Positions 1-64,000 of a stretch of 64,000 nt of DNA are shown in pieces. Every line of letters begins with the position of its first letter. The first letter of the stretch is position 1. A model generated the notes under the pieces. It made no database searches, had not been told where the DNA came from, and saw nothing but the letters and a program-made list of their open reading frames with translations. This DNA comes from Morinoia aosen (lineage: Eukaryota; Arthropoda; Malacostraca; Amphipoda; Talitridae). The DNA is taken from contig CM059572.1 of NCBI GenBank assembly GCA_030386875.1, positions 40,049,732 through 40,113,731 on the forward strand. The letters run 5' to 3'. The translations under genes were made by a program, and so were the position numbers.

Positions 1-3000
1 GCTGAATACCCTGATGAATTTTCCCATTTTACAAAATGAGACATAGCACTCTAATCAGGAAATTAATCCATACATACTGAAATGTTTTGAAACTTCTCAT
101 TTATGTTATCATTTCGAGCTTAGTTAATCGCTTGTTGATATAGTGATGCATTGCTCTAATATGATGCAATGCTTTCCTGGGATGTCTTAAATGACCCATA
201 ACAGATCCACCACCACTAATTCAGTGAATGTGTCGTTACTTGAGCCGCACTGCGGTTTTGATCTCTTCATTCAGAAAAGATATAGAAGCGCTTCGAGCCA
301 ATCCAACAGTGTTTTCCACGATCCGTCTCAGCTGGAAATTTCTGACATCTATCTAAAGATGTATTCTCCGATTCAAAGTTTTTCCTTATAGTTGTTAATG
401 CAGTAAGACGGTGTATTATTTACGAGAAATTTTATGCATTACACAGAAGAGCCGGGATAACACAAAAGTTGCCAAAACTGACTATAGCGGAGAATAAGTC
501 CTGAGCGGCATATAAATTGAATTTTGAATTTCCTGTTCTTATGAGATTCATTTCTCCTTAGCTGTGTAACATAAATTGGACTGGCGTTCATGAGTTTTTC
601 CCTTCGTTAATTCATAAACTGTGAGACAAACTTTTCTACATTAAAACATCTCGTATTTCAGCTCGAAGAAATATTTCTTCTACGGGAGAAAGCTCTGACG
701 CATTCCAGCAACCGGCGCTCATTTGCTGCCAGTTCAGACGACTGTTGGTCCTGCCATTATCTTGCATTTATTTGTCTTTATTGTTCAGAGGGAGCCACAC
801 AAGCCTAACCGCAAAATTCAAAGACCCTGCCGCTGGCGGCCTGCTATAAAATACAATTTCTTTGAGAGCGCCAGACAAACCGAGACTCGCCCTGGCCTGG
901 GGCCAAGCCCGGCATCTTGCTCTGAGGCCTTCGCTTCAGTTTAACGGCCGAAATCAACACTACACCGTCCCAATTTATCCTTTTATAGCGTGCTTTTTTT
1001 GCTGCTTGCTTCCCTTGTGCTGGCCCTGGGTTGAAATTAAAAGATGCGGACATGTACTGTGAGAAACATGTTAGCTGTGGGAACTTTCGTGAGACATGCA
1101 GTGCACTTCTTATCTCATCACACGTCGTCCATGTAGTCTTTTATGATACGTTTGGTTATTAGCTGCTAGTGCTAATTATGTTGTAAAAACAGGAGCTTCC
1201 ACCTATCTCCAATTTGAGAATAATTTTCGACTTGGTTTTTTGAATAGTTCGCGAAGCTATAATTAATTTTCATACCTTATAACTCCAAAAAGTAGCTCAT
1301 TTGGCAGGACAACTAATTTAAGAAAAGTAAATAGGCAACTCATTTATAATTTTGTAAGACATATAGTTTATAACTTCGTATGTACTCCAGTTTTGCATAT
1401 TTTTTAATTTCACCAGTAAATCGGCCTTATTTTTTGTACCTCTAGACGGCGGATTTAAAAAAAATAATAAGTATGCGTGCAATTTATTTGTAGCATAATT
1501 TCCCAAAATAAATTTGACGTTCTCACGGCTTGACAGTTGTAACAGAGGAGCCAGCTTGTGTTCAATATGTACCACAGCGACAAGGTTTTCTTCATAAGTC
1601 AAAAGAAATAATAAACTCAAAAGCTTTTACGCGCCATGAAGTGCAGATTTCCCCTATAAGCTCACCCCTAATTCACAGCCCATTTTTTAGCTGTTTTGAA
1701 GGCCATAAATAAATACTTCTAGCACTCATGGAGGTGCAATATTTACCCGCACTTCCTGAAGTCTATGAAAATAAAGTAAACTAATGAGGTGCAAAAACCA
1801 ATTTAAATTACTTTTCTGACATTGAAAAAATAAATTTACATACGATAGTCAGGTTTGTCCAGAGTGTCTTTAAAAGAACTCATTCTTCTAAGTTCCTGTC
1901 GCATAAGACATCGCGCTTGTATGGCAGGTTAGAATCAGACGCTGCCTACACACCGCAGAGATAGCAGAAGATCCTTCAGCAGACGTGTGCTTATATAATG
2001 CATCTCTCGGAGGCAGGAGCTTTAACTGACGATAAAATAAAGTGAGCTGCAAGCTCTACAGTTTAAGGAACGCTTCAAAGGTGTGAGGTCTTGCACGCTT
2101 GGGGAATGCTAATTTATTCTGTCCTGGTCTCTGCGTCTTACTATAACTAAGGGAATCTTACTTGTCACTCATTCGAATAAGGGAAAAATTAGTGAAATGA
2201 CGCTTCATGAATTGCCAAGATTGTAAGCTTGCTCATTTATTTTACCATTTTCATGCGAATGTCGAAATGGCAAACAAAAAGATTACAAACGACACACTTG
2301 TACATTATGCCAAATACACTGCGTGAGTGAACGTTATTTGAATACCATCACCTCTCAAGAGGGCGAAACTCTCCTCCTGCAGCTCTGTTCTAAAAGCCTC
2401 AATTGTTTATTCAGCTCCGCGCATCTCGGTGTCTCTCTTCCAGTCCCAGTTCCTTCTCACGCTGCACAAACTTCCTCAGAGTGCATTAGTCTCGATCTTG
2501 CATATCACTTTTTTGTTTATTCTTCCAGCCCTATCCCGCTGCCTGCATGTGTGCAGCCTTGCCTGAGCTTTTGAGATGCTGCTCAACATCACGCCACGTG
2601 TTGCAAGCACATAGGTGTTTCTCTGTAACAAGTCAAATACAATATTTTCGTCCGGCTAAAATTTAATTTTGCGGCTCAGTTCTTTTGAAATTTCGTGTTG
2701 TTCGGCGCGAAGCTGAGCGATCGATTTATTCACGTTGCACGAAAATGCTAATCTTATGTGCAAACGTGGGCAATAAATACACGGTAAATTTGAGCCCATG
2801 TCATCTGAGATCCCAATAAATATACCAGACACCAAAGGCTCAAATTTTCTTCAAAAAAGCCGGAGGATTAAATGTGAGAAAAACAAAATGCCACGAAGCC
2901 ATGTTCACTTCGCAGAACTACCGCTGCTTGTCGCACAGCCACGACGAAGTTAGTCGTGTTATTTGCAGCTCAGCTAGCAATTCCCGTGACGGAGCCTGAG

Positions 3001-3366
3001 CGTGTATACGGATGTTTTATCATGAAAGAAGTGTACTAAAACATCAATATGTGAACCGAATTTAATGACTACGTATTTTTAAAGAATCATAACCTGGTCA
3101 AGCAGCATCATGTTGAAAAATTATACATCTACTGCCTAATTTAATACATTGCAATTTTATTAAAAAACTTCAAAACAACATGGAAACTGAATTTTATTAA
3201 TCCATAAAGAAATAAATAGATTCATTAGCATGCACAAATGAAAAATTAAGAACGAGACAAGAAATTTTAAAAGAAAGAGATAGTATATCGGTGAACATAA
3301 ATTTAAGAAAACGAGAAAGTGACAAATAGTTCTCAAAGAGCCACACAAGCATACAATATTATTGTA
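1..3366. other. No supported gene; presumed intron/intergenic DNA
   Basis: AT-rich sequence on the 3' side of the minus-strand LDLa exon, so part of it should be that gene's next intron. I found no downstream exon with a recognisable domain on the minus strand. A GC-richer patch at about 780-1040 carries short opposing open frames of about 70 codons that match no family I know. A second patch at 2320-2575 is open on the plus strand for 83 codons without recognisable domains. Confidence 0.5.
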
Positions 3367-3372
3367 ACTCAC
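3367..3372 (-). other. Splice donor GTGAGT of the LDLa exon
   Basis: Read on the minus strand, the LDLa coding sequence runs ...CTGTTCAC and is followed at once by GTGAGT, a strong metazoan 5' splice site. The frame reads only four codons past the sixth LDLa cysteine before a TAA at 3359-3361, which suits an exon end better than a true protein C-terminus. The next exon is not identified in this window. Confidence 0.7.
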
Positions 3373-6283
3373 GTGAACAGTGGGCCGGCTCATCTTCACC
3401 CTTAGGACAATCGGCCTCTCCGTTACAGAACCTGTCAGCGATGACGCAGCTGCCGTCCCTGCAGGCATAGTACCCCAGCCCGCACGCGCCAGCGCTGCCC
3501 TCCGTGCTGGCGTCACCGTCACCGCTCGCGTGACTGGCCTGGCCATCGTTGTCTCTGGCGGACGCCTGTTTCCGACCGTTTTTTGCGAACCGGAAGTCTG
3601 GAGCTCGAGCTTTGCCTTTGAAACTTCTGGTCGACCTGGACTTCATCTCTGAGTTCGAGTCTGAAGAGTTTTTGGGCTCGTGGGTACGATTGGCCACTTT
3701 TTCTTTGCGTCTCATGTCCTCTCGCACAAACGAAACGTCAAATGGGGATTCGCCGCGGCTGTTTTCGTGCCTGTGAGGGTGAGGAGCATTGTACACAGTC
3801 AAATTTCTCTTCCCTTCATGAACAGTTGCAGTTAGCGAACTCTCGTTCTTCATTTGTTCGTGTGAGGAACTATTTTTTAGTAGTTTACCTTTAGGCAAAG
3901 GTGGAATAGGCTTGAGCTCGGATCTTTCTTCGCTATTCACGACCTCGAATACTGAATTTACATAAACCGCATTCTTAGTATCTGGATTATTTAATTCACT
4001 CAATTTCAAAGCGGTTTCAGTCTTGTGGATCTTCTCTACGACGTTATTGTAGTCTGCGTTCTGGGAGACAACTTTCATTGCTTCATTTAAATTTGAATCA
4101 CTTCCTCTTGTCATCAAACTCCTCGATATCTCCTGCCGTTCAGGAAACGGACCCGAATTAGAATTTTCTCCATGAGTTCGTAACAAAAGCGAAGAGTTCG
4201 ACGGCTTAGTCTTAATATTTTGTGGCTGAAATTCTTCCCTCGCTGCTACAGGGACGAAATCAGAGGAAATTTTTGCGGAGGTTTGGACTCGCTCGGCTTG
4301 GTCGTGTTTGCTAAAGCCGATCGAAGACGTGTTGATGGTCCGGGAGGCATATGATCCTGCCTGGGATCTGGTGCCTGCACCGAGTGCTGCCATGCCGTCG
4401 CTCTGATTTACAGAGGCTCCGAGAACAGATGATTTAGGAGACCCCAAACTGCGATCCTTGTCTTTATCTCTGACTGACTTCTGGATTTTTATACTCTCGT
4501 AAACTTCTGCCATGGCGCCAGCTGACACTTGACTGTCTCTCGAGTCCTGCGACTGCAGTGGGTTCCGCTGATGAATACGAGAACTTTGACTGCCCCCTTT
4601 TGATCTAAGAGAATCATTGTCGTCCACACCATCTCCACGAGATAACAGATTTCCAGCAGCGCTGAAAGATGCGTTTGCCTCTCTTTTGTAATGCTGAAAA
4701 ATTTCAAAATCGTTTTTGTTCTCAGAGTCTTCCTCATTTAGACTATTTCCGCTAAGCTGGTCATTGTCATCTTCATGTGTCGCTTTTTCGTCGCTTTTCA
4801 AGTCGCCGGAAACATTCGAATGAATGTATTTTTTTCCCCCATCCTCATGCTGCGCGTGCTGCTCCGCCACGTCAAGAGGTGTTAAAGAAGCTGACAGATC
4901 GTCCTCGCTCAGGCCGCCACTTTGGTGTGATCTTTTGTATCTTATTAAATTTTTGTCAGCAGAAAGCGTACCTCTTAAAACTTTTGAGAATCCTTTTCGA
5001 AAAATGGAGTTACTTTGAGAAAGAGATTTCCCAGCTTGGCGATGGTTCCAAGTTAAGCGCCTAACTTTGTATGCACTTTCAAGATTTACCACCGGAATAT
5101 CAAGTAGACTGCCGGATACTGGAGTCAAAAATACATGCTCGTCTCCGGCCAAACTTGCGACATGTCTTACATTACCATTTGGACTTGAAACATTTGAAAG
5201 CACGGATCTTTTACGACGCTGAGAAAGGAAGCTCGCAACTGGAGAGTCTCTTTCTCGAAAAGTAAAAGGGATATCTACGAGGTCACCAGCTCCAGGCTTG
5301 CTTCTAAATGATGCGTTGTCTAGTCGTCGTAGTTTGACTTCGGAATTCTTTAGAAAAAGGCGGTGTCGTAAAGAAGAATTGAAATCGGACCTTACATTTT
5401 GCACACTTTCGCCTTCACGCGGAGTATTTCTTCTACTTTTATTCATTTTTCTGCGGTCACTGGAATTCAACTCATCGCTTTGCTTTATTGCTGCGCGCCC
5501 ACCATTTCCGACGCCGCCATTTCCAAGTTCATTATGATCCCTTTCAAACATTTGTTGATAGCTCATCCTCGATTCACGTTCAAAATAAAATTGACCTTTT
5601 GCTTGAGACAAAGAAGTCAATTTAGAAGCTGTAGAAGTTCGATGTTGCTCATCTCCGACCGTCAATTGATCGCTTCCCTCCACTGCCAATGTTAGCCCCT
5701 TGTCGAGTTTTTGGGCGGACGAGAATTGCAGCGACAGGAGCAAACACAACGTGATGCAATTGCAAAAACTCGCCCGTAAAAAACCTAAGGATGAGTTTAT
5801 CAGAACCCGGCGAACTCTTGTCGATTTTGATAGGAAAAGGGGTTTGGGAATGTGTGTTTTAGAAATATTGAATGCGTTTGATATTCGCCCAATTGCAGAC
5901 ATAGAATCATGTTTTTTTTCGTATACAGCACTTTCATCAGCGTGACGTAGCTCGACCACTGTTTTACAAACGGATGATGCATGCAGCTCGTTACAAGGAA
6001 GGGAAGAATCTCGAGGAGGAAAAAAATAATCAATATTCGGATAATTTGACATCTCCACCTCACTTGCAGGTCTCTGTAACCCTATCACAAAACTCCGACA
6101 CTCTCGATTTCCCTCTTTGTCCAAGTCACTGCAAACTTCAGAAAAACCGAGCGTGATCTTCCTTCTTTCACTAAATCCATCGCCAATCAGTTTCCGCTGC
6201 CAGGCCTTGCCTTTTATTTGTGTTCCAAAGTCGTTGTACTGCCGACTTCGTTTGACATCCAGCGGAGCGATGTCATTTTCCAT
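3373..6283 (-). CDS. Large exon of an extracellular LDLa-domain protein
   Basis: A single open frame of about 970 codons, far longer than chance in this DNA. The N-terminal ~165 residues are polar. A hydrophobic stretch follows at about 174-190 (CNCITLCLLLSLQFSSA), ending in a plausible signal-peptidase site (SSA|Q) or acting as a type II signal anchor. Residues ~190-930 are Ser/Asn/Lys-rich and look disordered, with many N-glycosylation sequons. A furin-type site SQRRKR|S lies at 354-360 and a second basic site RYKR at 448-451. An LDL-receptor class A module occupies 933-970, with all six cysteines (C934, C941, C946, C953, C959, C969) and the acidic DCPKGEDE calcium-binding segment. An in-frame TAA directly precedes the ATG at 6283. 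Internal ATGs at residues 78 and 128 (codon at 5900-5902) are alternative starts that would place the signal nearer the N-terminus. The exon ends at a GTGAGT donor, so the protein continues. Single LDLa modules occur in secreted proteins, receptors and membrane serine proteases; I cannot name the family. Confidence 0.8.
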
Positions 6284-6820
6284 TTAGATTTTTCTGGCTT
6301 TGTTAAAACGGATCCCGCAATTTTACTGTCAGCCTTCTTTTTAAGCTTGCCTGGTGAACATGACACGAAAGTTTACCTGCGCTATCGTGCTCGAAAAGTC
6401 CTAAGTAATTTATCGATGTCGAGCTCGCACTGAGTCTGTTTGTTGACTCTCTGATTTATGAGATCATCAAGTTTGAAAACATTGACTCACATTTTCTAAA
6501 AAAGTAAATGGAAATTTTTTGTTGTGTTATGACTTGATTCACTTATTTTGCTGCTGAATGCTGCTACTGCAATTCTTACGTGGTTTCCTCGGCGCTGCCT
6601 CCGGAAATAAATCCATTTGTTCAGCAAACGAAGCCCTGCAACAAAGAGAAGAGTGAGATTTAGAGCATTTTTGGGATAGCAATACACTGGGCTTAACTGA
6701 CCTTGACATAACTAAAACTCGTTACGAGTTACGAACTCGTCAGAGGGATGTACGCAAAAAAAGATGGAACGTGGACAGTTTTCAGATAAAGATTAATAAA
6801 GCTAAAAATCTCTTTTGGCT
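6284..6820. other. Upstream flank of the LDLa exon, no gene seen
   Basis: This should hold the 5' UTR, an upstream intron or the promoter of the minus-strand gene. I see no convincing TATA box, upstream exon or conserved motif. Confidence 0.35.
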
Positions 6821-7190
6821 GAAAAATAAGAGCTAACGTAATCGAAAATGCCAGAAGTAGCGTAGGAGAGGAATTATATAACTTACTAAAAATACATGAG
6901 CTAATAAAACTGCAAGATGAGAACTATTGCCTACAAGACACATTAGGGCTGGCATCATTGAAACATCAAGACTAGCCAAGAAAAGTGTCAAAATAATGTA
7001 GAAAGGAGCGTACATTAGAGTTAGAGAAGCTACTATCATAGTGAAGAACCATAAAACAATAATCTAGGTGAAAAATAAGAGCTAGTGCGAATGAAACACC
7101 AGAGCTAGCCAAGGAAAGTATTTACTTAGAGTGGCGCAAAGATTGGAGCGGATGAAACCGCTAAAAAGAACCGAAGCTAGCATGAGTGAG
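6821..7190. repeat. Degenerate direct repeats, ~250-bp and shorter spacing
   Basis: The string gaaaaataagagcta occurs at 6821 and again at 7070. A looser motif of the form gatgaaacaccagagctagccaag recurs near 6960, 7090 and 7150 (examples: aacatcaagactagccaag and gaaacaccagagctagccaag). The copies are too diverged to set a precise unit. Confidence 0.45.
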
Positions 7191-7895
7191 AGCGAACTGT
7201 ATCTGATCAACACACCGCATCCTTCAGTGAGGTGTTGACGTGGCATTTCTCTAGCGCACCATAAACATCCGCTGCAGCGCCAAAACGCCTCTTATACGGG
7301 CTCGTCGTAGGATTGGGTTTGGTGATGTATTCTCCCCTACTGTGGAGGGAAGGCATGCATCATATGCCTCAAAACTCCATTATTTTATACAACAGATTTA
7401 AGTTTCCATGAAAATGCTATCTGCCAATGATAATTATCTTATATAGATGGAAATTTTAAACTATGACCAACACTTGATGCCACCAATGATGAGCAATAAA
7501 GAGAACAGTGCATGAAAAATTAAATTCACAACTAAGGTATCTTGAAAACAAAAATATATCTCTCTATCTCTCCATTACATAGAAAACCAGTTCGTACACC
7601 CATTGACTAATAACATCGAAAACCAAAGTCTAAAACTACTTTAGCCAAGCAGCTCAATTGTAATTATAGAATCAAAAACTAGACTCACAGCAAAAGGTAA
7701 ACAAAAGACCAAAGCAAAAGAACAGTTTGTTGGCAGATGGAAATGAAGGTTATGGTTATTCAGGTTTCCCAAAATTCCAGACTGTGTACTTAATTTGTAT
7801 TTTTTACGCGTAGAAAGCAGTTTCTGTAAGCTTATACGACCAGAAAAAATACTCTAAAACTTGATTTATTTACATCATCTAAGTTTTATTTTCAT
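7191..7895. other. No gene seen
   Basis: AT-rich non-coding DNA with frequent stops in all frames, ending at the 6-bp duplication caacag (7896-7901) that borders the first DR element. Confidence 0.4.
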
Positions 7896-7901
7896 CAACA
7901 G

Positions 7902-8260
7902 TGCCCCTCAGGGTGATACAACTGTTGTATCTATGGGAATAAGCGCTCCTAGGGGGACAATGTGAGGGCCCGAGCTGAGAGTTAGGTAGGCCTTCTTTTT
8001 GTTGAAATGAAATGTTTTAGTAATGTTAAAGGACCATCTTTATTTCGGTTCACTGCTGTCCTGTTTTTCAGCACCTACTACTTTCTTCTTCAACTTTTAT
8101 CTTGTTTCATGAACTTATTCTCAACTTACTGTTTCTATGCCCTTTCTACATAGATTCCACGTTTTCTAAACTCCATTCTAAGTGGTGCTTTCCTCCTTCC
8201 TCTCTTTGAATCGCCTTTGTTGCGGCTTAAACTTACTAATGATCTAATCTAATCTATCAC
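7902..8260 (+). mobile_element. DR family copy A (SINE-like, full length)
   Basis: A 359-bp unit that recurs at least six more times in this window. It starts with cccctcagggtgatacaactg and contains the core ggttcactgctgtcctgttt followed by cagcacctactactttct. It ends after cctttgttgcggcttaaact with a short ctaat-type tail (gatctaatctaatcta). It is flanked by caacag on both sides (7896-7901 and 8261-8266), read as a target-site duplication. It has no open frame and no clear tRNA-type A/B box. Confidence 0.75.
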
Positions 8261-8346
8261 CAACAGTAACCGACCGAAGGGAAATCTTCAGGTGGTGTGA
8301 GGAAATTACGGGTTCTACTTTGGCAAACCGCCCAGTCTTCTCACGA

Positions 8347-8591
8347 GCCTATCTTTCCGGTTCCCTGATGTCCTTTCTTTTCAGCACGTACTACTTTCTT
8401 CTATAACTTTAATTTTGTTTCATAAACTTCTTAAATAGCGGTTTCTATACGAAGGGAATCATGCAGAAAACACACCATGCGCGTATTTTCCCCGTTCTCT
8501 TAGGTCCAAACTAAATGGTGCCTTCCTCCATTTTCTCTTTGAAACACCGTTGTTGTAGTTTGAGAGACTCAAACTAACTAGCGATTTAATC
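8347..8591 (+). mobile_element. DR family copy B (5'-truncated)
   Basis: Aligns to the DR consensus from the core (tttccggttccctgatgtcc) through the 3' part (ggtgccttcctccattttctc, then actcaaactaactagcgatt). The first ~130 bp of the family are missing, as expected for incomplete reverse transcription or later deletion. It lies only ~85 bp after copy A, in the same orientation. Confidence 0.65.
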
Positions 8592-8633
8592 TCTCTCGAA
8601 AAAATCATTTTCACTGGAGAATTCAGAGATCAA

Positions 8634-9290
8634 GAAGCCAACAGAGTTCACGAAGCCAACAGAGTCCAGGAAGCCAACAGAGTCCAGGAAGCCAACAGAG
8701 TCCAGGAAGCCAACAGAGTTCAGGAAGCCAACAGAGTCCAGGAAGCCAACAGAGTCCAGGAAGCCAACAGAGTCCAGGAAGCCAACAGAGTCCAGGAAGC
8801 CAACAGAGTCCAGGAAACCAACAGAGTCCAGGAAGCCAACAGAGTCCAGGAAGCCAACAGAGTCCAGGAAGCCAACAGAGTCCAGGAAGCCAACAGAGTC
8901 CAGGAAGCCAACAGAGTCCAGGAAGCCAACAGAGTCCAGGAAGCCAACAGAGTCCAGGAAGCCAACAGAGTCCAGGAAGCCAACAGAGTCCAGGAAGCCA
9001 ACAGAGTCCAGGAAGCCAACAGAGTCCAGGAAGCCAACAGAGTCCAGGAAGCCAACAGAGTCCAGGAAGCCAACAGAGTCCAGGAAGCCAACAGAGTCCA
9101 GGAAGCCAACAGAGTCCAGGAAGCCAACAGAGTCCAGGAAGCCAACAGAGTCCAGGAAGCCAACAGAGTCCAGGAAGCCAACAGAGTCCAGGAAGCCAAC
9201 AGAGTCCAGGAAGCCAACAGAGTCCAGGAAGCCAACAGAGTTCAGGAAGATAACAGAGTCCAGGAAGCCAACAGAGTTCAGGAAGCCAAC
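8634..9290. repeat. 18-bp minisatellite, ~36 copies
   Basis: Tandem unit gaagccaacagagtccag, with a few gagttcag variants near both ends and one aaacc variant near 8815. The unit and its complement contain none of TAA, TAG or TGA, so all six frames are open. Minus-strand frames read repeats such as VGFLDS (part of a 256-codon frame) and WTLLAS. These frames are a property of the unit, not evidence of a gene. The array sits between DR copy B and a short DR fragment. Confidence 0.95.
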
Positions 9291-9323
9291 ATTGAACTTA
9301 AGAAACGTTGCATTGCGTACTTT

Positions 9324-9351
9324 CGCTTCACTGCTGTCCTGTTCTTCAGCA
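9324..9351 (+). repeat. Short fragment resembling the DR core
   Basis: The stretch gcttcactgctgtcctgttc followed by ttcagca matches the DR core (ggttcactgctgtcctgtttttcagcac, given here only as a landmark), but the match is lost on both sides. It may be a broken copy next to the 18-bp array or a chance relic. Confidence 0.35.
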
Positions 9352-9407
9352 TTCAAAGGCTAAAATTCAAATTGATTCAAATGCTTCAGTGGACTGCTTG
9401 AAATCAG

Positions 9408-9665
9408 ACTGGAGAATGGTTGTGACAACGTCTTCGAGGGCGCAGCAGAAAACCTGTCATTTTTGTATGTCGTCAGAAAAACGTTCACGCTAGAAGATTT
9501 TGGCCCCATAAAAGGCCAGTCTGGAAACTACCAAAATCTTTAAATTTGAAATTCATCTAAACAATTATGAAGAATTGAGACCATTCACCATTTGGCAAAT
9601 GGTTGTCACAGCGTCGGCATAGACGCTGTAAAGAACGTGTCCTATTTGTGTGTCCCAAAAAAATT
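9408..9665 (+). repeat. Diverged ~75-bp direct duplication
   Basis: 9408-9483 and 9588-9665 align: ggagaatggttgtgacaacg against ggcaaatggttgtcacagcg, then aaaacctgtcatttttgtat against agaacgtgtcctatttgtgt. Translated in the matching frame, the first copy reads WRMVVTTSSRAQQKTCHFCM and the second is similar but interrupted by two stops. This suggests an old duplicated, possibly once-coding segment of unknown identity. Confidence 0.5.
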
Positions 9666-12254
9666 AATTAGCTCAGTGAATGACATTTTTGCCAAACTGG
9701 AGATGAGTTCATCCACAGTTATCGCTGGAAAACGGCTGACTACTCATATAGTTCACGTTGGTACTCATTCACCGCATCAAATGACCTAGACTCAAATTTC
9801 CATCTATCATCTGAATGAGTAATTAAGCAGCAAATCCCTTTACATCGAATTTTCAACGAGACGAAGTGAAGTGCATGCAATTTACAGCCTCACTGAAAAA
9901 AGAGCCCGAGGATGCGCATGTTTAGAGCGTAGAGGATTGATAAATTTGAAACCAGACGCTGTTTTTAACATTACGATGTTTGCATGCGAGCGCAGTGCAT
10001 GGGAAGCGGCTCTCTGGTGGCACTTAACCTGCCGCAACGCGAAGTGTCGCGGTCACCGTAGTGCCGGCCGGCCCAGGCTGTATACTAAGGTAATGTGGTC
10101 GGAGGTTACTCGCTAACCTCGGGTTACGACTGCTCCGCACCTGCGCGGCAGCTCTGATGGCTCGGCCAGGCTTTACGGCTTCGGTTGTTACCTCCCAGGA
10201 GGTGTTTTGTGGTCCTCAGCCTCTGCTCCGTTCCTTATCCCCAGGCTGTCATCTCGGAAATGCTTCAAGTGGCTGCATATTCCCGTTAGCTTCGTAGCGC
10301 TTCGCATGCGAGCGTCGTTTATCTGCAAAATAATTTGTTACTCCTATTTTTTAATTGATTACACTGTGAGATATTAAAGCTACGAGTCGGTAGCGCTCGA
10401 TATGAAGCACTTGATAATGAAGCATTGAATTATTAGTCACTGGTATAACGTGACCCCCATGACATCAGAAAAGCTGTGGTATTAAAAGTTATGTACACCC
10501 AAGCTCTCATGGGAGTGAGAAGCAACTCATGACAAAAGTATGATTGTGAATATGCGTTTTTATAAATATTACAAGAACAAGTGCAAAATGTAGACTCAGT
10601 TTTAACTATATTTCGTTTTCAAAAAGGAAGCTTTTCATTTACGTTTGAAGACAAATCTGGAAGCCTTCGTCAGTGGCACATCTGTCGATATTCTGGAACT
10701 CATATTGATGAATTCTCATGAACAGCTATGGTCAAGCAAAAAAAAGGCAAGTACGCTTCTCGTGCAACGTTTTACCTATTAAATTGAAAAGATTACCAGC
10801 AGTTCTCTTGATGCGTTGATCCTGTTACAAAATTGCGCGTCAATGTACCAGCGTTTTGCATTCTCGAATTTAAATACTTTTGCCTCTACTATTTCAAGGT
10901 GTGTGTTTAACATCCATTTTCTAGTTTTTCATTCATTAGCCAGCTGATAGTATTTTTGGCATATTGTTCTTCTCTTGTATTATCTCCTTCATTGTTCTCT
11001 TTTTACTTGAACATACTCTCTTGTGACACTAAGTATTAACTGTTGGTTTTACGGTTATTAGAGGTTAATTAAAACTTTCATTACCTCTAAGACTTGCTGA
11101 ATGAAAAGACGAAATTTTGTTTTATTTGCTTTGAATGAGAATGGGTCGCTAATGGTCAAATACATTTCAATTTATGAAGAACGTAGACCAGGTTCTTCGC
11201 ATTTAATCTTTCTCTTAGTTGAATGGTTAATGCTTTCGTCCTCAGATTTTGACACCAGTCAATGTAAAATGAGGCCAAAAAAACATATCATAATCCACAT
11301 GTGGACCTTGAGGACTGATGCACCGGTAGGGCAAATTTATTTCTGCTTGGCAGGGACAGATTACTCTCCAGCTCAGCGTGAATCTTCCTGCATCAAGCTG
11401 GTGAAAATGGCAACTACTTTAACTTAGCATGATATTTTGTGTCTACGACGGCGCGAACTCATGCATGTGATTCCATTGCAAGGAGTAAAGGGTATATAAA
11501 CAACCGAAATGGAACAGAAAAAGCAGTCAAAAGCTGAAAGTTTCAGTTAGTGATGTAATATCTGTCCGTATTACAAGTTTATATCATGAATGTCACAACA
11601 ATCCTATCGAAATTCTTTTGCCTTCAACACTCAACACTTCCAAAAATTTATATAAATTTTGAATCGGAGTCTTCTTGAAGTCATTAGGTACAATACGCTA
11701 GCAGTGCTACAGAGCCTCAACCTATAATTTGATGATGTGCTCGGCACAAATGTCCATTTGGCGTCGGGACCGGAACAGCTCGATGCATTACGGCAATCGC
11801 AGCATCCAAATAAGAGTTAGAACTCTCCCGCCTCTTATATTTGGCAGCCGCTACGGTAGCTAAAGGTCGGCTCCATGAGAGCAATTTTGCCAATTAACCA
11901 GGAAAGCGTCCCTAAAACCTGCGCTCTAGAGCTTTTTTCTCGCTGCCAAACATTTGTCGGCCAATATGAGCGTGATCGAAGCTGCCAAATGGCACTTGAT
12001 TGTATGGTTAGCTACGAAAACCTCGCTTCAAACACTGGGAGCTCACGTCAATTTTTAATCCCACTAATTACTTCTGCGTTTTTCAGCAGTATTATTTTTC
12101 AATACGTCTCTTACTTACAAATGCAGTGTATTGCAAGCATAATTCTGGGATTGCGTTTGATGAAACTTGATTTTTTCAACAAAAATATGTAGCTATCAAC
12201 TAAAGCGCGTGTTCTTTGTCACCAGTAAAGTGTGTATTTACTGAAATACTTGGC
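9666..12254. other. No supported gene
   Basis: AT-rich except for a GC-richer patch at about 9960-10310 in which no frame resembles a known protein. Plus-strand frames of 108 codons at 11101 and 105 codons at 11875 have no recognisable domain and fall within chance expectation. Confidence 0.4.
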
Positions 12255-12261
12255 ATAATTA

Positions 12262-12577
12262 ATGTATGAAAAGCTCCCAGGGGGACTGTGTGAGGGCCTG
12301 AGCTAAAGGTTAGGTAGGCTTCCTTTTGTTGAAATAAAATAGGTTTTTCTTTGTTACGGACCATCTTTTTTCGGTTCACTGCTGTCCTGTTTTTCAGCAC
12401 CTACTACTTTCTTCTTCAACTTTTTCTTGTTTCATGAACTTCTTTCTTAGCTTCCTGTTTCTGTGCACCTTGTGCATAGATTCCGCGTTCCCTCAACTCC
12501 ATACTAACTGGTGCCTTCCTCCTTCCTCTCTTAGAACATCTTTGTTGAGCAATTAAGGGAGGCTAAAACTTTCTTAT
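12262..12577 (+). mobile_element. DR family copy D, abutting the LINE
   Basis: Recognisable from aagctcccagggggactgtg through the core cggttcactgctgtcctgtt to gagcaattaagggaggctaa. The 5' end is diverged compared with copies A, F and G. Its 3' end meets the AT-rich tail of the minus-strand LINE at about 12578, so the two elements lie tail to tail. Confidence 0.7.
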
Positions 12578-12747
12578 ATATAATTATTATTATTATTATT
12601 AAATCAAGCAAAGCAACCCCAACGGGACGGATCGGGGATCCATAGATTTCACATAGGAAACCCGCCAGCATCAACTCCACGAACAGTGAAACAAAAACAA
12701 AGAACAAAGAGAATACTAAAGGAAGAAAGCAGGAGAAGAAGGAGATA

Positions 12748-14133
12748 TCAACCACGAAACAACCAGGAGTTGACAGCACCTTTGAAACCACCCAACGAAC
12801 CCGAATCGAACACGGCAGAGGGAAGGGAGTTCCAGCGGGCAACGGAACAAGGGACAAAGCAACGCCTATACTGCGAAGTCCTACATCTAACTTCCCTCAG
12901 CTCAAAACTAAGAGCAGCAGCAGCAGCACGGGTAGCCCGAATCCGCTCGGCCCGTGGGGGAAGCATATGGAACAACCAATGCCTTCTATTGTTGAATAGC
13001 TTATAAAAAACGCAAAGTTGGGCAACTAGCCTTCTGTGCGCCAGAGACGGCAGCACCAAACCCGGACATAGCGCAGATGCAGATCTTACAATGCGATCCA
13101 AGAGACGCAGGTGGCAATCAGCCACAGAGCCCCAAACAGGCAAACAATACTCGAGCAGAGGAAGAAGAAAGGCACAGAAGCCTCTCCGCACCAACTGAGG
13201 GTCCTGATAAATTCCACCAATTACCCTCAGGATCCCCAGCCTTTTGGAGACCTGTGAGACTACCCTCCGCACATGAGCCTCAAATGTGAGCCTCCCATCA
13301 AACCGCACACCCAGGAAATCAAGTTCAGGGTAAACCTCAATGACTCCCCGACCTATGACTAGCTCACCGAACGGAGGCTCACTGGTCCTGGATCTACTCA
13401 CTATGAGCGCCTTTGACTTACTAGGATTAAGTATCATATTCCACCTCAAGCACCATTCGTTGATGCGTAACAAATCAGCATTCATGTCTTCCACCACCGC
13501 TGGACGCAACATGGGACCGGGCACAACGGCGACTAATGACGAGTCATCAGCATAAGCAATAAAATTACTTCGCACAAGATCAAACATCTCACTGGTGTAC
13601 AAACCAAACAAGAGAGGACCAAGTACACAGCCCTGGGGCACACCTGAGACAACCTCAAACCAGTGACCCGCCACTCCGTCAACCACCACTCTCTGCCTTC
13701 GTCCAACCAAAAACTCTTCACATATTGATAACAACTTGCCACCAACCCCTGCGAGTGCCAACCTGTGCAAAACACCTACATGGCTAACTCGATCGAAGGC
13801 CGCGCTGAAATCCAACTGTACAACTACAGCCTCACGACCCGCATCCAAAGCAGTCTGAAGCAGGTGGGACACGGATAATAGCGCGTCTGTACAGCCTAAT
13901 CCACGTCTGTAAGCAAATTGAGCTGCAGGGAGGAACCCCATACTCTCACAATATCGCGACAGTCGACCCACAATTAGCCGCTCGAACACTTTTGCTAGGA
14001 CTGGGGTGATAGAAATAGGACGATAATTCTCCACCAGCGGAGAAGGAGGACCCTTAGGGACAGCCGTCACATTGGCTGATCTCCAGCAACTCGGAAATTG
14101 ATCAGACCTAATCAGTGACCTTAAAAATGACAC
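12748..14133 (-). CDS. LINE reverse transcriptase, intact 461-codon segment
   Basis: RNA-directed DNA polymerase of the retrotransposon, which copies element RNA into the target site. Visible motifs are NYRPIS at residues 36-41, QLDFSAAFD at 106-114 (catalytic Asp in the A motif), SGVPQGCVLGPLLF at 163-176 (B motif) and the active-site box YADD at 194-197. The LNPSKSKALIVS and LDFLGVRFDGRLTF segments follow. The C-terminal part (LEYCLPVWG, then FVPCSVARWNSLP) is typical of CR1/Jockey-group LINEs that lack RNase H. The ATG at 14133 is only the first Met after a frameshift; RT homology continues upstream in another frame (14108-14440), so it is not the natural start. The catalytic residues are intact, but the polypeptide is cut off from its endonuclease. 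Confidence 0.88.
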   Translation of the reverse strand: MSFLRSLIRSDQFPSCWRSANVTAVPKGPPSPLVENYRPISITPVLAKVFERLIVGRLSRYCESMGFLPAAQFAYRRGLGCTDALLSVSHLLQTALDAGREAVVVQLDFSAAFDRVSHVGVLHRLALAGVGGKLLSICEEFLVGRRQRVVVDGVAGHWFEVVSGVPQGCVLGPLLFGLYTSEMFDLVRSNFIAYADDSSLVAVVPGPMLRPAVVEDMNADLLRINEWCLRWNMILNPSKSKALIVSRSRTSEPPFGELVIGRGVIEVYPELDFLGVRFDGRLTFEAHVRRVVSQVSKRLGILRVIGGIYQDPQLVRRGFCAFLLPLLEYCLPVWGSVADCHLRLLDRIVRSASALCPGLVLPSLAHRRLVAQLCVFYKLFNNRRHWLFHMLPPRAERIRATRAAAAALSFELREVRCRTSQYRRCFVPCSVARWNSLPSAVFDSGSLGGFKGAVNSWLFRG

Positions 14134-14763
14134 TAAGTTTGGGAGCTAGCACCTCAGCCGTCTCCCTGAAAAACAGCGGAAACACACCCAACGGGTCGAC
14201 CCCACCACCCACATCAAGTTCAGAGAGTAAACGTCTAACCTGACCAAACCTAAACGCCAGCGAACAACACAAGGGTCTTGGGTAGCATGTGGGAGGCAAT
14301 ACAAAATTCTCCCTACACTGCTTACCGTCAAATTGAGTGGTGAGCAGCTGCGCTTTCTCTACAGGATCAACCACCAGTGCCATTCCAGGATCTAGGAGGG
14401 CAGGAAGAGCAGGCCTAGCACCAAATACAGCTCCCTTCAACGTAACCCACCATTTGTGCGAAGACGAGGAGGAATTGAGGGCATCCCGCAGTCACCGATC
14501 ATGTCTCTCACGAGCCCCGGCGTAAACTACCTGGGCTTCATTACGAGCTCGCAAGTAAGCCTCCCACCCAGGTGGGGTCTTAGACCTAGTCCAAGCGCGG
14601 AACGCTGTCCGCTTCGCATCAAAGGCAGCTCTACACTGACCATCGAACCAAGGTTTATCAGAAGACTTGACACGAGAACCACCTTAGGGACATAACGTTC
14701 GACCACATCAGCAACCGCTTGATTCAGCAAGTCCAAAGGTGCCCTGGAGCGTAAAATCTCACC
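14108..14763 (-). pseudogene. Broken endonuclease-RT linker of the LINE
   Basis: Connects endonuclease to RT but is scattered over frames. From 14763 to about 14680 it continues the endonuclease frame (GEILRSRAPLDLLNQAV) after a TGA. A one-base shift near 14675 moves the sense reading to the frame containing DKPWFDGQCRAAFDAK. A TGA interrupts that frame near 14490, then it continues through MKGAVFGARPALPALLDPG to SVIFKVTD at 14108. A second shift near 14125 moves into the RT frame. The pattern is mutational decay of one ancestral frame. Confidence 0.75.
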
Positions 14764-15567
14764 TCAAGGGAAACACCGGACAGCCCCCCTAACAGTAGTC
14801 CAATTGGTTCTGTTCTTCAACATAACCACCCGGCGAGTGTTCAAAACAGGCACGGCTTGACGAACAAGTAAACAACACTCAAGCACACAGAGGTCAGAGG
14901 TAACCAAAGGGGGAGCAACAGAAACCCTGACAACATCAGGAACATCCGTGAGCACCAAGTCCAGGCAGTTCCCCGCAATATGAGTCGGACCCTGAACAAG
15001 TTGCGTGTAGCCAGACAGGTTGGAAAAGTCCAAAGTATTATGACCATGCACATCGGTGGGCGAAACAGAACCCAGCCACTCAGTGTGGTGTGCATTTGCA
15101 TCACCCATGAATACAAAGACTGCCTTTGGGTCAGAGGACTGAGCTCGTGCCATCAAATCCAACAGGCAATCATATAAAGAGCCATCGTGCCCCGGATTAC
15201 GATAAAAGGCCACCAAGTAGAAATTAGACACTGAGCCACAAACCCGTACCACCATATACTCGTGACACTCGCATTCCAAATTCAAGCGCCTATAGGCGCG
15301 ACAACCCTCTCGAATATAGAGGGCCATCCCACCAGTACCCCCAGTGGGCATAACCAGCCTCAACTGAGGCGACGCAAATCCCGGGACCCGGAGCTCAGCC
15401 GGGTGTCTCCGATCTGAGACAAGAGTCTCTGACAAGAACAAGATATCACACCGGGAGGCAGCAACGGCTAACTCATTCAAATTGGCCCTGCGTCCCCGAA
15501 TATTGGCACAAAGTACAATCAACTCCCTACCAACCACGGTGGGTCTCAACCCCGCCATACCAAACAA
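14764..15567 (-). pseudogene. LINE AP-type endonuclease with a lost catalytic His
   Basis: An apurinic/apyrimidinic-type endonuclease domain, which nicks target DNA during LINE insertion. Motifs in order are VLCANIRG (Asn22), FLSET (Glu47), VAFYRNP (Tyr122), FMGDANAHH (Asp146, Asn148), CLDLVLTD (Asp203) and TSDLCVLEC at 223-231. The last motif is normally S-D-H; here residue 226 is Leu (codon at 14890-14892, CTC where CAC is expected), one base away from the catalytic His. The frame then ends at a TGA (14764-14766) where a Trp is plausible, and the reading continues in the same frame beyond it. The protein is therefore both truncated and catalytically dead by inference. Confidence 0.85.
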
Positions 15568-15825
15568 GGAAGACCCAGATATGAAAGGATAGAATGAATA
15601 GAGAAAAAAACAATAAAGTGAAATAGCAAGGAAAATGAGAATATGAGAAGAAAAAAAAAGAGAAAAGAAAAAAGAGAAAAGAAGAGAAAAGAAAAAAGAC
15701 CGGAGGATGGAAGGCTGCGGAAGACCAAATTAATGGCTATGGCGACAGCCCGAACCCCACCAACACGAAAGATCAGAGGAGATACAGAGCGGAAAAGATA
15801 GAGAGGCACGCTACCTAACTTGGTC

Positions 15826-18800
15826 TATTACAGGTTATTTACATGAACACTTTAACATAGTAGAGAAAATTTGCAATAAGAAGCCTTAAATTTATGTGGG
15901 AAAACAGACCCATAACAATCCAACTGTAGCTCAGCCTGCGAGATCACACAAATTACATCCCCGGCAGCGATGGGCAAACAGGGAAATGGCACAGGGAAAT
16001 GACACAAATAAACAACCTAAATAATGTATGTATGAAAATATATCATGATCCATGAAACTGAATAGCAGGTCATTTGGATGAAATGTTTGGTTTAGTTTGA
16101 AATATTTACCTTAGTTTTTAGGCATGCTTTTTTTAATTCAGATTAATAGTTCAGGCATCTTCAGTACCTTCATTGAAGTCGTATTCGTAATTTTAGTTAC
16201 TTAGTGATAGTGGGTCTTCGTGTGTGGTGAATAATTTTTCTCCCTGTTGCATGGACATTTTGACAACGGTAGTTGCTGCCCAATGTTTAAAATTAATTGC
16301 AACACTTCCTCGAGGTAGACTTGGGCACTTTGATGACTGCTATTAAATTTCAGATTGGGCGTTGCTAAATAATTAGCTGTAGGGTTATTGGACTGACTTT
16401 TTTCTCGAAAAAACTTTTAAATTAGGCGAAATTATACGTGAAAATACATCAACTTTGACAGTTTTGGCCATAAAAAAAGTTAATCGAGCAGCTATGGTTA
16501 AGTTCTACAGCCGCAAATCACGGTGTGAGCGCCAGAACTTTGGGGGAGGCCCGTCCGTTTGTTTTTGCTAAACCAATTAAGCTGGAGAAAGAGTTATGAC
16601 GAACCTCCACACATCTCACACTTAAAATGAGCTATTCGTAAGTCAATTTTTGATTTTTACACAGATAGGCTCAAAGTATTGGTATATTTCGTCTCAGAAG
16701 ATCATTTAAGCTCCACCTGAAAAATATCTCACAGCAGTGAAATTTACCACGGGCATCCTGATACCAAATTTCTCAAAGCTCAAGCGCAAGAACAATTAGA
16801 AAAACATTTAATTGTTTGTCATTCACAAGAGCGAGTAAGGAGGTAACTGGAATTGTTTGGTGTTCTCCTGAAGAGCAATTGGCTGACCAAAGAGCAAGTC
16901 AAAAATAAGAAAATTCTCGAAGAAGAATTTTCGCCTCGAAGAAAATTCTCATCGAGGCGCAATTTTGAGTTGAAGCTTGAATGATGTATCAAGTCAGTCT
17001 TTGTGAGTGGCGCGCGATGATTATAAATTGATGATCAAAAAACTTTGGAACTTTGATGAAAACTTGTAAATTTGATCCGGTCTATCGCACCTAAACATGT
17101 ATTAAAGCTTGTTGATAACTACAGGAAATGTACGATTTTCTCTTCTTCCATCTGTAAAAGTAAAACTTTTGCAGCTAAGAACCTCTCGCATGGCTTATTT
17201 ATATCCTAAACGAGTGAAAGCCAAATCAAAAAGTGTGCAGAGATTTGTCCCAATGAGGCATCATAATCGTAAAACTACTTCAAAGCAATGCAGATCCTCA
17301 AGAGCGAAAAATAGTGTGAAACTTTCTCAAAGTAATGCGAATAATGAGCATGTTGTCACTAGCTTATAAATGCATTTCAGTTTCAAATCAGACTAGTAAA
17401 TGACCGAAGCAAACAAGCGTCCATCCTCATGACTTGAGGAGTAAATTTTCAATTTAAGAGCTGACAGGAACCCGTCAGCAGCGTTGAGACAAGTGTCACA
17501 GTGACTCTGGGCCTGCCATACATCGATGCTGCAGCGCGCGCAGTCCGCGGTAGTGCTCGCAGTTACATGCAGTCAATCTGTCCGATATCGCACCGCTCAA
17601 GACCTGCCCTAATGGTTTCCGATAGAGTGACTTGCCCTAGGGTATTCTGCATGCCTTCCTATCGCCGCTGCTGATGCTGCTCTCGCCGCCCATAGCTCCT
17701 TCTTCGGCGTCGATGTATCCTTTGAAAAAAGCGATTCCCCCGGGCTATGGGTATCTGTATTCATGAAATGCCACCCGCAGCTCGCATGGAGAAGGCAATG
17801 TATAGCGCAGAGTGAGGGAGAGCAAAATAGAAACGTTTTGTGTTCTTATTCAGAGCACGTTTCCTGGGTTCTTTCTTTAGATTCCAAAATTTCTTAGAAG
17901 AATGAGCAAACATGCATGGGAACCTGCTACACATTTCTTTGCTAGAACGTACCGAAGGAAATGATTGAAGGTCGGATAAAAATAGGATAATGTTTACGCA
18001 AAACTGATGTTCTGAATTTTTATTCGTTCAACTTAATCAGTCCTCAATGAGAAAGAGTGCAAAACCAGAATAAATTTAAGCAACGTTAAAAATAATGCTT
18101 ACTTTCTTCGAGTAACGTCAAAAGTTCAAAAATTTAAATTATTACAGCCTACGTCGTGCGAGTCACCTCAAGTGTAGCGGCCCAACAAGATAAATGACAG
18201 AAATAAGACAGCAGCATCTGCGACAGTGTCTGCTGGCTTCATCATTCCAGTTCTTGCTTCAGTTTTTCTGCCCCTGCGCAGGGGAAGCGATCGCTCGATT
18301 TTTGAGAGCAACATTGGAAGTTTGTCCGACATGGCGCTGTGCGCTGTGAGAGCGCTGATTCTTTCCGCAACCGCAGCTCAAAACGGGGGCCCATTGGTCG
18401 AGCTCGTGTTTCCGATTTAGAACATGTGGTGGCTCTCGAAAAGCCAGAGCGAAGACGCCGTTCAATCCATGTGTGGAAGCAAATGTTTTTTGTTGCTTGA
18501 ACACTCACTTCCATGGTTTGCTGATAGCTTCAGCTGTGTCAGTATTCGTCGCTGGGCATCAAGTGACAGTTTGAGACACTGCCAAAACTCTAAAACGCTT
18601 TTTCAACTAACGCATTAAATATTTCACTTCTCAAGCAGCTATTTTTTCACCTATATTATTACTTTTGGAAGTGCTGTTGTGAGGAACACTGGAGCTATAT
18701 TTTAACACGTAAGGTCGTTAACTAAACGTCTAGTTTAATGTACTGCGGCTAAATTGTTTACCAGGCGGTTGTGTTTTAAAAACCTTAAATTCTATGAAAT

Positions 18801-19465
18801 AAATTTTCAGAGGTTCCTTGCGTCCCTATTCTTCAGAGCGAATAGATGCCAGACATTCTCCTGCACTATATCTATTCAGAGTAAACGTAGGATTCCAGTC
18901 CCCCTATCCAGACATGTTTTGGTGGTGTCTGTTTTCGTCAAAGCTGTTCACTAGTACTTCCTAGCGCTGGGATCAGTAACGACTGGTACAGGGATTACTT
19001 ATTTTTATTATTATCAGGGGTTTTTTACCTATTATTATAATGATATTTATAAGGTTTTATTCTTTAGTTTAAGGCTCCCTAGCCAATACAAAGATAATTT
19101 CTATAGAGCGAAGAAGGAACCATTTACTGTGAACTTTAGAAAAATGAAAATCTAGGCACCAGCTGTGTTCCCACTCAAGATATTCTGTGCATAGCACCAG
19201 CAAGTGGAAAAGGAAGAGAAAAAAACAGTGAAGAAGTGGCGAAGGAAACACGAAAACTAACAAAAGCTAAATGGGTCCGAAAGGCAAAGATCCGATGGCC
19301 TATCCATTGGTGAAGCGCATAACAGTACCGCCCACCCCTTACCTTCTTCAGAGAGTCAATGCCGATACCAATAGCATGTGACAGACAAACCAAACTAACC
19401 TTTACCTGTTGCCAGTCCTATGGGGTTAGTCCTGGTTTACTCGTTTGACTTTATTTTTCTTTTTC
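15826..19465. other. No supported gene
   Basis: AT-rich with GC-richer islands at about 17500-17780 and 18220-18560. No frame in either island is recognisable. A small local palindrome (cctcgaagaaaattctcatc followed by gagg) lies near 16934. An 86-codon plus frame at 17109 is Lys/Arg/Ser-rich without domain signature. Confidence 0.4.
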
Positions 19466-21819
19466 AACTCCCCAGTCGTCATGAATTTTAGCGTCCTTGT
19501 CGCCATGGATTTAAACTCCCCAGTCGTCAGGAATTTTAGCTTCCTTGTCGCCATGGATTTAAACTCCCCAGTCGTCAGGAATTTTAGCTTCCTTGTCGCC
19601 ATGGATTTAAACTCCCCAGTCGTCATGAATTTTAGCGTCCTTGTCGCCATGGATTTAAACTCCCCAGTCGTCAGGAATTTTAGCTTCCTTGTCGCCATGG
19701 ATTTAAACTCCCCAGTCGTCAGGAATTTTAGCTTCCTTGTCGCCATGGATTTAAACTCCCCAGTCGTCATGAATTTTAGCGTCCTTGTCGCCATGGATTT
19801 AAACTCCCCAGTCGTCATGAATTTTAGCGTCCTTGTCGCCATGGATTTAAACTCCCCAGTCGTCATGAATTTTAGCGTCCTTGTCGCCATGGATTTAAAC
19901 TCCCCAGTCGTCATGAATTTTAGCGTCCTTGTCGCCATGGATTTAAACTCCCCAGTCGTCAGGAATTTTAGCTTCCTTGTCGCCATGGATTTCAACTCCC
20001 CAGTCGTCATGAATTTTAGCGTCCTTGTCGCCATGGATTTAAACTCCCTAGTCGTCAGGAATTTTAGCTTCCTTGTCGCCATGGATTTAAACTCCCCAGT
20101 CGTCAGGAATTTTAGCTTCCTTGTCGCCATGGATTTCAACTCCCCAGTCGTCAGGAATTTTAGCTTTCTTGTCGCCATGGATTTCAACTCCCCAGTCGTC
20201 AGGAATTTTAGCTTCCTTGTCGCCATGGATTTCAACTCCCCAGTCGTCATGAATTTTAGCTTCCTTGTCGCCATGGATTTCAACTCCCCAGTCGTCAGGA
20301 ATTTTAGCTTCCTTGTCGCCATGGATTTAAACTCCCCAGTCGTCATGAATTTTAGCTTCCTTGTCGCCATGGATTTCAACTCCCCAGTCGTCAGGAATTT
20401 TAGCTTCCTTGTCGCCATGGATTTCAACTCCCCAGTCGTCAGGAATTTTAGCCTCCTTGTCGCCATGGATTTCAACTCCCCAGTCGTCAGGAATTTTAGC
20501 TTCCTTGTCGCCATGGATTTAAACTCCCCAGTCGTCAGGAATTTTAGCTTCCTTGTCGCCATGGATTTCAACTCCCCAGTCGTCAGGAATTTTAGCTTCC
20601 TTGTCGCCATGGATTTAAACTCCCCAGTCGTCAGGAATTTTAGCTTCCTTGTCGCCATGGATTTAAACTTCCCAGTCGTCAGGAATTTTAGCTTCCTTGT
20701 CGCCATGGATTTCAACTCCCCAGTCGTCAGGAATTTTAGCTTCCTTGTCGCCATGGATTTAAACTCTCCAGTCGTCAGGAATTTTAGCTTCCTTGTCGCC
20801 ATGGATTTCAACTCCCCAGTCGTCAGGAATTTTAGCTTCCTTGTCGCCATGGATTTCAACTCCCCAGTCGTCAGGAATTTTAGCTTTCTTGTCACCATGG
20901 ATTTCAACTCCCCAGTCGTCAGGAATTTTAGCTTCCTTGTCGCCATGGGTTTCAACTCCCCAGTCGTCAGGAATTTTAGCTTCCTTGTCGCCATGGATTT
21001 CAACTCCCCAGTCGTCAGGAATTTTAGCTTCCTTGTCGCCATGGATTTCAACTCCCCAGTCGTCAGGAATTTTAGCTTCCTTGTCGCCATGGATTTCAAC
21101 TCCCCAGCCGTCATGAATTTTAGCTTCCTTGTCGCCATGGATTTAAACTCCCCAGTCGTCAGGAATTTTAGCTTCCTTGTCGCCATGGATTTCAACTCCC
21201 CAGTCGTCATGAATTTTAGCTTCCTTGTCGCCATGGATTTCAACTCCCCAGTCGTCATGAATTTTAGCTTCCTTGTCGCCATGGATTTCAACTCCCCAGT
21301 CGTCATGAATTTTAGCTTCCTTGTCGCCATAGATTTCAACTCCCCAGTCGTCATGAATTTTAGCTTCTTTGTCGCCATGGATTTCAACTCTCCAGTCGTC
21401 ATGAATTTTAGCTTCCTTGTCGCCATGGATTTCAACTCCCCAGTCGTCATGAATTTTAGCTTCCTTGTCGCCATAGATTTCAACTCCCCAGTCGTCATGA
21501 ATTTTAGCTTCCTTGTCGCCATGGATTTCAACTCCCCAGTCGTCATGAATTTTAGCTTCCTTGTCGCCATGGGTTTCAACTCCTCAGTCGTCAGGAATTT
21601 TAGCTTCCTTGTCGCCATGGATTTCAACTCCCCAGTCGTCAGGAATTTTAGCTTCCTTGTCGCCATGGATTTCAACTCCCCAGTCGTCATGAATTTTAGC
21701 TTCCTTGTCGCCATGGATTTCAACTCCCCAGTCGTCAGAAATTTTAGCTTCCTTGTCGCCATGGATTTCAACTCCCCAGTCGTCATGAATTTTAGCTTCC
21801 CTGTCATCATGAATTTCGA
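19466..21819. repeat. 48-bp minisatellite, 49 copies, open on both strands
   Basis: The tandem unit begins aactccccagtcgtcaggaa and ends gtcgccatggattta. Because 48 is a multiple of 3 there are long frames on both strands: 796 codons on plus (repeat NSPVVRNFSFLVAMDL) and 805 on minus (repeat MATRKLKFLTTGELKS). Three sites vary repeatedly: AGG/ATG after gtc, agcTTC/agcGTC, and atttA/atttC. Units with linked ATG+GTC occur only in the first ~12 copies, atttA is concentrated in the first half, and ATG+TTC units dominate copies 37-44, so neighbours resemble each other. Most rarer substitutions change the amino acid in either frame, which argues against coding. No promoter, spliceable exon or known domain was seen. 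Confidence 0.95.
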
Positions 21820-24800
21820 TTTTATTTCATCATAGCTTGTCATTCTGGAATGAATATTTTAGTTTCTGAATTAAGGGTTGCTTGTCAAAATGCTTGCGCA
21901 GCTTGTTTTCTCTCGTACAAATTAGAAAAGAGCAAAAATTTTTGGTAAAATCAGTTTCCGTCCATGTTCAAATGCATATCCCGTTGAATATTAAATTCAT
22001 ATTTCGCATAATGTAACAAAAACATAATGCACCGAAGCATGATGTTTTACTGAAACAAGTCAACCTCTATATATATACAACAAATCCTTCGAATAGAGCA
22101 TAATATTCATAACCCCAAATAAATGAAAGCTTTCATGACTTACGAGAAACAAAGAATGTTTAACGTGTGGTCATACACTCGAATTGCAAAAATTCCAGAG
22201 CATTTTATGATATTTTCTTGTTCGGAAATTCTTAGTGCTCGCGAAGGAAAACATCGTTGGAAAAACCCACCAGTTCACGTTCATACTTGAGTGAAATTTC
22301 AGCTTCACGTACATTGGATACAATTCGTTGGGTTTGTTTTTTGTGCGTAGAAGAAAAAATCTCCTGATTTATTTGACTGATTCATTTCCAAACGGGAATT
22401 TTTCTACAGACAAATAGCATGCTCTTTCACAATATTGTTTACCTAATAGTGAACAGTTTCTATTTATGCTGCGAAGCATGCTCTAAGAAGATGCAGTTTC
22501 AGTTTTCCGCAAGAAATATGTTGCTCCAGGGAGTTAATCTAAAGCGCGGAGTTCAGCCCAACAACACGATGTTGTTCGTCCGTAAATCGAGATTTCTTCG
22601 GAGCTTTTCAAAATACAGAAGTTGCGCCGCTCGCCTAGGAAGCGTCTTCAATATACGCTGGCGCCACATATTTCTGCTCCTTCCAACAGCCGCTTGCCTC
22701 GACAGCTCCGTAAAAATCAGGCCTTCCAGTAAACAAGAGCCAAAAATATGCATCTAGATTGCTCTGCACTTGCTTTGATTGTTGATTCGAAGAAGTGTTT
22801 TCCTTACTTCGGATCAATGGCTCGCTTCTCTGGATAAACTTACATTACACCATCATCGAACTGGGTTTCTGCAACTGAAAGTGCACATTTCTCAGTCCTG
22901 TTGAATCTATGATGCTGATATGCTTTGAAAATAGATCGAATACATTTGGAATATATTTAATCAACGGAGCTCAGATTAAAAATGAAAAACGATTTTTTCC
23001 TTCTATTTGTGACTCGGTTTTTATGTTACTGATATCCATTTCAGAAGCGAGTAAATGAGTCTAGTTGAAAACACTATTGAACAAAATTTACACCCATTAA
23101 GCTCTAGTCTGTCATTACCTGACACTCCCGCTGCTGTCAGAACGCACCATCACAAATTAAATTAGGCTTCATTATTTTGTGCTTTATAGTGCACCTCTAA
23201 ACCAACAGCTAGCTCTGCTCTCGGCCGCCAGAATCTGGCGTTAAAAAGTTAAATGTTTAGTGTGCTGTAGAGTTCAATTACAGTTTTGAGGTTCTCAATT
23301 ACGCTTTTGTTTATCCTGCTCATATGTACCCGATGTGTAAGCTGAGTAAGCCGTTTGAGGAATTTGTTTTATCATTCTCATGTTCGGGTGGTGAATTTTT
23401 AGCCCATTCACAGGCGCCTTTTTTTGAAAAGATATTTCATATTCTGACAATTTGTTTACGTTATCTTCTCAGCTGAGCTCGTCAGCAGCTGAGAAGGACT
23501 CTTTGAGTTTATCTGTTTCTATTTTTAGCACATTATGCCCTGGACGCTTTCACTAGTTGTTCTCTGAAAAAAAAACAGATCAGGTTATTACGGGGTACAT
23601 TAACCCCACCTTCTCGCCGGGCAGCAAAAGAGGTTAATGGTGTAGTTCTGCACTCAGAGGATTCCTTGGCAGTTCTTTTTCCTAGACGCGACCGTGGTGG
23701 TCTGTTACTAAGGTACCGGAGGTATGCGGCGTTTTAAGTACAGTCAAGTATCCAAGTTTTTTTTTGTTTTCCGTTCCTGCCGCGGAGAAAATATCTGAGA
23801 TCAATATCCGGGAAACGGTCCCTACTTTTGTTCAGCTGCTCCTCAAAAGTTGTGTAGAAGGCAGCTGGTTTACGGAGGAGCATTGATGGTGCATTGCAAA
23901 AGTTGAACCTTTTCAATCTTTAGAGGAATCTTCATAACTTTGGAAGGGTATCTTGGGTTTGAGGCAGAACTTTGAAACTGCTGCTGCCTGTCTGGCTGAT
24001 TGGATCATATTTACTATCTGGTTTTGAAGAATGTTAATTACCATCTTTGAATACCATCCTTTTTTTGGAAGACACATATGATGCCTTTCAAGTGTTTTGA
24101 AATAAATTTATCTGACTACTGTATAGAAATCAGCACAGAAGAAAATTATATACATTTTGATTTTGTGGATTTCCCTTATACCGAACCGTGGATCGATTGT
24201 GGGTTCAGATTCAAAACATTCTCAGATCAATAAACATTTCAGGACAGCTTTACGAGACCAGTGCGGCGCAAATAATCATATTATTTGCCAGCATCGCTTT
24301 GAATTTCCCCCGATTTTTAATAAGCGAGACCAACAAAATGAAAAACTGGGGAAAAACTAGGTCCCGTCGATTATAACCCTCCGTCGTATGGCGGGTCGTG
24401 CCCTAAATTGACTTATGCGTAAAATGCGCGTCCTGTTTGAACTCCGGCGCAAAATTCTACCTGTGCATGATCGGATCCGCAGCGCTGATTTTTATCTACA
24501 ACGAGATCCTGCGGACCAATCGAAAGCGAATAATATTTTGTCGGCAGATGCAAAACTCTGTACATTCTTTCTGAGATATTTTTCATTTTTTCCTTAAATA
24601 TTTTTGATGAGCCATGATGTTTTTCGTGAACTCACACCATTTCTTCAATCATTCAGGGTTTGGGTATTGAAATGATAGTCCTGTCCAGCTCTATAGACTT
24701 CACTGAATATTTTTAAAAATCATAGTTTAAAAGCGAAGTTTAACATTGGAATTATTTCTAACTCGGAAGAATGGCATTGATTACCGTTTACTGGAACTAT

Positions 24801-24970
24801 TCAACCCATTTCCTGAAAAATTACCATACTCCGATTATTTTTTACATCAAGCCTTCGCATTGAAATTTGATGCAACATTAAAATGTTCTTCTGAGTACTG
24901 TGTTGGATTGCTTATTTGTGCAGCCTCCCCACTGTGTGGTAGAGTGGTGAGCAATGCGCTCTTCGTGAAT
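21820..24970. other. No supported gene
   Basis: AT-rich DNA. The 22419-22757 region is GC-richer and open on plus for 112 codons, but reads as no known protein. No further repeats beyond short A/T tracts. Confidence 0.4.
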
Positions 24971-26050
24971 GGGATTGGTGGGCTGTGTGCACAGCATGAG
25001 TGGGGCTGGTGGGCTGTGTGCACAGCATGAGTGGGGCTGGTGGGCAGTGTGCACAGCATGAGTGGGGCTGGTGGGCAGTGTACACAGCATGAGTGGGGCT
25101 GGTGGGCTGTGTGCACAGCATGAGTGGAGCTGGTGGGCTGTGTGCACAGCATGAGTGGAGCTGGTGGGCTGTGTGCACAGCATGAGTGGGGCTGGTGGGC
25201 AGTGTGCACAGCATGAGTGGGGCTGGTGGGCAGTGTGCACAGCATGAGTGGGGCTGGTGGGCTGTGTGCACAGCATGAGTGGGGCTGGTGGGCAGTGTGC
25301 ACAGCATGAGTGGGGCTGGTGGGCAGTGTACACAGCATGAGTGGGGCTGGTGGGCTGTGTGCACAGCATGAGTGGAGCTGGTGGGCTGTGTGCACAGCAT
25401 GAGTGGAGCTGGTGGGCTGTGTGCACAGCATGAGTGGGGCTGGTGGGCAGTGTGCACAGCATGAGTGGGGCTGGTGGGCAGTGTGCACAGCATGAGTGGG
25501 GCTGGTGGGCAGTGTGCACAGCATGAGTGGAGCTGGTGGGCTGTGTGCACAGCATGAGTGGGGCTGGTGGGCTGTGTGCACAGCATGAGTGGGGCTGGTG
25601 GGCTGTGTGCACCGCGTGAGTGGGGCTGGTGGGCTGTGTGCACAGCATGAGTGGGGCTGGTAAGCTGTGTGCACAGCATGAGTGGGGCTGGTGGGCTGTG
25701 TGCACCGCGTGAGTGGGGCTGGTGGGCTGTGTGCACAGCATGAGTGGGGCTGGTGGGCTGTGTGCACAGCATGAGTGGAGCTGGTGGGCTGTGTGCACAG
25801 CATGAGTGGGGCTGGTGGGCTGTGTGCACAGCATGAGTGGGGCTGGTGGGCTGTGTGCACCGCGTGAGTGGGGCTGGTGGGCTGTGTGCACAGCATGAGT
25901 GGAGCTGGTGGGCTGTGTGCACAGCATGAGTGGGGCTGGTGGGCAGTGTGCACAGCATGAGTGGGGCTGGTGGGCTGTGTGCACAGCATGAGTGGGGCTG
26001 GTGGGCTGTGTGCACAGCATGATTGGGGCTGGTGAGGAAAATGCACAGTT
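24971..26050. repeat. 31-bp G-rich minisatellite, 34 copies
   Basis: The unit starts ggggctggtgggctgtgtgc and ends acagcatgagt (31 bp), with a first copy at 24971 and a degenerate last copy after 26024. Each unit has 15 G and 5 C on plus, giving strong G skew, plus the 8-bp palindrome tgtgcaca. As 31 is not a multiple of 3, successive units shift frame and all three minus frames stay open (367-408 codons, Pro/His/Cys-rich); these are artefacts. Copies 1-8 (25002-25249) show the same ordered variant pattern as copies 9-16 (25250-25497), a 248-bp higher-order duplication. A ccgcg variant marks copies 20, 23 and 28. Confidence 0.95.
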
Positions 26051-26117
26051 AGACCCAATGCAGTTAGACCCAAAATTCCAGTTTGAAAGGAATGTTATCC
26101 TGATTTTACTTATTTAT

Positions 26118-26369
26118 TTACACCCACAACTTGTATTCAAGCGAAATAGCTTCATAATATATTGCTGCATGTTCTTTAAGGCCCATGACATCTATGCGAT
26201 CGGGCAACCTTTCCAATCGATCATTTAAAACTGACACAAAATTTAGAGAGGAGTTGCCTGGTGGAGGGAGAGCGACGTGTCGATGAGGCAGGCGATACAG
26301 TCCGTTAGCAGCGACACCGCGAATATCCCTGAGCGCACGCTGCCGAGCGTGTTTTACAGTGCATTTCAC
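26118..26369 (-). CDS. Possible terminal exon or ORF, unrecognised
   Basis: An 83-codon minus-strand frame in DNA that is GC-richer than its flanks. It reads in part LPPPGNSSLNFVSVLNDRLE and ends ...EYKLWV before a TAA. The stop overlaps AATAAATAAG, a possible poly(A) signal, so this could be the last coding exon of a minus-strand gene or the 3' end of a retroelement ORF. The first ATG is not demonstrably the start, and an acceptor-like gcgctcag precedes part of it. I do not recognise the family. The G-rich minisatellite begins only ~70 bp past the stop. Confidence 0.25.
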   Translation of the reverse strand: MKCTVKHARQRALRDIRGVAANGLYRLPHRHVALPPPGNSSLNFVSVLNDRLERLPDRIDVMGLKEHAAIYYEAISLEYKLWV

Positions 26370-27057
26370 CCTTTTGTTGTTACCGTTTTGCTTTTTCCTT
26401 ACGTTCCTAAATGAACTTTGTTTGTGTGTGGGAATTAATAGGTTCTATTGATTTGCTTGGCAAGATGTCTTTCGCTTTAAATGTTTTTCTTCTGACAGCA
26501 CTTGTGTTAGTTTTAAGCGCGCAACGATGTGAGTTAGCCATGCGAGACCTCATAGCAAAAGAGCTAATCTCTAAGAATATGAAGTGAGCATCTAATATGA
26601 AATTTTCCCCCGGAGGAGAATGAGTGTAGCTTTATCTAAGAAATATGCATTACAAAGTTTGAGACCTGGGAGTTCTGTGTTTATGAGCCCCAGAAAACGA
26701 ATAAACAGGCTGGTCACACTTCAAGACGTAAAGTTTGCAATTATCAAATAACAGACTTTCAGATAAAAAGCCCCGCAGGATCAAGCTTCAGCTAACTGCG
26801 CACGCTCTTCTGACTACCTCCATGTTCTGTACATTCTGATTTTTAAAACACCAGAACAAATGATGTTATCAAATTTTTAAAAAGACAGGCGAGAAAAGTT
26901 GTGTAACTCGCATAAACAAGTTTTTTGATGTTCAAGAGCGGAAATAAGGTATTTCACTCGAGGGCGCCTTAAATCAGGAATGAAATATCCTTGCCACAAG
27001 ATGCTGCCGTTTGCCTAGATGCACTGGCACACCTTATGCGTGCCATTGGAGATACAG
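26370..27057. other. No gene seen
   Basis: AT-rich, with stops in all frames and no repeat structure noticed. Confidence 0.4.
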
Positions 27058-27193
27058 CCTCGTTTCAAAAACCAAATCTTCTCATCATTATAAAAACCAA
27101 AACTAGCCTTTATTCCGGAAATTAAATCTCGACTTCATTGCTTTAACCAAAACTTGGCTTCATTCCAAAAATCAAAACTTGACTTCATTCAGC
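27058..27193. repeat. Imperfect ~30-bp tandem repeat
   Basis: Four diverged units built on accaaaacttggcttcattc, followed by caaaaa. The spacing varies between about 28 and 38 bp. Non-coding. Confidence 0.55.
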
Positions 27194-27786
27194 CATATTT
27201 TGAAAGACTTTCGCAAACTGTTCTATGCCAATTTTTCTTGTTTACAATTTTCATTTTTCTATGCAGCAAAAATTTTTTGTTATGCTCTTAAAAACTCAAA
27301 CGCTTTGATTACAATTAAAATAGCGACACAAGACTTTAACGAAATTGTACCTGGATTTTGAAACTCAACATGTGTAAAACAAGCTCGTACGGACGGAGAA
27401 TGAACATGCTCACTGTTCTAAAACGAAGCAACCTTAACATGCGTTCTCTGAGGCAAGTGCTGCCTCTGCTTACTGGTTCTGCAGTCGGAAGGCATACTGC
27501 GGGCCTCGTAAAGGCTAACCAGACGCATTTGAGCAAATTTCCTAGCCTACTTTCCCTCTCTGCCGCTCCTCTCCTTCTCTCTTGCAGTTAAACTTTCCGT
27601 GGCAGTAGCGTCAATTGGACCAGTCGGACGCTGCCTAGACTTGAGCGCCGTGCTATCCAGGCTTGATTTGGCGAGCCTGGCTCATGGGTGAGCAGGATTG
27701 CAGGGTTGTTGGACGTATGTTAGAGGTCGTTAGTCGGACGAACGATGGGAAGAGGTTGTTGGGTCAATGTTCGAGGTCGTTTGTCC
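27194..27786. other. No gene; two-copy 50-bp repeat near its end
   Basis: 27704-27740 (ggttgttggacgtatgttag...) is repeated in diverged form at 27754-27791 (ggttgttgggtcaatgttcg...), just before the 74-bp array. A GC-richer patch at 27400-27600 has opposing 66-77 codon frames without known domains. Confidence 0.4.
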
Positions 27787-28055
27787 GATGGTTGTAAGCA
27801 GTCTCCAGTTTGCTCAATGCCTTTGATCGCTTGAAAGATGATGCTTGGGGGTGTTTATTGGATGGTTGTTAGCAGTCGTCTGTTTGGCTTGTGCCTTTGA
27901 TCGCTTGAAAAATCGTGCTTGGGGATGTTTATTGGATGGTTGTCAGCAGTCTTATGTTTCGCCATTGCCTTTGGTCGTTTGAAAGATGATGCTTTGGGGA
28001 TGTTATTGCTTTAGATCACTTGAAAGATGATGTTTGCAATTTTCCATCGGACGGT
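27787..28055. repeat. 74-bp tandem repeat, 3.6 copies
   Basis: Units at 27787-27860, 27861-27934 and 27935-28008 are each exactly 74 bp and share gatggttgt, agcagtc, gcctttgatcgcttgaaa and gcttggggatg. A partial, more diverged copy follows to about 28055. No insertions or deletions change the unit length, although base substitutions are common. Confidence 0.85.
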
Positions 28056-28785
28056 TTTGGCATTCTTGAGCTGGGTAAATGTTACGCGTAGCGCTTGTCC
28101 GACAATTTTATTTACTTATTTGTCAAATCACTTATCAGACAATCGTTGCTGATCATTTGCCAGGAGATTGCTTGGAGCCTTCTCTCCCTCTCCAAAGCGA
28201 ATGTTACAGGTTTGTCTTGGGCGATAAATGGCAATATCAAACGGATATCATTATCTCTGAATTAGTAGGTTTATAAAACTCCTCAGACATTTCTATAACG
28301 TCGGATATTGAGTCACAGATGTATACCTTAAAATTCTTGTTTAGATGCCAATGCCGCACACAGATCGTTTCCACTTCTTGATTTGGCAAATGTATTTGTT
28401 GTTTGTCTGTTCTACGCGAATCACTTACTCATAGTAGGTTTTTTATCGGGAGATTCTTTTTTAGATATTAAAATTTTATACTTTAGTTTCCAGAAGAAAA
28501 TTGCTACAAATAATTTACCGTAGTTTAGATGTACATACGAATATACTCCCCGGATTTTTGCCTTCCTGCACCCAGCTATTTCGCTAACCCAATTTCATTG
28601 CAAACTTTTTGAATAATTCAGAATGATTCTTAAAAATGAGCTTTTCAAAATAACCATTCCTCGAACACATCTCATCTTAAACAGTTCAACTCCGTTGTTC
28701 GCTTCTAAAATGCCTGTTTACTCGCCCACATCGGAGCTGCCGAACGCTAGTCACACCGGTAATATATCCTGAGGAAGACCATGCG
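28056..28785. other. No gene seen
   Basis: AT-rich; a 65-codon plus frame at 28079 is not recognisable. Confidence 0.4.
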
Positions 28786-29245
28786 GAAAACCACATTCAA
28801 GTCCGATGAATAGATAACATAGAAACTCATGGGATGCCACAGTGAAAACCGTAGGGAAAACCACTAGGAAGAGGTAAAACCGCAAGAGAGATTATAAGGA
28901 AGGCCACAGGGAAAACCGCAGGATAGACTACAAGATGGACCTTAGGAAAACATACAGGAAAAACCTAAAGAAAAACCGTGAGGATGACCACTAGAAAGTC
29001 CCTAAGGAAGACCACAGGAAAGATTTTAAGAAAGATCAAAAGAAAGACCGCGGGCAAAACCACACGAAAGACTGAAGAGATTACCTCAGGAAAATTCAGA
29101 GAGATTACCTCAGGGAAAACCGCAGGGAAGACCACAAGAAAGGCCTTAAGGAAGACCACGAGAAAAACCGCGGGAAAAACCGCAGGGAAGACTGAAGAGA
29201 AGACCTCAGGGGATACAGCAGGGAAGACCACAAGGACCGGCAGTT
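28786..29245. repeat. Degenerate 15-bp purine-rich tandem repeat
   Basis: Built on units like gaaaaccgcagggaagaccac, with about 15-bp spacing and many substitutions. The plus frame reads as a degenerate Lys/Thr pentapeptide series (KTAGK, TTRKT) and the minus frame as a VFPAV-like series. Both are by-products of a period divisible by three. It is older and more diverged than the 18-, 24- and 48-bp arrays. Confidence 0.75.
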
Positions 29246-29880
29246 GTGAGGGCTGACTGGCGCACATCAAATCCCGTCCGCCAGCGCTGCTTGATGAGCA
29301 AACTTTGGCTTCTTTTCGAAACGACTCCAAATTTTTGATGCGCTGGACGCGACTAAGTTTAAATTTTTGGATCGTTTTCTAGATGGAAGAAAAGATTGAA
29401 GGCGTAAGTTCCCTAAGAGTATTGGGAGAGAAGAAAAGTTCATTTTCAATGAGTCATGATCAAAGCACTCGTTGTGTGAGACATGAGGGGTGATAGAAAC
29501 GGCGTGTGACGTCATTAGGGACTTTTTAAGCGTGTGTTAGTACGGACAGTTGGTATTAATTTACAACGTTTTGAAAACTCGGGCATCATCGTGCGAAAGT
29601 TTATGTTGCGTTGTAAGGTTTCTGGTGATGAGTGTATTATAATTCATCGAAGACTCGAAGCGAGTGACTCATTTAATTCTTTTATTGGTGTGACACACTG
29701 TTAAGTCTTTCTTAGCTATAATGTAAATATTTTTACACGTTTGAATACGATTTGAAGTGTGTTAATTCAAGCAGATTATAGCATTATTTAAGCGCTTGTG
29801 GTAAAAACCGCTCTATTCATCAGTGATCAAATGAAATACCTAAAATTGTTACGACGGGACGAGCGCAATAATCTATTTTG
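29246..29880. other. No gene seen
   Basis: AT-rich, with no recognisable frame or repeat. Confidence 0.4.
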
Positions 29881-30017
29881 ACACATTATAATGACGGTTA
29901 CTGCCTAAATCTTCACTCACTTGTATCATTTCTCCTAAGATTTTGGTGCGCCATAATGTCCTTTCCTGCATAAATCTCCACATATTTGAATCATTTCATA
30001 CGAGATTTTCACGCGAC
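29881..30017. repeat. Two-copy ~68-bp tandem repeat
   Basis: 29882-29948 and 29949-30017 align: cataatgtcctttcctgcat against cattataatgacggttactg, then the shared core taaatctNcac...cacgagatttt-like end. Diverged, with only two clear copies. Confidence 0.45.
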
Positions 30018-32404
30018 ACAGTGTAAAGCTTTCCATTTTGCGTGAGATTTCTGTAATTAGTCTCGAGTGATATTTCATGAGCCCATAGCTTCTTGTGTCA
30101 TCGGCCCGTCCTGTAGAACACGGGATGTTTTGTCCATGTCTAGAAGTCCGGAGCCCGGCTCGTTCATCACGCCTTTTTCTTGCACTCCGCCGTCAAGCGA
30201 AAAACTAAAAGCAATTTAGTTTTTTGACGAGCCTTTACCAATAAACCGATAATTTTATTTCTGTCGCCATACTTTTCAGAAAGTTTAAATCTCGCACTTT
30301 TCTTCCTCTCGGAAAATCAGTGTAACTTGTTATCGAACATTTGTTTTGTCCCCGTTTGATCTTTTGCTCCTCACACTACGGTGTTGCTGGAAACATAATG
30401 GAGGAATATAACAAAATGTGCGGATATTGCTTGAAAAAATTTGCATTTTTTTGTGTTTGCAGGGTTAGCTTCAAAATGAATCGAACATGATTATTTCTCA
30501 CGTCCAAAATAATCTTGCTTGGAAATAAACTTCTGTCAGTTGGGATCCAAATGAAACTCGATAAGCTCATCCTTAACTAGAATGCAGTTAACAGCTATAA
30601 CTGCTTAACAACAACTTTACATTAGGCCTCAACATTAACTGTGCATTCAGTGGCAACACAAACACATTGATGCTGAGCTCATGTATCAAAACTGAGATGC
30701 CGATGAAACAAATCACTTCTTTACCACGCATACCTTATTTCTTGATGACAATCGGCTGATTGTTCTAGATGGTAGCACTAAAAGAGATAAGAAACACTGA
30801 AAGGAAATTAATGTTCTTCTCCCTATTTTAGAAATCCTGCATGCTCATTGGGGATATTTAGAATTTCTGTGCTCGCTTATACTGTTTGTCTTTGTTAGTA
30901 TGCCAGAAAGAATCAGCATTCCGCTAAGGCAACCTTGCTTGTAAATCGTTTTGTCAGAAAGCTGCAGCAGAAAATTGTATGAGTTCTTTAAGGTAAAGGT
31001 TGGCCCTATTTTTTTACTTATGCCTTTAATTCTTCTGATGGTGTTTAAGAACTTCTTAATGACCCGAACACGTCGAGTTATTAAGATGACGGGTAGTTCT
31101 TTCCTTCTCATTTTACTGGCTAGTTCTGGAAGTATTCCTGCAATACAGAATGACCACGCAAATGACCCTTAGTATCCGGAACTTATTTGAGAGCGAACTG
31201 CTGCTGCAAACACTTATTTCGTCACGATAGTGCAAATACATTCCGAAAAGCTACTCGTGCAAATATATAACAATACTAGTGTACACGGTACGTCAAAAAT
31301 GATGGGATTCATTATTTTCCTTGAATAAGTTTCCCAGATGCGGATGACCAACAAATATATCTATCCTAATTGTACCTATGATGAAAATATTTTTTTACAT
31401 GTGCACTGGTGAAACTCGTATCACAGATATGGTTATTAAGCATCCCTTATGAGTTTGACAAAAAAAAAACAGAAGAAGCGGATACCAAACAAATACATGA
31501 ATAAATAAACACTCCACAGAAATAAACAATGTACTCAAATTGTTTCTTGAGTAAATTAAAAACATACCTATATGTAATGTGCCAAGTTCATTTTGCTGAA
31601 CTTAAGCACTGCTATTATCTGTACTGAACAATAATTTTTAGAGGAAATCATACATAACTTATCCCATTTTTTCAGCGACTTGATCCATCGTGATGGACTC
31701 CTTCTAGGACAGTGGGCAGACTCTGATTCTATCAAACTGAGGCGATAAAACTTCATGATGTTTTTAAAATTTTCTGTCATACATGTACCTCAACCAAATG
31801 ACGTGTTACTCTTTGAATTCGGTGCCTATATCTATGAGCTTTGGTATCTGTTTTAGGCGTTCATCCCTCAGACCGTGAATAAAGTTGCGGCGCAGCCGTG
31901 TCTTGTTGTTCTGTTTGACTACAACCGAGCGCTTCAGGTGCGGTTGTGGGCATTAGGAATATTCTTGGTCTCAAGTGAGTTGCATTAGAAACAATTTTCA
32001 TAGCAACTTTGCAGCTGAAATGAACTTCAAAAAGTTCATTTGATCATTAGTGCTGCAATTTATAAAAAAAATCCAACCTACATAGCGAGGGACCTATGAA
32101 ACTTCGATAAAATCTCTAGTTGATCTGAGTTCCCTACTTGCTTGAGAGCTTCATTTTCTCCGTCCAAGCTGCACTTTCAACATAGAACAAAATTCATTTA
32201 GCTGTTCCTTGTAAAAACTTGAGATAAATATTTAAATTCCCGCAGTCTATGTTGTGGATATCATACCTTACCAGAAGAATAATTTCTAAATATTACTTAT
32301 ACATTATTATTATGAGAAGTCTGACCCACCATGTCACGGGCGGTACCGTACGTAATGATTTGCTACACAAACGGTATTTCACTTCTCAGTCTGGACCATG
32401 ACAA
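30018..32404. other. No supported gene
   Basis: AT-rich. Overlapping frames at 30845-31172 (88 codons minus, 73 plus) contain no motif I can assign. Poly(A) tracts occur near 31460. Confidence 0.4.
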
Positions 32405-32658
32405 GGTGCTGCTATAGCTTGAGGTCTCCCACACTACAGCATGAGACCTACCTCTAGTTAGTACTACAGCGTGAGGTCTACCACACTATAGCATGAGATC
32501 TACTGTACTTCTAGCTAGTACTACAGCGTGAAATAAAATTAGGCTGCGAATTGATATTACTTATATCCATACAAATAATTTAGCAATAAACACTTACTTT
32601 GTGCATATCAAACTGAGTAGGCGATACGTGGCGGTAGACCTCACGCTATAACAGCACC
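32405..32658. mobile_element. 254-bp element with ~28-bp terminal inverted repeats
   Basis: The left end ggtgctgctatagcttgagg continues tctcccac. The right end, read on minus, is ggtgctgttatagcgtgagg continuing tctaccgc, which matches at about 24 of 28 positions. The left half also holds tandem variants of the same motif (actacagcgtgaggtctacc and ctatagcatgagatctac). It has no coding capacity, so it looks like a MITE or the end of a DNA transposon with subterminal repeats. No clear target-site duplication was seen. Confidence 0.6.
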
Positions 32659-33084
32659 CGTAAATGTTTCGCGTATGGTGATGTCTAACAGACACAAGTG
32701 TTGCTCCGATTTTCCTATCACAATATTATTGCGAAAACAATGCTTGGTCAAATACAACATAAACGCACACGAAAGAACTGTGCAGCTACGACCACACTGC
32801 AGGGGTTCAGAGGAGCATGTCACTGGCGCATCACGGCAGCCCGGCCTCCGACACGCTGCTCTCTGCATGCTGATATCAACCCGACGCATGCCGCTCCTTC
32901 ATTTCTTTTGTACGGTGGCTCGCATCATCGATATTTCAGCGCCAAGTTGGGAGGGTCTCTGCCATATTTTGGCCGTCGGTTTTCAACTTTTGGACGCGAA
33001 TTCATTGTAAATTCAGAGACTCGTGCATTAGAAGTCGCACGGCTGATGGCGGCCGCGACGAAGCTCCGCTACACTGCCTCCTAA
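32659..33084 (+). other. GC-richer stretch with a 128-codon frame, unassigned
   Basis: 32698-33084 is open on plus for 128 codons (includes FLLYGGSHHRYFSAKLGGSL), with two overlapping frames of 82 and 111 codons. The base composition itself makes stops rarer here. No domain, signal peptide or splice-supported structure is seen; coding is possible but unsupported. Confidence 0.15.
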
Positions 33085-33907
33085 ACTTACGTCTCCTCTC
33101 AATTGCTTTCTCTTACGCTTTAGATTTGTCCGTATTATTTCATTGTGCTCTGAGCTAGGTTGCGATTGATGTATGTTTAGCTCTGATTTGGTGTCTTAAA
33201 TGAAATTTATGTATTTTTCTGTTTTGGTTTCTTTTTCTCTTTTAGTATATTACTCAGTGTCTTAATGTTTTGCTCTCTGAGTCTGGCGATGGGCTTTGGG
33301 GGTCAAGAAAATGGGTTGTTATATCGAAATGAAAAGAAAGCTCGCGATTTTTGAAAGCTCAAATAATTTGCAGATTTAGTTTTTGAAGAGACTATTTGGC
33401 TTTAGATTTTGAAGACGAGCACGCCTTTGAACTGGCTTACCAGTTTTAGGTTTGAAATACCGAACATGCTTTTGCCATTGAAAAATTTAACCATCCTCCC
33501 AGAAAGGTTGTATTATCTACCTCTTTACGGTGCTGCGCGTACTTTTCCTTTTGGTTCGTGGAATATTTGGTGTAAAACTTTAATGTTTCTTAAAAGCACA
33601 TTGGAAGGAATCAAGTTATCTTTTGGCTTGGAATTTCAAGTGTATCTAACGCCAAACGTTTTTTTCATGTCGACGTCTTATGAAATACTAAATGTACTTT
33701 AAAAATTTTCTCCCGCATTTATGCGTTCTAAGGCAACCTCATCCTCCGTGCAACTAAAATAAATGCATCGCCTTTACTGCTCATTATCATTAAAAACCGT
33801 CACCAAATTTTTTCATATGAATTACATCATACTCATCAAGCGGCCAGTAAATTACATTTTTCCTAATGCTTCCAATACATTGGATACATACATCAAGCGA
33901 CCCAAAC
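33085..33907. other. No supported gene
   Basis: T-rich DNA; a 97-codon plus frame at 33409 shows no known domain. Confidence 0.35.
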
Positions 33908-34540
33908 ATCGGGTCTGAGTATTGTTCGTCACCTACATGGCTGGAACTAAGATTTGTTCTTAGTTAAACTCGTCAGAACTAAATATTGTTCTTCGCTTAC
34001 GACGTCGAAACTTGGTGTTGTTCTTCACTGACAACTTCAAAGTTAAGATTTGTTCTTCGTTTGTGAAATCGGAATTAAACATTGTTTATTTTTCGTTTAT
34101 GACCTCTCAGGGGTATAGAAATAATGCTTTTGTGTAAATCCGCGCTCCAAGGAGAAAGACGAGAGGCCTCTATCTGAAGGTTAGGGAAAACTTCCTTTGT
34201 TGAAATAGAATAAGTTTCTTGTTTTGCAACGGACCATTTTTTCGTCAGTTCACTACAGTCCTCTTCTTTAGCTCCTGTTTTCTCTCCCTCAACTTCTATC
34301 TATCTTGTTTCATGAAATCCTTTTAACCTTGAAAATTCTAAGCTCAGAGTGTGGGGACACACCTAGAGCTCAGATTCCTTTTCCTGTCAATTCCATTTTA
34401 AATAAAAATTTTTTCCCTTCTCTTTCGGGAGCGCCTTTGTTGTGATTAGGGAGGCTGGAACTAAATTTTACGCAATCTAATATGATTATCATTGATGACG
34501 CTGGAATTAGGTGTTGTTCTTCACTTATGACATTATGACA
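33908..34540. repeat. ~32-bp tandem repeat split by a DR insertion
   Basis: About six units share the pattern ggaactaagatttgttcttc followed by a variable tatgac-type end between 33908 and 34103. After the DR element (34104-34494) the pattern resumes with ggaattaggtgttgttcttc at about 34502. The interrupted repeat gives independent evidence for the DR boundaries. Confidence 0.65.
34104..34494 (+). mobile_element. DR family copy E, inserted in a tandem repeat
   Basis: A 391-bp diverged copy beginning ctctcaggggtatagaaata, with the core gtcagttcactacagtcctc and the end tttgttgtgattagggaggc then tggaactaaatttt. It is bordered by atgac at 34099-34103 and 34495-34499, a probable 5-bp target-site duplication. 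It carries an insertion of about 40 bp relative to copies A and F in its 3' half (tcagagtgtggggacacacc region). Confidence 0.7.
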
Positions 34541-37500
34541 CAGAACTATTTCCATGTAAAAAATTTTTCACTTATATAGATCGTTCTGTTAAACTTTAGT
34601 TATTCCACCTCTTCAATTTTGTTTTGTGCATCTCTTCCTGTTATCTTATAAATTGAATCTGCTGTAAAATGAAAGCTATAGCGATATCGATCGACTTGAA
34701 GGACATTTCTATTTAATTGGGACATTTCGATCATCAAAGTCATTACCAGCGGTTGTCGGAAATGAGGCAAAAACTTATATGCTTCTTATTTCCGATTCAT
34801 TACTTTCCCATTTAGCAATATGCTCTCATATAGAACATTGTGAATTTTCTATCTGGCGCCAGGATTTTTCAATCTTAGGTTCAGCAAATTCTCGCTTTGA
34901 GTTGAAAATACTGGAATCGCTATTCGTCATTTCTACTGAAAATACGATAGTTTCGTCGTAGCGTCAAATTATTCATATAATTGATATGTTTTCTGCCCTT
35001 CAGTTCTATATTCTAATGCCTTGTGTTAGAGATTATTTGTATTTTATTTAGTAAACGTGCTTTTGCCAGGTCTCAGCCAACCGCCGCTTGGGACCTTGAT
35101 GACTGAAACGTTCTACTTTAGTTTTCTAAATCGATTGTCTTCTTGATAACCTTCATTTTTTATTACTTCGTGTGTCATGACCTAATCTCATAAATTGAAT
35201 CAGTGTTGAATTAAAACTCGGGACCTTTTCGACAACTATGCAGCTCAAATGAAAAATTTAATCCCTGAACTCGATCAATTTTAGAAAGCATTTTTATTTC
35301 ATTATTTCATGCTAAGACAATTCGGTATGTACGTTTCGAAGCAGATCCTGGTGTTCAATTTTATTCATTTATTAATTCATAAAGACCTATGAGATTTTCA
35401 AAAGCTTCTACTCAAGTTTAGAGCAGAATCTCATGATTTGAGGTACAAAATAGTTTCAAAATATTACCACCATGGCTCGAAATGTGAATTCCATTGAAAA
35501 TTGAAACTGTTCGACAGGAACAAGAACGATATCCCATGCTGGAGGGAAAAAGTTCTTTTTAATACTAATCTTTTTCCGGAGTTAAACGACATTGTGCTCT
35601 GAACTGAATACGTACTCGAGCTCCCTCATCGTGCCCAATAAAATATAGCATCCTGGGATAAATCCAATCTGAGCCCAACGCGATGCACTAAACGGAGTGA
35701 TTTAACAAACGAGTATAATTAAAGGCTTCAATTTGAGCTCCGGAGCATGCCTCCGCCCACCTCCGAGTCCGCCAACACAGCCGGACCAGCGCTAGGCTCC
35801 TGGGAGGCCTCGACAGCGAGCTACTCTTGAGCGCCCGAGCCTTCAGACATAGGCACATTTGTCCGTTTTCGTTAGGGTCGGAGATCCACTTGTGTAGTTC
35901 TCTTAAGCATTCTCGAATTTGGTAGGAGAACTTATTAGTAGAGAGAGCACTTAATTAAGCCTCGATATCGGAAATACGTACTAGTAATATTTTGCTTAAT
36001 GTTTTTAATTTGGATTGGAAATTTATACTTGAATGCTGATGCAAATTTAAACTAAGGTATTCTCCCTCGCGCGCTAATAACTGTACTCATGCTCACTGAT
36101 ATTTGAATCACTCTTATTGTTTAGTAGCTGATGTAAAATGCATAAATGAAACCCTGTATTTATTCACCAGAGTCTTCTGGAATCAACAGCTCTCTATTCT
36201 ACCTCACTTATTAACACGCTATTAAAGAGCTCCATGCATGTTTTTAGTTCATTTTTACTTTCTCGGGTTTGTTCAAAAATATAATTATTACCCAACATTC
36301 CTATAATATTTTCGTTGCGCCGCTTCTCCAGAACACGGCTCCTGTTATCACTGCAGTACTTGTCGAGTCACTCCCAAGGACTTCATTCTCATCATACGGA
36401 ATTTGTTCTCGTCTTGTCCTTCATACATGGCCTCTTGAGTGAAAATATATTTTCTCACTTAATGACAACCTTTCAGGTCACTCATCGGCTTCATGTGGCT
36501 CATTAACTTATGCATCTTTTTCTTTAATTTCTTTTTCTCTGTGAAGTAGAAACAAATTTATATTTTTAGAGTTCAATGGTCATTTTCAGCCTAGACTTTT
36601 GTGCCTATGCCAGTAACCAATTATGTATTGAATATCTTATTCCACTGCTCAACAGCTTTCGGCTATAACTTTTTGAAACAGCAAAGTTCGTGCACTTTAA
36701 CCTAACGCACGTTTGTGCACTGAGCGTGTACATTCAATATTTTACGCAGCTTTACATTCTCACGTGATAACTCCATGCTAAAACACCAACAACATTTATA
36801 AGAACACCTAATTTAAGCCATCATTTAAAAAACCTCTAAAAAGAGCCGCAGTTATTCCTATTGGCTGAAGTATCATGGAGTAGAAGCGCGAGTGCTGGAA
36901 CCAGTGAAGCAAGAGGGTTCGCGCGGGCGGGTCAAAAAACGCTACTTAGCGGCAGCGCAGCACGATGTGCAGACAACAATGAGCAGCACTGGTCCAATGC
37001 CAATGCAATCACCAAAACTAGAAGCCGGACACGACCGCGCTAAGTGATGAGAGCCTAAATAATGTAAGCCACTGTGCCGCACGCGCCACACTCACCGCAC
37101 CAAAAGCAATTCCTAAACATTTATTCATGGCATTGCCTTAAGTGCTCGGGCTATTCCCTCGCCTTCTCATGGATATTGCTTCTCTGATATGGAATAAAAT
37201 TCCATAAACGCATGAGCATTCCATTGATTCTGACGCTCACAAGATTGGCGTGCTCTTCTGAGGAAAATTTGGATTACATTTGCAATTGGTTCCAATTTTT
37301 AAATAATCCGGGAAGTTTTTGGCTTAAAGATATTTACTTATGGTGCACTATCAAAAAAAAAACAGTATCATTTACTCGTTACTTTATCAAACGGCTTTCA
37401 CATGCATCATTTCAGCAGTATATTGTCTCTGTGTCACTTCGCTATACTATTGAAGCGCTTAAAGACTATGTTTGTTCTCTATTTTCAAGAACGTTTCTAA

Positions 37501-37739
37501 AAGCAATTGCTCTTTGAATGTTATCTTGAACCGTTGAACCATTCGCTTTGTAAGGACATCTTGAGTTTCTTCATGAACGAAGCTTAATAGCTTATCTATT
37601 CTTTTCACTGTCATAACTCTTTTAATAGAGCTCCTTGTTATTCATTTCAAAATTAGCCACTCTTGATGAAGCGGATGCCATAGCTTGACGAGAAAATATT
37701 CGAGCGGAACTGATCTTGTCTCAGTCTTTTTTAGCTCGA
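34541..37739. other. No supported gene
   Basis: AT-rich with GC-richer patches at 35730-35880 and 36850-37110; neither holds a recognisable frame. A 101-codon plus frame at 37212 has no known domain. Confidence 0.4.
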
Positions 37740-38236
37740 TCTGGCTTTAACCTAGTGCGGAAGGACTCGTCGTAAGTTGACCTAATTTGATTATCCTTGA
37801 TTTAGCTTGGTCTAGCTTGGCCTAACTCGATTTAACAAGGCCTAACAAAGCCTAATTTGGTCCTACTTGGCTTAACACGTATAATATGGCGTAACTTAGC
37901 AAAATTTGGTTTAACTTGGCATATCATGGCATCATTTGAGAAAAACTTGGCATAACTTAGCAAGACATAGCGAAACTCGGTAAAATTTAGCAAAAACCGA
38001 CAAAACTTGGCATAGATTGGTACAATTTGACCTATTTTGCCCAACATGGCTCATCATGGTTTAACTTGACTTAAGTTTGATCAGCTTGTCATAGCTTGGT
38101 TTAAGTTGGTCTTACTTCGTGTAACTACTCCTTTCCTGGTTTAACTTGTTCTATCTTACCTTGACTTAGTCTTACTTGTCTTGACTTGTTTCAGCTCGTC
38201 GCCCTAACTTGTCTTAGCTCATCTTAATTTGTTCTA
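37740..38236. repeat. Cryptic 10-bp periodic satellite, ~45 degenerate units
   Basis: Cut every 10 bases from about 37800, the sequence gives a run of related decamers: gcttggtcta, gcttggccta, acttggctta, cttggcatat, acttggcata, cttggtttaa, cttgtcttga. The phase is kept almost without indels for about 45 units, although individual units differ by several bases. It is non-coding; the minus-strand 71-codon frame inside it is incidental. Confidence 0.8.
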
Positions 38237-39939
38237 ATTCAACATTACCTGAATTAAAATAGCTTTACACTTTAATTGCGACGTTACACACCGGTAGTCA
38301 CTGACGGGATTTTCACAATGCTGCTGACCGACCAGCAGCCACTAACTCAATTTCGATAAATGCTTCATGAAAACTAAATGAAGGCGCGATATATTTAATG
38401 TCCGTTATTTTCAAAATTGATCTTTAAAATGAACTCGAATTTGAGTTGAACATTGAACTTCAGTTTAACCCGCCGCACTCAACTTGTTAACTTACTTGCC
38501 TATAAATTCACTGCCTGCACTTCACAATCGACTTGTGATTAAATCCAACTACAAATGAATTCTTGGCTTCGGAGTGACATTGGTTTCAATTTTTATTACT
38601 TTCCTATTATGTGAAAACATTCAAATGAATTAATTCAGCTAAATTAAATCAATCCAAGTATTCCTGTGAGAGTTCCATCAGTTCTTTTCGTAACTCTTCT
38701 CTATTTTTCAATCTCTCTTTGTTATTTCCCATGTTGACCTCTCCCACATCGATGAGCATTCGTTTTATGAATTTAATCGTAAAATGGCAGTGCAACCAAG
38801 GGTGATCTGTTCACTTTCCGGCACCTAATGTTGCTATGCTGCAGCCTGAGGCAGACTATCAGCGTGGAATAGTTTCACTGCGGCACCAAGATTGAATTCT
38901 AGCATCCCCTGAATACTAATCTCGCTTAGCCTGATGAGGTTTGCAGTCTAAATTCAATAGTGCTGTCGATCATGAATTTTTCTCAGTCCAATTTTATTGA
39001 AGAAAAATATGAAATTTTTAACAAGGAAGTGAGAGCGGAGTTAGCAGATAAGCTCGTATGGCGAGCATCAGGCGGAGAAAACGCTCAAGAATGTTTGATC
39101 AAAATGCCTATTTTCATGAGGGAGGATTTTTGCTTAGGCTTTGATGATGCCTGCTGAGAGAGGGAGACCAAGTTCCAACGGAATTTAAATTAGCTTCTCA
39201 AGATCTTTATTATTGGGCCAGCATTTGATTATCGCTCTAATTCCACTGGGGAGTTCTTTCAGGAGTGCGACTGACATTTGGATAACGAACGGAGATCAGT
39301 TTATGAATTTCCGATTCCTCTCGATTATTTAGCCCCGTCGATTATTTTTTCATTTCAGATTATTCCAGATTTCTTGCGGACTATGCTGCTAATATTTTGG
39401 TTGGTTTGTGTGTTGTTGCTTACTCGCAAGTTCAAAATGCGAATCTCATAAGGTATCCAGTGTGTCAGCCAGCCGACTGTCATTTCAATGGAACACGAAA
39501 CCTCAAAGTTGAGTCCTATCCGTATCGCTCTGTAGCGATGGGTAAAATTATGACACTGCTCTGAGGCACTGATACTCTCAATTTTGGTTCCATACGAGCT
39601 CCAGCGAATAAATCAACTCTGCAATGCCTGGATCCAGGTGTGCTGTAGGTAGGAAACGGTAGCGCTGTTCGATCACGAGGATAAATATATTTTTTTATCG
39701 TATTAAACTTAAACAAATCTGTTAAAAAAATACGATTTTGTACCGATTTAATTTCGAACCAACGTTGATTGTCTAAAGGTTTCTCACATATACTTTTACT
39801 TTACCATCTATCAGGACGGAAACTAAATTTTGCAGAGTATCCGTTAAAAAGTAGCCGATTTGTAAATGCTGTAGTTTGTCAAAAATCAGTGCTAGAAAGC
39901 TTAAATGGATTTCATTAAGAAGAGCAAGATTTAAAGTAT
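38237..39939. other. No supported gene
   Basis: AT-rich; no frame beyond 66 codons and no repeat noticed. Confidence 0.4.
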
Positions 39940-39943
39940 TATT

Positions 39944-40285
39944 TTGAGAATTTTGTCCATTTTGAATTCCAAAAGGACAGAAACTAGAATTTATATGGTG
40001 TGGATTTTAATTTACGATGATGAAACAAAATCAGTGAGAAAATTATCTGCTGAGATAAACGTAAAGCTAAATATTGTTCGTTTTATTATTCAAAAAACTT
40101 TATTTGAAGCGATACAAACCGCACTGTCGTCGAGAAATCTCTTCTCAGAAGAAAAATCGGAGGTTACTATTGTTCCGCCGAATAAAATACATGACCAGTT
40201 CTGATCAAATATTGTTGGATAACATAATTTTTAGTGATGAATGTCACATTCATTTGAAAGGTATGTCTACTAAACAAAATTAGTG
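39944..40285 (+). pseudogene. Decayed mariner/Tc1-type DDE transposase fragment
   Basis: Two overlapping frames together resemble the middle of an IS630/Tc1/mariner-superfamily transposase. The first frame carries DDETKSVRKLSAEINV and a helix-turn-helix-like stretch ending IIQKTLFEA. A frameshift near 40090-40110 then moves homology to the next frame (RYKPHCRREISSQ). That frame reaches LLDNIIFSDECHIHLKG and STKQN before a stop at about 40281. FSDE contains the first catalytic Asp of the DDE triad. The rest of the catalytic domain and the terminal inverted repeats are not recognisable. The assignment rests on recalled family motifs and is not confirmed by a search. Confidence 0.65.
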
Positions 40286-41447
40286 AAATAAAATGCAATT
40301 TCAAAACATGCTTTTTTCATGAAAACCTATTTAGGCTTTTTAGTACTAATATTTTATCAACTCAGAATTTTTTAATTAGCTACGGTTTTAGCGGAAACCC
40401 TCTAGGATGAACGTCACTACTTTACTAGTCAATGAATGTGTCATTCTGCGCATAAATCAAGTATCATTCATTCTCAAACTTATCTAACAACGGAAAAGAA
40501 CCGTTGTGACTCTTTACTGCTACAGATGTTTGCAGCTTGCCATATTATTGCGGTGGTAAACAAGACAAACCTTTCCGAGCGTTATTCTACCTCGCGTCCC
40601 ACATCCCCGTCCGACCTTCCGTATTAAGATGCCCGCAAAAAAATCCGAGCATTTCCATTCTCCCTGCCGAAGTGGCGACGCTGCCCCGATAGTTCATGGA
40701 TAATTTGGTGTCCACACAGAGTTAGTCAACGGGCACTCAAGTGCTAGTTGGTATTGGTGCCGCCGTACCAGAGCAGCAGTGAACATTTTTTCCGGAGTTG
40801 TTTTAGGTTAAAAAGATCAGAGGTTTCAAAACACGCGATGAGGATATAGTGCATACTTGAATTTCTTTTGTTATTCGTATCGTCTTTATTTTAGTGTCAG
40901 TAGTTGATGTGTGTTTTTAGCTGGTTAGTTAAAGAACGCTTCTTTGTTCATTAGCTTCAAGAGTAGTTTAGAGCAAGCAACAATGATTGTTGTGATCTTG
41001 AAACACGTTCGCTCTCAGGAGCCCGTCGCTTTGATGAGGCGCTGAGCTAACTGAGCTCGTCCTAACTTTGAGCGATCAAAGCGCTTGTCTATTTTTTGAC
41101 TCCATAATCTCGTGTACCTCGGCAGTTGAAACTCTCGGCATTTACAAGATGTCGATGGGAACATTCTGTGTTAACATTCTGCGTTGATTCTAATCCTCGC
41201 ATTTGATTTTTGCACGTCATTCAAAACACACTGTGCGTCATATATAATACATGAGTTTAGCGCTCATTATTTGACAATTATGAGAAATTCTATTGAAACG
41301 GATATTTTCATGTTTTGGGGCAACTTCTGGTGCAACTCACTCTCGATTTTCATCCAAAAATGTTCCTACTGTTTTTAACAATCTTTGAATCTTGCACGGT
41401 TCACTAACATGGCATGCTTGACCCTTCTTTCATATAAGGTTAAAATA
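40286..41447. other. No supported gene
   Basis: AT-rich; may include the decayed 3' half of the transposase, but I could not follow further catalytic motifs. Confidence 0.35.
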
Positions 41448-41459
41448 TACTAATCATAC

Positions 41460-41815
41460 GTTCCTGTCAAGGGGATATAATTATTGTATCTGTAGGAATA
41501 AGCCCTCGCAAGGGGAATATGTGAGGTCTCGAGTTAAAGGTTTGGTAGGCTTTCCTTTGTTGAAATAAAACAGGTTTTTAATTTTGTAACAGGCCATCTT
41601 TTTTCGGTGCACTGCAGTCCTATTTTTCAGCACCAACTACTTTATTTTCCAGCCTTTATATTGCTTGTTAAACTTCGTTCTCAATTTACTGTTTCCATGC
41701 TACTTGCGCATAGACTCCGCGCTCTCTCAAGTCCATACTAAATGATACTACCTCCTCCCTCTCTTAGGAACACCTTTGTTGCGTTTAGGGAAGCTTTAAC
41801 TAAAACCTTACCTAG
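41460..41815 (+). mobile_element. DR family copy F, with 12-bp target-site duplication
   Basis: A 356-bp copy starting gttcctgtcaaggggatata, with ggaataagccctcgcaaggg, the core ttcggtgcactgcagtccta, and the end cctttgttgcgtttagggaa then gctttaactaaaac. It is flanked by tactaatcatac (41448-41459) and tactaaccatac (41816-41827), a 12-bp duplication with one mismatch. The length and ends agree closely with copy A. Confidence 0.78.
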
Positions 41816-41827
41816 TACTAACCATAC

Positions 41828-43392
41828 ACATTGATTCAATTAAAAGTTTTAGATATTTAGTGAATTAGCAGAAGGATTTTTCTCAAAGATCGCCCATCGC
41901 ACTTGATTTCAGCACCTCCTGCACGTGCCCACTCAAATGTCAATGTGCGGGGTATCATTATTCGCCAATATTTGAGTGCTACACGCTCTTTGACGTTGGT
42001 GGAGATGTAAAAGGCAGCTGCTCCATGACTACAAGCATGTTAGAAGCAGCAGGCTCGGATATTGGGATAATAATAATATCTGTTACGTCAGATTGAACTG
42101 AGAAAACAAAAGTTAAACTCACAGCAGAGATGAAAAGCATCTTTGCGGGCTAGTAGAAAACTAACAATCAAATTACACCTTTTCCTCCTTGCTTTCTATT
42201 TTATAATAGGTTTCGAATTCGTTGTGAAAACAGTCAATTCACAAAAATATTGCATATAATTCAATTGAAAACTTCTGATTCACCTCAACGTGAGGTCAAA
42301 GAAACACAAGCATCCTGGCAAAATTAAAGACAAGTTCATTAAAACTAATCAATGAGCTTAAATGCTGACTTCAAACTATGAGACAGAACACAGATTTTTA
42401 GCAGAACTCTGGAAAGAACAAGATGAAAATATCCTAAACAGCAAATTTTACGGCGTAAAAACAGCAACAAGATGTATTTTAGGAATGAAGGATCCTTTAC
42501 TGCCGAATGACAATAAAAGACACCAAGTTAGTCACGAAAAATACATTACACAAAATGCACGAGGCGCGACATCGATCGTACGGCGCACACACGCCTGGAT
42601 GCCAGCGACGCCAGGGAAACAATCAGTCAGAGCGACCGTCGCCTCTAGCCTCAACCGAAGCCCCTAAAATGCACGGCTTCCATTAAGTGTATGGGTATTT
42701 GGGTCGGGATCCCTGGTGCGGTAGTGGCGACTCGACCCTCAATATTGAAGTCTTTCACGGAAGTTCATAGGGGCTCCATAGACAACTCCATTCTCATTTG
42801 AGGAGCGCTTTGTGTCCCTCATTAGCATAGATATTGAAGGGCAAAGGTCGGGTTAATTTAAGCTCTCGTAAGTGAGACATTCTATTCGGCGGCTCAGCGA
42901 CTTTGTGTAAACCGATCGCTTTAGGCGCGGTGCCAGGCGTCGGATCTTTAAACCATCTATTGCTTCCGCGTAGACACTTTCAGCTGAAGCAATGAGTGGA
43001 GTGAGTCGTTTGTAATTTCAAGCGGAAGTGAAAGACTACCGCTCGCTTTTTGAAGAGGCAATTATGTAGTTTCTTTTCTATTCAAGAGGCTTACTTCGTA
43101 TGTTGAAGTTGATGAAGCCCTTCCAAGTACAGCAATTTTCAAGTGCAAACACAAGGCCGGGAATTACAAATTTGTCAAAATTGCATGCACTCACTCATAA
43201 ACCTGCTAAAATAGGTTTGTACAAATTCTTATGAAGGGATAAGCAGAGGATCAAAGTCTTTTTTTAAGAAGGCAACAGTGAAATAAAATAGGGTTGATTT
43301 TTATAAGCTTCTACCAGCAAAAAGTGCTAATAATTAACTTCAGAAGCCATGGAGCTGTGGAATACAGATCATCGAGGACGTCATGTGTTTCC
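41828..43392. other. No supported gene
   Basis: AT-rich, with a 101-codon plus frame at 42362 and a GC-richer patch at 42560-42680, neither recognisable. Confidence 0.4.
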
Positions 43393-43394
43393 TC

Positions 43395-43512
43395 CCCAGT
43401 CTAAATTTTTCGCCGCCTGCATGCGTGTTATTCGTCGCCTAAGCGATTTAATCGCTTAAATCGCTTAGGCGGTGAAAAACATGCATGCAGGCGGCGAAAA
43501 ATTTAGACTGGG
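43395..43512. mobile_element. 118-bp foldback element, copy 1
   Basis: Two 56-nt arms separated by a 6-nt loop pair at 52 of 56 positions. The left arm begins cccagtctaaatttttcgcc and the right arm ends ggcgaaaaatttagactggg. The innermost 15 bp (cgcctaagcgattta) pair perfectly. Matching dinucleotides tc lie at 43393-43394 and 43513-43514. A second copy at 48604-48711 shows it is a repeat family, not a local accident. It is non-coding. Confidence 0.8.
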
Positions 43513-43514
43513 TC

Positions 43515-44984
43515 AGCTCACCCCGTAGTAATACGCGTTGCGGTGTTCCTTGTTTGGCTTACCTTTTGAAGAAGAAGCGAAGCTCTCTCTCCTTAAATTT
43601 GTTCTGCAGCAAAATTGAACTTCCACACCCAAATGAACTATGTTATCTTGAGCACGCACAATTTGTTCTGAGTTGCTCGTAGTTTAAAATATTTTAGTCG
43701 AGCGTCCCAGCAGTTCAGCTCACTTCTTGAAACTCGGCTAAGAGCTCATTGTGAGACCAAAGCTTTGCAACAGGGTCTTGGAACCGTTTTCCTGGTCGAA
43801 AATGTTCCCTTTTCTTAGGTCGTCCGTGGTGTCATGTGAAGCGTGGTTTGTATTTTCTATTTCATGCAAACTAAATAAGTTTCATTTCTGAATTTCATGC
43901 CGTAGTTCGTACAATAAGTCTCCCAACACCAGGCAATATGCCAACAATTATACCTTATTCACAACTAAGAAAAACTTTGCTAGAACATTTAAATTTTCAA
44001 TAACATTTTTCCATTCTCAATGTCTGTCGGATGACATCGTTGAACACAGCATTCTGTAGAGCACGTGAACGTGGAGCGGCCGCCATTGGAGGTTTACAGG
44101 GCAACTTTTCTTTGCAGGTCAGAGCCCAAAGTTGCGTTAGAAAGTTCTGTTGGCAGCCAAGTTGTCATTTTAACGCTCGAAAGCAGATAATTTTACCCTT
44201 TTTCTTTTTCCCCATTTTAGTCTGGAATTGGTTAGAGTTTACTTTAGCATTGGAATGGTTAACGCACATTGTTTACCTTAACAAACGCGAAGTTTTAGTA
44301 GGAGGAACTTATCGTGTGACGTTATAAGGAATATTTATTTCTCAGGGCATCACTTACAACTACACTTGCTAACGTTAGAGCTTAGATATCATGCAAACAG
44401 CATTAGGTAGAAATGCACATTATCTTAAGAATAAATTAAGTGCTAGCTCATTAGTACCTCGCAGATTTTAGCCTCTTGCAAGTGAAATGCAGACATTTGT
44501 GCTTTTAAATTCTCATCAGCTTGAGTGCGACTTGTATTTCCTACTTACATTATTCGTCTACCGGATGTCACTCCTCTTTTTTTCGTTTCAAAACACATCT
44601 TTCTAACTTAATTTGAACTTCATATGAATATGTTATGGTTCTTTGAGCCTTATTTTTTTATTACTTTTAAGAGTGTGATTACGTTTTCTTTTATAAGGTC
44701 TTTCAAATAATGTCAACATGCACTCAACTGCCAAATATTGTAGTTGAGCCAAAATTTAATATATTGAAGTTGAATAATCAACAATGCATTCCCGCCGATG
44801 TATATGACTCATCATTGTGCCACTGAATTACGTTGTAGCAGGAGTAGTTAATCCTGCCTGAATGCGAATTTCTCACTGTACTCCAAATTATCTGCATTGA
44901 GAGGAAGTGCTGCGAAGTTAAAAACTGATGCTTCAAGGGCTTAATCATTTTACGTTATCTATGCGCAACGAGACCCGTGTATTG
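43515..44984. other. No supported gene
   Basis: AT-rich; the longest frame (98 codons, plus, at 44031) has no known domain. Confidence 0.4.
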
Positions 44985-45290
44985 GAGTTAGAGTCTGGGT
45001 CTCGTGAATTTTGACTTAGCCTCGCTCACATGAGCACTGCACTAAATTGAATTTGAGATTTTTGAAATTCGCACGACCCGAGAATTTTGAAATTCGCCTG
45101 TACGGGGTAAATGAACTAAGCTACTACATCTGTCTCTGTCGAGCTTGGATGGTACGGTGAGAAGTTAAACATATCAACATCATATATGTGTGCTGAGACT
45201 CTCGAGTTGGATTTTGAGTCAGGGCGTCGTAAATTTTGACTTAGATACACCATCACTGCGCCACTCGTGAGGGGCACTGCGCCGGCACGA
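44985..45290. repeat. Diverged direct repeat, 225-bp spacing
   Basis: gagtctgggtctcgtgaatt then ttgacttag at 44991-45019 matches gagtcagggcgtcgtaaatt then ttgacttag at 45216-45244, with weaker similarity on both sides (gagcactgcac against gggcactgcgc). A small tandem of ttttgaaattcgc lies at 45058-45100. Confidence 0.5.
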
Positions 45291-45860
45291 CACCCAGCCA
45301 AATTCATCTTAAAATCTTGCCCGGCGGCCTTATCTCTCTAATGGACTTGCTGAGCAGCCCGCTCTGACGCGCGCTTTTTGCCACTTCAGAATTTATTGGC
45401 GTTTCAAACTTTTGTGGTTCCCGGAGATAAAGATTAATTTATGTCGCGCCTTTGTTGCTTCAGTTGCATTGTTTAGGTTCTACGATCCATTCTAACCTCG
45501 AGCTTCGAAGAAGTAATGCTTGCAAACTGTTCAATCTAGAAGTCATATTTTTTGATAAAGTTTTACCTAAACCGCACCCACATCACAAGTTTGTTGATGA
45601 ATTGGAACATAAAGAAAAGTTTGAAGAAGCTCGTTATGATTAAATTAAGGGCTCATGCTCCTTCAGTTAGAAAGTTGAGCGTTAAACTCACTTTATTTTG
45701 AATTTTATATTCGAGTCTTCTTAACGTCAAGTTCCTCAATTAGTGCGCACGTGTAATACTAAAGCAAGTGTCATTTCTTTACATTAGTCCTCAATCAAAT
45801 TTACTAGATAATTTTTTATGGTGGCTATCGCTCCCCCCCTCCCCCCCAAGGCAGTTAGTG
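45291..45860. other. No supported gene
   Basis: AT-rich; ends with a C-rich tract (ctcccccccctcccccccaa) near 45831. A 63-codon plus frame at 45452 is unassigned. Confidence 0.35.
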
Positions 45861-45864
45861 TTAC

Positions 45865-46931
45865 GTTTCTACTGCTATAAATCGCGTAATATTTTTCGTT
45901 CACCATCATATTTTAAAGTGATTATGTCCCGCTATTTTGTATCTTTCAGGTTATGAAAATTTCACTTTAGAAGTACCTCTGACAATGAAGTAGGCTTCTC
46001 GAATATTCCTAAGCATAACCACCAATGATTTATTTTTACTTGAATTTTGCGGCGTTCGCTCGTTTGCACTTGCGTGTCGTTTAGGAGCGGCCCTGAAAAA
46101 CATGATTAAAAATCAAGAGGGGGGGCTATCGCATCTGTTTCCATTTTCAGATCTTTCAGTTGAGAGCAGTCCGCTGCTATGAATTTATGGGGAAAATATG
46201 TCTACTTGCACCACTGAGCCCAGTTGGAGATATTTTTCTAGACCTCGTTAAGTGACCCCTCAGAGGGATGCAACTGTTGTATCTTTGGGAATCAGCGCTC
46301 CCAGGGGGACAATTTGAGGTCCCGAACTGAGAGTTAGGTGGGCTTTATTTGTAAATAAATAGAATATGCATTTCGTTTTGTTAGGAACTATCATTTCTGG
46401 TTCACTGCGATCCGGTTTTTCAGCACCTCTGACTTTCTTTTTTAATTCTTATCATGTTTTTTAATTTTCCTTCTCAACTTACTGTTTCTATCCTGTGCGA
46501 GAGTACATCTTATGCATAAATGCCACGTTCCCTTATCTCCTTACTTAATGTAGCATTCATCTTTCCTCTCTTTGAGCACATTTGTTGTGCTACGGGAGGC
46601 TGAAACTAAATTATAATGAAACAGTCAACCAAATAAGGTGATACTATTCTTTTCTTATAGCTAACAATCTATTTTCGTACCGAATACTACTGTCTTTACA
46701 AGATCTAGAGACTTGATTCCAAACGTGTAAACTTGCTCGTTCCAATAGTACTACTCTTCACTACAACGACACTCTGCATTTAATAGCCCCACGTACTGTG
46801 CAACTAGCTCATAATTCTGCGTTACTACTGCTTTTAAATCGCGTAATATTCTTCGTACACCCTCGAATTTGAAAGTCATTATGTGCCACCATTCTATGTC
46901 TTTTAGGTAATGAAAATTTCTCTGTAGAAGG
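45865..46931. repeat. Two diverged ~108-bp copies flanking a DR element
   Basis: 45865-45975 and 46821-46931 align over about 108 bp. Shared pieces include aaatcgcgtaatatt, ttcgt(t/a)caccNtc, attatgt, and ttttaggtaatgaaaatttc against tttcaggttatgaaaatttc. Each copy contains an acceptor-like pyrimidine tract and AG just before gttatgaaaattt or gtaatgaaaattt, but stops follow soon after. DR copy G lies between them. This is either an old segmental duplication or an unrecognised dispersed repeat. Confidence 0.6.
46250..46615 (+). mobile_element. DR family copy G
   Basis: Starts agtgacccctcagagggatg then caactgttgtatctttggga. The middle reads gcgctcccagggggacaatt, followed by the core tggttcactgcgatccggtt. 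It ends ttgttgtgctacgggaggct then gaaactaaattata. It is close to copy A at the 5' end. A target-site duplication is not clear (agtga against aatga at best). Confidence 0.72.
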
Positions 46932-46935
46932 TCGC

Positions 46936-48603
46936 ATTTTTGTTGAATGGTTAGCGCAAATCCTTTGTTCGGGTGTTGACAATCCTCGCGCCGAATTTGG
47001 AGCAGAGCTGCCGGAGTCGAGGTTCATTAAGGAACTCTTCGTTAGGTGGAGCCTCGCAATTACGGCCCTGCAACTGCCTCTTGCCACTCGCTGCTGCCTC
47101 TCCGCATTATTCCGACGACTTGCAGTTATTATCACGGCTTTACAATATTACTTCGAGGCTCTCTTAACTTCTATTAGCCTAGCCAGAGTTACCATAGAGG
47201 TGTCGTCTTTTCTTGTTCGTGATTTCTGAATTTTTTTTAAATTTTTCCTCGGTTCTAAAAGATTGGTTTTGCCGCAGCTGAAATTTCCTCGTGGAAACAA
47301 TTCGATGCTTTATAAGATGAAGTGCTTAAATTGTTTCTTTTACTGTTTTATGCAATAGAAGAGACATGGTTTTTATCGCTGAATGCTTCATATTCGACGT
47401 GGCATAAATATCCTAAAATATTTATTGTAGCCGGTTACAAAACGGGATCAACAGTCTCCCTCGTGCTTCAGTCCTCAAGATCGAGTAATACATGCAGCGT
47501 GCACTTCTTTTCGGTTCCGCGCGAACTTCAGTATTTTTGCTCTTTTCCTAATTTTCCTAATTATGGTCACTCTATCAATTGGAAATCATCTTACAGCTGT
47601 TCATTCGAACTTCTCATTTTTCAAGAACTATCTTCAATATTGAGCAATTTTAAATGGGAATATTTCTCTAGTTTGGCAAATTTTTGTGTTTGACATTTGA
47701 CTTCATGTTGTTGAAAGCGTGCAACGGCTTCATGCGGTCTGTGCAATTTAAATAGAACACTTCTTACTGCTTGCATCTGAGTTGCATTAAATCTAAAAGA
47801 AAAAATAATAATTTGTTATACCTTTCTTTATTATTTTTAACAGTACCTCGACAAAGCGCGCAACACAGCTCTAATTTGGTGTCCTGTTGAAAATATGAGT
47901 AATATATCGTAGTCGTCGTAGAACAAATTATTCAACGAAAGCGCTTTTAATGTTACATTCTACGTAGAAATTACTGATCGGACTGAAGTTTGTGTACAGC
48001 AACCAAAAGCCACCAAACACCCATGACTTTGTGGAAGTTTCATTTAATTTATGGTGCAAATGTTCTCCTTTGCTTCTGAAACAACTTCTGTTAAGTGAAG
48101 TGGGGCAATTCGTGTGAGCCACCAGTTCAAGCAATGCGCGTTTATTCTCATAAAAAGCACTACTACACGGTTTTCAAAGATCCACAATGAAAATTAACAT
48201 AGCCTCCTTTCACCCGTCGTACATCACAGTATGTTGTTCTAGCCATGCGTCTCCGTCACGCGCACGACCCAGTGCTGATGTAATAATAGCTTTAATAATT
48301 CACAGTTAAACATCCGTGGAAGTTTAAGCCCTGCTTCAACTTTCGTGCTAACTTTCAATGCAGACCTCCAAAGTCTAGAGATGTTGTTCAGGTCTCAGTA
48401 ATTCACTTCTAAATAATTATGAAAGTTGAGCCAAACGGAGCATATTAGTTTTGTTTACATTCAGTTCGTTTTCTGGAGTTGAGTGCTGGAATGTGTCGTG
48501 CGGCGTAATTTGTTGCCCTTGAACTTCCGGGACAGTCTGTAGCTTGCGCAAACCAATATTTTACATTTGAGGTACCGCAAAAATCCTTCGATGTCAAATG
48601 CGA
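46936..48603. other. No supported gene
   Basis: The 46970-47140 stretch is GC-richer, with opposing 64- and 108-codon frames. A 123-codon plus frame at 47322 (Ser/Phe/Tyr-rich) has no signal or domain I recognise. Confidence 0.35.
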
Positions 48604-48711
48604 CCCAGTCTAACTTTTACGCAGCCTGCATGCATGTTTTTCGCCCCCCAAGTAATTAAATCGCTTAGGTGACGAAAAACATGCATGCTCCGGCGAAAAA
48701 GTTTGACTGGG
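48604..48711. mobile_element. Foldback element, copy 2 (108 bp)
   Basis: Same family as 43395-43512: left end cccagtctaacttttacgca, inner atgcatgtttttcgcc, right end ggcgaaaaagtttgactggg. The centre is about 10 bp shorter and the left arm has more substitutions. It is bordered by ga on both sides (48602-48603 and 48712-48713). Confidence 0.75.
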
Positions 48712-49195
48712 GAGCATCGTTGAGACAATTAACAGATGAAACATAAGCATGCTGCAATAAATTATTTCGTATTGAACAAAATTCACCTCGCACGAAGTGC
48801 TAGGACAGTAAACAACGAATACAAACCATGAATGAGAGATGATTCCACCCGTAAACACGGAGTAAGATTTCTTGCTTTCTCATGCAGTAATTTTTTACCC
48901 TCGCATGGAGTTAGTTATAAATAGTTTATATTTTCGTTATGGGTGGCGATTATAGGAGCAGCAATACCTTACTGAAGGAACATTGATGTACGTCAAGTTA
49001 TAGTTACAAGTCCCATTTAGCGAATCTCTTGATAATATTTCCGAAGTGCAGCTATTTCATTGTTTGCATAGTCATTAGAGGTTATTTTTCTCCTAAATTA
49101 CCAAAATCTTCGGAGACTAGCTTACGGTAGCACAAAAAAAAAATAAATGCGTATTGTACGTTGCAAAGACTGCACGAACATTAACGACTTCAACA

Positions 49196-49690
49196 TTATT
49201 CCACCCATTCACCCTGTTGTCTATACTTTGAGAACTTGTTCAGTAATCCCTTGTCAATTTCTGTGATGTAGTTATCACAAACTTTTTGATACTTTGGGCG
49301 AAGTTCCTCGTGGTTCGCTAGAGCATAAATTATGCAAATAACCATCGGCAAATAATACTCTTCGATAGTGATGTATTGCATATTTAATGTTTAGCATCAA
49401 CCGCCTGATATTCGCGTTCATTTTTTTCATCCGTAGATAGTTATCCACATACTGCCTACTTTTTGTGTCCAAGTAAAATTCATTAAACATGTGGAAGTCT
49501 TACCTGATGACTGTATTCTTTTTACATTGGGCAGTGTTATGAAGAGATTTGAATGCACTTTTAGAGCACCAAAACCTGAGCTTAAAATGAAAAAATGTCA
49601 GCTGCGTAAAGTAATTACAATTTTGATTTGATCAATATAAATTGAAATCTCATCATCCAAAATTTTCCCAACTTCTCACGCGTTAATTAG
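49196..49690 (-). pseudogene. Broken protein-coding relic, family not recognised
   Basis: Minus-strand reading is protein-like over about 120 codons but crosses one stop and at least one frameshift. From about 49590 the frame reads ...SAFKSLHNTAQCKKNTVIR, then a TAA near 49500, then DFHMFNEFYLDTKSRQYVDN and LRMKKMNANIRRLML. Near 49385 the reading shifts to the frame with MQYITIEEYYLPMVICIIYA and ANHEELRPKYQKVCDNYITE, ending ...RQQGEWVE at a TAA (49196). An alternative frame upstream (REKLGKILDDEISIYIDQIK) suggests extension to about 49690. The charged and aromatic composition and natural-looking end favour a decayed gene or inserted element over chance. I cannot name a family. Confidence 0.4.
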
Positions 49691-51096
49691 AACTGATTAT
49701 TGATTTGTTACTCGTACTTATTGAAGGCGTTTGAAGACTCGCCCTGCGTTACTATCGAACTGTCAGTCCTAAGATACGGTGTGAGGCAGAAATCTGTTCT
49801 CATTTTAATATTTCCGAAGATTCAATAAATTATTCATATAATATAGCCACAGATTCTATTAGCGCTTTTCCTTACACATATTTGCCTATTCTGAAAACCT
49901 TTAACTGGTAACATTTTTAACAGTTAAACTAAAGTGTTGCCTTCCAGCTTTTTAGAACTTTAGGAAAACGTAATTATGGTCACTCTATCAACAGAGAGTG
50001 TTAACATTAGTCCTTCTAGAATATCAAACTTAATCTTCTATATTTAAAAATAAGCGTAGACTAAAGAGGAAAAACCATTGACTGCTACAGATCGCAACGC
50101 TGTGCCGTTGTATATGAAGAATTAGATTAACTAAGCAAAACTGTGGCAGATAGCTTTTTTGATTACATCAGTAGAATATTATTGTAGAACTACAAATAAA
50201 ATTTCGGTACATTTACGTTAGCTTCACTATATCCCGTAACCTCTTTGAAAATCAGGGACTGAAACCTTGTAGTTCTAGAACTCTTTTCCCTATACAACTA
50301 TAAGTGAATTTTATATCTATACTATTGGCAAGCCCCTTATGCTATTGTGCCCTGTGGCTTTCAGTTGAAATAGACGTGATACTCGTATCTGTAAATTTTT
50401 GTAAACAAATTGAAAGTAAGTTAAATACTGGGAGCAGAATCCGTAGATTTTTTGTATCACATTTTCAATCAATTTTTCCAACAATTGTTCAAAGATCAAT
50501 ACTACATTGCGGCAAGAATTCTTGAGCCGGACATGCGATTTAAGTAGAAATCACCTTTCATGTAGAGGATGGGCTATAAAGGCTTAGTTGTAACAAGCAA
50601 AAACGTCTGTAGCCGGTTTTTTATTGTTAATTTTTAGAAGTGTATCCCCGTAGACTGCTGAAAAGGGATATTCACTGAAAACGTGCGTGTTCATTTCTAC
50701 CGCGGAGGTGGTCGATGCAAGGTAGTCAGAAGTTTTCAGCATGAATTTTCCTTTAACATTAATATGGGAAAACTACTTTGAGTAATTTAGTTAATGATAA
50801 AATCGATTGTGTTACCAACAATTTGCAACAGAGACTATTGGGTCAACACAAATTTTAATAACAAAGCAGTGCCAATGATTCAGTCCACATATTTTCTTCT
50901 TTGATTTTATTCGTCAAAATTGTTGAAGATGACATTGATTTTTGACCAATTAAATGTTTTAGCTCAAATTGATTAACATGAAGAAGTAAAACTTCCTGAC
51001 ATATACTGAAAGCTTAACATCATGTTTTAACTGGCAATTGCAAATAAAAAAAGTCTCGCATACAACTAAAAACCCCAGGTTTACTTTACCTCATGA
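49691..51096. other. No supported gene
   Basis: AT-rich; 60-73 codon frames at 50304-50525 overlap on both strands without known domains. Confidence 0.4.
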
Positions 51097-51147
51097 TGTG
51101 TGAGTGTGTGTGTGTGTGTGTGAGTGTGTGTGTGTGTGTGTGTGAGT
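51097..51147. repeat. (TG)n microsatellite with GAG interruptions
   Basis: About 50 bp of TG repeats broken by two tgag steps (tgtgagtgtgtgtgtgtgtg). A candidate polymorphic marker and Z-DNA-prone tract. Confidence 0.95.
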
Positions 51148-51655
51148 CAAACCGAGAAAATTACCCCTGGTGCTTATAAATAAAGATTAAAAGTTCAAAA
51201 GTATGAACTTTTACCTGAATTTTTATGCAATTCTCAGTAAGAACCAATAAAAAACGCCATAAAAACCTCCCAATTTCGTTACCATTTGTGATTAATCAAA
51301 TGCAGCATTGTTTTATACATAACGTACCACAGGAAAGTGTGCTTTAAAATATGTACAAGCGAAAAGATTAAAAAAGTTCAGCCAGGGGACAAATTCGCAG
51401 AAGCACTCCGAACGAAGCGAACTTTAGCTTACCCCTAAACGTTTTGATGAAATGAAAGTCCACTGATGGGCAACTGACTCGCAGTCAGTCCCCATCATCT
51501 GCTCACACTCGCAAAAATAGGCTTAATGAAACTGAAGAGCTTAGCTTTACGATCACTCGTGTTGTACCAGCCATTATTTTTGTACAGGAAAGCGCCCGCT
51601 TGTGCGCTATAAAGAGCATCTGCCGACTGCAGAGCAAACACACTCACAAATATAG
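51148..51655. other. No gene seen
   Basis: AT-rich spacer between the TG and CA microsatellites, with no frame of note. Confidence 0.4.
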
Positions 51656-51724
51656 GCTCACACAGACGCCCACACATGTACCCTCAAACACGCACACACG
51701 TACCCTCACACACACACACACGTG
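51656..51724. repeat. CA-rich repeat with ~15-bp acacgtaccctca units
   Basis: cacacatgtaccctcaaaca, then cgcacacacgtaccctcaca, then a pure CA run. It mixes a short minisatellite with a CA microsatellite. Confidence 0.85.
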
Positions 51725-52124
51725 CCAGAACACCTATGATGGTGCTAGCGACAATCGCACTGCAATGCCATCTTTACCTCAGGTTCCTGACTCCACATGC
51801 TCCCGTACAAGGTAGCTTGTGCAAGTTTTTGGCTACTTCTAATTCCATGGCACTGATTCCAGCCTATGACAGACCATCCTCCATTGCCCGAATACCGCGA
51901 ACATTGATGCAGTTGTTGCAAGGCTAAAGACCTCCCTGATTGCTGAGATTTTACCACCATTTTGGTCTTAGATGTGTAGTATTGTTGTCATAGAATGCTT
52001 ATATCTTAAATGCCATGACTTTTTTGTCGCTATGAAAGGGTTAGTTTTCTGCTATTCAAAATGTGAAAACATTTGTTCAAAAATAGTCTCTAATTGTTAG
52101 CAGACTGAATAATTCTAAAATACT
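51725..52124. other. No supported gene
   Basis: Opposing frames of 71-83 codons at 51676-51960 are not recognisable. Confidence 0.35.
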
Positions 52125-52227
52125 ATATGCATTTGAGCATTCATATATTAGGCAACAATAAGTTGAGTTAATAACAGGCCTTTTTAACATTTTTTAAAAT
52201 ATGCATTTGAGCAATCATACAACAATT
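52125..52227. repeat. Short direct repeat, ~75-bp spacing
   Basis: atatgcatttgagcattcat near 52125 and atatgcatttgagcaatcat near 52199, each followed by a caacaat string. Confidence 0.55.
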
Positions 52228-55200
52228 ATTAACAAACGCTTAAGAACAAGCCATAAAATCATTTTTTACTTTTATTAACTCTTTTTACTTTACTTCGCAA
52301 TCATACTTCATTAAAAGTCCACTTGTTCTATTTAACTGATATTACCCTCATCATTACATCTACGCCTAGATTTTATTAGCATTTGGTTTACACGTAAGAG
52401 TCTTTACGTGACAGTAGTTTTACATCGTACCTCTTAATTGGCTCCTTCCCGTTATTTTTTTCCCATTTAAAGGATTCGGCTCAGCAGTACTGTTTTTGTT
52501 TTATCTTTACTTTTTCATCATCTTTTCGCCCGCAGAAGTGATTCAATCTCTCTTCAAACCATGTAATCGAATGTTTGTCTTGTTTGTTTTTGTACTCACT
52601 TGGGATCTCAATTTTTTTGCGTGGCTCATAATTTCCTGCTAGAGTATCATTCCATTTTCACATTCTTTAAAAAATATGAAACTTAACGACGCCCCCACGA
52701 CGTGAACTGTCGTACCAAAAATATACCGTTGAAATGAACAGCCAAATCACAGTCGAGAAAGAAACATTTTCTATCCAACAAGCCAGGAAATTCAACTCTG
52801 GATGGACATTACTTCTTTTCGATGTTGAATTTTGGTGATCCCGAACATCAGTAAATCCGATCAGGTGATTTTAACGCTTTTCGCTCACCTTCTTGTCACG
52901 CTCAGCTGATCGCTGCCGAAATTTTTAGCAAGATTCTAGGGCCTTTGGTTTTATCGACCAGATAGCTGCTGCAGAACACCGGTCGTCTCTTGGAAAACTT
53001 TTCGCCTGATTTTTCGGCGTTGCTGCTTCCTCAACGCTACGCAACTCGGCCGGAAAATTGAGGTTTTCGGAGTTCAACCTCCTTTCAAATCTCCAGCTTT
53101 TCAAGTTGTCTCTCTGATTTTGTCTGAAAAATTGCCCCTCTTCAAATAGAAAGTTCAGATATTTTATGGTATTGCATTTAACGATTTAACATGACTGTTA
53201 CACAAAAATTATAACACGTGTCGAAACGCTGGATGATGCATTCAAAGACAAAAACATCTATGGTCGTTTCTCCATTATCATAATCATTTTTATCATTTCC
53301 GTTTTTCAATCTGAGAAGAAGACCGGAGTGAAAAGCGAGCTCAATCATAAGAAAATTTCTCCTAATTAGCTTTTCTTCAGGTCTTCACTGTTTTCTATAA
53401 TTACCAGACGAGCAGCCTTATCTCTCGGGAAAACACCATGAATGCAAAACTAATCTTGAGTTAGGGTATTTCTTTGCCAAAGTATGTTTTTCCTTCCCTC
53501 GCTCCACGGATGCGCGCCAAGATATTTTTCTGTGTGATTACAGCGTACATTTATAATAAAAGGGTATATTGCTGCAGAAAAAAAGAGGTTACAGATATTT
53601 TGCTTCCACGTTCATGCTGTCATTTTGCTAAAGCAAAGAACATATTCGTTCGCTACAGTTGAGTCTCCACAGAAGGAAGTCGCTCAGGCGGAAAATGGTC
53701 AAGAGCGCAACTCTTAAACAAAAAACGCTGAATAATGATTTGTTCCTGGCACCTCTACTGAGTTCTATCAAAGATTGTCTTCAGATTCGATGTCCGATTT
53801 TTTCATTCATGTTTAAAAAATAACAAAGGTACATGAAACTATACTTAGATGAAAGGATCAATATACGTACATTTAAATGAAATGCGCTATATGTTTTTCA
53901 GAATTTTGACACTTTCATAAAAGACTTCTTATCTTATTCAATTGTCGAACAGGGAGAGCACAGTTGTTTTGTCGCTTCAGTTTGTACCCTTTTTATTGCT
54001 GGAAACATTTAACTATGATAACATGATTCCTTGCTACCTTAGGAACATTATGGCATAAGCAAACCAGTTAATTGGAGAAATGCCAGTAATTACAGATCCC
54101 GATAAATATTTCTTCAAGAAAATGATTCAAATGTGAGAACAGGCAATATCATTTAAAAATCAGAGCTCTCTTCTAAGTAGGAAAAGATTCTTGTTCACTG
54201 GTCTAGTGAGTCTACTATATTTAACTCGAAAGAACGAATTATTCACCCGACAAGCGACACTGAATGACATTCTATTCACCCGCCTCCCATGCCGACAAAT
54301 CTAAAGAAACGAAACAAAATTTGCGAGGCAAGGGTTCATTTCAAAGTATTTTTTTACCAACTCCATTCGCTCATTCAGTGACAGTGCACGTGATGCAATT
54401 ATCTTTGTTTGAACTAAATTGTTTAGTGTAAATTTTATCGCTTCGCCACCTCCAGGCGAGGCACAAGGCTCACGGTAAAAACTAAAAATCTTTTGAAACG
54501 ATTCCATTCGAACTCACTTCAATAAAAAGCGTTTGTACGCCTGCATTATTACGAATAAAATTGAAATGCCAGCTGTCCATTGTGTCGAAAATACTGATAG
54601 TACTTTGTAGTGCTTGTGTTTGTGAACCAAGGTTGAACCAGATTTATCTATGATCACGCTACAAAAGCATTAACTATTAAATAACCATTATACCCGTCCA
54701 GTTCAGAAGATGCGTATAAAAGGAATTCGTACGATGGAGAATTTAGATTTGAATCTGATATTTCTCTCCTGAAATCAGTTGCTATCTTTCGTTTTTTATT
54801 TTCTTAGGCAAGATTTTTAACGTTGTGTAGGTTTTTACAAATCTTATCGTAGCTTTCAATTCCACGTGGAATAAACTCATACAAATGAATGCATGGTTAC
54901 TCATGCTTCCATAAAAGACTATTTCCAACTGATTGATAGTTGGAAGCGTTGGTTAATATCATGAATCTTGAAATTGAATAATAAAAACTGTGAGCTTTCA
55001 CGTACGTACTTTCAGTATACGAGGAATGCAATTAGCATCATAGTGTGGACATTGAATAAATAATTATAATTTACCTGTAGTGAAATTATATTTATTTATG
55101 CAGTGTGTGCTGAAAAATACCTGCTGCTTCGAAAATTGTTTGAATACCCAATAAAAATGGGCGCAAAAACTTTTTCGTTTATTTTTCCAACCTATTTTTA

Positions 55201-55605
55201 GGTTTCTGCAGGCGAAATTTGAAGAGACAACATTAATACTTATTAATACACAGTGCACTTTTAAAAGCCCCAAGTGCATCAATGAAATTTATCAAAGGTG
55301 CTGCAACAGTTGTAAAAATATTCACAAGAGCACAAACATTTTTCCAAGCCTCACGGGTGATAGTTTTTCTTACCGTTCATCAGCGTGCTGGTCTTCTATG
55401 ACTTTAGGTAGACTTGAAAACACCAGTGTAAATATTTGTGTGAACATATTGCACTCAATCTAGATGAGCATGATCATGTGAGGGAAAATCATTCAAATCT
55501 GTTATTTTGCACCGATTAAAGATGCGTTGGTTCAGGAGTTTATTATTCATGGTCAGCCCTTCTAGCAGAGTGAAAGCTAGGGACGATTTTGGTTCCCCAT
55601 GGCTC
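52228..55605. other. No supported gene
   Basis: AT-rich. A 68-codon minus frame at 54301-54507 (ASRALSLNERMELVKKYFEM) is protein-like but isolated and unassigned. No repeats noticed. Confidence 0.35.
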
Positions 55606-56043
55606 TCAAATTTCTCCAGTTGCTTTCATCTCCTGTAAAAGTTTGAAACTCCTCCTTTGTGATGCAAGCTTTACAACCTTTACAGCACCAGCCCAACATT
55701 TTTTGCCAGGGGTTTGGCTGGCACAAACAAGTCCTGATTTAGAAATAATTTTTTCAATTTCATCGTGAGCAGAGCTAATCTCTGACACGGCCGGGTAAGG
55801 TTCATGCATGAAGTGTACCCCAAAGCTAAGTTTTAATGCCATTCTCCAGGCCGAGCGTGTGTGCTCTGCACACCGTGTACTAGAAATCTCCTTCATTGGC
55901 TCCTTTTTTCCTGGCAAAATCAACAACTGAAGCGCAGCAGGGCCTCCCGTGCGTTTAGATGCGAGGGACCGCTGGCTACAGCCACGCTTGCCCAACCCTA
56001 TTATAAAAAAGTTCCGGGTGCGGCAAAGGAGCGCTCTTGCCAT
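55606..56043 (-). CDS. Uncharacterised 145-codon ORF, doubtful
   Basis: A minus-strand frame in a GC-richer island, starting MARALLCRTRNFFIIGLGKR and ending ...RRSFKLLQEMKATGEI at a TGA/TAG-type stop near 55606. It contains no signal peptide, membrane segment or motif I recognise. Overlapping plus-strand frames of 86 codons show that the local composition alone lowers stop frequency. It could be a single-exon gene, a processed relic or chance. Confidence 0.2.
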   Translation of the reverse strand: MARALLCRTRNFFIIGLGKRGCSQRSLASKRTGGPAALQLLILPGKKEPMKEISSTRCAEHTRSAWRMALKLSFGVHFMHEPYPAVSEISSAHDEIEKIISKSGLVCASQTPGKKCWAGAVKVVKLASQRRSFKLLQEMKATGEI

Positions 56044-58796
56044 TGCTTACTCAAACAGCCCCAAGAAATGAAACAAGTTTCACCAGGATCGGAGTTAGAA
56101 ACGACGTGGACGCTCGAGTGAAACTTGTGTGGTGTTGGCGACGCTGATATTCTTCTCGGATGTAAACGATCTACTGGTCTCCGTGCCAAGATAAAATATT
56201 TTGAAGTTTTTTAAAATGGTGTAAGTGGCTATCTACTCTGTATGCGAACAAAAGAAAATATTTAGTTGGCTCATTTCGAAAGCACTTGAGGTCATGATTT
56301 CAGTCGAAGTAAGTTATGATTTGTTGAATGCAATTTTCACAGTTGTTTTATCGAACAAATTCTCCAATAAAATTTCTCCTAAAAATTAAATTTACAACCA
56401 TTCACTAATCACTCATATTCATGACCCTCAATTTTAACACTGTGTTAATTGATATCACGAATGAAAAATGTTCTCTTGGATGCTACACTGAATTTACGGA
56501 TGCAGTATATACGAGTCCTGAGCTTAGCGCTGTGGCGCGGTATGTTCGGAGGGTGGATGAGCCCTGATGCTCGTCTAAACCCAGTTCTAATAGAGCCAAT
56601 GATAGCGATGAATACCATGCCGTGTGCGGCATTTCGCTCGCATAAAGTTTTCGTTTGAATTATTTCTCATTAATTATAGGAAAAGTCAGGAAATTGTGCA
56701 GGGATGTAAGTTTGAAAACCGTTTTTGAGGGTTAGTTTTTGTTTGTCTCAAATTATTTAATTTTCACTGCTGAATTATAGAAAGAGTGTTAGTAACTGTC
56801 TTTATGTTTCCTTTCATTGTGTATAAAATACCCTCGTAAGCAGCCAGAGTTCTCTTGAAGCAGACCATGTTTATTTGCTATGATTTATAATAATGAAAAA
56901 CACAACTTTATAACCTTTATAACCTTATAAACACAACTTTATAATGCACTGAATACAACTGTACAGAATATTATTTCTAATTAGTTAGATTGGTGCCTTG
57001 ACTGTTTTGACCGAGTAGTACGTGCCAAAATAAAACGTCAAGTTATCGCATATCCAGTAAGATAAGCTAAAACAGAGATGTGTTTAATTGTGAAGTAAAA
57101 TTTATTTCCAAATCCTCTTTCCTCTCCCTGACCAATAAAAAAAGACTTCATAAGTTTGAATTGTCTGATGACAATATTTTCTTTACAGTAGATGTTTTGT
57201 TAGTCACCAGGTTTAACGAAAAACGAATTTTCTGTCAAAAGATCACAAAAACATCAAACCATTTGCCGCGTTGTCTGAGGAGTGACAGCAACCTCAAATT
57301 TGTATGCTGATACGTCTGCAATGCTTTTTATTTCTAGAAATGCCACACTTTCACACCCATGTCCGCACCCATTTCACGAGCTGTGCTAAGTAACGAGTCG
57401 GAACCCAGGGAGTACGGAATTGGAACTCTTGGGCCTCGATGCCTATTGATCACCTTCCGTGAGAGGTAAGAAGCTCATTACCGCACGCTAATGATACTTC
57501 TAGAGCTGCGCCTACAGCTCCTGCTCTCTGCTCCAGCTTGTAGGAACGGTCACGGGCTAGCACCATGGTTTATTTTATGAACAGTTTCACAGCAGTAAAT
57601 ACGTCCCTCAACGCTTGATGTGATGCGTTCAACGAGGAGCTCGCACAACTAGCGTGTGTAACAAAACTTTTTGGAACACTAATGGCAGAAGAATCATCTG
57701 CTCCTTTCGAAGCAGATTGGCGATAGCAAATACTTGTGAGAGTAGTTTTCTTATATGTTGCACTTGGTGGGCTTTATGTTTCGCACGCATGAAGTTATTT
57801 ATGTTGTTACACAACAAAATGGAATTGATGCTGTTGTTTGCTCTGCAAGCCCCTTAATTCAGCAAGTCCTTTCCACAATTTTTGTCTCGTTTATTAGGTC
57901 GGCAGGCTGTGTAACTAACGTTTACACTGGTGGCCAAATAGGACCATAACCGTGAACTTTATTCAGCCATTTTCCAGGTCTCAAAAATGCCGAATAAAAC
58001 GTTGATATCCACTGTCCACTGGAGAAACTTGTATAAGTGAACCAGACTCCCTTTTGTGCTCTTCTCACAAATTTTGGTGGAGACCACAATATCTTCTGTT
58101 AGTCAAGTAGACCCGTATTTTACCTGCTCACGTACCTTGAAAACTCTCCGCGTAATTTTATACTCCCAGATTCTTGTTTTTATGATTTCGAGCACCTCGA
58201 CTCAAAAGCAGCATCGCTTCGAAGTCTTTACGGGAAAAATGAAGCCCGTTATTTAAGGCGATAAGATCATTGTTATTCAAGCCCTCGTTCAGTGGACATC
58301 AATTTTCTGGAGGAGAACCGCCGTTGGGGCGCACGTACGGAGCTGGCGGCAGCTCTGCCTGCTCTTCGCCGCTCGCGATTTGTCTCGAATTCGTTCTGAT
58401 CGCACGTGACCTTCTAAAAGGTGAGAAGCCTGTGTATGTGAACCAAGCTCATTTTCAAGCACCTTTAACGAATTTTTTTTTAAATCACAATGTGTTTGAT
58501 TATTTAAGTAAGATAATATTCTATAGAGATTATGTAAATTGAAAATTTACTGCATAATTTTATGTGCAAGTGATCTCGTTTTTAAAGTCTTAGGAAGAAT
58601 TCATTTTTAGGGAAGGTTTAATAAATGGCTTTCTCTGAACGGTCACATAGTACCTCAGTGCAATATTATGCTCAAATAAAAATGTGGTTGTGTGTGTGTG
58701 TTACACCCATCGAATGACAGCGCACTGTCGTGCTAACACTAGGGAAGCGTAAAAATTTGGACTGTTTATTGAATGCACTCATATAGAATATACTTT
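56044..58796. other. No supported gene
   Basis: AT-rich. A small internal repeat acaactttataacctttata then accttataaacacaacttta lies near 56902. A GC-richer patch at 58300-58420 has 90 open plus codons, not recognisable. A short TG run lies near 58690. Confidence 0.35.
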
Positions 58797-58841
58797 GCTC
58801 TCTCTCACTCTCTCCCTCCCTCTGTCTCTCTCTTTCTCCTC
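58797..58841. repeat. TC-rich simple repeat
   Basis: ctctctctcactctctccct then ccctctgtctctctctttct: about 45 bp of pyrimidine repeat. Confidence 0.85.
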
Positions 58842-59203
58842 AAATGCGAACGCTCGTATTTGTATTCTACTCGTGTATTTCCCTCCAAGGATGACCGTGT
58901 CGTTTGTTCTTATACCCTTCAAAAACCTGTTGATCACAGGTCGTTAATACATTATTTATGCATTGATCACTATTATGCGTTCATCCTAAGCATAATTTCG
59001 AATACTTGAGATGTTTGAGCTTCCATTTTTCGGAAAAGGGGGTTTAAAGAAATGTAAAATTCATAATTTGATGCAAGTTTTTGTTTTGCAGCATTTGAGT
59101 GTAAGAGAACAGTCAGAAGATACACTCAATAACGCAACCTAAGGCAAGTCAATTTACCTGAATTTTTAGTCGTGAATTTTGCTTTTTCGCTTGCGATAGC
59201 ATT
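58842..59203. other. No gene seen
   Basis: AT-rich spacer before the 24-bp array. Confidence 0.4.
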
Positions 59204-59619
59204 TCAATACATGATTTAACTCAACATTCAATGCATGATTTAACTCAACATTCAATGCATGATTTAACTCAACATTCAATGCATGATTTAACTCAACATT
59301 CAATGCATGATTTAACTCAACATTCAATGCATGATTTAACTCAACATTCAATGCATGATTTAACTCAACATTCAATGCATGATTTAACTCAACATTCAAT
59401 GCATGATTTAACTCAACATTCAATGCATGATTTAACTCAACATTCAATGCATGATTTAACTCAACATTCAATGCATGATTTAACTCAACATTCAATGCAT
59501 GATTTAACTCAACATTCAATGCATGATTTAACTCAACATTCAATGCATGATTTAACTCAACATTCAATGCATGATTTAACTCAACATTCAATGCATGATT
59601 TAACTCAACATTCAATGCA
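59204..59619. repeat. 24-bp minisatellite, 17 near-identical copies
   Basis: Seventeen full units (59204-59611). The first differs by one base (caatac for caatgc) and the next sixteen look identical. The unit reads tcaatgcatgatttaactca then acat. As 24 is a multiple of 3, plus reads (MHDLTQHS)n and minus reads (NVELNHAL)n; both are artefacts of the repeat. The near-perfect identity points to a very recent expansion or to assembly-time copying. Confidence 0.97.
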
Positions 59620-59908
59620 CTGAGCACTTTTTGATAGCTCTCCGCACTTTCAAACGGTATTTAGATTATTTATTTAAACGGTCTACTTATCTCTCGAAAG
59701 CACTTTGAGGGAGTATTAATTCCTGAAAACACTACACAGTTAGGACATTGCAGCAAAGACCATATCAAGGTAAAGCCATCCGAGCTTTGGTCCAGTGTGG
59801 TCTTGAATAAACTTAATAGGGTTGAAGCGTTGGCGTATGAAAATCCAGAGGGGACGAAAACAAAAGATTACCTAACTAGAGAGAATTGCCGCAGTTTACA
59901 ATGCCAGG
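59620..59908. other. No gene seen
   Basis: Spacer between the 24-bp array and DR copy H. Confidence 0.4.
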
Positions 59909-60297
59909 GATTCTCTCAGGGAGGTACTTGTATTGCATTTATAGGAATTAGCGCTCTCGAGAGGAAGATGTGAGAGTCCAAGCTGAACGCTTCGTGGGCT
60001 TTCATTAAGTTGAAACAAAACGGACTTGTTTTTGTTACGGGACATCTACGTATGTTTCACTGCTGTCCTTTTTAGTGCCTATTTCTTCCACTATAATAAT
60101 ATTGCATGGACATCTTCCAACATTGTTTTTTCTATCCGCGAGGGATATGGTGTGGGAATACAGTTATGTGCAGATTCCTCGTTCCCTCACATAGTGTTTT
60201 CCTCTTTCCACTCTTTCCTTTATACAGTGTCTTCCTTCTTCATTTTTGGAACTAATTTTATTCTAATGATTAAACTTAAACTAACTTATATTCTAAA
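59909..60297 (+). mobile_element. DR family copy H, diverged
   Basis: Starts gattctctcagggaggtact, then ggaattagcgctctcgagag, gttgaaacaaaacggacttg, and the core tgtttcactgctgtcctttt. It ends tttggaactaattttattct then aatgattaaacttaaactaa. It is the most diverged full-length copy, and no target-site duplication could be fixed. Confidence 0.62.
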
Positions 60298-63200
60298 CAA
60301 CAAAAACAAGTAACTAATAGTAAAATTGGACTTCGAAATCATACATCCTCGTTCCATTCTTTTACTGGAAGCTCGCTAAATCAAAAGAAAAAAGTTCACT
60401 TAAAAAATACATTTAACGCACAAGAATGCCATCGGAATGTTGGGTATCTAGCGTTCTTTGTACCTTTGATGATGCATTAAAATTTGCAAAGCAAGCTGGA
60501 CGCAGTTGAGTTGTTCTTGAAATTTTCACTAATTATATAATGACTAATTACTGCTACGGCGAAACGAAAAATGATGGTGATTTCAAGTGGAAATATGATT
60601 TCGCTCACATTTTCTCCTGCGTTACAGTACAGAAGGAATTAGGTATCCATTTTAATTCTGCTTGTACGCAAGCAATGCACGCAAAATTCTCGATCTATGT
60701 TAGTAAGGTTATTATTCCAGTCAATTCCAGCAGCAGCTTATGGTGTGAGCTCTTAATCGCTGTGTTCACCCACCGAATTGTGGTCCTATGAAAACTAAAG
60801 TCGAGCAACGTTTGTAACTTTAATGTTGAGAGAGTATCGAATCCGACGGTAATGGTTTAACGATCAAACTTTTTAAACAGATTTGATTGTTTATGAACAG
60901 TGCTTCTGGGAGAAAATGCTTAATTTTACAACAAAATTTAAACATAGATTTTTTGGTGTTGAATAATGAGAACTTAATTCCCTTTGTTTTTATGCGTTGC
61001 TTGTTAACTGTTCGTGATGTAACTCACATCATGATTCTTCGATGGAGCTCAGGTCATTTCACTGGGATTTTAAAAGTCAAGAACTAAAGCAGACGTCTTC
61101 TGCTCATTAACATTTATATTCAAATAATTAAAGCTACCTCATGAAATCACCTGAGAAGTAACCTGTTTTTCATTTTATCAAATTTGGAGTTGTGTATGTT
61201 TTCAGCGTTATCAAAACTCAAAAACCGTGCAAAAAAATTTCGCCATTTCTATTCCCAAAAGCCAACCGCCAACGAGGACAACTTTTCCCACCAGGAAGTC
61301 TAGCTTACAGAGACTTTACGCTTGTAATGAAATTGCAAGCAAGCAACAACAAACACTCGGTAGCTTAAAATCGGTCAATTATTATTGCTCATTAGAGAAC
61401 TTTCCAGTATCCGCCGTCTATTTTATTCCTCTATTTCCAGTAGGTCGCTGTTTGTGTGCCGTGGGCCTTTCTTATGTGATTTTTTTGCAATTTATTTTGC
61501 ACATTGAGAGAAATTTTGCACCGCTTTCATAACTCTACATGAATTTTGATACACCAAAAAACTAATGATCTGTATAATTTTCAAAAGCTTGAAGTGACGT
61601 GAACTTGGTTCAATTACTATAAATTTGCTTTTTTGCGAGTAATAAACTGCACGAAATCTTCAATTTGTTAATTCAATTGCTAACAGTACGAGTAATCTAA
61701 ACAGCATCAACCACTCTGCACGCACCGTTTTGACCGACACATCACTGGACCACAAGAGGAAATTATCACCCGGATTAGCAGCTCCTGAATGTTACAATGA
61801 GCGAGGTAGGCGAGCCTGTGATGCGGCCCCTGAACCACAAACAGCTCTGCTCATCAGGCTGAGCGGCGACGCTCGTCTCCCCGACGCTTCTCTGCAAATT
61901 CAGCGCCCTCGGCTGTTGGTGTCATGCACGGCTGGATGAGAAAATTGGGACCGCGTAATTGAGTGAACGATCTCCGCGAAGCCTCGCATGTTTTCCTCCG
62001 AGTTGGTAACACTCCATACCCCATCTCTTTCCACAGGAAACTCAGTTATTTTCAAGAAAATATGAATTCTCTCGGATTCTATTAAATCTATCTCATTTTT
62101 TCATCATCAATAAATCTTTTCGTGATTTCTCCTACTGAGAAAAACACTAAAAATTGTGTTGCAGAATTTTTCATTTGTATTTAACTGGAATGAAAGGGAT
62201 AAACCTGAGAGTAAGCGATAAATGAAGCAAAAATTCCATATACCAATTTTGAACTGAATAGTTATATTAGTGACAGCGTGTGTTCCTCTTCCCTCCCAAC
62301 AAATTTAGATAGCTTTCTAATTTAAATAACTGTCAACAAAATTTAGATAGCTGTCAAACGTTCAGAAACAGACGGTGTTAGCTTTCGCCGGACGTTAATT
62401 TTACTTGCTGAACTTTGAGAGAAACCCATTTTAAGACAAAAGCATCGCAGCGACTATTTTTTACTGTAGTCCGTGAAATCTTCAATGAAGAGAGCACGCA
62501 AATAAAAGACTATACCGTCACCACTATTGTAAAATTGTAAATATGGTCTAACTTATCGCTCGTCTGACCAACCATACAATCTTGTTGACCTTGGCATAAG
62601 CGTTTACCGATAGTGGAAAGCAGGCCGTCGAAACCCGTTATTTTTACCGAAACAAAACTTATTCAATTCGTCCGTGTAGCAACAGAGCTATGGGAATGGT
62701 AAATTTCAAATTGTAAAGGCTACGAAGAACAGGATAAAAAATTTATTAGGAGTGAAAATTTATATAAATTGAATTGCATCCCTGAGTTATGACGGCTGGC
62801 CATCAGAAATTTATTGTTTTTTCTCAGTAACTGAATTTGATAAGGAAATTCACCACGGCGGCTGTAAAAATTTCCAAGCCAAAAATAGCACAACTTTAGA
62901 GAAAACAGAAGCTCAATTTTCTTTTACTGTGCTTCAGTAAGGGAACCCAGACAGGTAACCATAAGTTTTTTCAAGCATTCAAATTTCAGTGTATAATACT
63001 CATGGTAGGTAAAATGTTTTGGTGCGATGCTGTTGAATTTCAAGATGGAATGAGACGGAGCCACACTTTTAAAAATGCAGTGCAGCCTATCGCGCAAATT
63101 TGATGAGCTTGTTTGTCGATTCAGAGCCGGCTGATGACTCCTCATTATTGCTGCACACGTTTCAGTAATAAGTTTTTGCACTGCAATGCTTCTACAATTT

Positions 63201-64000
63201 AAAAATTGTTACTAAGGTTACGTATGCTCGCCTGCAAGCTTATTTTATTTATTAATTTGATTTCGATCTAACTTTTATTAGCGTAGAAATTTCAGCTCGT
63301 TATTATGCGTGCTTACAATCAGAAATACCAATAAACTGTGAAATTCCCGTCATCATCGGCTTGTTGTTTAGGTGATGCGAGATATTCTGCAGCAGAATCG
63401 AAGGACTTGAAGTAAATGGTCGACTTTGAGTTACCATGAACTGCGCTCTTGGTAAGAGTATAAACTCTTTTAAAGCTTTATGACAAATTAGTGCACGTTT
63501 CAATGAAAGATTTTTTCCTTTTTCAGGTCACAGAGGAAGTGTTTTAGACTGCGCACAGACATTACGTGAGCATTGGAAAGCGCTCGTGAAATTTGTTTGA
63601 ATCTTGAACCTCCATTTTTCCTCATCTACGGAGTGACCACTATGTTGTCTGAATTCCATGTGATCGTGGTAGAGAAGCTAATGATCTGCCTCCTTCAAGT
63701 CCACACAACAACGTTGGGAAATTGCTTTCGAACTAAGAAAGGTGCTAAGTCTCAAAAAAGGTGATTAAATTCAATAATTGCAATAACCCACTCCAATTTT
63801 AGCATTTTACGCATCTTACACAGCAAAACCATACAATATTTTCATAAGCATAAGTACAACTGGAGTTTCGATCACCATCTTTTCATCAGTTAAAATATTT
63901 CTTCCAAGTCTAAGTCTTCACATTAATGACAGGATATTTAGAATTCTTTTCGAATTTCGTGAGCTTCCTATGTCAAGCACGTCGCGGTAAATTCCAACAA
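60298..64000. other. No supported gene
   Basis: AT-rich to the window end. The GC-richer 61735-61940 stretch is open on plus for 69 codons without a known domain. Frames at 60540, 61227 and 62924 (83-101 codons) are also unassigned. Confidence 0.4.
62302..62365. repeat. Short tandem duplication
   Basis: caacaaatttagatagcttt followed ~37 bp later by caacaaaatttagatagctg, each leading into a tctaa or tcaaa string. Confidence 0.55.

Follow-up and report, generated by a model that had tools for sequence, protein, structure and literature searches.

The pattern left by target-primed reverse transcription is well established for non-LTR elements. SINEs, as set out in part of one account, are classed by their heads, which are of 7SL type in SINE1, tRNA type in SINE2 and 5S type in SINE3 (PMC7245038). 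Parts of the same account describe bipartite, non-autonomous derivatives of RTE/LINE elements (PMC7245038), and a portion of another presents NARTc and RIME of trypanosomatids as comparable truncated versions of LINEs (PMC4035085).

Here we describe a repeat family, DR, in a 64,000-nucleotide stretch of the genome of the amphipod Morinoia aosen, the whole of which is referred to below as the window. DR resembles SINEs in being short and dispersed, in its common 5' end and common 3' part, in the variable length of its duplications and in its LINE-type insertion, but differs in that searches for a Pol III promoter, a tRNA and Rfam families detect none in it. With the bipartite RTE/LINE derivatives it shares its shortness, a fixed 5' end and, presumably, movement by a parent LINE, whereas an HDV-like ribozyme at the 5' end was not recognised in four heads and was matched at the null rate in a fifth. 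We consider it quite probable that DR is an old, short, apparently non-coding and non-autonomous retroposon family, inserted in trans by the enzymes of LINEs. The family is possibly uncatalogued; four DR strings had no match in the literature text that was searched, which says little.

Copies of the DR family in the window

When the six longest copies, namely A, C, D, E, F and G, were made into an nhmmer profile and the whole window was searched with it, nine matches were returned, comprising these six near-full copies, the part copies B and H, and one scrap of 31 bp. DR is a real dispersed repeat family in the window: the seven copies proposed in an earlier, sequence-only reading are confirmed by the profile, copy H and the scrap of the core having been overlooked. 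The order of landmarks described there also holds, except for the GGGAGG of the end landmark, which A and G lack and which B, E and H carry in altered form. Profiles from which one copy was left out recovered all six near-full copies, and the reversed window together with 20 dinucleotide shuffles gave no match to the DR profile at E ≤ 1.

Five copies are full length and lie on the plus strand: copy A at 7903–8256, with the 5' end and a CTAAT-rich tail (profile bounds 7899–8261, held-out E-value 3e-81), copy D at 34101–34489 (34100–34489, 1e-44), copy E at 41460–41815 (41459–41816, 5e-73), copy F at 46254–46632 (46251–46632, 6e-64) and copy G at 59909–60310 (59906–60310, 1e-33). The held-out match of copy G ends at 60215, so the 3' limit of this copy is less sure. 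Copy C, at 12273–12577 on the plus strand with an approximate 3' limit (12261–12595, 3e-74), is truncated at its 5' side. The part copies are B, at 8341–8590 on the plus strand, which keeps the 3' two thirds without the head (profile E-value 1e-35), and H, at 19056–19245 on the minus strand, which keeps the 3' half (3e-14). Seven of the eight copies thus share one strand, H being the exception. The scrap, at 9320–9351 on the plus strand (1e-4), is 93.5% identical to copies A and C.

The element measures about 355–400 bp. Pairwise identity among the six near-full copies is 56–84%, which indicates an old family, and copy G is the most diverged of those at full length. Conservation is fairly even along the element, at 0.73–0.88 per block of 25 columns with 0.64 in the final block. 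A short stretch is present in B, D, F, G and H and absent from A, C and E; this distribution suggests two subfamilies, and is what would be expected from successive source copies.

Each of the six near-full copies contains 3–11 stops in every frame on both strands, and the longest open stretch per frame is 24–99 codons, none of them being long in the same frame across copies. Elsewhere in the window, an open frame of 974 codons lies at 3362–6283 on the minus strand; it has an LDL-receptor class A domain at its end and probably represents one large exon of a protein that is secreted or membrane-bound. This exon and the LINE described below are suggestive of animal DNA.

Several other repeats were observed in the window. 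There are four highly homogeneous minisatellites (96–99% matches), at 8634–9291, 19462–21817, 24976–26034 and 59203–59619, with units of 18, 48, 31 and 24 bp respectively. The first of them belongs to a composite stretch at 8341–9351, in which part copy B is followed by the 18-bp array and the array closely by the 31-bp DR core scrap; such an array may have originated within a DR copy or next to one. Near-palindromic stretches are found at 43395–43512, 48598–48717 and 55049–55106. The first two (91.5% and 78% self-inverted, respectively) form one family at about 81% similarity, and resemble short elements of the foldback or MITE type. On either side of copy F lies a direct repeat of 111 bp, 82% identical, at 45864–45973 and 46820–46930, about 0.95 kb apart, which is suggested to be a separate small repeat or the remnant of another element.

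Element ends, flanks and target-site duplications

Copies A, D, E, F and G, which are five of the eight when the scrap is excluded, start at one point within about two bases, in agreement with the earlier statement that five or more copies have the same 5' end. Their 5' consensus is G(A)CCCCTCAGGG, and the common end is marked by GACCCCTCAGGG. Among the five, pairwise column identity reaches 0.84 over the TCAGG anchor, stands at 0.56 for the five preceding bases and falls farther upstream to 0.22–0.36, where the background is 0.26. Copies C, B and H are shorter and end before reaching the head. The common 3' part has the consensus GGGAGGCTNAAACTAA followed by a variable tail, which is CTAAT-rich in copies A and D.

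When 2 kb upstream and 1 kb downstream of the six near-full copies were compared, blastn found no match between copies at E ≤ 0.01. The tblastx comparison of the flanks gave a single match of 36 residues between the upstream sides of C and D (E 0.007), which is taken as chance. Local tandem or segmental duplication was considered as an origin of the copies and rejected because the flanks are unrelated.

These ends and flanks bear on the suggestion that each copy is just the 3' end of a longer LINE, cut short on insertion. Such an origin would suit a conserved 3' part with a tail, and also copies C, B and H, which stop short of the head. The truncation points of LINEs are normally scattered, whereas five of eight copies begin at the same point here; moreover, no upstream DNA is common to the copies in the window, and when ten plus-strand open reading frames lying before C, D, E, F and G were compared with Pfam, nothing passed the cut-off and no RT domain appeared, the two weak hits being to Det1 and an importin repeat (both E 0.05). 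The common 5' end, the unrelated upstream sequence and the lack of an RT domain in these ten frames disfavour this alternative, which the earlier reading had left standing and which we now regard as improbable.

Target-site duplications were sought in the five headed copies by scoring direct repeats whose first unit abuts the 5' end of the element and whose second unit follows closely on its tail; the null was formed by 1500 placements chosen at random with identical geometry. Copy A is flanked by TCATCAACAGT at 7892–7902 and TCACCAACAGT at 8257–8267 (11 bp, 1 mismatch, score 8, reached by 0.47% of placements), and copy E by TACTAATCATAC at 41448–41459 and TACTAACCATAC at 41816–41827 (12 bp, 1 mismatch, score 9, reached by 0.13%). 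In both copies the duplications directly abut the element ends. They had been read as 6 bp in A and 5 bp in E, and both figures are to be corrected accordingly; the 12-bp duplication reported for copy F was not found, its score of 3 being the null median. Against the random placements, the duplications of F and G (score 0) are not above chance, nor is that of D, whose score of 5 is attained in 23% of placements, and copies B and H have no readable duplication. With the duplication of copy C described below, lengths do vary slightly among A, E and C (11, 12 and 11 bp). Duplications are present in three of the six near-full copies, or three of eight counting B and H, and the age implied by 56–84% identity would be enough to account for the loss of readable ones from D, F and G.

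A dispersed non-coding repeat of this size is also compatible with a MITE, a Helitron derivative or a solo LTR, and in A, D and F the homology may be taken to begin with TG. LTRs and most DNA transposons produce short duplications of fixed length, and Helitrons, to our knowledge, produce none, whereas those of DR measure 11 and 12 bp. In A, D, E, F and G no terminal inverted repeat exceeded the shuffled level (0.38–0.99 of 200 shuffles did as well), and a 5'-truncated copy with a duplication of its own fits target-primed reverse transcription instead. We therefore hold an origin of this sort to be very improbable.

A truncated copy and its neighbouring LINE

The start of copy C had been placed at 12262, which proved wrong: the bases at 12262–12272 are target sequence, and the family sequence of the truncated copy begins at 12273 (GCTCCCAGGGGG). 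The 11 bases that precede it, ATGTATGAAAA, are repeated exactly at 16028–16038, about 3.45 kb past the end of the copy, and copy C is truncated exactly at the junction where its duplication ends. A match of this quality was equalled at 0.2% of 1000 random junctions, searched over a 550-bp stretch about 3.5 kb away, although the true chance is higher than 0.2% because this stretch was picked post hoc, after the match had been seen.

Between copy C and its second duplication lies a minus-strand LINE at 12751–15729, with its 3' tail at about 12578, in which Pfam recognises parts of an endonuclease and of a reverse transcriptase that occupy separate open frames. Its (TAA)n end, which appears as (TTA)n at the junction, touches the tail of copy C. 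No duplication of the LINE's own was found, the stretches compared having no common 6-mer. From this arrangement it is probable that copy C was inserted with truncation and that the LINE landed later in its tail.

The LINE is a non-LTR element adjoining a DR copy, but it lies on the strand opposite to copy C and its (TAA)n end is unlike the 3' end of DR. Its RT had no relative among viral contigs. Exact-match scans of viral contigs with five DR patterns found nothing for four of them, and the fifth, of 16 bases, matched nine contigs, which we take as chance because the pattern is short. One DR pattern had no match in prokaryotic genome contigs, and copy C had none in phages.

The fixed 5' end, the common 3' part, the varying duplications and the 5' truncation together point to target-primed reverse transcription by a LINE enzyme acting in trans. 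The endonuclease of a putative helper LINE would nick the target site for DR RNA, and reverse transcription would presumably be primed at the 3' end of that RNA, GGGAGGCTNAAACTAA with its variable tail. Copying would run back to the 5' end of DR and leave duplications of 11–12 bp, and sometimes it would halt early and give rise to a truncated copy such as C. Against this explanation stand the presence of duplications in only three of the six near-full copies, the incomplete end landmark in A and G, the fact that the second duplication of copy C was found post hoc and that the intervening LINE shows none of its own, and the excess of copies on one strand, which it leaves unexplained. Nor was a helper LINE with the 3' end of DR seen in the window, or a promoter recognised.

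The head of DR and the source of its RNA

The earlier reading had recognised no tRNA-type promoter boxes, and the box scan, the tRNA search and the Rfam search agree with it. No tRNA was found in the window, nor by ARAGORN in the DR consensus, and no Rfam family reached its gathering score anywhere in the window; at E ≤ 5, copies A and E gave no Rfam match and copy F gave three that were far below gathering score. The first 150 bases of the consensus contain no A or B box at ≤1 mismatch. Copies A and D have a loose A-box/B-box pair (2 mismatches in total) near 97 and 146, and pairs as good were reached by 24% and 14%, respectively, of 100 shuffles. For the best pairs of each of the five copies, on both strands, no fewer than 14% of shuffles did as well. 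The copies available for these tests of a Pol III head are few and diverged, which limits their power.

A conventional SINE, with a head derived from tRNA, 5S or another small RNA that has diverged past recognition, would be a sub-case of LINE-driven insertion in trans. Its size, its sharp 5' end and its duplications of variable length would all fit, and the loose box pair of A and D would speak for it. That pair, however, is within the range of shuffles, is not the best one in E, F or G, and stands some 100 bases inside the element, while the consensus boxes, tRNA and Rfam family sought above were not found; we consider such a head doubtful. The description of DR as a LINE-driven SINE hence stands in part: the 5' end, the duplications, the truncation of copy C and the flanks support a short retroposon driven by LINEs, and a SINE in the strict sense is unsupported. 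With neither Pol III boxes nor a tRNA or Rfam family recognised, DR is not filed as a SINE, though it works like one.

Given a head without a recognisable Pol III promoter, the source RNA may be an internally deleted LINE transcript or a small RNA that escapes recognition, expressed from a putative promoter. The former, also a sub-case of insertion by LINE enzymes, would make DR a bipartite element that joins the 5' UTR head of a LINE to the 3' UTR end of the same LINE and is moved by this parent. We give it somewhat less than an even chance, and it is at least as likely as a SINE. It would agree with the sharp 5' end and with the failure to recognise a small-RNA head, and RTE-type LINEs, according to part of one source, often yield derivatives that lack the internal portion (PMC7245038). 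On the other hand, no LINE with a 5' or 3' end like that of DR was seen in the window, and the one LINE next to copy C ends differently, in (TAA)n.

The 5' end of DR was also approached through ribozyme structure. A home-made descriptor of HDV-like ribozymes, for which a nested double pseudoknot should begin close to the first base, had no hit in A, D, E or F and had hits in copy G, as in 27% of the shuffles of G. Conserved RNA structure was attractive by eye, with several hairpins and the 5' GACCCCT pairing over a long range with AGGGGGAC, and we make no claim for it. In a covariation scan of the six copies the best helix scored 6.1, short of the 7.6–9.1 of the top ten among 40 alignments with shuffled columns; the filter, on the other hand, let 186 helices through, more than the null mean of 110 and maximum of 145. 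That the head is of an uncatalogued kind, neither tRNA, 5S, 7SL nor a known LINE 5' UTR, seems to us a slender prospect, and the same slight weight attaches to the accompanying idea that a structured RNA start, with stretches such as CCCCTCAGGG and ATACAACTGTTGTAT towards the 5' side of copy A, might fix the 5' end of both transcript and copy.

Taken as an insertion product of LINE enzymes acting in trans, DR is a result of repeat annotation, one more short LINE-dependent retroposon of an ordinary kind, together with its two subfamilies and a probable nesting in which copy C was inserted and a LINE then entered its tail. It would matter more if its 5' end were shown to be fixed by some means other than a Pol III promoter.
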